Assembly: GCA_016858145.1 (NCBI GenBank)
Contig: JAEHOE010000081.1
Coordinates: 434,001 to 498,000 of the forward strand
Length of the DNA stretch: 64,000 nt
Origin: Edaphochlamys debaryana
Lineage: Eukaryota; Chlorophyta; Chlorophyceae; Chlamydomonadales
Reading direction: 5' to 3'
This document shows positions 1 to 64,000 of the stretch, one piece after another (the first letter of the stretch is position 1; every line of letters starts with the position of its first letter). The position numbers and the translations under genes were made by a program. The notes beneath the pieces are model-generated. The model was not told where the DNA came from. It was given only the letters and a program-made list of their open reading frames with translations, and did no database searches.

Positions 1-3000
1 GCATCGCCGCCCGTGTCAAGCCGGGCTCGCCACCCTGGCACATCTCCGTCATTGCGGGTGGGTGCTCCGGTCCCTCACTCCCTCTTGACCTCCCCCGCGC
101 TTCCCCTCCCCCCCATGTGCCCCCCGCCCCCCCCCCCAACCCCTCATTTTCTGAGTTCGTGCGCATGGTATCCTTCGCCTCTATTGCGCCCGGGCTCGTT
201 CCTAATTTCCATCTGGCCTACTTCGCCCCTCCCCCCCGTTTCCCCCGTGGCCCTTTCCCACGCATTCGCCGGGGCACCGCTGCTTACCCTCTTCCTGCCC
301 GCTTCCCCGCCACCCAACAACGCCGCAATTACGCCCCTCGAGTGCCTGGCCCGCCCGACCCACCTGACCCACCTGGCCAGGATTCCCCCACTCCAAAGGC
401 GCCGTGGTCAAGTCGGCCCCAAGTCGGCCCCACACGTCGGACAAACACACACACGCCCCTCCCCCCCTTCCTCCCCCCCCGTCCCCCCAGGCGCCGTGGT
501 CAAGTCCGCCCTGGCCGCCCTCACCGCCTCCTCCGAGTACCTGGCCCACCTGGCCAAGGGCCACTTGCCGCCCTCCTCCCTCTCCCTGACGCGTATGGCA
601 CACGCCATGGTCATCAACGGAACCAAGTACACCGTGTCGGTGAGCGGTTGGTGATCTAGATCTAGCGCAGATCTAGATACGGTACGAGGTTGGTTGAGGA
701 TCGTAAGGGATGATAGTACAGTACACGGTGTCGTTGTGGTTGGGGCATGCGCTGAGTTACGTTGTGGACGCCATTGGCTAGTTGGCTTCCTGATTACGAG
801 TGGTGTTATAGGAGTGAGACAGCAGTCGTCGCGGCAATCTGGAGGATCACAGCCAGGGATAGGGTAAGAACCGCAGCAGCAGCAGCAGCAGCAGCTGTTG
901 CCGTCCCCACGGCTTCACCCTCCGCGCCCCTGCACCCGACCGGCCCCCTCCTTATCCCCCCCCAAACCACCCCCAGCTCACCCGCCGCGGCCCCGGCCTC
1001 GCCACCGTGGAGCTCAACGGCTCAACCGTCGACGTGGCGTACCGCTCCGTCAACGGCGACGGATTCCTGATCCAGGTACGTTCGTACGGCAGTACGGCCG
1101 AAATGGATAGGGGTGAAGCAGACGTCCCGGTTTCGCGGACAGAGGATTCGTTGGGGCCGGGGTGCCATTCACCTACCGGCACCAACCACTACTAACCAAC
1201 CGCCAACCGCCAACCGCCGGCAGGTGGACGGCGAGTCCCACGTGATCCACTACGAGGAGGAGCCGGGCGGCACTCGGCTGTTGATCAACGGCCTCACGCT
1301 GCTGCTGGCCAAGGAGGTGGACCCCACCCGCCTGACCAGGTAGAGGGGGGAGGGGTAAAGAGTCAAGGGAAGGAGGGGGCGTAAAGAGAGGAGGGTCAAG
1401 AAGAAGGCGGCTATTGCACTACTGCAGGGAGGGAGCAAGGAAGAAAAGGGGGAAGCAAAAAGAAGGCGTGGGGAGGGGCGAGGATACCGGAGTCGAAAGC
1501 GCACACACACAGCCATCCTGGCCCCCTCCCCCCTACCCTCCCTACCCCCCCCCCCCAAAATAAACAGCGCCTCCCCCGGCAAGCTGGTCCGGCGGCTGCT
1601 GCCCAACGGCGCCAAGGTGGCGAGGGGGCAGGCGTACGCTGAGGTTGAGGTGATGAAGATGGTCATGCCGCTGCTGGCGCAGGTGGGGGCCGGGGGGCGG
1701 GGGGGCTGCGGGGGCGTGTGTGTGTTTTTCAGCACGCGCGGGTGCGGGGCGGAGGGAGGTGGAGGTGATGAAGATGGTCATGCCGCTGCTGGCGCAGGTG
1801 GGGGCCGGGGGGGCGGAGGGGGCTGCGGGGGCGTGTGTGTGTTCAGGGCTGCTCGTGGTCAAGGCCGAGAGTAACGTAGGCGCGGTGATAAGCCGGCCGG
1901 ACTGAGTGTGTCGGCACGCATGCGTGTCGGCGCGTTGGGGGGGACCTGGCCGCGAGTGCTTCCTTCGGCCTCCTTCGACTCCGTCGCTTACCGCTTGCAC
2001 ATGAGGCACAGCTCATGGCCTGCTCTGCGAGCCAGCCCCCGCCCCCCTCGTCGCCCCCCCCCCCCATTGCCCCCCCAGAACCCGGGCACCATCAAGTGGG
2101 TGGCCCCCGAGGGGTGCGTGTCGAACCACACATACACACACACGCCCCTCCCCCTTCCCCCTCCTCTCCCCCCCCCATCCCCCCCCCAGAACCCGGGCAC
2201 CATCAAGTGGGTGGCCCCCGAGGGGTGCGTGTCGAACCACACATACACACACACGCCCCTCCCCCTTCCCCCTCCTCTCCCCCCCCCCCTTCCCCCCCCA
2301 GAACCCGGGCACCATCAAGTGGGTGGCCCCCGAGGGGTGCGTGGTGGCGGCGGGCGAGCTGCTGGCCTCCCTGGCGCTGGAGGCGGGGGCGGTGGTGGCG
2401 GCGCCGGAGCCCTTCACGGGGGCCTTTCCGGAGCTGGGGCCGCCACAGGTGGGGGGGGGGGGAAGGGAGGGGGGAAGAGGGGCAGAGTGGGAGAGGGCGG
2501 AGGGGAGGGGTTGGGTGGAAAGGGGGTGAAGCGAGTGACGCAGCACGAGCACACGTGCCCATGCACACCCCGCCTCCCCCCGCACACGCGTAACGGGTTC
2601 GGGATGGGCTTCGGACTCGGACTCTCGGTTCCGTATCCAAGGCCGACCGGCTAGTCACCACGCCTACGCTTCCCTCGGCTCAAGCATGCAGCCATTCACA
2701 CCCCGCCTCCCCCGCCATCCCCCCCACCCCCCCAGCTCCCCAGCGCCCGAGTCGACGCCGTGTTCGCCTCCGCCCTGGAGCACGCCAAGAACATCCTGGC
2801 GGGCTACGTGGACAAGCCGGCCAAGGCAAGGGGGGGGGGGGGCTTGGGGGGCAGACATAGACAGACATAGGCAAAAGGGGGACGGGGGAGGGGAGCCAAG
2901 ATCATCCTGGCGGGATACGTGGACCCGCCGGCTAAGGCAAGGGGAGGAGCAGGAGAGAAGCCTGAGGGGATGGGAGCAGGGGTAGACGGCAGGGGTTGGC

Positions 3001-6000
3001 ACCTCTCCGCAGCGAGAGGCAGGAGCAGACAGAGAAACATGACACTGGGCAAACGGGCGCAGAATCTGCCCCCCATAAATGAGTCTGACGTTAGCTGCCG
3101 ACGGCGATATATGCCACACCCAGCAACAGGCGATACCCTCTGCGACCAAGTGAGCCCCATCCCATCCCTCCCCCCCCTCCCCCTCCCCCTCCCCCTCCCC
3201 CTCCCCCCCCTGTCAGGTCGTGGAGGAGCTGGTCCGCTGCCTGGACTCCCCCGGCCTGGCCCTCCTGCAGTGGCAGGACCAGCTGGCTGTCGTACACAAC
3301 AAGCTGCCCGGCGGGCTGGTGGCGGCGCTGGAGGCGGCCGTGGACGCGCACGCGCAGGCGGGTTACACCGGGTTACAACGGGTTACGGAGGGGTTACGGG
3401 AGGGTTACGGGAGGGTTACGGGAGGGTTACGGGAGGGTTGTGGAAGGTTGTGGAGGGTTACGAAGGGTTTCGGGGAAGCTCATGGGAGTACACTGCCGGG
3501 GCCATGGCCGCAGCCACCGCTTCTCCCCTGCCCCTACCCCCCTTGCCCCCAAGACTATGTCTGAATCCGTCTGCCCCCTACCTCCCCCCCCTGACAGGAG
3601 GTAGCCCAAGCCATGGCCGCAGCCACGGCCTCCGCCGGCACCATCGACGAGGGGGGGGCCCTGGGGGTGGGGGTGCTCATGTCGATCGAGGGCGGCGGCC
3701 TGACGGCGGCGGCCGCGGCGGCGGCGGCGGCGGCGGCGCGCTGCCGCAACTTCCCCTCCGCCGCCGTCAGCGCCGTCATGGAGAGGGCGCTGGCGGAGGC
3801 CGCCCCCGCGGACCGCAACGGGCTGCAGGTGGGGCCTGGGGGGTTGGTGGTGTGTGGTGCCTTGGGGGTGGTGTGTTATCACTTTGGGGGAACAGGTGGT
3901 GGTTGTGGTGTTGGGAGGTCGGGGCCTAAAGTTGGTGATGCTGTGGTGGCGGTGTGGTGTGTGGGGGCTGGGGTGGGGGGGCCTCGGTGCTGCCGTTGCG
4001 GGTTCGGAAGGGGTGGCGCAGACGCGTCTCTTCGTGGACCTGGGCGTATGCTTGTGCTCTCACCGTCTGCACCGAGTGGCCAGCAAGCACACGCCTCACG
4101 CCTTCAGGATCTCGCCGGGCTTTCTGCTTGCTTACGGTTTCCCCGTTGGCTAGCGCACCTCCGCCCCCCTTTACCCCCTCCCTTCCTCCCACCAACAGGT
4201 AGCGCTGGAGCCGCTCTTCCGAGTGGCGAGCGAGCACGCCGGGGGGCGTTCGGTGAGGAGGGGGGAGGAGGGGTAGGAAGGGGGGGGGCGTTCGGTGAGG
4301 AGGGGGGGAGGAGGGGTAGGAGGGGGGGGGAAAAGGGGTAGGAGGGGGGGGGGGAAAGGGGTAGGAGGGGGGGGAGGAGGGGTAGGAGGGGGGGGGGGAG
4401 GAGGGGGAGGGAGGGTCTGATGGATGAGAGTCTCTACCTGTTGAGGTGTGCGGGGCGCTGTCATGCTGGCAGCGGCGGATTGACACCGCCTCAACAACCT
4501 CTCCCCTTGACTCTCCCCCCCTTCCCCCCTCTGTCAGGCCTACGGACGTGCCGCGGTGGGCTCCCTGCTCGAGTCCTTCCTGGCCGTGGAGGAGGCCTAC
4601 CTGGCCGCCCGCTGCACCGCGGGGCTGGACTACTGGGTGACCACGGACCAGGAGGCGGTGGACGCGCTGCGGAAGCAGCACCAGGGCAGGCTGCAGGTGG
4701 GGGGGGAGAGGGGGGCTATGTCTGGGACCTGACAGGGGGGGAGAAGGGGGGGACTACTGGGTGACCACGGACCAGGAGGCGGTGGACGCGCTGCGGAAGC
4801 AGCACCAGGGCAGGCTGCAGGTGGGGGGGGGAGAGGGGGGCTATGTCTGGGACCTGACAGGGGGGGAGTAGGGGGGGACTACTGGGTGACCACGGACCAG
4901 GAGGCGGTGGACGCGCTGCGGAAGCAGCACCAGGGCAGGCTGCAGGTGGGGCGAGGGCGGTTGGATTGGGGGTTGATGGGAGCGGTGTCCAGTGCTTCAA
5001 CCCCCTACACCGCCCTCAACGCACCACCCTTCCCCAGCCGCTCTTCCTTCCCCCCCAGCCCCCACTGACCTCCCCCCTCCCCCTCAACCCTATGTCTGCC
5101 CCCCCCTTGCCCCCTCACCCCTATGTCTGCAGGCCGTGCTGGACCTGGTCGTATCCCACCAGGGCCTGGAGCTCAAGGTGGCCTTCATAACGGCCCTCAT
5201 GGCGCGGATGGTGCTGCCGCGGCCCGCGCCCTACCGCCCACTGCTGCAGCGCCTGGCGGACCTCAAGCCGGGTGGGGGGGGAGGGGGGGGGGGAGGGGGT
5301 TAAGGGGCGCGTGTGTGTGTTTGGCCGACGCGTGGGGGCAGCCCGCTGCTGCAGCGCCTACCCGAACCCCTGCCCCTGCCCCTGCCCTCCCACACAAGGG
5401 TGTAGGGTTCTAGAGGTTCGCTGGATGTCTCGCAGCTTCGCAGAACGGTGTGCCCTGCTACCCTCATCGGCACTGATCTCTTCCCCCCCCCCTCAAATCC
5501 CTTGCCCCCCCCCCCCCCCAACTCCCCCCAGTCCCCGAGATGGCTGAGCTGGCCGCCCGCGCCGCCCAGCTGCTGGAGGAGAGCCACTTGGCGGACCTGA
5601 GGGCGCAGGTGGGGCCGCACGTGCGCAGATCACACTTGTACGGCATCTGCACGGCAACCGTGTCTGGCAGTGACTAACCATCTAGATCTCTCTCTAGATT
5701 CCCATCCATTGCCATCTCGCGGTCAATGCTCCAGCTGCAGACACACGCCACCCTGTCTGGTCCCCTGATGTCCACCCCCTCCCTCCAACCCCCCTCCCCC
5801 CCTGTCAGGTCGCCGCCGCCCTGTCCGGGCTGGAGATGTTCACCCCCGGCGCCGCCTCCGCCGCCGCCGCCGCCGACTCCCTGGCTTATGACGCCTCGGC
5901 GGCTCGGCGGGCGGGGCAGGGGGCCATCGATGTGTCCCACATGTGGGGGTGGGGGCTTGGGGGGAGGGAGGGAGAGAGGGAGGGAGGGGCAAGATGGAGG

Positions 6001-9000
6001 AAGTGGGGGCAAGAGGGGAGGGGAACGAAGGGGGCGGCAGGGTGTATGGGCTTTCACTTTTGCCTGGTGCTGGGTCGGGAGAAGAGAAGGCCGAGGTCTG
6101 ACCCCGTCCCTTGCCCTCCCGGTCGCCCTCTACACCCCTTCTCGCAGCGCCACTCAGCCGTCGGGTCTGGAGTCGCAGGTGGGGAAGGGCGGGTGGGGTG
6201 GGGTGGGGTGGGGAAGGGCGGTGGGGTGGGTCCCGAGGGCTAAAACCAAGCGTGCCAGGCAAGCGAGTGCGCGAGGGCACGCCCTCAGGGGCAGTGTTGC
6301 TATCAACGTGGCAGAGTGACGGAAAGTGAAGCCGTGTGGCACTTTTCCGGGCTCAGATCCAAGAAAGTGCAGAGCCGGCTTCACTTGTTACAGCTGTGAA
6401 CGCCCGAAGTGCTGTCCGCGCCTTCACTCTTTTGCCCCGTCTTGGGCGTGAAGTGCACACCCGGGCCCTGCAAACCCGGGACCTGTGGGGTCCCACACTC
6501 TTTCCCTACGCGTGGCTGCTGCAAGTAGCCCCCACGCCCTCCTCGCCCAGGCCTCCGCAGAGTAACCGGACTAGGCATTCGGGCTAGGGCCCTACGGGTT
6601 CCCGCAGTCTTTCCCTACGCTTGGCTGCAAGCAGCCCCCACGCCCTCCTCGGCCCTGCACTTTTAGGGCTGCCGGAGGCTGCGAAGTGCACTCCGCGCCT
6701 TCACTTTTGCCGCTGGCCAGGGCCTAAAAGTGCCGGGCCCTCCGCACTTCGGCCACGGGAAGATAGCAACGCTGCTCAGGGGCCCGAGGGCGCCCGAGGG
6801 GAGCGCCATGCAGCCAGCTGAGGGGCGCCTGAGCGAGCGCACCCTCGAGTGCACCTCCCGGTGAAGCATCCAGCGGGCTAATCAAGCACACACGCGGACG
6901 GACGACGCTCCAGGGTGGCGGCCCCCACGCGTCGGCAAAACACACACACGCCCTCCCCCCTCTTCCCCCCTCTTCCCCCCCCCTGTCCCCCCCAGGTGGA
7001 GCACCTGGTGGGCTCCGCTGCGGCCGTGGAGGACGCGCTGGCGGCACTGGTGGTGGACTCTCGGGGGGCGCCCCCCGCGCTGCGGCGCCGCGCGGCGCTC
7101 ACCTACATCGAGCGCCTCTACTCGCCCTTCATGATCACCCGGCCCATGGTGCAGCAGGTGGGGGGAGAGTGGGGGGGAAGGGGGCGTGTGTGTGTTTGGC
7201 CGACGCGTCAGGGGGGCAGGCTATGTGCTCGCCCTTCATGATCACCCGGCCCATGGTGCAGCAGGTGGGGGGAGGGGGGGTGTTGGAAGCTGATGAGCGG
7301 GAGAGAGAGCGTCTAGTTATTAGTGGGGAGAGGGGGGGAGGGAAGAGGGGGCCCGGAGTGAAGGGCGGTGCGCATCATCCCCGTCAGCCCCACGGCCCTT
7401 TTCCCCCCATACACACCCACGGAACTCACGCCTGAGCGCTCATTCCCCTCCCCCCAACCCTGCCCAGGTGGGCGACGGATCGCTCCTAGCTGTGTGGATG
7501 TTCGACGACCCCGAGGCCGCCAACACACCCAGGGCCACTCAGCGCCTGGCGGCATTGCTCATGGTGGACCGCCTGCAGCAGCTGAACGAAGGTGGGGGGG
7601 AGGGGGCGGGAGGGAGGGAGGGGCTGGGGGGCCAAGAAAGAGGGGTGAGGGAGCACGTGTCGACTGGTGACGGGTGCAGGGGAGGGGGCGGGGGCATGCT
7701 GGGGGCGGGGGGGCGGGGGCAGGCAGGGCGGTGAAAGGGTTCCGCACCTTACTAAGGCCTCAGGCCTTCGATCTCCCACGGTTTGCCTCACTCTGCACTC
7801 TGGTCCTCAGCTTCTTCCTTAGCACCTGCATTAATTGTTCATTACCTGCAGGCATCGACGCCGCGGGCGAGCTGCTTGCCGACCTGTCGGCATCCGCGGG
7901 CGGGGCGTGCTCGGTCGGCACGCTGCACGTCGCGCTGTCGGGCACCGCCAAGCGCGAGACGAAGCGCGACGACGCCACCACCGCCGACTACTGCGACATA
8001 GAGCTGATGAAGAAGCTGGGCGGCAAGGACAAGCGCGCCGTGGCCGCGAACGTCGCGGTCGCGACATCCTCGACCAAGATCGACTCGAGCGGCACGGGCA
8101 TGACCATCTCGGGCGCGCAGGAGGCGGCCAAAACCGGCGTGGTCAAGGCCGAGAAGAACAGCAAGGAGGGCGGCAAGGAGGCGGCCAAGGGCGCGAGCCC
8201 GCCCGCGGCGCTGGTCAACGCCGCGACCGCGGTCGCGGGCAAGAGCTCCAGCGACCGCGTCCTCATCGGCGGCTCCATCAGCCCCTCGGCCTCCATCGAC
8301 GTCATGCTTCCTCCAGCGGACCAAGTCGTGGAGGAGTCGCGCGCGACCGCGACCGCCATCAATTTCGCGATTCATTCCGCGGGCGCCAAGCTCGCCTCCA
8401 TCGGCTTCTCGCACGTCTCGGTGCTGGCTCCGGGATCCACCGCGATGCCGATGCGCCTGGGCTGGGCTTGGACAACCACCTCAACGGGCGGCTCCTACCA
8501 GCCCGATTCCTTCATCTCCACGGTCGAGCCGGTCACAGCATCGCTGCTGGAGCTGAGCCGATTCTCGGCCGTCGCGGCCGCAGCGCACGCGGCCCACAGA
8601 GACTCTGCCGAGGGCAAGGTCGCGAGCGCCGGCGCGGGCGTGGGCAAGGAGGCCGCGGGCACCGGCCTGCCATCGCTCATGTACCGCCCCAGCCGCTCAC
8701 ATCAATGGCACCTCTTCACGGTCCAGGAGCAGAAGGACGTTCGCTCGCCGCCCCTGCGCCGTCTGTTCGCGTGCGGCCTGGTCCGCGCGCTGGGACACCC
8801 GGTGAGCCCTGCCTGCTTGGCCTGCTGTGCTGAAGCTGCGGCCCATGCGCCGTACACGATGTGTGGCCGCGTGGGGTGTCGGTGGATCAAGGTGTGACCC
8901 TCCGTCCCGGCCCCCAAAGTGCTTGCGCCCATCCCACACTCCCTCATCTCTCCCTCCATCCCCCCGCCCCCTCTCCCTCATACCTCTTTCCCATCTCTCC

Positions 9001-12000
9001 CTCGCCCCCCCCCCCCCCCAACCTCAGGAGCTGCTGGCCGCGTCGTACAGCGGCAACGGCCACAGCGTTGCGGTCGCGGCGGTTACCGAGGTGGAGGAGG
9101 CCCTGGCCAACTGCCTCAAGGTGGGCTTGGGCGGGGGGGTTGGCAATTGGCAGTTGGCAGTTGGCAGGCTTTCTTCAAGGCATCCTCCTGTACCCTTCCT
9201 CTTGACCAAACGACACCCCCCCCTCGCCACCGTCCCCCCCCCCCAGGAGCTGGAGGCCTCCATGACCCCCCCAGAACGCGGAATGTCCCGGAATGTCCCT
9301 TCCCCCCCCCTACCCAATCCTGATGCCCCCTTGCCTCCCCCCCCCTCTCCACCCCTCCCCCCAGGAGCTGGAGGCCTCCATGACCCCCGAGAACGCGGGC
9401 GTGGAGAACCCCGCCGACTCCACGCGCCCCGACTGGACCTCCATCTACATGAACGTGCTCACGCCCCTGCCCCTATCGCCGGGGGGCCGGGACGACGTGC
9501 GCGTGGCGTCAGCGCTGCGATCGGCGGCCGCCGCCATCGTCACGCGGCACGGCGCGGCGCTGCGGCAGGTGGGCCCGGGGTGGGCCTGGGCCTGGGCCTG
9601 GGATGGGGGCCTGCGTAGGGCCTGGGCGGGTGCGGGAGTTGGCTGCGCTGCGTCAGCCCCCGGTCAACGCCGCTCTGGCTAGTAGCGGTTCAAGGCCGGA
9701 CTCAAGCACCTGCACACCTGTCCGACCCCGCCTGCACCTGCCCCCAGGCAGACAGACAGATGTTACAGGTGTTGACCCAACCCGCACGTTCCGCACCCAA
9801 CCCGCACGGTCCGCACCCAAACCTCATGTCCCCCTGCGTGCAGGCTGCTGTGGCGGTGTGGGAGACGCGGCTGCGGGGGCCGCTGCGGGAGGCGGCGTGG
9901 CGCGTGGTGGTGTCCATGCCCACGGGTGGGGAAGAAGCCGGGGGGAAGGGAAGGGTTCGACGCCGGAGTAACGTGGCGCAGAGGGGTCCTGAACAGGGAC
10001 AGGAGGGGGAGGGGGAGGGGGCGCCGAAAACCGAAAGGAGAGCCAGGAAGCACGTCTTATCCCAACCTTGACCGTGCTGTACTGCCTGCCGTACCGTACC
10101 CCTGCCGTACAGGCCACGAGCACGGCGAGCAGCACGTGGAGGTGTACCGCGAGGTCCCCGCCGACCCCGCCTCCTTCACCCGCTCCCCCACCCGCGTGCC
10201 CCGCACCTACATGCCCGCGCCCGCCTTCGCCACCGCGACCGCCGCCGCCGCCGCCGCGGCCGCCGCCACCGCCGAGGGCGGCGCCGCCGCTGCTGCCGTA
10301 CCGGTGTACAACAACATCGCGCCGTTCTCGGCGGCGGGCGCCGCCCAGGACGGACCCGTCAAGGTGGGGTTGGAGGGAGGAGGCTATGGGCCTGTCGTCA
10401 CGTGTCGAGCTCTGTCTTCACCATATCCTTCTTCACTCTTCCAAACCACGACTCCTCTATCCGCTTCACCCCTCCCATGTAACCCCATGTAACCCCTGCC
10501 CCGCCAGGCCATGACGGTTGACAACCGCGGCCGCCGCGCGCCCGCCAACTACCCACTGGCGGGCACCCTGGTGGGCGCGCCCTTCCCGCCCCTGGCGCCG
10601 CTCATGCAGGTGAGCGGTTGGCGGTTGGAACGGTTGGAAGTTGAGACGGTTAGAGCCAGTCCCGGCGGCACTTCTTTCGGTTTGCAGAGACTGAGACACT
10701 CTTCATCATGGCGCAACCCAAGCCACACAATGCGGCCCCCGCTGATCTGTTCGTACTGCGCCGGCCGTACCGTGCCGTACTGTACCGCAGAAACGCCTGG
10801 CGGCCCGCAAGCATAACGTGACGTACGTGTACGACTACCCGGGCGTGTTCGAGGCGGCCCTTCAGGATCTGTGGGCGGCGCGCTCGGCTGCGGGTGAGGG
10901 GACAAGCGTGTGTGTGTGTGTGTGAAGGGCTGCTCGCATGAGCCTGGGAGTCTGTGTGCCGCGCCTGTGTGTGGAGGGGGCGCCTGAAGGGGATTGCCCG
11001 AGGGACGGCGCATGTAGAAAGCAAAGCACATCCTGCGGAGGCATCTCGTGGGGAAGCTGAGGAGACGACGAGCACGAGGGTGCGGAGCAGATGGCGCTGG
11101 CCCTGGGCTCGGCTGCTGGGCTCCGGTTGCTGACATGCATCACGGCTCTTCACCCCCACCCACCCCCTAAACCCATCAACCTCCAGGCGAGCCCAACTCA
11201 ATCCTCCCCGCGGCCCAGCTGGTGGAGACCGTGGAGCTGGTGCTGCCCCAGCAGGTGTGGGGGGGGGGAGGCAAGAGGGGGGGGGAGGGCAGGAGGGGGG
11301 GGGGGGGGCAGGAGGGGGGGGGGGGGGGCAGGAGGGGGGGGGGAGGGCAGGAGGGGGGGGGAGGGCAGGAGGGGGGGGGGGAGGGCAGGAGAGGCAAGAG
11401 GGGCGGCAAGAGGGGCGGCAAGAGGCAAGCAGCAAGGAGGGTGGGGCAAGAGCGAGGGAGGGCGGAGGGAGGTGGCGGCCAGGGCAAGAATGGTAACCGG
11501 GCCCCTGCACCCACCGCCGCCGGCGCCGCGCCGCCCAAAACACACACGCTTTACCCCTCCTCCTCCCACCTTCCCCCCGCAGCCCCTGCTGGAACTGGAC
11601 AAGAACGGCAGCCGGGCCATGGGCCCCTGCACCCAGCACCGTGCCGCCCAAAACACACACGCTTTACCCCTCCTCCTCCCGCCTTTCCCCCCCTTCCCCA
11701 GCCCCTGCTTGGCCTGGACAAGAACGGCAGCCGGGCCATGGGCCCCTGCACCCATCACCGTGCCGCCCAAAACACACACGCTTTACCCCTCCTCCTCCCG
11801 CCTTTCCCCCCCTTCCCCAGCCCCTGCTTGGACTGGACAAGAACGGCAACCGGGCCATGGGCCCCTGCACCCATCACCGTGCCGCCCAAAACACACACGC
11901 TTTACCCCTCCTCCTCCCACCTTCCCCCCCCTCCCCCAGCCCCTGCTTGGCCTGGACAAGAACGGCAGCCGGGCCATGGGCCCCTGCACCCACCACCGTG

Positions 12001-15000
12001 CCGCCCAAAACACACACGCTTTACCCCTCCTCCCCCGCCTTTCCCCCCCTCCCCCAGCCCCTGCTTGGACTGGACAAGAACGGCAGCCGGGCCATGGGCC
12101 CCTGCACCCATCACCGTGCCGCCCAAAACACACACGCTTTACCCCTCCTCCTCCCGCCTTTCCCCCCCTTCCCCAGCCCCTGCTTGGCCTGGACAAGAAC
12201 GGCCACCGGGCCATGGGCCCCTGCACCCATCACCGTGCCGCCCAAAACACACACGCTTTACCCCTCCTCCTCCCACCTTCCCCCCCCTCCCCCAGCCCCT
12301 GCTTGGCCTGGACAAGAACGGCAGCCGGGCCATGGGCCCCTGCACCCATCACCGTGGCGCCCAAAACACACACGCTTTACCCCTCCTCCCCCGCCTTTCC
12401 CCCCCTCCCCCAGCCCCTGCTGGGACTGGACAAGAACGGCAGCCGGGCCATGGGCCCCTGCACCCAGCACCGTGTCGCCCAAAACACACACGCTTTACCC
12501 CTCCTCCCCCGCCTTCCCCCCCCTCCCCCAGCCCCTGCTTGGCCTGGACAAGAACGGCAGCCGGGCCATGGGCCCCTGCACCCACCACCGTGCCGCCCAA
12601 AACACACACGCTTTACCCCTCCTCCCCCGCCTTTCCCCCCCTCCCCCAGCCCCTGCTAGGACTGGACAAGAACGGCAACCGGGCCATGGGCCCCTGCACC
12701 CACCACCATGCCGCCCAAAACACACACGCTTTACCCCTCCTCCCCCGCCTTTCCCCCCCTCCCCCAGCCCCTGCTTGGCCTGGACAAGAACGGCAGCCGG
12801 GCCATGGGCCCCTGCACCCACCACCGTGGCGCCCAAAACACACTCGCTTCACCCCTCCTCCCCCGCCTTTCCCCCCCTCCCCCAGCCCCTGCTAGGACTG
12901 GACAAGAACGGCCACCGGGCCATAGGCCCCTGCACCCACCGCCCCCACCCCAACACACACGCTTTACCCCTCCTCCCCCGCCTTTCCCCCCCTCCCCCAG
13001 CCCCTGCTGGGACTGGACAAGAACGGCAACCGGGCCATAGGCCCCTGCACCCACCGCCCCCACCCCAACACACACGCTTTACCCCTCCTCCCCCGCCTTT
13101 CCCCCCCTCCCCCAGCCCCTGCTGGGACTGGACAAGAACGGCAACCGGGCCATGGGCCCCTGCACCAACTTCCGCAGCCCCCCGCGCCTGCGCCCCGCCC
13201 CCGCCGGCCGCCCGCTGGTGGGCGGCAACGACTGCGGCATGGTGTGCTGGCTCATGACGCTGCGGACGCCCGAGTGCCCGCAGGTGGGGCGCGGGGGCGG
13301 GGGGGAAACGGGGGGAAAGCGTGTGTGTTTTGGGACGCGTGGGGGCGAGGGCTGACGCCTGCGGCATGGTGTGCTGGCTGCTCACGCTGCGCACGCCGGA
13401 GCACCCGCAGGTGGGGGCAGGGGAAAGCGCCCCGGGTGGGGGACGGAGGGGAAAGCGTGTGTGTTTTGGCACGCGGCGGGACGGCGAGTGGTGAGCTTTG
13501 GCTGCTGGCCGCGGTAGGCCCCGCAAGACGTCCTCCCCCTCAGTCTTAGGGCCGCTTGCCCTTGTTGCCTTGGCCGATGCCATCACGCGCCCCCCCATTT
13601 CGCTCCTGACCCCCCCTCCTCACTCCTCCCCCTTCCCCCTCTATCAGGGCCGCACCGTTGTGGCGGTTGCCAACGACATCACGTGGGCCTCGGGCTCCTT
13701 CTCCCCCGCAGAGGACGCCGTGTTCCGGGCGGCCTGCGAGTACGCCCTGGAGGAGCGCCTGCCGCTGGTCTACCTGGCGGCAAACAGCGGGGCCCGCGTG
13801 GGCCTGGCCAACGAGGTGAGTCATGCAGGCGTTATTTAGTCATGCGTTACGTAAAGTAACGGCGTACGGCGCATGCAGCCTGCCTGACGCAACGCGGTCG
13901 AGAGGAGAAGCCTTTGCAACCTGGAGACAAGCCCTCCCCCTTCCCCCCGTCCTCCCCCCCCCCCCTCCCCCCCCTGTCAGGTCCGAGACTGCCTGCAGGT
14001 GCACTGGCGCGACCCCGCCCAGCCCGAGGCCGGCTGGGAGTACCTGTACCTCACGGAGCGGGACTACCTTCGCCTCACACAGAACACACCCGTGGGTGCG
14101 GCGCCGTGCGTCAGGGCCGAGGTGCGTAAGCCCCTGGTGCCGCGGGGGGGGGGGGGCGGGGGGCTTGAGGGGAGGGCGTAGAACGGGGCTCGAGCAGCAG
14201 AAGCTAGCAGCGTGCCGGCCCCCCTACCCGGCTCACACTCCTGACCCCCCGACCCCTGAGTCCCCTCCCCCCTCCCCCTCTTGCCTATGTCTGCCCCCCC
14301 CCCCCCTCCCCCTTCCAGCCCCGTGCCACCCCCGACGGTACCCACTACGTCGTAACCGACGTGGTTGGCAACGAGGACGGCATCGGCGTGGAGTGCCTCA
14401 GTGGCTCCGCCGCCATTGCCTCGGCCTTCTGCCGCACCTGGCGCGAGGGCTACACGGTGACGCTGGTGTCGGGGCGCACCGTGGGCATCGGAGCCTACCT
14501 GGCGAGGCTGGGCCGGCGGGTGGTGCAGCGGGCGGACCAGCCCGTGGTGCTGACGGGGTACGCGGCGCTGAACAAGCTGCTGGGGCGGCAGGTGAGGGGG
14601 GGGAGGGAGGGGAGGCGGGGGAGATGGGTGGAAGGTGGAGGGCTGGGGCTACTGCACCGGGAGCCGAGGTGTAGAGCTTAAAGACTGTGGATTGCGCCTC
14701 ACGGTACCGTCAACTTCTTCCTGCAATTCTCGCGAGCCGCACGGCGCCTCTTCACGCCTCCTCCCCTTTCCCCCCTATCAGGTCTACACCTCCCACATGC
14801 AGCTGGGCGGCCCCCGGGTCATGGGTTTCAACGGCGTGTCGCACCACGTGGTCGCGGACGATCTGGAGGGCGTTACAACCGTACTGCGGCTGCTGTCGTA
14901 CGCGCCCGCCGCTACGGGCGTGGCGCCGCAGCCACTGCCCACGGGTGGGCCACGGGGGTCGGGGTTCAGGGGGTCGGGGGGCGAAGGGCTGAGGGTAGAG

Positions 15001-18000
15001 GGCGTAGGTATGAGGTATGATATGGCCTCGCTTGATATGGCTGCATGGCCAGCTAGTTTGACACACCCAACACTGCCGGAACATGAAACCCCCTGCATCT
15101 TGCCCCCCCTCCCCCCTTTCTCCCCCCCCCCAGCCGATCCCGTCGACCGACCCGTCACCTACGCCCCCGGCCCCTCGGAGAAGCTGGACGCCCGCGCGGC
15201 CATCGCGGGGCGGGAGTCGGCCACCGGGTGGCAGGTGGGGAGCGGGGGGACGGGGGGGGCTGTCGGGGAAGTGTGTGTGTATGGGTGTGTGTGGTGGGGT
15301 TGAGCGGCCATCGCGGGGCGGGAGTCGGCCACCGGCTGGCGGGTGGGCGGGTGCAGGCTCGTTGGGAGGGGGAAGGGGTGATTGGGGTCCAGGGGAAGGG
15401 GCCCGGGTGTGTGTGGTGGTGGGGAATGTTGTGGGGTGGAGTGGGTGTTGGGGGCTGGCAGGTGGGCGGTCAGGGCCCCTGGGGTGGGGGGCTGCTTGGG
15501 GGCTTGGTCTGGGATGGAGAGGAGAGTACCGCAGCGATTTGGGGGACGGGGCTGAACCCTGCACCCGCCCAAGTCCGGTGCCTGCCGGGGACATACGAGC
15601 AGTGCCTGTGCGGTACTTCACCCGACAGGTGCTCTTTCCTCTTCACCCGTTGTCCCTTGCAATCGGGCCTGTCCGACAAGGGCCCAATGAGTTGCACGGG
15701 ATATTACCTTCTCTCTAGGGGATGAAGCTGCCTGGGACCCACGAGCAGTGCCTGCGCGGGGCGTTTGGTTGCTCGACAGGAAGTGCACTATTTTGAGCCC
15801 CACCTTACCCTCCATTCCTCCCTTTTTCGCCTTCGCGTTTTGTGCTTTTGCCGCGCCCCAGTCGGGCCTGTTCGACAAGGGCTCCTGGCTGGAGAGCCAG
15901 GCGGGCTGGGCGCGCACCGTGGTTACCGGCCGCGCCCGGCTGGGGGGCGTGCCCGTGGGCGTCATTGGCGTGGAGTCCGCCACCGTTATGCGGGAGGTGC
16001 CCGCGGACCCGGGGCTGCCGGAGTCGAGCGAGAGCGTCGTGCCGCAGGCCGGACAGGTGGGTGGGTGGGTGCGGTGGTGGTGGGTGTGGGGGGGAGCGCG
16101 GGGGAGCCTCGTGCCTGGCACCTAGGGGAGGCCTCCGCCGAAAGTGACGGCTCCACACCCGTGCAAGACATGCCTTGACCAGCCAGGAACGCTTTCACAC
16201 CCCCCTTTCCCCCGCCGCCAGCACACGCACACGCACCCATACACACACACCTTTCCCCTCCCCCGTCCCCCCCCTTCAGGTGTGGTACCCCGACTCCGCC
16301 GACAAGACCGCCGCTGCCATGGAGGAGTTTGCGGCCGAGGGGCTGCCGCTCTTCATCCTGGCCAACTGGCGGGGTTTCAGCGGGGGGCAGCGGGACCTGT
16401 TCGACGGAGTGCTGCAGGTGGGGGGGGGGGGGCGGGGGGGAAAGGGGAGGGGGAGGGGGGAGGAAAGCGTGTGTGTATCGTGACGCGTGGGGTTGCGGCT
16501 AGGGGGCAGCGGGACTTGTTCGACGGAGTGCTGCAGGTGGGGAGGACAGGGACAGTTAGGAGAGGAGGGGCGCTGAGCCTTCATACCGGCAACGTGACAC
16601 AAGCCAACTCACCGCCACGGGGGCGTGTCCCCGCCTGGCGAAGGAAGGTGGTTGGAAGGTGGCCTGTGTTTGCAACCTGCGAGGTAAAGAGAGGATGGTA
16701 CACCTAAACCAACCCCAACGCCTCCGCCCCCCAGGCCGGCTCCCTGATCGTGGAGCGGCTCCGCACCTACAAGCACCCCGTCTTCGTGTACATCCCCACG
16801 GGCGCAGAGCTGCGGTGAGCCAGGGAAGGGTCGCATCTGGCTTGCGTCTGGCTTGCGTGTGTCTGTGTGCGCTGCGGCATTTGCCCCTTTTCTGGGGTGG
16901 TGGTCGCAGCAGGGAATCTGGGGGCGGAGGAGAAATCGGGGCAACCGGCGCTCGGGTGTAGATTGCGGTCGCACAACCTTAACCTCCCGCCCTTGAACCG
17001 TACCGCATGCCCCACCCCTTCCCGCTGCCCCTCACCCTTCCACCCCCTCTCAACCCCCAGCGGCGGCGCCTGGGTGGTGATTGACCGCCAGATCAACGCG
17101 GGGGCGGTGGAGACCTTCGCCGACCCCACCGCCCGCGGGGGCGTGCTGGAGCCGGAGGGCATCGTGGAGATCAAGTTCCGTACGCCGGACCTGGTCAAGC
17201 TCATGCACAGGTGGGCCCGGGGTGGGCCTGGGGTGGTGTAGGGTAGGGCTGGGTGGGCCTGGGTGAAGGCGAGGACTAGGAGCAGGGATGGGCTTGGGGC
17301 CCCCGTATAAGCAGCCCCCATGCTCAACCCCCAGTCCCCCACCCCCTCACGCTCTCAAGCTAAAGCTCTATGCCTTCCCTTGACCCCCCCTCCTGTCAGG
17401 ACCGACTCCACCATCGTGGCCCTCTGCGCCACCCTCCTTCCTCTTACCACTCTGTACAACTAGATCCTCCCCCCCTTTGCCTCCCCCCGCTTTCAGGACC
17501 GACCCCACCATCGTGGCCCTCCGCGCCGCCGGCACCACCGCGGCAGACCCCGCCATCCGCGCCCGCGAGCGAGAGCTACTGCCGACATACTCGCGAATCG
17601 CGAGGACCTTCGCCGACATGCACGACACGCCCATTCGAATGGCCGCCAAGGGCGTGCTGGACGCGATCGTGCCCTTCGCGACTTCTCGCAGCTTCTTCTC
17701 CACGCGGCTTCGACGGCGCCTGCTGGAGCAGCAGCTGTTGCGACACATCACCACGACCGATCCATCCATGCCGACCGCGCGCGCGCAACGGATGCTACAG
17801 GCCTGGCGCGACGCGGCCGAGGTCGCTGCGAGCGGCAAGCAGGGCCCGGCCGCGGAGCCCGTGGATTCGGTCGCGGCCGCGCAGGCGGACGTCGCGACAT
17901 CGCATGATCGCGCCTTTTTGGCCTGGGCCGAGAGCCCGATGGGCCGCGCGGTCATCGCTGGGGAGCTGAGGGCGCTGCGCCGCGCCGCTGCGTCGGACAT

Positions 18001-18837
18001 GGTCGGCCAGGTGAGCGGCAAGCACGCTAGCAACGCTTGTAGGGCTAGGCATGTCCCCTGCCGCCTGCTCCGCGAGCTCCGCCGCCCTTAGTGCCTTGGT
18101 AGGGGCCCGCGTGCTGCCGCCGCCCGTGCCCCCCGCCTGCTCCGTCCGCCGCCGCCGCCACGTGCACTGCGGCGACGTGGTGATCTTTGCCCCTCTGCCC
18201 CCCCATCCCTCTGCCCAACCCCGCCTTTCTTCCTCCCCTTCCCCCTCCTCCCCCCCTCCCCCCCCCCCAGCTCCTGGACACGGTGGAGGGCAAGGACGGG
18301 CTCATGGTGGCTCTGCAGAGCGCCCTGGCCCGGGACGCCATGCTCGCCGTACAGCTCAAGATGCTGCTCAACCAGGTGCGTGTGCCCGTGCCGTACACGT
18401 GCCGTACGGGTGCCGTACGGGATCTGAAGCACATGCTGTTTGCGCGCACGTGTTGCTGAACATGCCTCCAGCCCCACGTCTTCGCGGCTTGCTCACCTCC
18501 TTCCGGCTGTCCCTCGTTTAGGTCCCGACTCTGGTCCCAACGGAGCGTGCGGATCATCAATGTAATATCTCTCTCTCTCTCCCTCTCCTCTTGCTTCCTC
18601 GTCCACCCGCAGGCTCAGCAGATCGCCACCGCCAACAACGCCGCCGCTGCCGCCACGCAGGCGGCCCTGCAGCAGCAGATGCAGCAGCAGCAGCAGCAGG
18701 CCGCCCTGCAGCAGCAGATGCGGGACCGGCAGGCGCAGGCGCTGCAGGGGGGGCCGCAGGGGGGGCAGGGGGGCCAGGGGGCGCAGGGCGAGGGCGGCAG
18801 CAGGGAGCAGGACGGCCAGGCGCTGGCAGGGCGCTGA
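1..18837 (+). CDS. ACC1: Homomeric (multidomain) acetyl-CoA carboxylase, 3' 38 exons; 5' end outside window
   Basis: Carboxylates acetyl-CoA to malonyl-CoA for fatty-acid synthesis or elongation. Exons that close in frame: 1-57, 491-639, 977-1075, 1224-1339, 1568-1682, 2302-2448, 2736-2825, 3217-3357, 3598-3828, 4199-4252, 4538-4696, 5133-5271, 5532-5608, 5809-5942, 6148-6178, 6996-7157, 7468-7591, 7852-8801, 9028-9120, 9365-9568, 9844-9925, 10113-10363, 10508-10609, 10791-10893, 11187-11254, 13116-13283, 13648-13815, 13981-14121, 14319-14591, 14782-14944, 15134-15234, 15862-16056, 16280-16417, 16735-16814, 17061-17210, 17497-18010, 18271-18375, 18613-18837 (stop). They give about 2098 residues. 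Visible family motifs: PPWH after the biotin carboxylase, EVMKM biotin site, [58 protein letters not shown]. Two exons (2736-2825, 3217-3357) need GC donors. The C terminus ends in a Gln/Gly-rich tail unusual for the family. Upstream biotin carboxylase is absent, so plastid or cytosolic targeting cannot be read. Confidence 0.96.
399..507 (+). repeat. Duplicated 5' edge of ACC exon 491-639
   Basis: The first 17 bases of the exon (491-507, GCGCCGTGGTCAAGTC..) occur also at 399-415 in the preceding intron. Between them lie a CACACACACACGCC segment and a C-rich tract ending in AG. Offset is 92 bases. Confidence 0.8.
1568..1682 (+). other. Biotin carboxyl carrier exon of acetyl-CoA carboxylase
   Basis: This exon carries the biotinyl domain core SASPGKL...[11 protein letters not shown]. 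The biotinylated lysine is encoded at 1656-1658, inside EVMKM. In the family this lysine holds biotin and swings between the biotin carboxylase and carboxyltransferase sites. The fold begins in the previous exon (1224-1339) and ends in 2302-2448 ([11 protein letters not shown]). The last 42 bases of this exon, including the lysine codon, are repeated in the following intron at 1756-1797. Confidence 0.95.
1641..1797 (+). repeat. Duplicated 3' edge of the biotin-carrier exon
   Basis: Bases 1641-1682 (end of the exon with the biotinyl-lysine codon and the GTGGGGG donor) recur at 1756-1797, offset 115. The linker holds GCGTGTGTGTGTTT followed by ACGCG. A third GCGTGTGTGTGTT follows the second copy, as if a further unit had begun. 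Confidence 0.9.
2079..2343 (+). repeat. Three copies of acceptor plus 5' edge of ACC exon 2302-2448
   Basis: The first 42 bases of exon 2302-2448 (starting AACCCGGGCACCATC) also occur at 2079 and 2190. Each copy is preceded by a C-run and AG, and the two upstream copies are followed by TCGAACCACACATACACACA. Offsets are 111 and 112. The upstream copies have no downstream donor of the consensus type, so the third is taken as the real exon. Confidence 0.92.
2784..2936 (+). repeat. Duplicated 3' edge of ACC exon 2736-2825 with its GC donor
   Basis: The last 42 bases of the exon (2784-2825) recur with a few changes at 2895-2936, offset 111. Both copies are followed by GCAAGG, so the non-canonical GC donor was copied too. 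Confidence 0.88.
3358..3475 (+). repeat. 11-bp minisatellite GGTTACGGGAG in ACC intron 8
   Basis: Starting just after the exon end at 3357 the intron consists of GGTTACGGGAG and close variants (GGTTACAACGG, GGTTGTGGAAG). It is open in the exon's frame, which explains a spurious ORF running through it. It is not a telomere repeat. Confidence 0.85.
3501..3633 (+). repeat. Duplicated internal 5' part of ACC exon 3598-3828
   Basis: Bases 3610-3633 (GCCATGGCCGCAGCCACGGC..) recur at 3501-3524 in the preceding intron with one or two changes. Offset is 109 bases. Confidence 0.75.
4240..4410 (+). repeat. Duplicated 3' edge of ACC exon 4199-4252 followed by a G-rich minisatellite
   Basis: The exon end and donor GGGGGGCGTTCG|GTGAGG occurs at 4241-4252 and again about 42 bases later. 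It is followed by repeated GGAGGAGGGGTAGGAGGGGG units to about 4410. This is the shortest spacing of the junction duplications. Confidence 0.8.
4627..4945 (+). repeat. Three copies of the 3' edge of ACC exon 4538-4696 with donor
   Basis: The last 70 bases of the exon (encoding [20 protein letters not shown]..) occur at 4627-4696, 4751-4820 and 4876-4945. All three end CAG followed by GTGGGG. Offsets are 124 and 125. The copies are almost identical, so the duplications are recent or homogenised. The linkers contain GGCTATGTCTGGGACCTGAC. Confidence 0.95.
5236..5359 (+). repeat. Partial duplication of ACC exon 5133-5271 beside a GT-rich linker
   Basis: CACTGCTGCAGCGCCT from the exon (about 5238-5254) recurs as CGCTGCTGCAGCGCCT near 5344-5359, offset about 105. 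The linker holds GCGTGTGTGTGTTTGGCCGA and ACGCGTGGGGG. This copy has lost the donor end. Confidence 0.65.
6500..6651 (+). repeat. Tandem repeat inside the 817-bp ACC intron 15
   Basis: CTTTCCCTACGC(G/T)TGGCTG and the following CCCCCACGCCCTCCTCG occur at 6500-6547 and at 6609-6651, offset 109. The same intron (6179-6995) also repeats CCGCGCCTTCACT.TTTGCC near 6418 and 6695. Apart from these repeats and a CACACACACACGCCCT element near 6943 I see no function in this intron. Confidence 0.7.
7121..7264 (+). repeat. Duplicated 3' edge of ACC exon 6996-7157 with donor
   Basis: Bases 7121-7157 (CTCGCCCTTCATGATC... ending CAG|GTGGGG) recur exactly at 7228-7264, offset 107. The linker carries GCGTGTGTGTGTTTGGCCGA and ACGCGTCAGGGGGGC. 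Confidence 0.92.
9247..9400 (+). repeat. Duplicated acceptor and 5' edge of ACC exon 9365-9568
   Basis: CAG|GAGCTGGAGGCCTCCATGAC is present at 9247 and again at the real exon start 9365, offset 118, each after a C-run. The similarity continues over about 35 bases. Confidence 0.88.
11255..11450 (+). repeat. G-rich minisatellite ([18 protein letters not shown]) in ACC intron 25
   Basis: Directly after the donor at 11255 the intron is a run of G with repeated GGCAGGA or GGCAAGA interruptions, nearly free of C and T. It faces the C-rich stretches of the acceptor array further down the same intron, so the two could pair in the transcript, and the G runs could form quadruplexes. Confidence 0.85.
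11488..13180 (+). repeat. 14-copy tandem array of splice acceptor plus exon 5' end in ACC intron 25
   Basis: Each unit runs: exon start CCCCTGCT(T/G)GG.CTGGAC, AAGAACGGC, GGGCC.., CCTGCACCCA, CCCAAAACACACACGCTTTA, a C-rich tract, and an AG. The exon-like starts fall at 11583, 11702, 11821, 11940, 12058, 12177, 12296, 12414, 12532, 12650, 12768, 12886, 13001 and 13116. Spacing is 119, 119, 119, 118, 119, 119, 118, 118, 118, 118, 118, 115 and 115. A partial unit precedes the first (about 11488-11580). Only the last copy (13116) continues into the conserved carboxyltransferase exon and a donor at 13284. Copies at 12650 and 12886 carry GCTAGG instead of GCTTGG/GCTGGG, and those at 12886 and 13001 carry CCATAGG instead of CCATGGG. 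Confidence 0.95.
13231..13410 (+). repeat. Duplicated 3' edge of ACC exon 13116-13283 with donor
   Basis: The exon end encoding [17 protein letters not shown] (13232-13283) recurs at 13359-13410 with several substitutions, both ending CAG|GTGGGG. Offset is 127. The copy would read [17 protein letters not shown]: it stays open and mostly conservative. GCGTGTGTGTTTTGGGACGC lies in the linker and again after the copy. Confidence 0.92.
15196..15342 (+). repeat. Duplicated 3' edge of ACC exon 15134-15234 with donor
   Basis: The 39 bases at 15196-15234 (GCGGCCATCGCGGGGCGGGA..) recur at 15304-15342, offset 108, each followed by GTGGG. The linker has GTGTGTGTGTATGGGTGTGT. Confidence 0.9.
15582..15882 (+). 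repeat. About 150-200-bp duplicated block before ACC exon 15862-16056
   Basis: ACGAGCAGTGCCTG(T/C)GCGG with a downstream CGACAGG occurs near 15595 and near 15747. The exon start TCGGGCCTG(T)TCGACAAGGGC at 15862 has a copy at 15662-15682. The upstream copy follows TGCAA rather than an AG, so it is probably not a usable acceptor. Confidence 0.7.
16384..16536 (+). repeat. Duplicated 3' edge of ACC exon 16280-16417 with donor
   Basis: The 34 bases at 16384-16417 (GGGGCAGCGGGACCTGTTCG.., ending CAG|GTGGGG) recur at 16503-16536 with one change, offset 119. The linker holds AGCGTGTGTGTATCGTGACG and ACGCGTGGGG. Confidence 0.92.
17400..17527 (+). repeat. Duplicated acceptor and 5' edge of ACC exon 17497-18010
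   Basis: CAG|GACCGACTCCACCATCGTGG at 17400 matches the exon start at 17497 (ACCGACCCCACCATCGTGG), offset 97. The preceding exon ends in phase 2 and the next base G completes an Arg codon, so both acceptors would be frame-equivalent at the junction. Confidence 0.88.
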
Positions 18838-21800
18838 GCGGGGCGGGCAGCGGCCGGGCGGGCAGGTAGCGGCGGGGCACTAGCGGGGCTGGCGCTGAGC
18901 GGGGCATGACGCTTGCAGCAGCTGGGCGGTCACCGGAGGAGCCCTTATGAGAGGCGGGGCTACGGAGGAGAGATAGGGGGCGTAGGGTGTTGAACTGGGG
19001 AGCGGGAGTGGGAGGGTCTGGGCAGGGCTTGGGGGGCACTGCTACTAAAGGGGAGGCGATGCGAGCTACTGTTTTATTTACCTGTTGTGGTGGCTGCGGT
19101 TGGCTGGTTGAGTTGGTTTGGCTGGTTGCATGTTGCGGTTGCGGTTGCTGTTGGGTGTTCGTCTGAGGTTGTGTACGCAGCCCTTGTTGGTTTAGGCGCA
19201 GTTTGCTGATACGGTGTTTTGGCTTCCCAGATAGAGGGAGGGGAGGGCCGCTCATTTTAGGCTCATACGCACGACACCCGTGGGGTCAGATCGTGCCCAG
19301 ATGTCAGGGTGGTGGACGAAGCAGGCTACAACGCAAGACAGGCGTGGATGCGTGGATCGGATCTTGAGCCAGATACGCATTAAGCGCAGAATACGCGCTT
19401 ATAAGCGCCAGGAAACAGATATTCGCAAGGTTGGGTTCAAGATCAAGGGATACGAGGGCGGCGGGGGGGGGGGTACGAAACGTGAGGCCGTGCGGTGCGG
19501 GGGCCTGCAGATTGCGGCTTGCTTGGAGCGACGGCTGAGGCTCGGGAACCCCCCTACCTGTGCGCTGCTGCATAGTCGGACGATGACAGGCAATCTCTTT
19601 TCAGGTGCCTTCAACAAAACAATTTCCTCTGCGCATCCTCAATAATGCGTCGTACGGTGGTGCATTGCTCCCTTCGAGACGTGGGGTTTACTTGGGTTGG
19701 GGTGTAGAGCTTGGTCGGGGCCAGGGGAGGAATTGGTTTGGCTTTCGTTATGTGTGCGTGGCCCGCGACGGCCTTAGTGGGTGTCATGGGTAATGAATAG
19801 GGTTTTTGCCCAGCTGAAGCTGCGGCTCAAGAGGGTGTTCCTACGCACATGGCTCGGGGGTTGTGCACTGGTCACAAGCGGCGCTTGGCGCCTATCATAT
19901 CATTGGGGGGTGTACGGTAGATGAGTGTCGTACTGCAGTACCGCCGTACCTGGACGTGGGTGTGCGTCAGGTTAAGAACCTGTGACGAGGCAGGACAGGT
20001 GCCTAGGGTTCGTGCACCGTGCTTCCGTGTTTGGCTCAATAGTGATCTGTTTGCTCGCTGCGGGGTTTTGCAGCTGATTGCACTTGTGGGTGTTACTACC
20101 GTACACATCGTTTGGCCGTGGCTGGAACGGAGGTCAGGTGCGCACTTGGAGGAGGGTGTTGCGGGGAATTTTTGGGCTGAGCCGCCGCCGTTAGGCTCTT
20201 CGGGCAGCGAAGCCCCCCGGGATTACCCCGTGTTGGCGTGCGCCCAGCGCTTGTCTTAGGCCCGCGTACATTTGGACAACGCCGTTTACCTTTCGTCACT
20301 CCAATCGTGAAGTAGGTGCTGTCATTTGACTCGGATGAATGGCCCCTGATGTCTGTGGTGGTGCCGTACGGGAGCCTCATGGTGACTGGATAAGAGGAAT
20401 TGCCTGACCGGTGAGGAGTAAAAGTATTCAACTGAAGCTGAATGTCACACACTGATGCTGAGATTGCGCTAGCGGCGCTGCAAGGCCGCGGGGGCATGCA
20501 CTGTAACATGCGTGCTGGCCTCTCGACGTAGAGGGTGGGGTCCCCTGGGGTACTGTGCTCACAGGGGCCGTGCAGCAGGGTGGAGGCATACGCCATACGG
20601 GATGTGTTGGGGAGGAGCCTCAGCCCGCGGGGCCAGTCCTCGTTAGTTGCACTGCACGGCACAGCCACAGGCAGGTCCCCTGGAGCCTGGTTACACGCAG
20701 GGGTGCAGGAATCCTCGGGCCTGGTTACAGGCGGCGCCTTAGCTACAGGCGGCTGCGCAACCAGCAGGGCCCCGCACCGTGACCGCCCTCCTCGTCGTCC
20801 CCGATGCCCCGCACCGTTGCGCCAACGCCTCACGCAGACCAGGCCCCCAGCACGACGACGCAAACAAGGCCGAGATCGCGCCACGTTGGTGCCCCGCACG
20901 CAGCATGCACACAGACCCCGGACCCTGCCCCCGCGTAGTCACCGGTCACACAGCCGAGGCCATGACCCTCCCCCACAGTCCACACCCCCCGACCCCCCGC
21001 TCCCAAACCCTGCATGGTCCCGCACATGGCTCCCTGCTCACTGCCCCCATTATCCAGGAGCAACGCCCTCGTGCCCTACAGGAGAGGGCCCGTGCCCACA
21101 ACCCCTCAATACCTGCCGCCAGGCGTTATGCAGGTGTCGCGCGTTTCAGCCTGAGGGCGGGCCTCCTGCAGTGAGAACGGCATAACGGTCCCCCGTGCCG
21201 AGCCGTACACTGCTACATGCGCCCAGCCTGCACCAAGGGCCCGAGCGTGGGCCGTGGGGGCAGGCGCTGCGCCGCGGTGCCACAGCCAGCAGGGCTCTGG
21301 GCGGGCGAAGCTCGTGGCCTGCGATGGCGCCGTACCGTATGCCGTTTGGGCCCAGCAGAGCGTCAGACACGCCCACCTTGCCTAAACGAACTGAGCCCTG
21401 CGCAAGCTTTGCATTCACCGAAGCAGAGCACAGCCATGGCTGCGGGAGGGACCGACTGCAGAATCCAGTCGAGGATGCGGACCGAGCTGAGCTTCTCGGA
21501 CGCATTGAGGTGGGCTCCGGGCACGCATGCGCGCATGTACAATGCATTACAGGCAAGTGCACCGTGACTTCAGCAGCCCCTGTGTAGCACCCATCCGTCA
21601 AAGTTTTAAGAGCCAGGCAATCGAACGCGCAATGCACGCGCTATCCGGCCAAAACCTTCCGCAGCGCTGATGCCATGACCCCACGACTTCACCCATGGCA
21701 TGCAGCAGATTGCAAACGATTCATCCTCCCATCTGAGTCAACAGAGGAGCCGTGCCGTATGTAGGGGTGAACTAGACCACCCAGCCGGTCCTGTTGGCGG

Positions 21801-22400
21801 GGGAAACTAACATCCCGCCCAAACCTGTCCCGCCAAAACCGATGTTCCCTCCGCCAAACACAGACTTTTATGCAACGCCAAGCGAAGCGCGTGTCAACTC
21901 CTCGCCAACCCGGGAATCCTGCCTCAAACAATTGGCTGAGTTATTTCTTCATCGCTTCACGTCAAACACTGGCAGCGGGCACGGATCTTCCATGCAGGCA
22001 AAGCTTCGCAACACCCTCACTTCGCGCACCGCAAGCAAGACGCCTTCGGGCGCCCCGGCTCGGCTCTCCAGCGCCAAACCTCCACACCACAACTTCCGAG
22101 CTCTGATCATTGTGCTTTCGCGTCCGCACTCGCCATACTTCCGTCATGCTCACGACAGCATGCTGCCAAGAGCCGCTCCCGCTTGCGAGCTCCCTCCACA
22201 CGTTCCGAGCTTGCTCCAACTCCATCCTTCCACACCGCCTCGGCTTGGCTTCTCGCTCCTGCTGCGATACACGCCGCCTTCGCGATTTCTTACCTCACCT
22301 CACCGCACAACACCACCCACCTCTCACGGGTGCCGTACCGTATGCCGTACCATCAGGTACAATCAAATCTCGCCAGTCGCATGATCGCAATTAGCTTGGC
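18838..22400. other. 3.6-kb intergenic region between the convergent ACC and NNT genes
   Basis: It holds the 3' ends of two tail-to-tail genes. Open frames up to about 265 codons exist on both strands but resemble no family I know. Composition is less GC-skewed than in the introns, especially 21700-22400. Visible items are a TTGGCTGGTTG-rich stretch (19080-19160), several GTACGG/CCGTAC motifs (19930, 20355, 21330, 22330), and TGTGCTCACAGGGGCCGTGC at about 20551, which recurs near 44540 and 63090. Confidence 0.7.
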
Positions 22401-25400
22401 TTAGGCCTTGACGAGGCCGAGCGCCTCGCTGACGCGGACGAGCAGCGAGTCGGTCATCTTCTTGGCGTCACCTGACGAGGGGCGGACGCGGGTACGACAG
22501 GTGATCAGCATGGAGCTTAAGATCTGGACAGACCTAGGAAGTACAGACAGCTCGGAATCAGCACCCAACATATATATATATATATACATTGTAAGCAACC
22601 GGGAATCAGCACCCACCCAGGAACATCCAGGTGTTGGGCTTGTAGAAGACCGGGTTGTCGGCGCCCGCGTAGCCGGCGCCCATGGTGCGCTTCATGAAGA
22701 AGACCTGCTTGGACTTCCACACCTCGATCACGGGCATGCCTGGGGAGGCGGTGGAACAAGGGAGGGGTGTGGGGAGCGAAGCGGTGGTCAGTACGGGGAA
22801 TGGGCGGCGTCCCCCCGCCAGTGCGCGAGGGAGCAACCCCTTGCTAGCTGCGCTGTCTTCTCCAACGCATTGACAAGGTCACATTGGGTGCCCCGCAGAA
22901 GCGCGAACCAAAACAAGCCCTCCCTGCTCGGTGACGTCCGCTACTCCTGAGCTATTCACATGCCAACCATCCGTCACGCTCACCCGCGATGACCGAGTTG
23001 GGGTCCTCCACGGCCGACGAGTTGACTGTGTCGTTGGCGCCGATGACGAGGCACACGTCAGCCTGCTCGATCTCCTCGTTGATCTCGTCCATCTCGAACA
23101 CCACGTCGTACGGCACGCCCGCCTCGGCCAGCAGCACGTTCAGCTGGCCCGGCATGCGGCCCGCCACGGGGTGGATGCCGAACTTGACCTGTCAGGGGAG
23201 GGAGGGAGGAGGAGGGGGTGGTAAGCAGAGCCCTGAGCCAGCCTCCTCCTGTGCCTCCTTCATGCCCCCAAGCCCTGTTCGATGGACAGGCGTGCTCCCT
23301 TCGGAGCTACACTCCCCCTTCATCGCAAGGTAACGCCCAGCCCACAGACACCATCAACCACCACCTTCCACAACCCCCACCTGGATGCCCTTCTCCGTGA
23401 GGACCTTGGCCAGCTCGGCCACGGGGTACTGCGCGTTGGCCACCGCCATGCCGTAGCCCGGCACAATGATGACCTTGTGCGCGCTGGTGAGCGCCTCGGT
23501 GACGCCCGCCACGTCAACCTCCTGGTGGACGAGCACCTCGGTCTGCGGTTGGGAGGAGGCGGGTGGCGGTTGGAGGAAGCGAAGGACAGCGGTCAGGTGG
23601 ATTGCGAGAGCAGTCTTCTGGAGCCCCGCGTGACACACCCCCGGGTCCTTCGAATCGCGCAATCAACCCAAGCATTTAGTAAGTATAGCCGCTTCTTCTC
23701 AACCCAAGCATTTATGAAATACAGCCGCTCCTTCTCACGTTGTTGGGGTCCTTGACCTTGGCCACGGTGTCGTAGCCGCCCAGGATGACGTTGGCCAGGG
23801 AGCGGTTCATGGCCACGCACATGATGTACGACAGGATCGCGCCGGACGAGCCGATCAGCGCGCCAACCGTCGTCAGCAGGTCGTTGTTGAGCATGAAGCC
23901 CTCCGCGCACAGCGCGTAGCCTGGGGGGAGATACGTCAGGGGTCATGCGTCAGCCCGAGCCTGTGCCTGTGCCTGTGCCGGCCTCCACCCCGAGTCGCCT
24001 CAGCCTGCAGCCCTTGGCCAGCCGCCCACCCTTCGCCTCCCGCCACCCCGCGGCCCCCTCCGGACTAGAGTAGAGCCCCTGCCCTGCCGTTTCCTCCCCT
24101 TTCGGTGTTGCCGCTCCCCGGAGTACGAGTTGAGCATCCCTCACAAAGGCGACTTCCCCACCCTTCCCTCCTCTTGCATCCTCACCGGAGTACGAGTTGA
24201 GCAGCGTGATGACCACGGGCATGTCGGCGCCGCCAATGGAGGCCGTCATGTGGGCGCCCATGACACCGGCCAGGGCGGCGGTGGCGGTGAGGGCCATGAC
24301 GCCAGCGCCGGAGGGGTCGTCGGTGGTGAGGAAGAAGGCGCCCGCCGCCAGGTTGGCGGCGAACAGGCCCAGGTTGATGGCGTTCTGTACGGCAGATCAG
24401 AGATCGAGATCCAGGTTACCAAGCATGACAAACACGCCAATGATTGATGAGCAGGGCTGCACATGCGACGGGGCGACCGGCCCGGCCCCATATCAACACT
24501 GCTGCAACACGCTTGGAAGTGAAGGCAGGAAAGGGGCGTACCTTGCCGGGCAGGGACAGGGCGTCCGACTTGAGCACGCCGTGCAGCTTTCCGAAGGCCA
24601 CGGCGGAGCCCGTCAGGGTGACGGCGCCGATGAAGTCGCCCAGGAAGGCAGTCACCTGGGGGTGTGCGACGGGGTTAGGGGGAGGGTTCAGAGGATTGGA
24701 GCGCGTGTCTGCCGCTGCCGCTTGCTTGGGCCCTACTTGGTGTCTTCCCCAATCCAGCCCAGCCCCACCCCTCACCCGGCATCTCCCATACCTCCCACAC
24801 CCAAACACCCCTTCCAACCCACCCCCAAACCCCAGCACCACCCTCACCTTGTGCGTCATGTCCATGTGCTCCGGGTCCACCGCCATCACGTTGGCGATCG
24901 AGGTCACCATGGCCGCCAGGCCCACCAGCGAGTGGAAGGCCGCCACCATCTGGGGCAGCTCCGTGATCTTCATGGTCTTGCCGATGTAGTGGCCAGTGGC
25001 TGTACGGCAACACGAGGTGTACGGCAGGGGGTACGACACGGGATCAGGACAGGACCATGCCATGACTGGAAAGGCTGGAGCCCTCACTACTAGGGCGACC
25101 GACCCGCCAACCCTAATCCCTTTCCTCCACCCCACCCAGATCCCTCCCGATCTCACCCGCTCCGGCCGCTAGCAGCGCGCCGACCTGGCCGTACACCATG
25201 GGGGTGGCCCCCATCATGCCCAGGGTAGCCGCAATGCCGGAGCCCACACCCGCCATGCCAAGCGCGTTGCCGGTGCGGGCAGAGGCCTGGGGAGGGCGGC
25301 GGAGGTAGGGAGGGGGTCAGAGCGGGTCATTGGTCGGGCGGCGAGAGGGTTGATATCACGTCAAGCAAGGCAAGGGGTGCGAAACGGGGGTTGCATTTCG

Positions 25401-28400
25401 GCCTCGCACCGCATTCCACGCACCTGGTTGGCGAGGCAGGCGATGGCAGCAATGCACAGCGCCGAGGAGCACAGGTAGGTGGCGGAGCTGATGCCGAACG
25501 AGTCGAAGCCGCCCGACAGCACAGAGCCCGCCAGGTAGCCGGCAACAAGGGTGCCGGCTGGGGGGGGGACGGATGGGGGGATGAGGGGTCGGGAAACGTG
25601 CATTGCCGGTGGGAAAGTCCCAAGGAGAACGCCCAACGCGGAGAGTGGTCCGCAGAAGCCGGCGGCGGCAAGGCACGTGCCAGCGGCAATACACGCCACA
25701 CAACCTACCGGGGATGGCGTACAGGTGGTTGTACTCAATGGGGTCGGTGGGGCGCTTGAACATGTCCAGCATGCGCTGTGGGGGGAGGTGAGAGGGGGGC
25801 ATACGCACGGTGTGGGGGTCAGCTTTGAGTGCAGATAACGGCACTCTGTCCACACAGCTACCGGCCTGTCTGGCGTCAGTGCTCGCGCCTGCCTGCATGC
25901 TCGCGCCCTTTCCCGCTGTCCCATTCGCTTCAGACCAAGACACGCTACCCCACCCCACCCCGCCCCGCCCCCATACGCGCGCACACCTGGGTGATGGTGA
26001 AGCCGCCGCCAATGTTGATGGCCGAGGCGCCCACCGCAAGCGCCGCCAGGCCGCGGGCGGGGGTGTCGGGGATGAGGCCGCCGCCGGCCAGCACCATGCC
26101 GCCCACGGCCGTCAGGCCCGACACGGCATTGGTGACCGACATGAGCGGCGAGTGCAGCGCAGGCACTACGCCCCACACCGTCTGGTAGCCGCAGATGGAG
26201 GCCAGGCCGAACTTGGTGAGCATCGAAGAGAAGGCGGGGTTGGGCGCCGACATGCCGATGGCCAGCGCGCCTGCGGGTGCGAGGTTTTGGGGAGCGGTTG
26301 GGGCAGGTTGGTTTCGGTTTGGGTTTTAAGACGCGTTTGCGACGGCATGATCACCGCTGCGAGGGTCTTCCGCTGCTGCGTCTCACCGCCTCTGTGTCCC
26401 CTCCGCACGTGCACGCCCACACCCACGCGGCCCCGTCGCTTCCGACGCCCCTTCCTCCCGCGCCCGCTCACCCGCAATGGCGGCCGAGGTGGTGATGGCC
26501 GACTTCTTGGTGGGCTCGTACAGGTCGATGGGGCCCGTCTCCTTCTTGGGCTCCTCCTTGGCCACCTTGGTGTTGGCCTGTTTGGGAGGTGGGGTGATGG
26601 GGTGGAGGAAGGGGGGGGGGGTCAGGGTCGAGGACACAGTCCACACGCGGTGGCCAGGCAGCCAAACCAGGGGCGTAGCTCTGGGCGCGTGGTGAAGTCG
26701 CGGGCTTCCGAGGGGGGCACGGCACGCGACTCGGCCCGCGGCTGTGCCCACCTGGGGGATGACGTTGGGCGGCGGCGGCCAGCGCAGCTCACCCTCCTCC
26801 AGCACCAGGGAGCCGCTGGGGGGGGGGGGGGAGGGGGGAGGAAAGGGGTCGGGCAGGGCGTCAGGGAGCGAGTCGGCCATCATCAGAATTGCAGTGCTCC
26901 AGAACCCCCCCCCTTGCCCTTCACTTCTGCCCTCATTCCCCTCGTGCTTCCCCTCATCCTTCCACCCTCATCCTTCCACCCATCCCTAGCCCCTGCGACC
27001 CGTGCGCTCACCGGATGACGGGGTCGGCGTGGTCGATGCGGAACGTGTTCTTGGGCGCCCCCGTGAAGGGCCCGGCCGACAGCAGCAGCTTACTGATGTT
27101 GTTGGCGTACAGCGACGAGGCCTGACCGGCCATGCGGGAGGGCATGTCCGTGTAGCCAATCACCGTCACCTGGGGGGGGGAGAGGGGGTTGGGGGGGTGA
27201 AGTGTGTGTCATTGGAGGCAGACGTGCCGGCAGGGAGGGGGGCAGGCGGGAGGGGGGCAGGCAGGGGGAGCAGGCAGGGCGGGCGGCGCACTGAAGAGCT
27301 GCTCACCCGGTTGGGGGTCTTGACCAGCTCGCCCTGCTTGGTGTAGGCGCAGTTGCCGCCGGCCTCGGCCGACAGGTCCACGATCACGGAGCCTGGAGAG
27401 GGGGGTGGCGGGGAACAAGTCCGTCAAGTTCACGCTTCCACACGTCAGCATTGACGTGTCCCGTGCCCATCCTTTAGCGCCACGCGACCTCCACGCGAAC
27501 CTCCCACGTGCCCACTTCGCGTCTCCCCTGCTCATGCCGCAAGCGGTCGCTACACGCAGCCCCGTCCCATTCCAACCCCCCCCAAAGCCCCCCCCTCCCC
27601 CCCCTCACCCGGCTTCATCGAGTCCACCATGTCCTTGGTGATGAGCAGCGGGGCGCCCTTGCCCGGGATGAGGGCGGTGGTGATGATAATGTCCACCTGG
27701 GGGGGGGGGTAGTTTAGGAGGGTAGTTTAGGGGGGGGGAGAGGGGGGGAGACGGGGGGCGAGGAGGTGAGCGGCAGACCCCGGGATGCTCCGCTCAGCTG
27801 CACACACCCGCTGTGCGCATTGCGGGCAGCCTCCCGACCTTTCCACGTCCCCTCCCCACCTCGCATCAGGCCCACCATAGTCCCCCGCCCCCCCCCCTTT
27901 CACCCACGTCCTTGGCCTGCGCCGCGAAGAGCTTCATCTCCGCCTCGATGAAGGCGGGGGACATCTCCTTCGAGTAGCCAGTGCCGCTCTCGCCCTCCTC
28001 CTGGATGTCCACAGTCAGGAACTCGGCGCCCATGGACTTGGCCTGGGGGACAGGGGTGGGTGGCGGGGTGGGGAGAGAGGAGGATGGGGCACAGGGGGCA
28101 TCCCGTCAGTAACTTTCTCTGCGGATACGGGTTTTGGCACGGACTGCACCTCAAGCGGCGGCTGAGGCTGGAAATCTTGTGCAACCCTTCCTTTCGGAAA
28201 CCACAAGCCGCAAGACCCCATTGTGCCCGTCCTCACCTGCTCCCGCACAGCGCCGCGAGTGTCGAACACGCGCACGACTGCGCCCAGGGACTTGGCGGCG
28301 CCGCAGGCCGCCAGGCCCGCCACGCCGCCGCCGATGACCAGGACCTTGGCGGGCGGGATGCGGCCGGCGGCCGTGATCTGGCCGTTGAGGAAGCGCTCGA

Positions 28401-29871
28401 AGTGCTGACAGGCCTCGGTGACGGCCCTGACAGGGGGAGGGAGGGGGGAGGGGAGGGGGAGGGGGGTGCACGTGTCAGGCATGGGCGGGCGGTGCACGCA
28501 GCGCCTAGGAAGCACACGCCGCGCATGCAAGAGCTGAAGCTGTCCTAACGCCAGAGGCAACGTGGGCGCTCAGCAGTCTCCTAGGAGGGGCAGTCTCCTA
28601 GCAGGATAGCGCACCTGTAGCCGGCGACGGAGGCCATCGAGGTGAGCGAGTCAAAGGTCTGGGCGCGCGAGATGGTGCGCGGGATGCAGTCCATGCCGAT
28701 CACGTTGAGGCGGCGCTTGGCCAGGGCCTCGACCAGGTCCTTGTTGCGGGAGGGGTAGACGTACGAGATGAGGCTGGGGGGTGGGTAGGGGGAAGGGGGG
28801 GACGGGGGGAAGAAGGGGGATGAGGAGGTCGGGGGGAGGCAGGGGAGAGGGTCGCATGGCTAGCAGCGGTGCAGCGGGGAGGCAGGCCGCGGGCGTGTGC
28901 GGGCTGGGGGGAGAGGCAGTGGGCAGGATCTCGAATCTGCATAATTGTACGGCAGATCAGACTCACGTGGAGCCCTCCTTCATCTTGTTGACCTCGTCCA
29001 TAGCGGGCGGGCGCACGCGCAGGACAATGTCGGCCGAGTAGGCGCCGACGTTGTCGACCAGGGTGGCGCCAGAGGCGACGTAGTCGGCGTCCTAAAGATG
29101 TTAGGGAAGTGATAGGGGCAGAGGAGGAGAGGGTTCAGCAGGAAGGTGAGAGGATGTGGCGGTGCGAGTGGATGGGAGGCAGGTGGGTGGGGCTTGGGAG
29201 TTAGGGAGCGCGGGAACCCCGAGTCCACGTCAGCAGCGTGCAAGCGTGCAAGCGAGTCGCGACGGTCGCAGCTGGGAAACGCTGCGATCGCCGTTGCGCT
29301 TCGAGTGCGCTGAGTTCGCGAGGCGTTGCAAAGCGGCGCGCCGTGGTCCAAAAAGCGCAAAAGAAGCCCTAGGAAGCCGTTACAACTTGCCGAGAAAGAG
29401 GAGCTCTCGCCGGCACCCTTCTCCACGACGACGGACTTGAAGCCAGCCTTGATCAGCTGGGCGACAGCAGCCGGGCTCAGGGCCACGCGGCGCTCTCCGG
29501 CGGCATTCTCGCGAGGCACACCTGGGCAAGCATATTGGTGAGGGAAGAGGCGCTCAGGGTCAGCTGGCCTGAAAGCTTCGGCAATTGAGCCACTTGCGCG
29601 ATAGGTCAGGCGGGCTGGGGCAGCGCGCTGCTCGGGTCGAAGGGCACGGTCGCATGCGACTTCCGAAAGCGAGCGCAGGCCGCAGACAACGCGCGACCCT
29701 GCACCCAGCGCAATGTGCACGCTGCTCACCGACAACAAGGTCAGCGTAGGGGATGGGCGCCTTGAGGGGCTCGCTGGGACCCTGCGAGCTAATTGGCGCG
29801 GTGCCGGCAAGCGCCTGGCGCGCGAGGTTGGGCCGCGGCGCCAGCAGGCGCGGCAGCGTCCTGCAAGCCAT
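22401..29871 (-). CDS. NNT: Proton-translocating NAD(P)+ transhydrogenase, single-chain, mitochondrial type
   Basis: Transfers hydride from NADH to NADP+ driven by the proton gradient. Exons on the minus strand: 29871-29730, 29521-29391, 29091-28967, 28773-28615, 28426-28237, 28042-27908, 27696-27609, 27392-27307, 27169-27012, 26815-26752, 26577-26472, 26270-25987, 25775-25709, 25557-25424, 25286-25157, 24999-24848, 24655-24542, 24384-24186, 23920-23739, 23542-23381, 23188-22984, 22739-22617, 22471-22401. The model gives 1068 residues, close to the animal enzyme. N terminus [20 protein letters not shown] is Arg-rich and acid-free, as in mitochondrial leaders. Domain I begins at VVGVPREN, with the NAD loop [11 protein letters not shown]. 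Membrane domain II lies roughly in residues 430-860. Domain III carries [22 protein letters not shown] and [20 protein letters not shown]. The alpha part precedes beta, as in algal and animal proteins. Intron 2 has a GC donor (GCAAGT) required by phase. The frame stays open upstream to 30435, so an earlier start is possible. Confidence 0.96.
22570..22588. repeat. AT dinucleotide microsatellite in the last NNT intron
   Basis: About nine TA units sit in the 145-base intron between NNT exons 22739-22617 and 22471-22401. It is flanked by two copies of GGAATCAGCACCCA (about 22554 and 22602), another small direct repeat overlapping an exon end. Confidence 0.85.
23660..23735. repeat. Short tandem repeat in an NNT intron
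   Basis: TCAACCCAAGCATTTA is followed by GTAAGTATAGCCGCTTCTTC in the first copy (about 23662-23699) and by TGAAATACAGCCGCTCCTTC in the second (about 23700-23735). The repeat ends at the donor of exon 23920-23739, so it is another junction-adjacent duplication. Confidence 0.75.
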
Positions 29872-31848
29872 GTACAGGCGGCCATTTTGGTGCAGGCCGT
29901 GGTCAACAGACGGCGCAAGGCTGTTGCTCGCGCGGGTTGCGGGCTCCGAAAGGGTGTTGTTCGCGCCAGCTCGGCGCGCCGGCGCGAGGGACAATCCACT
30001 GGAGGGGGCACAGGACGTCCCGCGGCAAGCATATTGCGGGCGAAGCGAGCAGCGCCGCCTCCGAGCGCGCTCCAGATTGTGTCGGAGATGCCGGGGAGAG
30101 CGACCAAAACCGGGCCCACGCTCACCTGTGGTGGATGTGCCGCGACTGCAGCTGCAGAGCGGGCCTCTGCCTGCTGAGCATCTTGAGCACTTGCATGTCG
30201 CGGTTTGGGGCCCGCAGGCGGGATGCAGGCGACTACTGTTCCCCGAGCAGTCGCCTTCTATTGAGTGTTCCGAGCCCCGCTTCTTCGATTTGTGTGTGAG
30301 CGCTTGTATGTGTCGGGCCGGGCGACCTGCAGGCGCTCTTATTTGGCAGCACGCTCGCGCCGTACCAATCGCGGAGAGAACGTGAGCGTCCGCTCGCCTG
30401 CCAGGTCGCGAGCTGCCTTTTGAGCTCCTCTGCACTCAGCTCCATCTGCTCGCGAGCTGTGCGGGCGCGGTTGGCGCCTCCACGAGGGTCGCGATAAAGT
30501 GCAATGCGGTCGTTAGCCCGAAATCCTTTGACTTCGCACCCACGCCCCCATCGCTCAACGCTGTAAACAGTGCTACGTATCGTACAAGCAGCGGATCAAG
30601 CCGCGCGCAAGACGAGGGATGTTGCGTGCCAGAAGTACCGGCACCCGCGTCGCGCAGCACCTCGCGCCAAGAGCGCCCTCGCTCTCGGGAATCCACGGTG
30701 CAGGAAGGCGCCCTCTGCTCACCAGCCCTCAAAACGCTCGTCGGGAGGCAGGACGACCATACCCAACGGCCGGCAGCTAAGAGAAACGGGCGGTTCGCTG
30801 GGCTTACGGCCGGCTTACGTCTTGCCCACGAACCGCGCCATACACCCATACACGTTAGAGAAGCGGATCTCCGCTCGCTCTCGAGTCCCCCCGCGAAATC
30901 CCGACCTCCCGGCCCCTCCGCCCAGTGCTCGACCCTATTGCCAGCACTGGGCCACACGGCGATCCTCTGCTGAGTCGAAGTGTCATGACGAGCCTCCACG
31001 GCCACACAAGTCGTGGCTGTCGCGGCAACCCCCACCGGCCCCACGACCCCGCCTCCGCCTGCCACTTTCGGCGACCAGGTACCCCGTTCACAGGCACAGG
31101 CATTCTGCGTCGGCCAACATCATGCGACGCCAACACCGCGGCACTACGCCCCGTTGTCTATAATAACCCCGCCTGCGCCTCTGGCGGCCGTAAGCTAGGC
31201 AAGCCCCCACGGCCCCTCCGTCAGCTCCCCCGTTGCCACACCCGACGCGGTCCACGCCCTCGCGGGTGAATCCAGATGGGGCGGGGCTGCAGCGATGCAC
31301 GGCCCCTGGTCGCCAGCCGAGCGGCCCGCAGCCCCTCGGCCGGGCTCCATCCCCAGCTCAGAGCTCGCACCACCAGACCTGCCCACCGCTCGCACCAGCC
31401 TCCAGCCAGGGCCGACGCCTCCGCCCCCGGCTGCAAGCACACACACACAACTCCCGGGGTCGCGCTTGCAGGCCAGCCACACAGCCCAGCCCAGTCCGGC
31501 AGCCCCCGCTGAGGCCCCGGCCGCACTGGTCCGGCCGCAACTCGGGCTCCGGCGCTCTCGCTCAACCCCTCTCCTTCTGGAAGCGGTTCCTGCTGTAGCC
31601 TTCGCATCCTCCGGCTGCAATGCCAGCAGCCCCGAAGTGAGGCTGCGCCCTGGGCCCTGGGCCCCTGCACTCCAGGCACCTCGCAGCCGCATGCCCGCAT
31701 GCGCACAACCGGGGCGGTGAACCGCCGCATGGGCCGTGACGGCATCCAGCCACCCGGGTGACTGTGACGCTCTGACGAGCCACCACGGGGATGTCCCGTG
31801 CCCGCATGCCTGCATGCGCCGGCGCCGCCCCCATGCGCCGCTGCGGAT
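29872..31848. other. 2-kb region upstream of NNT and downstream of the LRR gene
   Basis: This should contain the NNT promoter and 5' UTR. No conserved protein was recognised. A minus-strand frame from 30445 starts MELSAEELKRQLATWQASGR, which looks protein-like for some 35 residues before becoming low complexity; I could not tie it to a gene. Around 31690-31830 there are repeated GCATGC and CATCCAGCCACC(C/T)GG segments next to the LRR terminal exon. Confidence 0.5.
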
Positions 31849-34800
31849 TTACTCGGCGTCCAGCCACCTGGCCAGTGCCCTCGCCGCGGCGCTCTCCCGC
31901 AGCTCGCGGCGCTCGTGCAGGGCCGCCTCGCGGGCGGCCTTGGCGCAGAGCCGGGCGTCCTGCGGGGGGGAGGGCGGAGTGGCAGTCGGCGGAGGGGATT
32001 AGGAGGGGGAGGGGCGGGGGCAGGCAGTGCCCGTTGGCTTCTCTGCAAGAGGAGCACGGCAGGTGGTGACCGGGGTCGGCAGCCTGGCTGCTGAGCCGCC
32101 GTTGCAGCTAGGGTCGCGCCGCTGGCGCCCGCGTTGTGTAAGGTAGTAAGGAAGAGAAACGTGTTCTTTTGGAACGGCTCCACTGCGCCCGATACCCTGA
32201 TTCGTGTTGGGATCGAAGGCTTGGAAGCATTCGCGACTCCTCGCCGCCAAACTTCCGCACACAGGTTCCACCGCCCGCTGTATGCCTGCTTCGCCCACAC
32301 CACCCTTCGCACCAGAGAACCTTACGCCCTTCACCCACCCCTCGCCGGACCCCGCCCACCTGCTGCTGACTTGGCCCTCCCCCTCGCCTCTTCGGCTCCC
32401 TCCTACCCTACGCCCCTCCCTCGCACTGCCGTCCTCATCCCCGCTACTCATCCTCGTGCCTTCACCCTCCTTGCCGCCCCACCGCCTGCACCCACCTGCT
32501 CTACATACGCCAGACGGAACTTCTCAGCGATGTGCAGCTCCTCGGCCGCACTGGGCCCCGTCCGGGCCCCGCCGGGCCCATCCAGGTCCGCCCACGCCGA
32601 CGGGGCCACCAGCGCCGCCAGCGAGTCGTCCAGCGCCGGCGGCGGCGGTTGACGGTTGGCGGTTGGCGCGGCGGTTGGGGCTGGGCCTGGCCCGGGCCCG
32701 GGTGGCGTTGAAGAGGCGGAGGTGGGGAGGGGGCCGGCGGCAGAGGCTGGGGGGACGGGCCCCGGCTGTCGCCAGTGCCCTGGCCCGGCGTCGGCAGCAG
32801 GGTGCGGGAGGGGTGGCGGGGGGCCCGGGTCCGCCGGGGCCCGAGCGGGCCCACCTTGCCCCGGGTCCAAGAGGCCCGGGGCCTCCGTTGCGCCAGCGCG
32901 CTCCGCCTCACCGCCTCTGGACCCGCCCGCCTGGGCCTGGGCCTGGGCTTGGACCTGCTTGTCTCGGAGGTGGGGCGCTTGATAGCGCCCCTTCGCCTGC
33001 CCCTGCCCTTGCCCTTGCCCCTGCCCTTGCGCCTGGCCGATGCTAGAGCCAGTGCCAGAACCGCCGCTGGAGCCGGCTGGCCGGGGCTGCGACTGGGCTT
33101 GCGGCCCGCCGCCGCCCCCCACCCTGCTGCCCGCTGTCGCACCAGCACGGATGACCCTGATCGCAGGCCCCGACGTGTCCCCTCCTGTGGACGCAGCCCC
33201 CCTGGACCGCCGCAGCTCCAACTCCCGCTGGACATCCTCGTACTGCTGCAGCGCCGGGTGCACGTACGGCGCCTGTACGGCGTCCGTACAGGAGGCGTAC
33301 GGCGCCCGGTGCTGTGACGGTTGGCCGTTGGCGGCAGTTGGGGCTGGCGGCGGCGGCGGCGGCAGGGCCTCCGCCAGCTCGACGCGGGGGCTGAGGCGGC
33401 GTACCAAGTGGTGTGCCAGGGCCGGCGCCCCCGGCCACACGAGCACGCGCAGGCGGGGCAGGCCCACCTGGGCCCCGGCGTCGGGGAGCGCGTCGGGGCC
33501 TGGGGTGGGCCCGGTTGGAGGGATAGTCAGTCGGATAGTCGGGGCGGAGGCGCGTTGGGGTTAGGGGTAGTACTCACTGCTCCTCGCGTGCACAGACAGC
33601 AGGCGCGCTATTGGGACAAGACAGGTTTCCACATGACCCTGACTGAGCACGGGCGCCCGGGTCCCACCTGCCTCCGCCACCTCCTCCCAGCTCTCGGCTG
33701 CCGGCTCCAGGGGCCCGGCCGCCGGCTCCACGCGGACGTGCGGCAGCAGGTCGGGAAGGGCCTGGCAGGGGTGGGCAACAGGAGGGGAGGGGCGGGGCGG
33801 TAGGTCTCTAGGACAGCAGAGCCAGAGCAGGGGAGCGGGGGGTGGGGCGGCCCAACAGGCAGGAGCTACGGAGCAAAAGCACGCAAAAGCACCTGTTCCC
33901 AAGTGCCTTCTGGTGAGGGTCTTGAGGGCTTCCTCACTCGCAGCGGTGGTGAGAAACCTCTTGAGGAAGGCCCCAGCCCCCAACGCGCACCTCGCCAACC
34001 CCAAGGGTCGACCATCCCCCCTTGTCTCCCAACATCGCCTATGCCCCGCCAAGCTCTTCCTGTCGTCTCGCCGCCCATTTTGCCCCGCCCCCGCCCCTTC
34101 TGCCTTACCTCTGCTCCCTGCCTCGCATCCCGCCCGCAGCTCCCCGCGTTGCTCCTAAGCCCACCCTGCATCGTGCCTCGTGCCTCCCGCCGTACCCGCC
34201 GTACCCGCCTCTACAGGCCCACCCCGGGCCCACCGTCCCCCGCTCACGTCCAGAGCCGCATCGTCCTGGGCCCGGCCCCCGCCAACCGCCAGCAACTCCA
34301 GGGAGGGGCACAGGCCCGGCAGGTCCCGCAGCAGGCCCACCCAGGCCACGGCCGGCGGCAGGCCCCGCAGATCTAGGGCCCGAATCCCGGGGCAGCTGCG
34401 CAGAACCTGCCAAGGATGTGTGGGAGGAGGGAGGGCGACGGAGGCAAGGGTGGGTAAGGTGGGAAGCCTACCAGGTGAGCCGGCTTTGCAGCCTCAAACA
34501 GCGCTGCTCAACAGTCTACAACCTTGTCCAGAGTCCCACAGTGTCAGCCGCTCTGCCCTGTGACTCTCGAATGCCTGGCCCTGCCCGCCACCCCGCCAGC
34601 CCCCGCCGCTCCCGCATTCTTGCAAGGCCCTGAACGCTCCACACAGCACTTCGTAAGGCCACCCACCCTCCGTATGGCTCGCTCCGTCAGCGCAGTCGCC
34701 CCCTGCAGGTCCAGCATCGTCCAGCCCTCATCTGCCAGTCCCTCCAAAACGCGATTGGACAGCACGCCGCGCCGTCTGTGCAGAGGAGGGGTGCAGGCAC

Positions 34801-35453
34801 GGTTTGGGGGTCTTTAGAAGATTCAAACCCATCCACCGGCGGTGACTGACTCTTCCCCTCTTCCCCTCGCTCCCTGACTCAGAGCAATGCCTTCTTTCCC
34901 TGAGATAGACAGCAAGCGATACCGGCGGACGCCGTATAGCACCTGTCGCCCCAAGCCTGCTCCTCCCCCCGCCCTTCCCCGTCCCCCCTTCTCCTAACCT
35001 CGCGACGCACACCAGCGCCGCCTTGACCTCGGAAGGCAGGGGCGCCAGATGGGCACCCAGCTGAGTCACGAGCGGCTCCACGTGTTGGCCGAGCAAGCCG
35101 ATGCAAAGGGCGCGGAGGCTGGGGACTGGGGACTGGAACGGAGGGTGCGGCACAAGCTGCTGTAGCAGCTCCTGCGCTGTCCTGCTGTGGGAGCTGGCGG
35201 AAGGTGCGGTCGCGGGCTTTGCGGGGTCGTGGTCGCGGGGGCCGCGCCCTGTGCGGCCGGGAGGGTGCAGGGCGAGGATGGATGGGATGGCGGGGTTGCG
35301 AGCAAACGTGCTCAACTTTAGCCGCAACGTGTCATGCAGAGTATATGCTTGCAAGCAGGCCCAGGTCAGCGCACCGGAAGTGCTGGGCTCGCCGTCTGCA
35401 TCCGCGATTTCCTCCCAGTCAAGTGCGCCGCGTCCGCCGCGGGGCCACGCCAT
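31849..35453 (-). CDS. Leucine-rich-repeat protein (AMN1/F-box-LRR-like), 673 aa
   Basis: Function unknown; the repeats suggest a protein-binding scaffold. Exons on the minus strand are 35453-34999, 34775-34667, 34406-34248, 33761-33578, 33499-32496 and 31959-31849 (TAA); all phases agree. Starting at MAWPRGGRG, the N-terminal half shows LRR-type segments: SLRALCIGLLGQHVEPLV, TMLDLQGATALTERAIRR, LRSCPGIRALDLRGLP, CPSLELLAVGG and LPRLRVLVWPG. The large fifth exon is low complexity (Pro, Gln-Gly repeats near 33000, Ala). The C-terminal exon is a charged, probably helical segment ending ARALARWLDAE. No F-box was seen. The start codon is the first in a frame with no upstream acceptor needed, but it is not proven. 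It is transcribed away from the MYND gene at 35984. Confidence 0.65.
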
Positions 35454-35983
35454 CCCTATGTTATGATGCGTTTAGCGCGAGCATATGTTGTGGAGTGTGT
35501 GGTGAGTTATGCTCGCGTGTGGATCGTGCCGACGCCCATGAAGCCCCCGCGCCCACGCCCATCCCGCCAGTAGGCGATGCGCGGGCCGCATGCCCACTCC
35601 TCCTAAGCACTTCCGGTTGGGTAGCAGTTGCGCGGAACGTTGCGGGGAGAGGGATTAACTTGTGCGAGGGGGCGAGGACTGCGTGGAACCCTCGCGACCC
35701 ACGGCGAGGTACGAGGGGCATCGCTTTAGCGCGGCACGGCCCCAAGGCAGGGCACTTTAAGACAAGGGCAGACATGGTTGAAGATGCCATCGGGCTGCAA
35801 GGCGTGTCCGAAAAACTCTCTGCCCCCGGCAGTTGGGCCGCAGGTGTCGAGTGATCTGGAGGAGCTGGAATGGGCACGGCTCTCGTGCCCCTGCACTTGC
35901 GATGGCCGCACACGCTCAGCAGCAATCAGTGGTAGGAGAACCTCGCCACGTCATGTTGTCACAGCAACACTTGGGCTAGAACG
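35454..35983. promoter_or_regulatory. Divergent intergenic region between LRR and MYND genes
   Basis: Only 530 bases separate the two start codons on opposite strands, so both promoters must lie here or overlap. I see no clear TATA box or named element. Inference from gene arrangement only. Confidence 0.5.
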
Positions 35984-38900
35984 ATGGAGTTCTCGCGGGA
36001 CCTTCTGGTGCAGCGCATCCGCGCTGAGCAGACGTCGCTCGATGTCATCTACCGCATTGTACTGGCAAATCCGGACCGCCCCTTGTCGATGGCCGCGGCG
36101 CAGAGCCTGCCGGGACGGTGCGCCAGCCATGAACACCCTGAACGCTTGAGAACTTGACATAAGTCTGGACTTATGTAGCTCGCACCGTACTACGCATAGA
36201 CATGTAGCGAGTGCAGGGTACCCTGCAAGTGTCGACACGCAACCCGCATCTGACCTCCCCCTCCCTTCCCCAGGTCCCGCCTGCAACACGAATCACGGGA
36301 AGCGTGCAAGCAGCTTTACGAGCTGCTCAAAGATACGGGGACAGTCGAGTGGCCCCTGGAGAGACTGGGGCTGTGGATGGGCGCCTGCGAGAAGGCGGGG
36401 ACGTGGGCCTGGCTCGCCGCCAAGATGGCCGCCATCCCACCCGCAGTGGCCTTCCTAGCGGGAGCCTCGACGAGGCTACCAGCCTATCATTCCTTGAACT
36501 TTCAGAGCGGCGCCCACGAGCTGATCACTTCAGTGACGTCCTGGCTGAACCGGCTCACGGAACCGCTGTACGGCTGGCTGGTTGGCGTTTGGGGTCGCCC
36601 GGCGGCGGTCGGGCCGGGGGTCAGGGCCCGTCTGGCACTCTGCTTCGCTGCGCCGCTGTGGACTCCCGACTTCATGTCTTCCGCAGCGGCCGCGCTCCGC
36701 AGCTGCGCCCAGTCCGCGCAGCTCTCATCACAAGCCGGCCGGCGGGGTTTCGTGCACCCTATGGTGGATGGCCGGCTGGTCGCAGCCTCGAGTGCGGACA
36801 CGTGTGCCCGGCTGACTCATGCCTGCGCAGTCTACGCCTGCCTCGCCACGGTATTGTGGGATGACCTGGTCGACGAAGACGTCAGCCGGGTCACGTCGCC
36901 CCAATCGACGCCGGGGCCCGAGTTCGCCGCCCTCAGGCCGGTCCCTGGCGGCAGCCCGGACGCCGCGCCTGACGACGCATCCGGGCCGGCGCCAGACACC
37001 GCCGCTGTTCAAAGTGAGCTCCTGACGGCACTGGGTATGAGCCGGCTGCTGCCGACGGTTGCATGGGCCTTGCTGCGGGGCTGCCCGGCGCCGGACCCGG
37101 AGCTATACGACCAAGACAGTCGCACGGGGCGCCACCACAAATCCTGCGCGGAAGTCATGGACCTCGCCGCGTACAACGCCGCACACGCGGTGCAAACGGC
37201 CCACCGGCTGCGCGCTAGCTTCACAGGCGACGCTAGCTTGGTGCTTGCCTCGCAGCTGTCCCACCCGGACGTGGAGGCGCTGCAGGAGGCGCTGCTGGAG
37301 CGGCTGTGCGTGCACGGGGGCGTGGAGCTGGAGGGGGACGGGCAGGACCGGGGGCAGGCGCAGCAGGGGCGAGGGCAGAGGCAGCAGGGACAGGGGCAGC
37401 GGCAGCGGCAGCAGCAGCAGGGGGGCGGGAGGCGTCCAGGGGGTGACCGGTCCCCGGCAGGGTCTGCAGCGCCGGGCCGGTGGTGGCTTCCGGCGCTGGA
37501 GGCGAGGCTGGGGCACGCGATCTGGGGCATCGGCGAGAGTGAGGGCACGGTAGTGCGGCTGCAGTACGCAGCCAGCCCCATCATCCCCCTCTGGCGAAGC
37601 CTGTACTCCCCAGCCGGGGGCTATTCTCCCTCGCCTCGCCTCGCCCGGCTCGCGCCGCGAGCCCTAGAGGCACTGTGCCGCCTGTTCCGGGGCGAAGGCC
37701 TGGCGGGGGCCTGCTCGCGGCGTGCCTGGGATCCCGCATTCGCACAGGTGCGGGGACCGTCCTGGAGTCTGTCCCTGGTGATATCAGATGACCGGGGCAA
37801 GCCCAGGCCTGATGATACGGTTGGGGCAAGCCCAGCCCCGCAGTGCGTGGACGGGGTCAGGCCCCGCCAGGGCCCTGCGCTGCCTCTGCAGTCTCTACAG
37901 ACCCTGATGGGGCGACTAGTCCGTCCCTGAGGGTTTCTTAGCGGTGTTCACGTTGCAAGGTTTTGGTGCGTGCGGTCCCTCAGCGCGACCGACCCGAGTG
38001 GGGCCGAGTGGGGCCGCCCTGCGCTGCATCTGCCAACTGCCAACTGCCAACCGCCAACTGCCCCAACTCTGCCTCCACGCCTGCCGGCTGACCCTCCCGC
38101 CCCTGCCCCCGAAAGGACGTTGACCAACTGGTGGTCGGCCTCACTGTTCTGTGTCACAGCGTGTGTGTATGCGCGCCTTCGGTTCCCCACTCCACCCCCC
38201 TCCACCACCCCCTCTCACAGGATGTGGACACACCGGTGGTCGGCACCCGCAGCGCCGAGACGCTCGCCTGGGCCCTGGCGCTGAACCTCGAGGGGCTGGA
38301 GGCGGGGCTGGAGGGGGGCGGCGTCACGAGGGCTAAACCACTCACCGAGGTGCGTACGGCAGGGCGGAGCGGTAGCCACGTGCACCGGTGCGGCAGGGCG
38401 GGGCGGTCACGAGGCTGAACCCCTCACCGAGGTACATGCCCGAGCGACGATGCATGGTTCCTTGCTCTGTGTAGGGGCTGAGGGCCAGCAGGCGTGTCAC
38501 GGCTGTTACCAGGTGCCCCACTGTCTGCCCGCCCGTGTTGTCTTACACTCCTTTGCAAGGCGGTGTGCGGGGCGGCTCTGGCCCTGGAGCTACTGCGCAC
38601 CTGGGGCGGTGATGAGTCCCAGCGCGGCAGCGGTGAGTGGGGTATGTGAGCGGTGTTTGCGGTACGGTGCGGGCTAGCGTGTCTGCTGGCCGTCTGTAAT
38701 TTTAAGGACGTCCGTTGGAGGCAAGCGCACAGAAATAAAGGCCCTACTCGTGCCCCAGTTCCTGGTGAACAGTCTCCGAGCTTAGCCAAATGTAGCCTCC
38801 ATGCACCTCATTGCCTCCTCGACCCCCGCCCCCCGCCCCACACGCAGCCCCCGCGCTGCTGGGCGCCCCGAGCCGCGAGGCCCTGGCGGCGGCGCTCACC

Positions 38901-40607
38901 CGCGCGGGCCTGGCCGCCTCCCTGGACCACGCCCTGCGCCTGGCCTTTGCCGCAGCAGACCGGGCCGCGCTCGAGCCAGGCAACCCGGTCCTACAGCGCC
39001 TGGCCCGGGAAACGGTCTTCATACCTTTCATGGTGCCTCGGGTACTCGGCAACTGGGCCCTCCCGCCGCAGCTGCGCCTCGAGGCCAGCGGCGGGGTGCT
39101 GGTGACGCTCGGCAAGCGGGCGCGCATGCTGGCGCGGCGGCTGCGGGAGCTGGAGGCGGAGGTGGAGGGGAGCGGGGCGGGCGCGGCACGGGCGGGGGCG
39201 CTGAAGCGGGAGCGAGAGCTGCTGGCGGCGGTTATCCACCAGCTGCTGATGGCAATGCCGGGACCGAGGCTGCTGCCCCTCGCGCGGGATGAGTTGGGGC
39301 CCCGGGGCGACGCAGGCCGGCCTGCCCCGAACGTCGATGCCGAGGCCTTCGTGGGCCAGTGGATGTGCCTGCTGGCCACGCAGGCGGCGGCGCGGGCAGC
39401 GCCCCTACGGCTGCACCGCGAGGCCGCCAGGTGGTTGCTGTACAGCGTGACAGAGTCGCTGAGGCATGTGTGGCTCGGCTGTACATCAAGCGAGGCCAGC
39501 CTGAGCGCACCGCGGCTGCTGGCGCTCCAGCCGCAGCGCCTGTTGGCGGCGGCCTGCAAGCTGCTGTGCGCCCGGGTGGGGGCGGCGGAACCCAGCGGCG
39601 GCACGGATGGGGACGCCCAGGAAACCGTGGAGGACATGCAGACCGCCGCCGAGCATGCCGTGGCGGCCCTGGCCGAGCTGGCGGCGCACCCGCAGCTGAG
39701 CGATCGCGTGCGGTCCTGGCTGGTGCCGCCCGGCGGTGGTGGGGGCAGCTCTGGCGGCGGCAGCGGCGACGGCAGGGGTGGCGACAGAGCAAAGGGCGGC
39801 GGCGCCTGCCGCGATCGGTCCTGGCTGGTGCCGCCAGGCGGCGGCGGGGTTGCGGCGGCCGGCGGCGGCGCTGGCAGCAACTGCACCGGCCTTGAGGCCG
39901 GCCCTGAGGCTGAGCTTGGATCGGCGGTGAGCCCCGCGGAGCGGGGCCCGGGGGAGCGGGGCTGCCTGGTGCCCGCCCTCCGAGTGGGGTTGCAGCCGTG
40001 GCTGCGGAACGAGTCGCTCCGCGGCACGCTGGATGCGCTGCTGCGCACCGCGGCCCCTGCCGGCGGCGGCGGAGGCGAGGCAGCGGCGGGCAGCAGCGGA
40101 GACGAGGCCCTGGGGGCCGGCGGAGATGGCAGCAGCGGCGGCGAGGCAGTGAGGGGCTGCGACGGAGGCCAGGCAGCGGGGGGCGACGGGCGTAACCTCT
40201 TCCGCTCGACCGCCGCAGCGCTGGCGGCAAGCATTCGGTCGGAAAGCAGCTTCGTGCAATTGAAAGGAGACACGGGAGCCGTCTACTTCCCCACGGTAGG
40301 CGTTGTGGCTCTCCTGCAGCTGGGCCCACCCCTCGATGACGGCGAGGGGCCGCCGGCGGACGAGTCGGCGGCCCTGCTGGCGGCGCCGCTGCCGCCGCCC
40401 ATCGCCGTGCCGCTGGCCGAGGTGGCGTTCCCCGGCCTGCGCGTGTGCGCGTACCCGGGCTGCCTGTCGTACGGCGGCCGGAGCGAGGCGGAGCTGCCGC
40501 TCAAGCAGTGCGCGCGGTGCAAGTGCGTGCGGTACTGCTCGCAGGAGTGCCAAAAGGCGGACTGGGAGGAGGGGCATAAGAACGAATGCCAGCGACATTG
40601 CAAATAG
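35984..40607 (+). CDS. MYND zinc-finger protein, copy 1 (about 1.2 kilo-residues)
   Basis: Probably a protein-interaction factor; MYND fingers bind proline-rich partners. Exons are 35984-36117, 36274-37747, 38221-38349, about 38475-38632 (uncertain) and 38848-40607 (TAG). The start MEFSRDLLVQRIRAEQTSLD matches the paralogue at 49876 (MELSRDVLVLRLRAQQTALD), and the donors of exons 1, 3 and 4 sit at homologous sites. The C terminus holds the MYND finger: CAYPGC, CARCKCVRYCSQEC, DWEEGHKNEC. The middle is unassigned, with LGACEKAGTWAWLAAKM-type conserved blocks and a Gln/Gly-rich tract (37350-37440). Exon 4 is odd: the end phase demanded by exon 5 is met by frame KAVCGAALALELLRTW, but no acceptor I can find opens that frame after exon 3. 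A small indel relative to copy 2, or an unseen splice site, is likely. Confidence 0.8.
38322..38431 (+). repeat. Duplicated 3' edge of MYND copy 1 exon 3
   Basis: GTCACGAGGGCTAAACCACT followed by CACCGAG|GT (38322-38349) recurs with changes at 38406-38431, followed by GTACAT. Offset is about 84. It is the same kind of junction duplication as in the ACC gene. Confidence 0.8.
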
Positions 40608-40627
40608 CACGTGGGGGGGGGGGGGGG

Positions 40628-40672
40628 GCTGACTGGAGGGAGGCGCACAAGGGCGAGTGCCATACGTGCTAG
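40628..40672 (+). pseudogene. Remnant of a second MYND-finger C terminus
   Basis: Twenty bases after the stop of MYND copy 1, beyond a G-run, the sequence reads ADWREAHKGECHTC and a stop. This matches the end of the finger (ADWEEGHKNECQRHC) but is clearly diverged. It may be a decayed tandem copy of the last exon end, or an alternative terminal exon. No acceptor AG lies directly before it. Confidence 0.65.
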
Positions 40673-41538
40673 GAGGGCCGGGCAAGCGGGCTTTCCAAGT
40701 AGGGCTTTTTTAGGTGTGCTAGCTGGGACCCCGCAGTTGGACTGGAGGTTGGGCAAACGGGGCCTCGGTGCCATTGGCAGTTTGTTGGCAGTTGGCGTGG
40801 GCGATGCGAGGGCGGCGAGGATGCGAGTTAAACATGAGTTGCGGCGAGGATGCGGCGAGGATGCGAGTATGAGTTGCGGTCTGCTTTCTGCCTTCGTTCA
40901 TAAGCCCGGGTTGTGCAGGGTGCTTGTGATTCCGTGACGTGATGGCTGCTGGGGGCCGAGGGCATGACTCGGTGTGCTGTGCGATTATTGTGTGGCTGAG
41001 GACCCAGGCCACGCACTGGCGGCACCGAGGATACCGGTGCTGTGTCCAGGCGGCAGTCATGTGTGGCGGGTGGATGCCCCGAGCGCATTGGGGGCGTGGG
41101 GGTTCCGTACTTGCATTGCGTGTGGCTGGGTGCCTGCGGCCGAGGATCACGCCGACAATGGCGGCACCGAGGATGCCGGAACCGAGGGGAAGATCAGCGG
41201 TAGCGAACGACACTGCCGGCTGGTAAAGGCCGCCGGGCGGGTGAGGTGTGGTGTCCGGGGGGGCTGGTGGCATGCGTCGGTGGGTGCCCACGGACCGGGC
41301 ATGAGGCCGGGTGGAGGAAGGGGGCTTCGAACGTAACTTGTGTCACCGATGTTGCGCAAGGAGCCGGACTGTGAGGGCGAAGCCATAGGCAGGACCACGG
41401 TTAGGCAGCAAGACCGCGAGGGCTTTCGCGCGGGAATGGCAGCGATCTCAATGCCCAGAAACAAAGCAGCCAACAGATGGTAGCAGCAACACGCGCTACA
41501 TTCCTACATACTGTGTAGCATACTAGAGATCTCTCAGC
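40673..41538 (+). other. Intergenic region between MYND copy 1 and the ankyrin gene
   Basis: No coding signal seen. Contains short repeats GGCGAGGATGCG(AG) at about 40810-40880, TTGGCAGTTTGTTGGCAGTT near 40778, and two copies of GGCGGCACCGAGGAT(A/G)CCG near 41020 and 41160. The region just before 41539 should hold the promoter of the ankyrin gene. Confidence 0.6.
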
Positions 41539-43563
41539 ATGGCAGCAAGCACGAATGCTCCAGAGGAGGTCTGCATTCCGGAAATCGTCGGCCGCATTTC
41601 AAGCTTCCTGCCACCCAACGAGATTGCCTGTACGCTGCGACTCGTAAACCGCTCTACCGCTGACCAGTTCCGGGAGCACACCGGGGTGCGGCTCTCGCAG
41701 CCCTCCCCGGCTGCGGCCTTCGCTGCTCGCTGGTCCGCCCCCGGGGCCTGCCGCGCCCTCTCCTACCAGCGCCGACTGCAGCTGCTGTGCCTGACGGCCG
41801 CCAGCGGGGATGTGGGTAACCTGGAGGTGGCGCTGGCGGCGGCGGGTCTGTGCCCGACGGTGGAGGTGATGGCGGCAGCGGCGGCCGCCGGGCAGCTGCC
41901 CGCGTGCCGCTGGCTGGCGGAGAAGGGATGCCCGCTGAAGGGACCACTCCCAGCAGGAACTAGTCTCCAAGCCCTCGCCTCAAAAGGGGGCCATGCGGCG
42001 ATCTGCGAGTGGCTCACGGAGCAGGGGCACGCATGGAGCTGGGAGTGTGTGCGGTCAGCCGCGCTCGGGGGTCACCCGGAGCTCATGGGGGCCCTCCTGC
42101 ACAAGGGGCCCCCGGGCCCCAGCGGCAACGCCTTTGCAGAGTCCATGCTTGATGCGGCGGCGAGGGGCTGCGACCTGGAAACCCTCCAGGAGATGTGGCG
42201 AGAGCGGGCTGCACAATCATCGGCGCGGCTGGATTGGGAGCACGTGCGGGGCATGACTGTTGCCGCTGCCGCCGGCAGCCCCACCCCCGACTGGGCGGCC
42301 AAGGTGGCGTGGCTGCTGGAGCAGGTGAGAAGGAACTGGGGCAAACACAAAGGAAGCTGGACAGTTTCATGTCAACGGGGGAGGGGCTGGCAGGGCGGGG
42401 GGGCAGGTTTGTCGTGCTGTCCGATGTATGGTCCGAAGCCTCCGATACGGATCTCACAGGCAGAGGTGTGTGGCCTTTCTTTGACTGGGTTCAGCCCCGT
42501 TGAAGCGCTTCTCCCTTACTGCTAGGCAGGCCAGAGAACAGAGGCAAGATTGCTGCGCTCCTCTCTCTTCTTTCCAAACTCCTCTTCGCGCCTTTCCTTC
42601 CCATGCACAGGGTGCGAGGCGGCACTTGGGGGTATGCAGGGCCGCTGCCTTCCGCCCAGATGCCGTCGCACGGCTGACCCTGCTAGTGGAGGGCATGGGC
42701 TTCCCGGTCGACGCCTGCACTCTCGACGCAGCAGCCGAGGAGGGCCGGGCCGATGCCGTACGCTGGCTACTCGCATGGGGCCTGCAGCCCTTTCAACGGC
42801 AGGGCATCGCGGCCGCAGAGCGAGGCCACACGGAGGTGCTGCGGGCGCTGCACGGCGCGGGCTGCCCGCTGCCCCCGCCAGCAGAGCTGCTTCGCAGTGC
42901 GTGTGCGTCTGGGAGCGTGGAGACGGTCAGCTGGGTGGTGGCGACGTGTGGGGCCGAGGCGCTGCATGCAAAGCGGCACGAAGTCTTCGAAACGGCCCTT
43001 CAGTCCGGGAGCCTTGAGCTGGTGACGTGGCTGCACGGGAGGGGCTTGGGGCCCGGCCGGTACCCCTGGGACGATGCCGCCGAGGGAGGCTGCGTGGCTG
43101 TGCTCGAGCTGCAAGCGGAGTGGGGCGCGGATGCCCAGGTGCGGCCATGCATGACAAAGGCAGTATCACCCATGGATCTCAATTAGTCAGAGGCAGATGC
43201 CATGCATTTAGTTGCGGCCGTGTCGTAACCCACTGCCCTCACTGCTGTAGGCTGCACCTCCCTGGCCCTGAACATATTCTTGTCCCCCAATCCCGCACTC
43301 CCTCCGTTCAGGACCCGGACTGCCCAACAGGAGACTGCCACCTGACGGCCGCCGCGCGTGGCGACCTGCTGACCCTGGAGGCCCTGCGGCGTGTAGGCGT
43401 GCCCCTGGGCCGCACATCGCAGGAGAAGAGGTCTCTGGTGCGAGGAGCATTCTCGCATGGGGCACCCGAGCCGGCGCTGCGCTGGCTGCGCGAGGCCGTG
43501 GGCGAGGTGGACTGGGCCCCGGCGGCGGAGGAGGCCCGCACAGCACCCAAGCTTGTGGGCTAG
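41539..43563 (+). CDS. Ankyrin-type repeat protein with F-box-like N terminus, 521 aa
   Basis: Likely a protein-binding adaptor. Exons 41539-42324, 42611-43138 and 43312-43563 (TAG) are all in phase 0. The N terminus reads IPEIVGRISSFLPPNEIACT then LRLVNRS, like a degenerate F-box (I..I...L.......L..V). It is followed by repeats of the ankyrin kind common in green algae: CRWLAEKGCPL, GGHAAICEWLTEQGH, GGHPELMGALLHKG, AVRWLLAWGL, RGHTEVLRALHGAGCPL, GSLELVTWLHGRGLG. The repeats are loose, so the exact number is uncertain. It lies between, and is transcribed the same way as, the first of two inverted MYND paralogues. Confidence 0.75.
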
Positions 43564-45120
43564 CGGGCTGCAGGGGGGGGGTGGGGGTGCAGGCCGGCGG
43601 AGGCGCAGGGGGGAGGCTAGCGCAGGAGGTCGGTGGGACCAAGGAGGGCATTGGGTGAGGCAGTAGTGCAGGGCTCCCAAGGGCGCAAAGGGCGGAAAGC
43701 GCAAGCGGCTCAGCGAGGGGCCGATCGAGCCGTACGTGGAACGAAGCCCGGCCCTGAGGCGCAGGGCAAGAGCAAGGAGCGCGGCCATAACCTTGCTTGG
43801 CTAGCGGCCGCATGTGTGCCCCGTCTTCAGGTCTGTTTCGGGCCGGAATGCGGTTGACCCTCGGGTGAGAACCTGGAAACTGAGCGGATGGCAATTGAGT
43901 CACGTTGCATACACAAAATGCGTGAGGAGCGTAGCCGCCTATGAACGGGGACCCTTGCGGGTTGAAAGTTGGTATGGCTAGCGGAGGTATGGGCTGTGCT
44001 GTGCAACCTGGAGGTGGCAAGGCTGTTGGTGAGGACAGGGCCGGCCCGCAGCTTCGCTGGCGGAGAGAGTGCCGGGGACGTAGTCCACCGAGGCATCCAG
44101 GGCGGAGCCATGAGAGCCTGTCACTGGGGTGCAGGGCACAAGCCGGGGGCGCTTGTAAACCAAGGCTCGGGCACTCCACGTGCATGAAGCGCGCCCTGGG
44201 CATCTCGGTGCATGCAGACTGCCGACAGTGCAATGCGTGCGCGGTCGGCTTTTGGCGCTCTGGCGGCGTGAGGCGCAGCAGGCGCTTCAGTGTGTTCCAG
44301 CACCTGTCTCCTCTCGGAAGGGAACCCAAGGGGATAGATCCCCTGAGAGGAGGGGATCCCGCATGTGAGCCCACACCCTCCTGACGTCCTGCCTGAGTGG
44401 AAGCTGAGTCGCACGGCAGAGCCGCCCTGCAAGCAGCGCCGCCCGTGAGAGCTGAGGCCGTCGTTCCTCCAGCTTCCCGCCTCCCTCTGCCCCCTTTCCC
44501 TCCGCCTTACACCGACCAGCACTGTCCAGAGGTGGTCCTGTGCTCGCAGGGGCCGTGCAGCGTAGTCCGGACGACGACGAAGGGGGATGCAGCTGAACGC
44601 AACTGGGCTGTGCGCAACGCGATGTCCAGAGGTGGTCGCCCAGCGCCACCTGCATGGCCACTTGGGACTTGGCCAGTCCTCTCGTCCCCATTTGCATCAG
44701 TCAGCCCTGACTCATTGCCAGCAGTGCCTAGTGCCCTGCCTTGCCAAGATACGTGTGCGAACCAATTGCAAGCCCTGGACCCATAATGCCTTCACTACAT
44801 CGCCAGGGGCACACAGGTTTGCTGCAGTCCCATCTGCTGTGGTTGAACCCCAAAGTGCGCATTCGCCCAGGACGTGCCCAACTCAGACTCCAAAAGTTAT
44901 ATTGATTAGCCCTGACTCATTCTTCGCGCAGCGTGGAGCGCAGCGGCTACGATGCACTCAAGCAACATGTACATGTAGCTGCGTGTACGGCAATCCTGTA
45001 CGGCACTGAAGCAACCCAACTACCCGAAGCCCACAACAGTGCGGCGGGCCCACCCCTCTTGTGCACACCCTTCTATCTCCCAGTGAGCCGTGCTACGACT
45101 CATGTGTCCCCCCGCACGTG
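43564..45120. other. 1.55-kb intergenic region between convergent ankyrin and MYND copy 2 genes
   Basis: No supported gene. It holds two 3' ends. TGTAA, the usual polyadenylation signal of green algae, occurs near 44154 on the plus strand; on the minus strand TTACA (as TGTAA) lies near 44507, though both are far from the stops. TGTGCTCGCAGGGGCCGTGC near 44540 is a dispersed repeat seen elsewhere in the window. The motif CCCTGACTCATT occurs at about 44706 and 44912. Confidence 0.6.
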
Positions 45121-48100
45121 CTACTTGCAATGTCGCCGACATTCGTTCTTATGCCCCTCCTCCCAGTCCGCCTTGTGGCACTCCTGCGAGCAGTATCGCA
45201 CGCACTTGCACCGCACGCACATCAGCAACGGCAGCTCCGCCTCGCTCCGGCCCCCGTACGACAGGCAGCCCGGGTACGCGCACACGCGCAGGCCGGGGAA
45301 CGCCGCCTCGGCCAGCGGCACGGCGATCGGCGGCGGCAGCGCCGCCGCCAGTACGGCCGCCGACTCGTCAGGCGGCGCCCCTTCGCCTGCTGGCGGCGAG
45401 CCCCCCTCCCCATCAGGCAGCTCCAACGGCGACGGCTCCGCCGCCCCCATGTCGTCCTGGAGGGGGGCCTCCAAGTCTCCGACCCACACCTTAACATCTA
45501 CGAAAACTCGCATGCCCTTGGCTACTACGGCCGCCAACCGGCGGAAGCCGCTGCCTGGGTCGGCGGCGGCTGTCGCCGCACCACCGTCACATGGGCCAGT
45601 GGTCCGGTCCGCGGCGGCGGCATCCGAAACGCCTCCCAGTGCCCTGTGTCCATCACCGCCATTGTCGCCCCTCGCGGCCGCACGGAGTAGGCATTCAAGC
45701 GAAGCGCTCATCGCTTCATCCGACTTTTGGAGCAACGGCTGAATGCCCAGCCGCAGGAAAGGCTCGAGGCAGCCCTGCTCGGACGTGACACCCGGAGCAG
45801 AGCCATCCCGAGCACCGCCACCCCTGCCCGCGCCGCTGCGGCTCACGCCGCCGCCGCCCCTGCCATCGCCGCTGCCGCCGCTGCTCACGCCGCCGCCACC
45901 CCTGCCGCTCGCGCCGCCGTCGCCACCCCTGCCCTTGCAGCTGCCGCTGCCGCTTGCGTCGCCGCCACACCTGCCGTCGCCGCTGCCTCCGCCAGAGCTG
46001 CCGCCGCCGCCGCTGGGCGGCACCAGCCAGGACCGCACGCGGTTGCTCAGCTGCGGGTGCGCCGCCAGCTCGGCCACAGTCATCGCTGCCAGCATGGCGG
46101 CGCGAGCGGCGAGCGTGGTGGGGTCCGGCGCAGCGTCCGCCGCATCCTTGCCCGGGCCGCCCGCGCTGGGGTCAGCGGCGGTCGAAACGCGGGCACGTAC
46201 CAGCTTGCAGGCCGCCGCCAGCAGGCGTTGCGGCTGGAGCGCCAGCAGCTGCGGCGCTGAGAGCCGGCCGCCGCTTGGGGTCAGACTAGTCAGACCCACG
46301 TCGCAGCCAGCGGTCCGCAGGTAAAGCAACGCGTTGGTGACCGCAGTAAGAAGCTTCCTGAAGACCGCCGGCCGCAGCCGCCACTGCACCGCCCGCGCCG
46401 CGGCCTGCGCGGCGAGCAGGCACAGCTCCCGCCCCGCAAAGACCTGGGCCTCAGGGGGTGGGCCAGGCGGGCCGGCGGCGTCCGCCGTGCTCCCGGGTTG
46501 TGGACTTCGCGTGCCGCCACTGAGCATCTCGGGGCCCGGCATTGACGGCAGCATCCGCTCAATGATTCGCGCCAGAAGGTCGTGCTCCTGCTTGCGTGCA
46601 AGCGCCCGAGCGGCGCGCTTCCGGCTCCCCTCCACCTCCGCCTCCAGCTCCCGCAGCCGCCGCGTCATCATGCGCGCCCGCTTGCCGAGCGTCACCAGTA
46701 CCCCGCCGCTGGCCTCGAGCCGAACCCGCGCCGGGAGAACCTGCCCTGAGAGCATGTGAGACATGAGCACTGGTGTATAGGCCGTGTAACGGGCCAGGGC
46801 GTTCAGCTGAAGCCGCTGGGGGTGGCACGCGGCCCGGTCCGCTGCGGCGAAGGCCAGGCGCAGGGCGTGGTCCAGGGAGGCGGCCAGGCCCGCGCGGGTG
46901 AGCGCCGCCGCCAGGGCCTCGCGGCTCGGGGCGCCCAGCAGCGCGGGGGCTGCGGAAGGGGGACGGAGGAGGCCAAGACAGGGCGGCGCGTGGGACACAG
47001 GGACGTGTACGGTCCCCGGGGCGGCGCAGATGCAAGGTGAGTGAGATAGGTACGTAGGAACGCCCGTGGTGGGCGTGTGCTCCCTCCATACAGCCTCCGT
47101 ACAGCCTCCGTACAGCAACTAGAGATGCAGCCATCAATCTATGACTTGACGAAAGATGGCCTGTCTAGGCTACACAGCCTTTCTGGCGCGCATGCCTCAC
47201 ACGGACCCCCTCATGGATTTCGCTCCGAGAAGTTGCTGTACGGAGCAACCGTACACTGTCCTGGCTTCCTGGACCCCTAGCGCACGCCCCTGCCCTCCCA
47301 CCGCAGGCGTGGCCCGGTAACCTGCCAACCCTGCCGGTGGCTGACTCCCCGACTGGGGCTGGCAGCCCCTTCGTTGGTCATCCTACCTCGAGCCTCGCAG
47401 ACCTGGCGCAGCATGTACAGGGCCATCTCTGTCCCCGCGTACAACTGCGCGCGGGAAAGTTTGCATGCCATGTCAGAAAGGCGGCGCAAGGAAGCGATGA
47501 CCGGGTATGCCTTGAGCCCGTTGGAATCAGGGTCCTGTTACACGTGCTTGGCTACCGCCCATACCGCCGTACCTCGGTGAGGCCTGAAGCCTCGCGGTCG
47601 CCGCCCCCCGCCAGCCCCGCCTCCAGCCCCTCGAGGTTCAGCGCCAGGGCCCAGGCGAGCGTCTCGGCGCTGCGGGTCTCGAACAACAGGCGGTTGACGT
47701 CCTGGGGCAGGGCGCGGGAAGGGAGGGTGGGAGCATTAGCAAGAAGGGGCGGGCACAGAGCCGGCAGCACAGCTGTACAGCGCCGTAGGTGGGGTAGGCC
47801 AACGGTTCCTGGGGCACTCTTCAGAAGGCGTCCTGGGGAGGTGACAGGAGGATGACACGGCAGAGTACGGCAGGTACGGCAGGAGGCCAAATAAAGGGAC
47901 AGATGACGGAAGCGGGGAAGCGGGGATGTGGAGCAGGCGGAGAGGCGAAGGCCGTGCAGATCAGCCCCGAGCCCCAAAGTCAGCAGCAGCGGGCGCTGAG
48001 CTGCAGTGCGAAGGACCAGCAGCGAGAGGGCCGGATCGTACGAGAGGGCGGAGTGGAAAGCACTCCTAGCCCACCTAGCACTCCCGCTTCGGTACCTCGT

Positions 48101-49876
48101 GACGGGGTACCGCGACCCACGTACCGGCAGGAGGGTCAGCAGGCTGAGGCTGGCGTCTGGCCGCCGCGAGTAGGCCCCTCCCAGGCCTTCGCCCCGCTGC
48201 AGGCGGCAGAGGGCCTCCAGGGCTCGCGGCTCGAGCCGGGCGAGGCGGGGCGGCGGCGGGGAGCCATTGACCGGGGAGCACAGGCCGTGAGCCAGGCAGG
48301 CCAGGGCGTCGGCGTGTGCCTGTACCAGCCAGTCCGCCGTCTCCTCGCACCTCCACCCCTGCATGCTGCTGCCCCCAATCACGTGGCCCAGCCTCGCCTC
48401 CAGCGCCGGAAGCCACCAGCGGCCCTGCCACCTGGCAGGCGCAGCTCGCCCGCTGGGCCCCGCCCCCTCCACCTCCTGCTGCCCCTCTAGGTCCTCCACC
48501 GCCTGCCCCCGGTCCTGCCCCTCCCCCTCCAGCTCCACGCCCCCGTGCACGCACAGCCGCTCCAGCAGCGCCTCCTGCAGCGCCACCACGTTCGGGTGGG
48601 ACAGCTGCGAGGCCAGCTGCGGGGCGACGTCGCGGGTGCAGGTGGAGAGGAGACCGTGGGCCCTGCTTAGCGCGCTGGCGAGGAGGCAGGCGCAGTACTG
48701 GGTGTACGTCGCACACTCCCGCAGCATGGTCCCGATCAGGCCGTCTTGGCTGAGGATGAGATCCGGATCCGGCGCTGGGCAGCCCTGCAGCACGGCCCAT
48801 GCAACCGTCGGAAGCAGCTGGCTCTCTGCCAGCACCGCCAGGAGCTGGCTTCGGGGCGCGGCGAGCTCGGGCGCAGGCGCCGTCTCTGATTCGTCGTCAG
48901 GCCTCGCGTCCGGGCTGCCGCCGGGTGCCTGCAAGTCTTCCAACAACCCCACAACCAGGACAGCGTAGAATGCACAGCTGCTCGTTAGCTGAGCGCACAG
49001 CCGCGAAGCGCCCGGCGCGAACTTGCCGCCGTGCGATGCGACCAGCGCCCGCTGCACGTCCGGGCCTGGCTGCGCCGTGTGGTGCGCGAAGTGCGCGCAG
49101 CTTCGCAGCCCGGTCACCACCGCGCACATGAAGTCGGCAGTCCACAGGGGCGCAGCGACGCGGGCCAGCAGCCGGGCCCTGTCCGGGTCCGTGTCGGGCG
49201 ACGGGCCGCCGGTGGCCGGGTAGATGTTGGCCAGCGGCATGGTAAGCCGCTCCATGGCTTCGGCCGCGGCCTGGAGAAGTAAGAGCGCGGGCTTATGGGA
49301 AAACACGCGAGTTACCGCCGGCAGAGAAGCGTCGGCGCAAAACTCGACGGCGCGAGCGAGGTCGGTCATTCTGGCGGCGAGCCAGGCCCAGGTCCCCGCC
49401 TCCTCGCACGCCCCCAGCCACCGCTCGAGGCTCTGCAGGGGCGAGGCCACTGCTGCGTTCGCGAACACGCGGCTGTAGAGCTTCGCGACGGCTGCCTTGG
49501 CTTCTTCGAGGGCCTTAAGCCTGAGGCAGGGGGTGAGGTAGGGGGACGCAGCCGTGACGGCGCGAGGCGTGGGCACAGGAGGCGGGAGTCGCGGGGAGGC
49601 GGGGTCGCGACAGCGGGAGGAGTCGGCGCAACACACTTGGTGGCGAACTCAGTCAACGTTGGGATGATAGGGCACCAGTGCCTGTGCGGATGCGCTTGTG
49701 CGTGGACGCAGGACTAAGAGTGAATGGCGGAGGTCTGCGTGCAAGCATGCGGGCGCGCACCTTCCGGGAATGCGCTGGATACGCTCTGGCGAGGTGAAGT
49801 ACATCCTCTGTATCACGTCAAGCGCCGTCTGCTGAGCTCGGAGCCGCAGCACGAGGACGTCCCGCGACAGCTCCAT
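45121..49876 (-). CDS. MYND zinc-finger protein, copy 2 (1205 aa)
   Basis: Paralogue of the gene at 35984, in inverted orientation. Exons on the minus strand are 49876-49761, 49520-48125, 47701-47573, 47534-47387 and 46949-45121 (TAG); every phase closes. The start MELSRDVLVLRLRAQQTALD is supported by the paralogue. Conserved blocks include LGACEEAGTWAWLAARM, QEALLERLCVHGGVELEG and ETLAWALALNLEGLEAGL. Exon 5 starts PALLGAPSREALAAALTRAG. The MYND finger ends the protein (CAYPGC, CVRCKCVRYCSQEC, DWEEGHKNEC), giving the expected Cys/His set. Before it lies a long Gly/Ser-rich insertion (about 45790-46020) larger than in copy 1. The roughly 700-residue N-terminal part is not a family I recognise. 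Exon 3 has exactly the same length (129 bases) as in copy 1. Confidence 0.86.
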
Positions 49877-50644
49877 GGCGACCGAGTGCAGCGAAACAGC
49901 CTCAAGATTCACACAGGGGACTCTTCCTGGCTGAGAAAGCAAGCAGGAGAGCGTGATGAGCTAAGGCGTGGGAACATTTCGGGCTGGCAGTTGGGCAGGA
50001 TGCGCTAGAGTCCCTCGAGAAACGCATTGACACACTATCCACTGCATCGGGGTATGAGCACTCAGGCGTGGAGTTGCAGCGGCTATGGGGCTTTGCGAGT
50101 ACTGCGACATTGTGGGGACAGTGCCCTCCGCATGGGGGCGAGGCACTTCTCCGCTGGGACCCCTTCGAGCAAGGAACCCCCTCGCCCTAATGCCCGAAGA
50201 CTGGCCCAGACACCCAACACGCAGCACGCCCAGAGTTAGGCGAAGCGAGACTTTACACGGGGACCCGGACCCGGACTGAGTGGCACTCCCTGCATCAGCA
50301 ACGGCCAACTCCGCCCCCCGTGTTCTTCAGAACCGTGATGATGCCATTGACCACGACAGGCTCTACAGTACAGCTCTGAAGTAGAGCTCCGATTCACTCC
50401 TCTTGCAGCACCCACTGTGCCAGACTCTCCAGGCGTTACCTCCCACTACCCCCTCCTCCCCCCCAATGGAGTTCAGCACGCACCACATCCGTACGCGCCG
50501 TACTCGCAAGCCCCCACTCATAATCCGCCCATCCGGCGGCACAAGCAGGGGCACCATCCGGCCATTGAGATGCCACACGCGTGTCTCTGCGATCCAAACG
50601 CAGATCCATATCCTAACCCAGATCCAGGCCCCTGCGAGGAGCCC
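49877..50644. other. Region between MYND copy 2 start and RIX1-like gene end
   Basis: Should hold the promoter of MYND copy 2 and the 3' UTR of the RIX1-like gene, both on the minus strand. Open frames here are short and unrecognised. TTACA near 50252 would read TGTAA on the minus strand about 390 bases past the RIX1-like stop and may be its polyadenylation signal. Confidence 0.5.
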
Positions 50645-53600
50645 TCAAGCGTCCTCGCTGCCGCTGTCGTCCCCGGAGTCGATATCCGGCAGCGAACCCT
50701 CGCTGTCCTCGCTCTCATCCCCGCCGCCAAACACCGCCGCCGCCGCCGCCGCCCGCTGCGGCGCTGGCGCTGCTGCAGCCGCCGCAGCGACGGCAGGCGC
50801 CGGTGCCGGTGCCGCTGCCGCCGCCGCGGGTGTCGGTGCAGGGGCAGGCGCCGCGGCGGCGCCTTCGGCAGCCTTGGCTTTGGCATCCGCCGTCTTTTGG
50901 CGCTTGCCTCCTCGCGTCTCCATGGCTGGAGGCTCCGCCGCGTCTCGCCCCTTGCCGTTGCCCTTCTTCCCTGCCGCACCCGCCCCATCCTTGGCCGCCG
51001 CCCCTGCTTTCCCGGCACTCGCCACCGCCGCTGCGGCTCCCTTGCCTGCTGCCGCGCCGTTGCCCTTGGCGGCGGCTGCGGCAGGGGTGGCGGCGGCCTC
51101 CGCCTTGGCGCCCTTCTTACCGGAAGCCTTGGCTGGCGCCGGCTGTGCCGCAGCCGCCGCTGGCTCAGCGGCAGCGACGACGGCCGGCGCCGCAGCCGGC
51201 GGCGGCAGCTGCGGCTGCACGGGGTCCAGAATGCTCCACAGCCTGGGCCTGCCCAGCTCCATGCTGCCGCCGCCGCCGCCGCCCTGCCTGGCGTCGCCAC
51301 CAGCGCCTGCCGCCGCCGCCGCGCTGCGCGGCCTCAGCAGCGGCTCCAGCGCCGCCAGGCCCTCGCTGCAGGCGTGCGCGAACTCAAGGCCGCCGCCGGG
51401 GGCGGCGCCGCCGCCAGCGGCGCCGGCACGCAGCAGCGCCAGGCCCTCGGGCAGGAACGGGTGGCGGCTGGGCCACGGCGCCGCCAGGCTCGCTGCCAGC
51501 GCCCGCGCCGCCGCCACGCGCAGCGCCGCCAGGGTGGCGGCGCGGGCCGCCGCCGGGCCGTTGGGCTCCGCCGCCGCCTTGAGCGCCGCCTCTGACGTCA
51601 CCGCTGCCACGTGGTAGCACAGCGCGTCGATCTGGCCCCGAACGTCTGACGTCAGCGCCGGCCCCGCCGCCGCCAGCAGCGCCGCCGCCAGGCCCAGCGC
51701 CGCCACCTGCGCCGCCGCGTCGTCGGGCGTCATCACTGGCGCCGCCGCCGCCGCCACTGCCGCCGCCGCCGCCAGGTCGATGCCAGCCAGCGGGTCAGCC
51801 CCGCCCTTGGCCTTCTTGCCTGGCGGATGCCCACCAAGCATCCCCGCCGAGCGACCGCCGCCGCCGCCGGCCTTGCCGCCGAGGCCGGTGCCGTACAGTG
51901 CGGCCTGCTGCGCGGCCTGCTGCTGTACGGCACTGAGGCCGTACAGCTCCGTGACCAGCGCGCCGCTGACCTCCACCGCCAGGGAGCGGCCGGCTGCCAT
52001 GCCGCCGTACTGCAGTACCGCCGACGTGGCGTCGTACAGAGCCGCGCGAACGGAGGGCGGCATGGCGCATGCGAGGCCGCCTGCGCCGCCGGCCTTGACC
52101 CTGCGCGTGGGAGCACGTCAGCACGTCACCACCGGTCCTTTCGACTGCTCGTAATTGCTTGCCAGACTGCCCATCGCCGTCCGCTCGTGCGCCCCATCGC
52201 TCTCCTCGCACCCAGCTCCTGGCAGCTCGTCTTTCCCTCTCCTTGCCCCTTCCCCTCCCTCTTCCCCTCACGCTTCCCTGCCCCGAACCCCCTCATCCCC
52301 AGATTCCCACCTCCTCAGCTGCTCCGACAGCACGCGCGAGACCAGGGCGCCCAGGGGCATCAGCGCGCCGCGGCCCACGCGGACCAGCAGCGCCAGTAGC
52401 CCCCAGCCGCAGCGCTGCAGACCGGGAAGCGCCGCCAGCACCGCCGCCTGCGCAGAGGCCGAGGGCGCAGTGCGGCCGGGCGCCAGCAGCGCTGCAGGGG
52501 AGAGAGGGCGTGAAGGCGAGGGTTGAACGGGATTGAGGGCGAGCGCTGCCAAATGGAGGAAGGAGCTCAAGGGCGATGCATCTAGTGCCTTCGGTAGGTA
52601 TCCCCTATGCGGTCCCCGCTTGCAACATGCGCGCCCGCTCTGCTCCCACCCGTCGGCTGCAGCTTGCACTGCAGTGCAATGCGGCAGAGGCAGCACGCCT
52701 CCGCCCCCGTCCTTCCCAGCCCCCGCGCCCAGCCCCAGACCCCGCCCACGCTGCGACCCCGCCCCCACCGGCCGGCTCCAGCTTGCTCAGCCGCATCACC
52801 GCCAGCAGCACAGCGTGCGCGGGCAGCGGCACGGGCGCCCCCGCCTCGCCCGACAGCAGCGCCGCCAGCCCGTCAAGCAGGGCCAGGGTCACCTGGGACG
52901 GCCGGGTAGGAGAGGGGGGGAGGTCCATGGGGAAACGCAGGTAAGCAACACGTAATGTGGGCGCGCTGGCCGGGAAGAGAGGTGGACCGTCCAGCAGGGC
53001 CAGGGTCACCTGGGGGGAAGGAAGGCGGGCAGGACCGGGGGAGGAGCCATGGGGAAGCGCGGGTGTGCGGGACAGGCCTTGGGTGGGTAAAGTGGGCACG
53101 GAAGCCGGACAGAGGGCGGCGGGAGGACAGCGCAGGGTTAGAAACCAGGCCAAGGCACCAAGGCACCAAGGCTACTCGTTCTGAGAGCAATGGCGGCCAG
53201 AGGCTGTTCCGCCCCAAAGCCAGCCCGGCTTGCCTGGATCACGTGCGTTGCGTCCGTGCGGGCCGCCGCCGCGCCGCTGCCGCCAAAGCCCGCCGCCGCC
53301 AGCAGCCCCTCCGCCTCCGCGCCCGCACCCGCCGCGATGCCCAGCTGCTCCCTGGCCCTCGCCGCCAGCCCAGCGTCCCCCGCGCCCCCGCCCATGCCCG
53401 TGCCCTCGCCGCCTCCGCCGCCGCCGCCCAGCGCCCCTAGGAGGTCTAGGGCGGTGTGCAGGGACAGCAGCAGGCGGCGGCAGGCCGTGCTCCAGGCCGC
53501 GGCCTCGGTGGCGGAGGCGCGGGGCAGCAGCGCGACCAGCCGGGCCGCGTCGGAGCGCTGCGGCGGCGGCACGTCGGGCGCCGCGATGAGGGCGGCGGCG

Positions 53601-54863
53601 GCCGCCTCCAGGGAGGCCGCGTGGTTGCGGGCCACGGCGGGGAGGGAGGTGAGCACGGCGCGGGCCGCGGACAGCGCGGCGGCGCGGCAGCCTGGGCGTT
53701 GGGGAGCGAGGTTTGTGCGGGGGTGAGATGGGGTTGCCGGCGAGCCGTAGGAGGGGAAGTGGAGCGTGGCGGGCTGGCTGCGTACGTATGACGCTAAGGG
53801 ACCATCGCGCCTTGAGTCCGCTTCTGGAGTTTGGCCTGGCCGCCTCACCGGCTCGACACCGCGCCTTCCACGCCCTCCCTCCCCCATCTCATCCCGGCCG
53901 CACCCGCACGCACCTGGGTTGGTAAACAGCGGTGTGGCCAGGGCCAGGGTGCGGCCCGCCGGCCCCGAGGCGTCACGGCGCACCCCTGGCACCTCCAGCA
54001 GCTGCTGCACCCTGCGTGGGGGGAGGGGGAAACGGGAGGGAGGAGGCAAGGTCGTGGGGAAGGGGTGGGGAAGGAAGGGGTGTGTCACGGGGGCCCGAGG
54101 GCCACAGGTTTTGATGGCGACTGAGGCACAGTGGCGCCACTTGCAGTGGGCTGTTCTCAAGGCGACGGTTGCGTTGCCGCAGGTCGAAAGCCCCGCTGAA
54201 CACGTGCGGCCCTTGCAGTAGGGCCTTGACCTGCGCTCGTCACAGTGCCATGTCCCCATTGTTCCCACATGACTCCCCTGCTCGTTCTCAGAGCGCACCC
54301 CGCCGCTAGAGCCCCACCGTGTGAACAGCTGCGCCAGGGCATGCAGAACGGCGGCGCGAGACGCCATCGCGTCCGCATCCTTCTTGCCCGCATCCAGAAG
54401 CGCCGACGCCCACTCGCCATGACCCGCCAGAAAAACGCACGCGGGGCAGTGACAGCACACGACGCCCAGGAGCACCGCGGCGCCGGGGCGGCAGGCGGAC
54501 TGCACGGGCACCGTGGATGGTCCGGAGGATGGACACGGGATGGTTGGCACCGTCACGCGGGCAGTCTCCCGGCCGCCCAAAATACAGGGAGTAGCTTCGC
54601 AGCAAAGGAGGCCATGTGCAGAGTAGAGTTCGCACCTCGCCCTTGCTGCCGAGATGCTTGAGCAGCTGCTCGACGAGTTTGGCCTGGAGCTCCGTCACGG
54701 GAGTCCAGAGGCCTCCCTGCGCGCCGTCTGGCCCAGCCGACAGTAGCCCACTGCCCACAAGCAGGCTGGCAATGGCGGCGGTGCGGTCGGGGTCGAGCGG
54801 CTGCTCGACCGCCGACAGCACATTCCTTAGTAGAGTACTTCTAAGAGCAGCCGCGGCCTCCAT
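50645..54863 (-). CDS. RIX1/PELP1-like pre-rRNA processing protein, 908 aa
   Basis: The family acts with IPI1/TEX10 and IPI3/WDR18 in nucleolar and nucleoplasmic 60S assembly. Exons on the minus strand are 54863-54636, 54499-54318, 54011-53914, 53691-53234, 52892-52769, 52491-52311 and 52100-50645 (TGA); all phases close. The N-terminal half is helical and Leu/Ala-rich like the RIX1 domain: AAVLLGVVCCHC, WASALLDAGK, SRAAVLHALAQLFTR, LLALLVRVGRGALMPLGA. The C terminus is Ala/Lys-rich and ends acidic, SLPDIDSGDDSGSEDA, a feature shared with plant PELP1-like proteins. The assignment rests on architecture and these segments, not on a strict motif. Exon 4 probably ends at a GC donor (GCAAGC, 53233); a GT a few bases earlier is also in phase. 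It is divergent from the gene at 55296. Confidence 0.62.
52872..53009 (-). repeat. Duplicated acceptor and exon start in the RIX1-like gene
   Basis: On the minus strand CAG|GTGACCCTGGCCCTGCT starts the exon at 52892, and the same 21 bases with one change occur upstream at 53009. Offset is 117. Both have an AG acceptor, and the intervening sequence is intron-like. Confidence 0.85.
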
Positions 54864-55295
54864 TTCGGCAAAAGAAACGTGACAAGCAAGCTAGGAGCGG
54901 CAGATACCAGTTCGTTTGCGTGCAGGTAGGCGTGCCGCTAGTTCATGCTGCCCATTAACCTGTCCTGTACATGTCCGGAACAATTGAGAACATAATTCGA
55001 GCGTTTGGGGCCAAGGCGAACACAGCACGGGCGCAGCACGCCCTACCGATGCAGGGCGCTCTCTGTTCGCGCGGTTCACACTTTACAAGTTGATAGCTCA
55101 CGAGCAGGCGCTGTTTACGTCAGGCACTAGGCGTGCTTAAGCCCTCGCATCTCTCCGCTCGGCTTTCCTGGTGCCAGATGGAGCCCTTGCAGAACTTCTG
55201 CTACCAACATTGCTCATAGGATAGGATAGGATAGGATCCTGGGCTGCCCACTGGAGCGGGGCTTGCCGCGCGGGAGCCTGCTTGAGCGCGGGAGG
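54864..55295. promoter_or_regulatory. Divergent intergenic region, RIX1-like and DUF4211 genes
   Basis: 432 bases separate the two opposite start codons, so this is a candidate bidirectional promoter for two nuclear proteins. It contains a run of ATAGG units (about 55215-55238) close to the plus-strand gene. No TATA box is obvious. Confidence 0.5.
55215..55238. repeat. ATAGG pentamer repeat
   Basis: Four to five tandem ATAGG units end in GGATCC, 60-80 bases upstream of the DUF4211 gene start. Confidence 0.85.
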
Positions 55296-58200
55296 ATGGG
55301 CAAGGCCGCCCGGAAGGCGGTTGTCATATCGGACTCTGACGATGATGAACTCCCGCTGGGGCAGCTGGCCAAAGAGCAGCGGAGGGCCGAGCCAGCCCAT
55401 GACGAGCTCGCAGCCCCTGCGCCACAGCCCAAGCACGAAGAAGACTCCGTAGCGCTTCCCAGAGCTGAGGAGATGGAAATAGAAGGGGCCGCTCCTCCGG
55501 GCGGTCCGGGGCTCGTGTCGCCGAGCTCGGAGGATGGCACCATCGGGACAGGGGCGCCCCCCACATCCGCAGAAGCCTCCTCCTCAGACGACGACGACGC
55601 TATCATCATTCCTCCCAGCAAGCGACGTAAACCGGCTCAGAACTCCACCCAGCCCCTCCAGCAACTCTCGGAGCAGCAACAGCCGGCCGCCCAGGCCAAC
55701 CCCGCCAGCGGCGAAGATCCCGGCGGAAATGCCCCAGTCAGGCGCAGCAGCCGACGCCTGCGCGGCCGGGCCCCTGCAGCGGACCCCAACGCGGCTGCCG
55801 AAGCAGCAGCGGCGGCCCTCCCTCCGCGCCGGCGAGGGAGCCGGGCAGGGTCAGCGGCGGCACGGTCAGCGGCGGCACGCGGGGCCAGGGCCAAGCAGGG
55901 CGGTGGCGGAGGCGCCACGCGGGGCGGCGGTGGCGCTGACTCGGACCCAGACTTCGAGCTGGGCGGCAGCAGCGGCAGCGGAGGGGACGACGACGAGGAC
56001 GAGGATGTAATCCTGAGCACGGATGACGACGACGAGGATTCGGTTCCGTCATCGGATGATGATGATGATGGCTCGGAGGCTGAGGAGGAGGACGAGGAGG
56101 AGGACGGCAGCGATGGCAATGGCGGTTTGAAGCGCAAGGGGCGGCGCACTCGCGCCTCTGTTGCCCGGAAGGGCAAGGCCGCGGGTTCCAAAGGCAAGGC
56201 CAAGCGGCCTGCAGCAGCCGCTGCGGCCCGCGCCGGCAAGCGGCAGCCCGCCAAGTCCGCCCCCTCTCCACCCCGGGCCAAGCGGCAGCGGCAGCAGCCG
56301 GGCCGGCGGTCCGCCGCGGCACAGGCGCAGGCGAAGGGAGCCAACGGTGCATGCGGGGAAGGGGAAGGGGGAGGGGAGGAGGAGGCGCTTGAGGATTTGG
56401 AGGACGCGCAGGAGGCGGGGCAGGGGCAGGCGGCGCCCAAGCGGCGGTCCAGACGGCGTGTCGCACAGGCGATCGAAAGCGGCAGCGAGGAGGAGGACGG
56501 TGCGGGGGGCAGTGCCGGGGCCAAGCAGGAGTCAGAGGCGGGGGCGGCGGGGCCTTCGGCACGGGGCCCCGCGGTGCGGGCGGGCGGAGGCGGGCGGCTG
56601 CGGCGACTGCCGTCGGGGCAGGCCGCCGCTGCTACCGGGGAGCCGGGCGCCGACGCGCAGGCCCATGCATCAGAGGGGGCGGAGGACCTCACGGCTCTGG
56701 AGGACGAGGACGCGGGGCCACCGCCCGCACCCGCACACGCAGCGGGGGAGGAGGCACGTCCGGGTCCAAGCGGCCGCGGCTCCCCTCGTGGCCATGGGCT
56801 GGGGGCGGCGGCGGCGGCGGGGGCGCCTGGCGGCAGCGGCGGGCTGTCCTCGGGTGGGCGCAGCGCCCGGGCCCGCACGCAGCGGCGCACGTCGACTCGG
56901 GAGGAGCTGGAGGAGCGGCGGCGGAGGAAGCTGGAGGGCGTGCCAGAGGGTGAGGCGATGGGCGGGTGTGGGGATGGTGGCCCAGGTTGGGGCGGGGCAG
57001 GCGGCGGGCTCGGGTGCATGCTGGGCCGGGGAGGGAAACGGGGGAATGGAGGCATGGGTTGATGGGCGTGGGTAGCGTGGTGGGGCGGTGGTGGCTGGAG
57101 CGGGGTCATCGGGGCTCTCGAGCCCTCATCGTCTTGCCTCTCCTCTTTCCACGCGCACCCCTCATGCCTGCCCCATTCACCCCTCAGAGGACGAGGAGGC
57201 AATCGACCTGGTGGACAGCGATGAGGGGGCGGGGGCGGGAGAGGGCGGAGAGGGGGCCGCCGCCGGCCTCGAGGACGACCTCGGCGGCGGCGGCACGGGC
57301 GCGTACGGCGGTACGGGGGCGTACGGCGGGGCGGGGGCGTACGGCGGCGGCGGGGGTAGCGGCGAGCGGTTGGCGAGGGGCCGCGGCCGGCCCGCGCATC
57401 CGGGCCTGCAGGGCGAGGGCGGTGAAGAGTTCGAGCAGGCCGCCATCCTCATGGGCCTGGATGACGAAGACGATGACTCAGCAGCCGGCTTCCAGGCCCG
57501 GGGAGGCCCAGCCGGGACCCGGCGGAAGCTCGACTGGGAGCTGGAGGCAGCTGACGCCATGGAGGCACGTGAGCGGCGCCTGTTGGAGCGAGAGCGAGTT
57601 CAGGGGCAGGCGGGCCCGAGCGGGGCCCGAGCGAACGGCGGCGGCGGGAAGGCGAAAGGCCGCGCGTCCGAGCCGGTCCGGACGGGCCCCAAAAATGAGG
57701 ACGCGTACGACAGTGACGACTCCTTCATCAACAACGGATCTGGATCGGATGAGGAGGCAGGCGGATCTGGATCCGCGGAGGAGGAGATCCTGGACCTGTC
57801 GTCGGATGAGGAGGAAGCGGATCGGGAGCCCGCCGCAAACGAGCGCGCACGGGGCAAGAAGGGCCAGGCCCAGCGGCGGCGCTCGCCGGCTGGCGCTGGG
57901 CCCAGCGGGGCCCGGGGCGGGCCCATGCTGGACTCCCCGGCGGTGGCCGCTCGCGTCTCGAGCGACAACTTTGAAAACTTCCTGCTTTGGGTGGTGAGGC
58001 GGGGTGGAGAGGCGTGGGAGGAGGACGGGAGGGGGTCGGGTATGGGGTATGGGGTGGGCGGTGGGGTAGGGAGAAGGGCAGGCACAACGGGTGGGGGCGC
58101 TCGGCATATGGGGTGGCTTGGCGCCTGACCGGGGAGGTGTGCAGGCGCCTGACGCTGTCCTGTCCTTCCCATCACCACCACCCTCCATCCCTCCCATGCT

Positions 58201-61200
58201 CGCACACCCCCTCTCCCCTCCCCCATCGCCTGCCCCGTCTCCCCTCCCCCTTTCCATCCCAATCTGGCCCCCCTGATCCTTGAGCACCCCCTTTCCCTTC
58301 CCTTGTCGATCCTTTCCCGCGCCCCCCCCCCACCAGGAGCCCATGGCCTGCGCCGCCCTGCGCCTGGAAGTGGGCGACGACGACGACCAGGTCCGACTCA
58401 ACAAGCGGGCGGCGCACAGGTGAGTCAGCGCATGATGACTAAGTCACAGGTGGAGACGTAAGAGCTGGGCAGGCCCGGCCTGTCACGATATGCGCAGCTG
58501 GCGTGTGCGCATGGCTCCCGTGCGCCCTCTGCTTGCCCGGCCGTGCCAATTTGCGCTGGCCGCGTGCGCATCGTGTCGGCTACCCTTTACTGGGATATCG
58601 CTTGCTGTCCTTCAGCCTCCACGTCCCACTCCACGTCATCGTCACCCCTCCTCCCCTCCGGCCCCTGCAGGCGCTTCGAGGGCGACCTGGACCAGGCCGC
58701 GTGAGTACGGCATTAGTCATGGAGCGAAGCCACCGGGCGGCAGCGGAGTCGTTGGGGGGCAGGGATGGGGAGGGAGGCGGATAGCGAAGGTTCATGGAGG
58801 GAGGCAGGGGGCCCTGTTTATCCTTGCGGGCACCTGCATGAGCAGCCGTGGTAGCCCTCCTTGCCTGGCGGAGCAGGCCCAGTACAGACGACAGACAGAC
58901 CCTCATATCCCTCCCCCTTCCCCTCCCCCCCCTGCAGGAGCCAGACCACCTCCTTCCACTGGGTCACGGCCGACACCCAGTACAACCTGCGCAAGTGGGT
59001 GGTGGCTGGGGGGGCAGCGGAGGGGGGGAAGGGGGACCGCACTGCAGGGGGGCCTCCTCGCCGGCAGCCGCTTCGGCCAACCCCCCTACCGCCCTCCTCT
59101 CTCCCCCTCTCCCCCCAGGATGCTGCGGCGCTACCCCACCCTGCTCATCAAGGGCATGACCGCCGACAAGTTCTACGGCCGGGAGGGGGCGGCGGCGGCG
59201 CAGGAGGAGGCGCTGCGGGGGGAGGACCCGGAGGCGCTGGGCGGGTGAGCGGGGGTAATGGGGGTGGGGCGGATGGCCGGGCGTGGCTGCGCGCGGGCTG
59301 CTTGCATCGCCGCTGCTCCTCGCCACTACTGGAAGCCGTGCTATGGTTGACGGCTGGGCTGGGTGCGTGTGAACTATGGCGATGACGAGCACACTCCTGA
59401 CCGCTCCTTTCAAGACCGCTCTGCTCCTCGCTCTGCTCCTCCTGCACCACAACGCCCCCGGACCACTTCGCCGCTGCAGGCCGGGCTTCGTCGACGAGAC
59501 GGAGGGGATGGCGTGCAAGTGCACCATCTGCAACTCCAACAGGCGAGAGGGGTGGTGGGCAAGAGAGTGCGGACCGCTTCCAGGTCACAATGCTTTGCAG
59601 CCCCTGCCATTACCCTTCCCCTCTCTCTCCTGTCCATAGGCCAACCTGAATCTCGAGTCTCGACCTGACGCGCCTCCCTCAATCAACTTCTGTGGCACAG
59701 GCGGCGGAATACCGCTCAGAGTCAAACACCCCCTTTCCCCCTTCCACCCCTTCCACCCTCCCCCGTCCCCCCTTTCCCCCCTTGCCCCCAGGACGCACAC
59801 GCTCCACGAGATCCGCCTGGAGGGCGACCCCGTGGACGGCGTGGACGAGCCGGAAGTCGAGGAGCCGGCGGAAGACAAAGAGGCGCCGCCGTCGTCATCG
59901 CGCCGCGGCCGGCGCGGCACGCCTCGCGCCAAGCCCCGCAACGTGCGCGTGTTCTGGGCGGGCGGCATGTGCTGCGACCGCGTGGTGCTGTACCACTCGC
60001 TCGTGCACTTCAAGGTGAGGGGAGAAAGCGGGGGGAAAGGGCGGGGGAAGGAGGGGGGAGGAGCTGAGCGTGTGTGTGTTTCGGCACTCGTGGGGTGCGC
60101 GATGTCCCACTCACTGGAGCAATTGAAGGTGAAGGGAGGGGGGGCAAAGCGGGGCCCGGGGTGGTGCACTTGGCTCTGTGGGATGACTCATGTGGGGTCT
60201 TTCCCGTTTCCCCCCTCCCCTCCTTTCCCTCCCCTACCGACCCTTCACGCCCCCCTCCCCCTTCTCCCCTATCTCCACAGGAGCGGCTGCAGGCCGCCCT
60301 CACCAAGAGACTCAAGACCGTCCTGCGCTTCCAGCTGGGGGCGTACAACGGCCTGTGAGCTGGGGCAAGGGCTGCAGGCTGCATGGGAGCTTACCGGCCT
60401 GTTGGGGCTCCGTCTCTGCCATACATGCCTGGGCCTTTCCTGCAGAACCCGCACCCCCATTACTTGCACAGCCGCATCCCCCCTCACCCCGTCCCCTGCA
60501 AAACCCTTCCTACCTCTCCGCCACCTCCCCGCCCACCTCCCCGCCCACCTCTCCGCCCGCCTCCCCGCCCACCTCCCCGCCCACCTCCCCGCCCACCTCC
60601 CCGCCCACCTGCCCGCAGGCTCCCAGGCGCCCGCCTGCCCGCCAGCGTCCGCGGCGCCGCCCTCAAGGCCCTGCTCGACGTGGCCCCCCCCTCCCCCGGC
60701 AGCGGCCCCCCCACCAACCCCCACGCCGAGCCCAACCGCCGCTTCCTGCTGGCCGCCTTCTGCCGCTTCAAGGACGTGGTGGGGGCGGCCAAGAAGCTGT
60801 CGGCCACCGAGAACGTGCGCAAGAAGGACGGGCGGTACCGGCCGGGGAAGGAGGTGGGTGGGGTGGGGTGGGGTGGGGTGGGTGGGTGGGTGGGTGGGTG
60901 GGTGAGGCTGGCAGGGGGTTGAGGGATGCGAAGGAAGAGAGGAGGGAGAGAGGAGGGAGGGTAGAAGGAGGGAAGATGGATATTGGGGGAGGGGCGGTGC
61001 CGAGTGTGCCGGGGGACCTGGGTGGTGGGAGGTGGGAGGCCGACTTGGGGCTGCGAGGGTCGCTGGATCGCGGAGCGCGGCAATAGCCTCGGCGGCAACT
61101 AGAGAGACGGGGGGAAGTGCTCAAGGTGCGGAGTGACCAAGGGCGGCCATAACGATACGATAGAGTCAAGGCGTTGGACTAAAGCTACTGTTTCCGTCCC

Positions 61201-62632
61201 TTCCCCTTCTTTTTTCCTCCCTCCCCAGACGGCCGAGGCCGTGTTTGCGCTGCACTTCTCCGCGGATGGCCACGAGAGCCCCATCGAGGGGGTCCCGGCG
61301 GAGGGCGAGGAGGAGGAGAGCGATGGGGAGGATGGGGAGGGCGAGGAGGGGGAAGAGGCGGATGAGGAGGAGGAGGAAGAGGGGGGCGAGGTGGAAGCGG
61401 CGCGGGACGGCGCGGGCGCCCGGGATGACGACGGCGTCCTCGAAGATGGCGACGAGGAAGGTGGCCAGGGAGGGGGAGGCGGAGGCGGAGGGAGGCCTGG
61501 CGGCTCTGGCAGCGGCGGCAGCGGGAGAACAGCCGGGGGCGGGGGCGGGAGAGGGGGCGGGGGAGGGGGCGGGGGAGGGGGAGGCGGCCGGGCCAACCGC
61601 AGGCGGGGCCAGGTTGTCCTGGACGACGATGAGGAGGAGGAGGCGGGGGCCGGAGGGGCGGGGCCCTCGGGACAGGGCTTGGCCCCGGCGGCAGCGGCCG
61701 TCGTCACGCCCAGCCGGGCCGCAATGCGGGAAGCCACCCTGCGCCGTCGGGCCGAGGCGGCGGCGGCGGCGGAGGCCGCCAGCGCCGCCGCCGCAGCCGC
61801 CGCCGCAGCGGAGGCGGCCCGTGCCGCCGCCGCCGCCCACGAGTCCAACCCCTGCCCCGCCACGGAAGCCGCCGCGGCGGAGGCCAAGGCGGTGGCCAAG
61901 GTTCGTGCCGCCGCTGCAGCGGTGGCCGCTGCCCTCCTCACCGCCGCCCCCGCTACCCCCTCCCCGGCGGGCACAGGCGGGGGTAGCCCCGCGCGGCGGC
62001 GGCTCTCCCAAGCTCCCATTGAGGCCTACCTCTCGCCCCGGTCCCAGGCCCAGGCGGGCCCCGCCCGGCGCCAGGACGGGCCCACACAGGCCCGCCAGGG
62101 CCCGGGTGCAGAGCCGGAGGCCGTGGACCTCGTGTCTTCCGACGGCGAGGACCCAGGCCCAGGCCCAGGCCCAGGCCCAGGCCCGGGCCCAGACGCTGCT
62201 GCCAGAGAGGGACCGCAGGGCGCAGGAGGGGCGGGGGCGGGGGCAGGGCCCGCCGGAGGGCCGCTCTTCGGCTCTCCAGCGCCCGCGCCCGTGCTCCGGC
62301 ACCCCGGCGGCGCTGGCGGCGGCGGCCCCGGAGCGGCGGCGGCCCTGGCGCACCAGCTCAACCGGGCCTCTGCGGCGGCCATCCCCCGCCAGCACCCCCC
62401 GCCGCAGCCCCACCCTCAGCAGCTGCACCTGCCGCCTGCGCCGGACGAGTCGAGCGACTCCGTCGGCGGGCCCCTGGCGCGGCCGCCAGCCGCGGAGCAG
62501 GGGCAGGGGCAGGCGCAGGGGCGAGGGCAGGGTCAGGGCCCGCTGGCGCCCTGGGAGCGGCCGGGGAATGAGTGCTTCGGGTGCAAGCAGCTGGGGCACT
62601 GGTACGCCGAGTGCCCCAACCGCAGGAGGTAG
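55296..62632 (+). CDS. Acidic nuclear protein with DUF4211-like core and C-terminal CCHC zinc knuckle, 1584 aa
   Basis: Probably a chromatin or DNA-associated factor. Exons are 55296-56949, 57188-57993, 58337-58419, 58671-58700, 58938-58994, 59119-59244, 59480-59542, 59792-60014, 60281-60354, 60619-60853 and 61229-62632 (TAG), closing in frame. The N-terminal 800 residues are disordered, with acidic runs (near 55990-56100) and basic K/R patches such as RRSSRRLRGRAP. From NFENFLLWV to about ADGHESP the sequence has the DUF4211 layout: FHWVTADTQYNLRKM, a CTIC pair followed by HTLHEIRLEGDPV, then WAGGMCCDRVVLYHSLVHF. The end reads ECFGCKQLGHWYAEC, a CX2CX4HX4C knuckle. Exon 7 seems to end at a GC donor (GCGAGA); a GT donor five bases on would also fit and add two residues. 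The DUF4211 call is from remembered family pattern. Confidence 0.68.
59991..60128 (+). repeat. Duplicated 3' edge of DUF4211-gene exon 59792-60014
   Basis: TACCACTCGCTCGTGCACTT then CAAG|GTGAGG (59991-60014) recurs diverged at 60105-60128 (TCCCACTCACTGGAGCAATT, GAAG|GTGAAG), offset 114. The linker holds GCGTGTGTGTGTTTCGGCAC and CGTGGGGTGCG, the same element as in ACC introns. Confidence 0.82.
60520..60612 (+). repeat. C-rich 12-bp minisatellite before the acceptor of exon 60619-60853
   Basis: CCCACCTCCCCG and close variants repeat about eight times up to the acceptor at 60618. Confidence 0.85.
60854..60903 (+). repeat. GTGGG repeat after the donor of exon 60619-60853
   Basis: Tandem GTGGG and GTGGGT units begin at the donor itself. 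Together with the C-rich repeat on the other side of the exon this makes an exon flanked by strand-asymmetric repeats. Confidence 0.85.
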
Positions 62633-64000
62633 CGGTGCAAGCGCTGAGGCCGGGCTGCGGGGTGCGTGTGAGTAGGATTGGCCGTGCGTGTCTTTCGTGC
62701 TGGGGGCTCGGTTTTCGAAGCGATGTGACGTTTCCGCCGAGGTTTCTGAGCTGCTGGGAACTGGCGTTGGGAGACGTTGGCGTTGTGGCTCCCCGCGGAC
62801 AGAGTACCATTGATGAGGGCTGCAGGGAGGGTGAAGGCGCCGAGGCAGGGATACGGGGTGCGTGTGGGAGGGAGTGGCAGTGGAGAATGCAGAGAATGCA
62901 GAGTATGCATGTTCACGAAACGGCGTGACGCGTCAGGGTTGCGCCGAGCTTTTGGGCTGCTAAGAACCGGCTTTGGGGGGACGTTGGCGTTGTGGCTCCA
63001 CGCGGACGGTACCGGTAGTTGCGGCAGGCGCAGGGAGGTCTGTAGGGAGGGGCCCGGCGGAAGGGGGCAGGACGGCAGGTCACCTGCCGCAGGTGCTCGC
63101 AGGGGCCATGCACAGAAACTGCGATTAGCTACACGTCTCGGGGTACTGGACTGCATAATTTGGCCTGCTGGCGTCGTGAGCGATGTGTAGTGATGCAGCG
63201 GATTTGTGGCGAGTTTGTGGTTTCGAGTTAAGTGAGGCTGCCAGTAGTCTTGGCCAGCAATCGGCTCCTCACGCAGGGTTCTCATCAGTCCTCACCCCTG
63301 AGCATGCCCCGTCATACGCTTGGAGAGTCCAAGGACGTGTTCCGCCAACACTGCGACCCCACTCAGGCGACGAGTGGGGCGTGCTGAGGGCCCAGAAGCA
63401 CTTTGACAGGTACCTGGAGGCGGGGCCTGGGCTACACTGCCAGATCGCAGCATGTTGCTCGAGTCCCAGGATAACCGAGACTTGGCAGGCTGGAGGGCAA
63501 TCAGGATTGGCCGATGCGGTGCGGTGCCGTGCGATGCAAGGCAAGAGGGGCGGACCAGAGACAGGGACGTGCGTGTTGGGGTGCGGTGGGCTAGGGCAGT
63601 CGGCGGGCCATGAAGCGTGGCTCCCCACCGTCCGCAGTGAGCGGGGGCTCTCAGGGCGCACAAGGGTCACAGTAAGAACCGCACGGCCTTACATCGCCTG
63701 TGCTCACGGCCGTCATCGAGCCGGGGGCAGTGCACGCGATCCCACCGCAGGGGGGCGCCAAGACGCGGCGCAACCCGGGAAGAGCCAACCGAGCGACCCG
63801 GACCAAGCGGCGGGGGCCTATGGCCGTCCACCGCCTCTGGACGCACGACCCGGACCGGGTAGAGGGACCGTACGGCCGTCTGCCCCGCCGGGTCGAACCG
63901 ACACCAGGCCAAACGCAGCGAACCCAACCCAACCCAACCAGACAACCAGCGAGGGCCAGCAACACCGAACGGAGACAGGCGAAACAGGACCGAACACACG
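62633..64000. other. Region downstream of the DUF4211 gene
   Basis: No gene recognised to the window end. A diverged direct repeat occurs here (see separate entry), plus GAGAATGCAGAGAATGCAGA near 62884 and an AACCC run at about 63921-63939. Several open frames exist on both strands, but none shows family features. Confidence 0.6.
62713..63060 (+). repeat. Diverged direct repeat, unit about 210 bp
   Basis: GACGTTGGCGTTGTGGCTCC is found at about 62773 and again at about 62982. Flanking similarity covers TTTTCGAAGCG/TTCACGAAACGG, GAGCTGCTGGGAAC/GGGCTGCTAAGAAC and CGCGGACAG/CGCGGACGG, so the two halves look like an old tandem duplication of roughly 210 bases. Confidence 0.75.

Follow-up and report, generated by a model that had tools for sequence, protein, structure and literature searches.

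Introners are described, in the available part of PMC9860276, as whole introns gained by insertion, with target-site duplications of 3–9 bp. As far as that text goes, they resemble the sequences that we report here in being short, dispersed and associated with splice sites; some of them bring a single splice site, and some have target-site duplications and terminal repeats. Unlike introners, our insert amounts to half an intron end and lands on an existing intron, and its duplication spans about 40 nt. In the potato RdRp gene, a tandem duplication across an intron-exon boundary doubles a splice site (available parts of PMC4974935 and of the review PMC3443670), as at the present locus, but this is an isolated instance, from which a new intron arose, and the accessible text of PMC4974935 does not mention a shared inserted core. 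Further likenesses are offered by CST-Pol alpha duplications, which are bounded by staggered breaks (PMC8355091), and by G-quadruplex gap mutagenesis, in which lesions fall to one side of the G-tract (PMC4654259); however, the accessible portions of both papers mention no recurrent inserted sequence, and those of the latter describe deletions.

Few recent cases exist for the long-standing question of how introns and intron ends change. The genome of Edaphochlamys debaryana, from which we analyzed a 64,000-nt window (contig JAEHOE010000081.1), presents many events of differing age, in which some copies are identical and splice ends were apparently replaced while the reading frame was kept open.

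Exon edges are copied into introns of an acetyl-CoA carboxylase gene

The 3′ part of an acetyl-CoA carboxylase (ACC) gene lies at the start of the window (Table 1). Our model was built by hand and uses at each end the exon-edge copy nearest the exon; its reading frame is open (0 stops in 1,998 codons), and a Pfam search of two spliced segments returned Carboxyl_trans, ACCA_BT and Biotin_lipoyl. An earlier note on this DNA had claimed that exon edges recur, together with their splice sites, inside the neighboring introns. This proved real: 13 of the 35 ACC introns hold a copy of an adjacent exon edge, corresponding to 15 of the 70 exon ends, which score at least 14 against their own intron, compared with a maximum of 11.4 among 150 mismatched pairs. 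The copy lies 92–127 nt from the exon edge in nearly all of them. Self-comparison of the window recovered most of the ACC pairs named earlier in place; the pair 4241/4283, by contrast, is a G-rich array with an offset of 42 and an exon-edge score of 5.2, equal to background.

Among the pairs proposed outside ACC, the one at 52870 was recovered by the pair scan, whereas 38322/38406 and 59991/60105 fall below its threshold and are seen by eye only. The scan gave 36 matches in the window; random loci totaling 80 kb yielded 12, of which only some lie at exon edges, and dinucleotide shuffles of these loci yielded 0. Copying is sparse away from ACC, 5 of 228 putative junctions having a copy in the random loci and at 18–64 kb of the window. 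This rate is higher than that over all positions (460 of 223,626, p = 1e-4, these positions not being independent), but shows no clear excess over positions shifted downstream by 60–150 nt (4 of 572, p = 0.13). Exon-edge copying is concentrated in C/G-run-rich genes.

Table 1. Exon-edge copies and 26-nt cores in the window (offsets in nt)
Feature	Positions	Strand	Remarks
ACC gene, 3′ part	1..18050	+	36 exons, 35 introns; end of last exon arbitrary
Outer copy of exon start at 491	397..414	+	18/18 nt by alignment; acceptor score 16.0
Core, sense, at acceptor	431..456	+	
Degenerate core, antisense, between exon end 1641-1682 and copy 1756-1797	1714..1739	-	5 mismatches/20
Copy of exon end 1641-1682 with donor	1756..1797	+	Offset 115
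Exon start at 2302 with acceptor, three copies	2056..2343	+	Offsets 111/112 (2070-2302); partial cores between copies at 2132-2148 and 2243-2259, none before outermost copy
Copy of exon end 2784-2825, GC donor	2895..2936	+	Offset 111; insert contains CAGACATAG repeats, also present in ACC paralog
Outer copy of exon start region at 3610	3501..3517	+	Offset 109; score 16.9
Exon end 4627-4696 with donor, two further copies	4751..4951	+	Period 124/125
Core, antisense, at donor of intron 5272-5531	5309..5334	-	
Exon copy of 5236-5254, donor side of intron 5272-5531	5341..5359		Pair added here
Core, sense, at acceptor of intron 6179-6995	6926..6951	+	No exon copy detected beside it by exon-edge scoring of this intron
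Core, antisense, between exon end 7121-7157 and copy from 7228	7184..7209	-	Offset 107
Outer copy of exon start at 9365	9239..9270	+	Offset 118; no core recognized
14-copy array of exon start at 13116	11526..13166	+	Offset about 118; diverged core (AAAACACACACGC) in every unit
Copy of exon end 13228-13283	13355..13410	+	Offset 127; preceded by diverged antisense core; unit in 5-6 copies in ACC paralog
Copy of exon end 15196-15234 with donor	15304..15347	+	Offset 108
Copy of exon start at 15862	15663..15683	+	Offset 199; score 18.4; added here
Copy of exon end 16383-16417 with donor	16502..16542	+	Offset 119; preceded by diverged antisense core
Outer copy of exon start at 17497	17396..17430	+	Offset 97; no core recognized
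Pair	24114/24181		Added here
Exon-edge pair outside ACC	52870..53014	-	Offset 117
Weak exon-edge pair	59991..60138	+	Partial antisense core at 60065-60081, 2 mismatches

Many copies enclose a dispersed 26-nt core

The earlier note missed the main point, which is that a dispersed 26-nt core is often found between the copies. This short sequence, GACGCGTCGGCRAAACACACACACGC, is enclosed by many exon-copy pairs and is followed by a pyrimidine tract running to the splice site; it stands in sense orientation at acceptors and in antisense at donors. As with introners, near-identical sequence is found in many genes, with at least 118 near-copies in the genome against 0 for the reversed control, and 88 core clusters spread over 33 contigs. 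Across these clusters, sequence information is limited to the 26 positions, both core ends being fixed, and a search for a longer parent found no conservation beyond them; blastn with the upstream flank (two queries) gave core-centred matches among the matches listed. The pyrimidine tract follows the core in 86 of the 88 clusters, compared with 7.8% of random windows, and the core starts 58.5 ± 8.2 or 53.1 ± 9.4 nt from the exon edge, according to two imperfect rules. Two automatic splice-edge rules gave AG:AC counts of 35:38 (15 unassigned) and 29:51 (8 unassigned, this rule stopping early inside tracts); since they disagree, we relied on orientation assigned by eye, namely 44 sense (AG), 38 antisense (AC) and 6 unclear.

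The core had 0 exact matches in viral contigs, and Rfam gave no match in the window. Four core strings were absent from open-access paper text, which is weak evidence, as papers print few sequences, and the papers listed on introners in Chlamydomonas or exon-boundary duplication in Volvox included no account of such an element, supplements and most subscription papers lying outside the scope of this search.

Cores and copies are arranged as expected of an insertion

In 37 of the 40 testable clusters, n cores lie within n + 1 exon copies, with no core beyond the outermost copy. This arrangement is the signature of an insertion accompanied by a long duplication of target-site type, which in some cases has been amplified into an array, and it agrees with the earlier contention that simple slippage does not account for the copies; that they sit on splice junctions with a common unit size is likewise borne out (113.6 ± 9.9 nt in 38 clusters). 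The downstream exon edge is copied just upstream of the core at a score of at least 15 in 46 of the 88 clusters and 36 clusters score above the maximum of 110 mismatched pairs, while 42 have no exon copy at a score of at least 15. Copies are 80–100% identical (100% in 13 of 46), and 19 of the 88 clusters are arrays.

Each insert carries one splice end. The duplication is variable in length (42 ± 14 nt), as is the C-rich tail, and a filler of 0–30 nt, 53% C, lies on the head side of the core. Duplication start and length are correlated at −0.82, the total length being near constant. In 6 of 22 units (2 of these 6 with a misassigned junction), the duplication seems to include the pyrimidine tract as well, so that the tail end of the insert is not uniform. 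A palindromic parent element or terminal inverted repeats were also considered and rejected (0 palindromic pairs at up to 3 mismatches); this and the duplication length set the insert apart from TIR-type DNA transposons.

Core-free pairs from the same regions are spaced 100–140 nt apart in 31 of 72 cases, the same as core-bearing pairs, suggesting that the core may be dispensable. C/G runs number 3.3 per kb in core loci, even more than 300 nt from cores, compared with 0.78 in random loci. On the G-rich strand, the duplication lies 5′ of the G-run in 25 cases vs. 3 among 54 pairs with a core and in 15 vs. 3 among 56 without (two of these rows, L002, repeat the paralog region), most pairs in both sets being uninformative. 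This polarity fits stalling, and splice geometry predicts the same polarity.

A model for insertion at exon edges

Given that the core often lies between the two copies, these resemble the footprint of a tiny insertion rather than of slippage. We put at roughly 0.5 the probability that the exon-edge copies are long target-site-type duplications produced when a very small dispersed element inserted. This element would consist of a fixed 26-nt head, the core, and a C-rich tail that varies around 30 nt; the head is dispersed and lies between two exon copies, and the tail points toward the exon from a nearly fixed distance, whichever strand the element is on. We infer that the tail joins a C-run (on the other strand, a G-run) at the exon edge, where the two strands would be broken tens of nucleotides apart. 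Fill-in would then make a second copy of the splice dinucleotide together with about 40 nt of exon. Splicing would use the inner site, which adjoins the element (AG for a sense element, GT for an antisense one), so that the outer exon copy would turn into intron, and unequal exchange or slippage would later build the arrays.

We lean slightly toward an insert made from RNA, by tail-primed reverse transcription, rather than from DNA, by break repair, because the head end is fixed, the tail and duplication lengths vary, and the filler is on the head side. Target-primed retroposons would be expected to have a variable tail, a variable target duplication and a fixed or truncated 5′ end; the constant total length is not predicted by tail-primed insertion. 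More tentatively, the inserts may represent a new kind of mobile element of ~55 nt, with a fixed head and a pyrimidine tail, which inserts at exon edges on either strand, duplicates ~40 nt and supplies a ready splice site. Such an element would provide an acceptor in one orientation and a donor in the other, and a complete intron could arise from two convergent insertions. The strand symmetry, together with a core and a size that are both fixed, should make RNA-primed insertion, break repair and slippage separable by strain comparison and by experiment.

Alternative explanations

The strongest competitor, although we regard it as unlikely, is break repair without a mobile element. Replication would stall at the exon-edge G-run, leaving an exon-side single-stranded gap, and a staggered break would be filled in, with joining filler copied from other intron ends and the core as a favored template. 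The position of the duplications 5′ of the G-run, the density of C/G runs in core loci and the spacing common to core-free pairs speak for it, as do the precedents of CST-Pol alpha duplications (PMC8355091) and gaps at G-quadruplexes (PMC4654259), as presented in the accessible parts of these papers; we also judge plausible the earlier suggestion of recombination at C-run/G-run intron ends. However, copied filler does not predict a core fixed at both ends, and the polarity could come from splice geometry alone together with low-complexity masking, most pairs being uninformative.

Ordinary tandem duplication or slippage through a core pre-existing in the intron is already disfavored, and we give it little credence. 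Arrays clearly do grow by such duplication or slippage, reaching 14 copies in ACC, but the outermost copies would require repeated core loss, having no core outside them in 37 of 40 clusters. Tandem genomic duplication would leave copies that adjoin or are separated by local sequence only, whereas the core-bearing class has the dispersed core in between.

It is improbable that the element is a true introner that inserts into exons and creates new introns. For three copy-bearing introns (1683-2301, 5272-5531 and 11255-13115), the ACC paralog lacks a counterpart at the same codon, as an introner would predict. Copies are nevertheless present in 5 of the 17 introns that the window gene shares with the paralog and in 8 of its 18 others (p = 0.49), and in 6 of 17 and 3 of 15, respectively, of the paralog (p = 0.44), and some introns common to both genes carry a copy in one gene only; in addition, the insert brings one splice end rather than a complete intron with donor and acceptor. 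Of the introner-like origin proposed earlier, insertion is plausible, but a link of the copies to intron gain was rejected as not significant. Since copies occur on shared introns and show no significant excess in unique ones, the element appears, from this comparison, mostly to take over existing splice ends.

Reverse-transcribed splicing intermediates, also raised in the earlier note, or an assembly artefact would be in line with copies that coincide exactly with splice junctions, but both are highly improbable, as the near-equal frequency of sense and antisense cores argues against spliced RNA as the vehicle, and the copies have diverged, units are common to the paralogs and the long ACC model is open.

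A second motif, CTATGTCTG, which we exclude from the main claim because only some of its copies have exon-edge duplications, lies between C-runs and is itself real, with 82 matches, compared with 4 in the control.

Exon Edges Are Duplicated Within Introns of the ACC Gene

In a hand-built model of the acetyl-CoA carboxylase (ACC) gene with 36 exons and 1998 codons, whose reading frame is open throughout and two spliced segments of which match carboxyl-transferase, BT and biotinyl domains, we compared exon edges with their own introns, taking at each end the copy nearest the exon. Of the 70 ends, 15 scored at least 14, and these lie in 13 of the 35 introns; 150 mismatched pairs reached a maximum of 11.4. 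Self-comparison recovered most of the exon-edge pairs listed in an earlier note. At unselected junctions, exon copies show a weak excess (5/228 vs. 4/572 at shifted positions, p 0.13). Two modelled ACC introns have GC donors (see table).

A Dispersed 26-nt Core Lies Between the Copies

AAACACACACACGCCCC has 12 matches in the window at ≤3 mismatches, compared with 0.18 expected. In the genome searched (141.9 Mb, 502 contigs), which contains the window on contig C81 at 434001–498000, CGTCGGCNAAACACACACACGCC has 118 matches at ≤2 mismatches and its reversed pattern 0, and a looser 20-mer has 418, compared with 78 in the control. The sequence examined, namely the flanks of the best 30 matches, 40 further chosen stretches and the window, with the listing of matches covering the first 100 places, holds 139 core copies at ≤5 mismatches and 120 at ≤3, the latter forming 88 clusters. 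Across these clusters, information content is limited to 26 positions, GACGCGTCGGCRAAACACACACACGC, with no conserved sequence upstream and C-richness alone downstream.

A pyrimidine tract lies 3′ of the core in 86 of the 88 clusters (7.8% of random windows). As judged by eye over the 88, the end is AG (acceptor, core sense) in 44, three of them from a single array, AC (donor, core antisense) in 38, and unclear in 6. Two automatic rules, both with errors, place the exon edge 58.5 ± 8.2 nt (73 assigned) or 53.1 ± 9.4 nt (80 assigned) from the core start. Just upstream of the core, the downstream exon edge is copied in 46/88 clusters (score ≥15); in 36/88 the copy scores above 22.2, the maximum among 110 mismatched pairs. 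When each cluster is represented once, 44 pass, and in 38 of them the gap is no longer than 32 nt; the unit in these 38 measures 113.6 ± 9.9 nt (range 92–137), in agreement with the common unit size claimed earlier. Given that 37 of 40 clusters have no additional core beyond the outermost copy, the core was placed between the copies rather than duplicated with the intron. Arrays make up 19/88 clusters. The 22 outermost units measured comprise an exon part of 42 ± 14 nt and 10 ± 10 nt of filler. Since outer and inner tracts are more alike than 95% of cross pairs in only 6 of these 22, two of the 6 having a misassigned junction, the tract belongs to the insert in most units, with exceptions.

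Pairs Without a Core and Genomic Setting

The scanned loci also contain 72 pairs without a recognisable core, 31 of them spaced 100–140 nt; among pairs with a core, 42/47 are spaced 80–140 nt, and random loci totalling 80 kb lack a spacing peak (14 pairs, 1 at 100–140 nt). Relics are present in some core-free inserts. Cores may be lost by decay or replacement; alternatively, the size rule may be a property of the process and not of the core.

C/G runs of at least 7 nt occur at 3–6.75 per kb in the ACC gene, 4.47 in core loci (still 3.3 beyond 300 nt from a core) and 0.78 in random loci. Along the window their density changes sharply, from 3–6.75 per kb (1–18000) to mostly 0–1 (18000–64000), following the ACC gene. 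Among the matches listed, occupied 20-kb bins are clustered on contigs C78 (5 vs. 0.24 expected) and C55 (5 vs. 0.29), with no clustering on the large contigs C2–C4 (4 vs. 3.6).

Possible Mechanisms of Duplication

Dispersal of the core, its position and orientation, and the duplication are observed directly. These may have arisen from breaks on opposite strands, tens of nucleotides apart, after which the tail of the insert would be joined at a C-run and fill-in would follow. Repair of breaks at G-tracts remains a candidate, in line with the side on which duplications lie: of 54 core pairs 28 are informative, and 25 of these have the duplication 5′ of the G-run; of 56 core-free pairs 18 are informative, with 15 on that side. 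Tail-primed copying of a small RNA also remains a candidate. Reverse-transcribed splicing intermediates, suggested earlier as a source of the copies, are disfavoured because placements are strand-symmetric.

The Duplication Process Is Old and Has Continued

A second ACC gene (L105, L057) is collinear with the window gene. Exon-edge copies occur in 9 of 32 of its introns, the count taking 32 of 34 and excluding two beyond position 14000 of the concatenation. Seventeen introns share codon and phase in both genes; the 18 remaining ACC introns were counted as non-shared, some lying in poorly aligned stretches. Roughly half of the introns in the second gene sit at codon positions differing from those of the window gene, and in this family either intron turnover is high or introns slide. 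Copies are found in 5/17 shared and 8/18 non-shared introns of the window gene, and in 6/17 and 3/15 of the paralog, with no significant association between copies and intron gain in either gene. Among common introns, 18.1 has a copy in the window gene only and 101.0 and 1113.1 in the paralog only. At 257.0, 1344.0 and 1737.0 both genes carry copies on the donor side, their numbers differing at 1344.0 and 1737.0; the duplication process is therefore old and has continued. The best exon copies are identical in 13/46.

Other Repeats in and Around the ACC Gene

A second short motif flanked by C-runs, CTATGTCTG, has 82 genome matches compared with 4 in the control, and also occurs in tandem at a spacing of 88–135 nt. 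A longer dispersed intron segment is common to two unrelated loci, and an 11-nt unit forms a tandem array within intron 3358–3597.

Coordinates of the paralog, GC donors and additional repeats
Feature	Location	Positions
Second ACC gene	G000 (whole assembly), contig C130	125500-142500
GC donors	window	2826, 3358
CTATGTCTG motif	window	2851-2871, 3555, 4716, 5090, 5121, 14285
CTATGTCTG motif	G000, contig C240	68573-69122, among others
GTGTTCAGGGCTGCTCGTG...GCGCGGTGATNAGCCGGCCGG segment	window	~1838-1905
GTGTTCAGGGCTGCTCGTG...GCGCGGTGATNAGCCGGCCGG segment	locus L046	~3395-3455
GGGTTACGGGA tandem array	window	3380-3474
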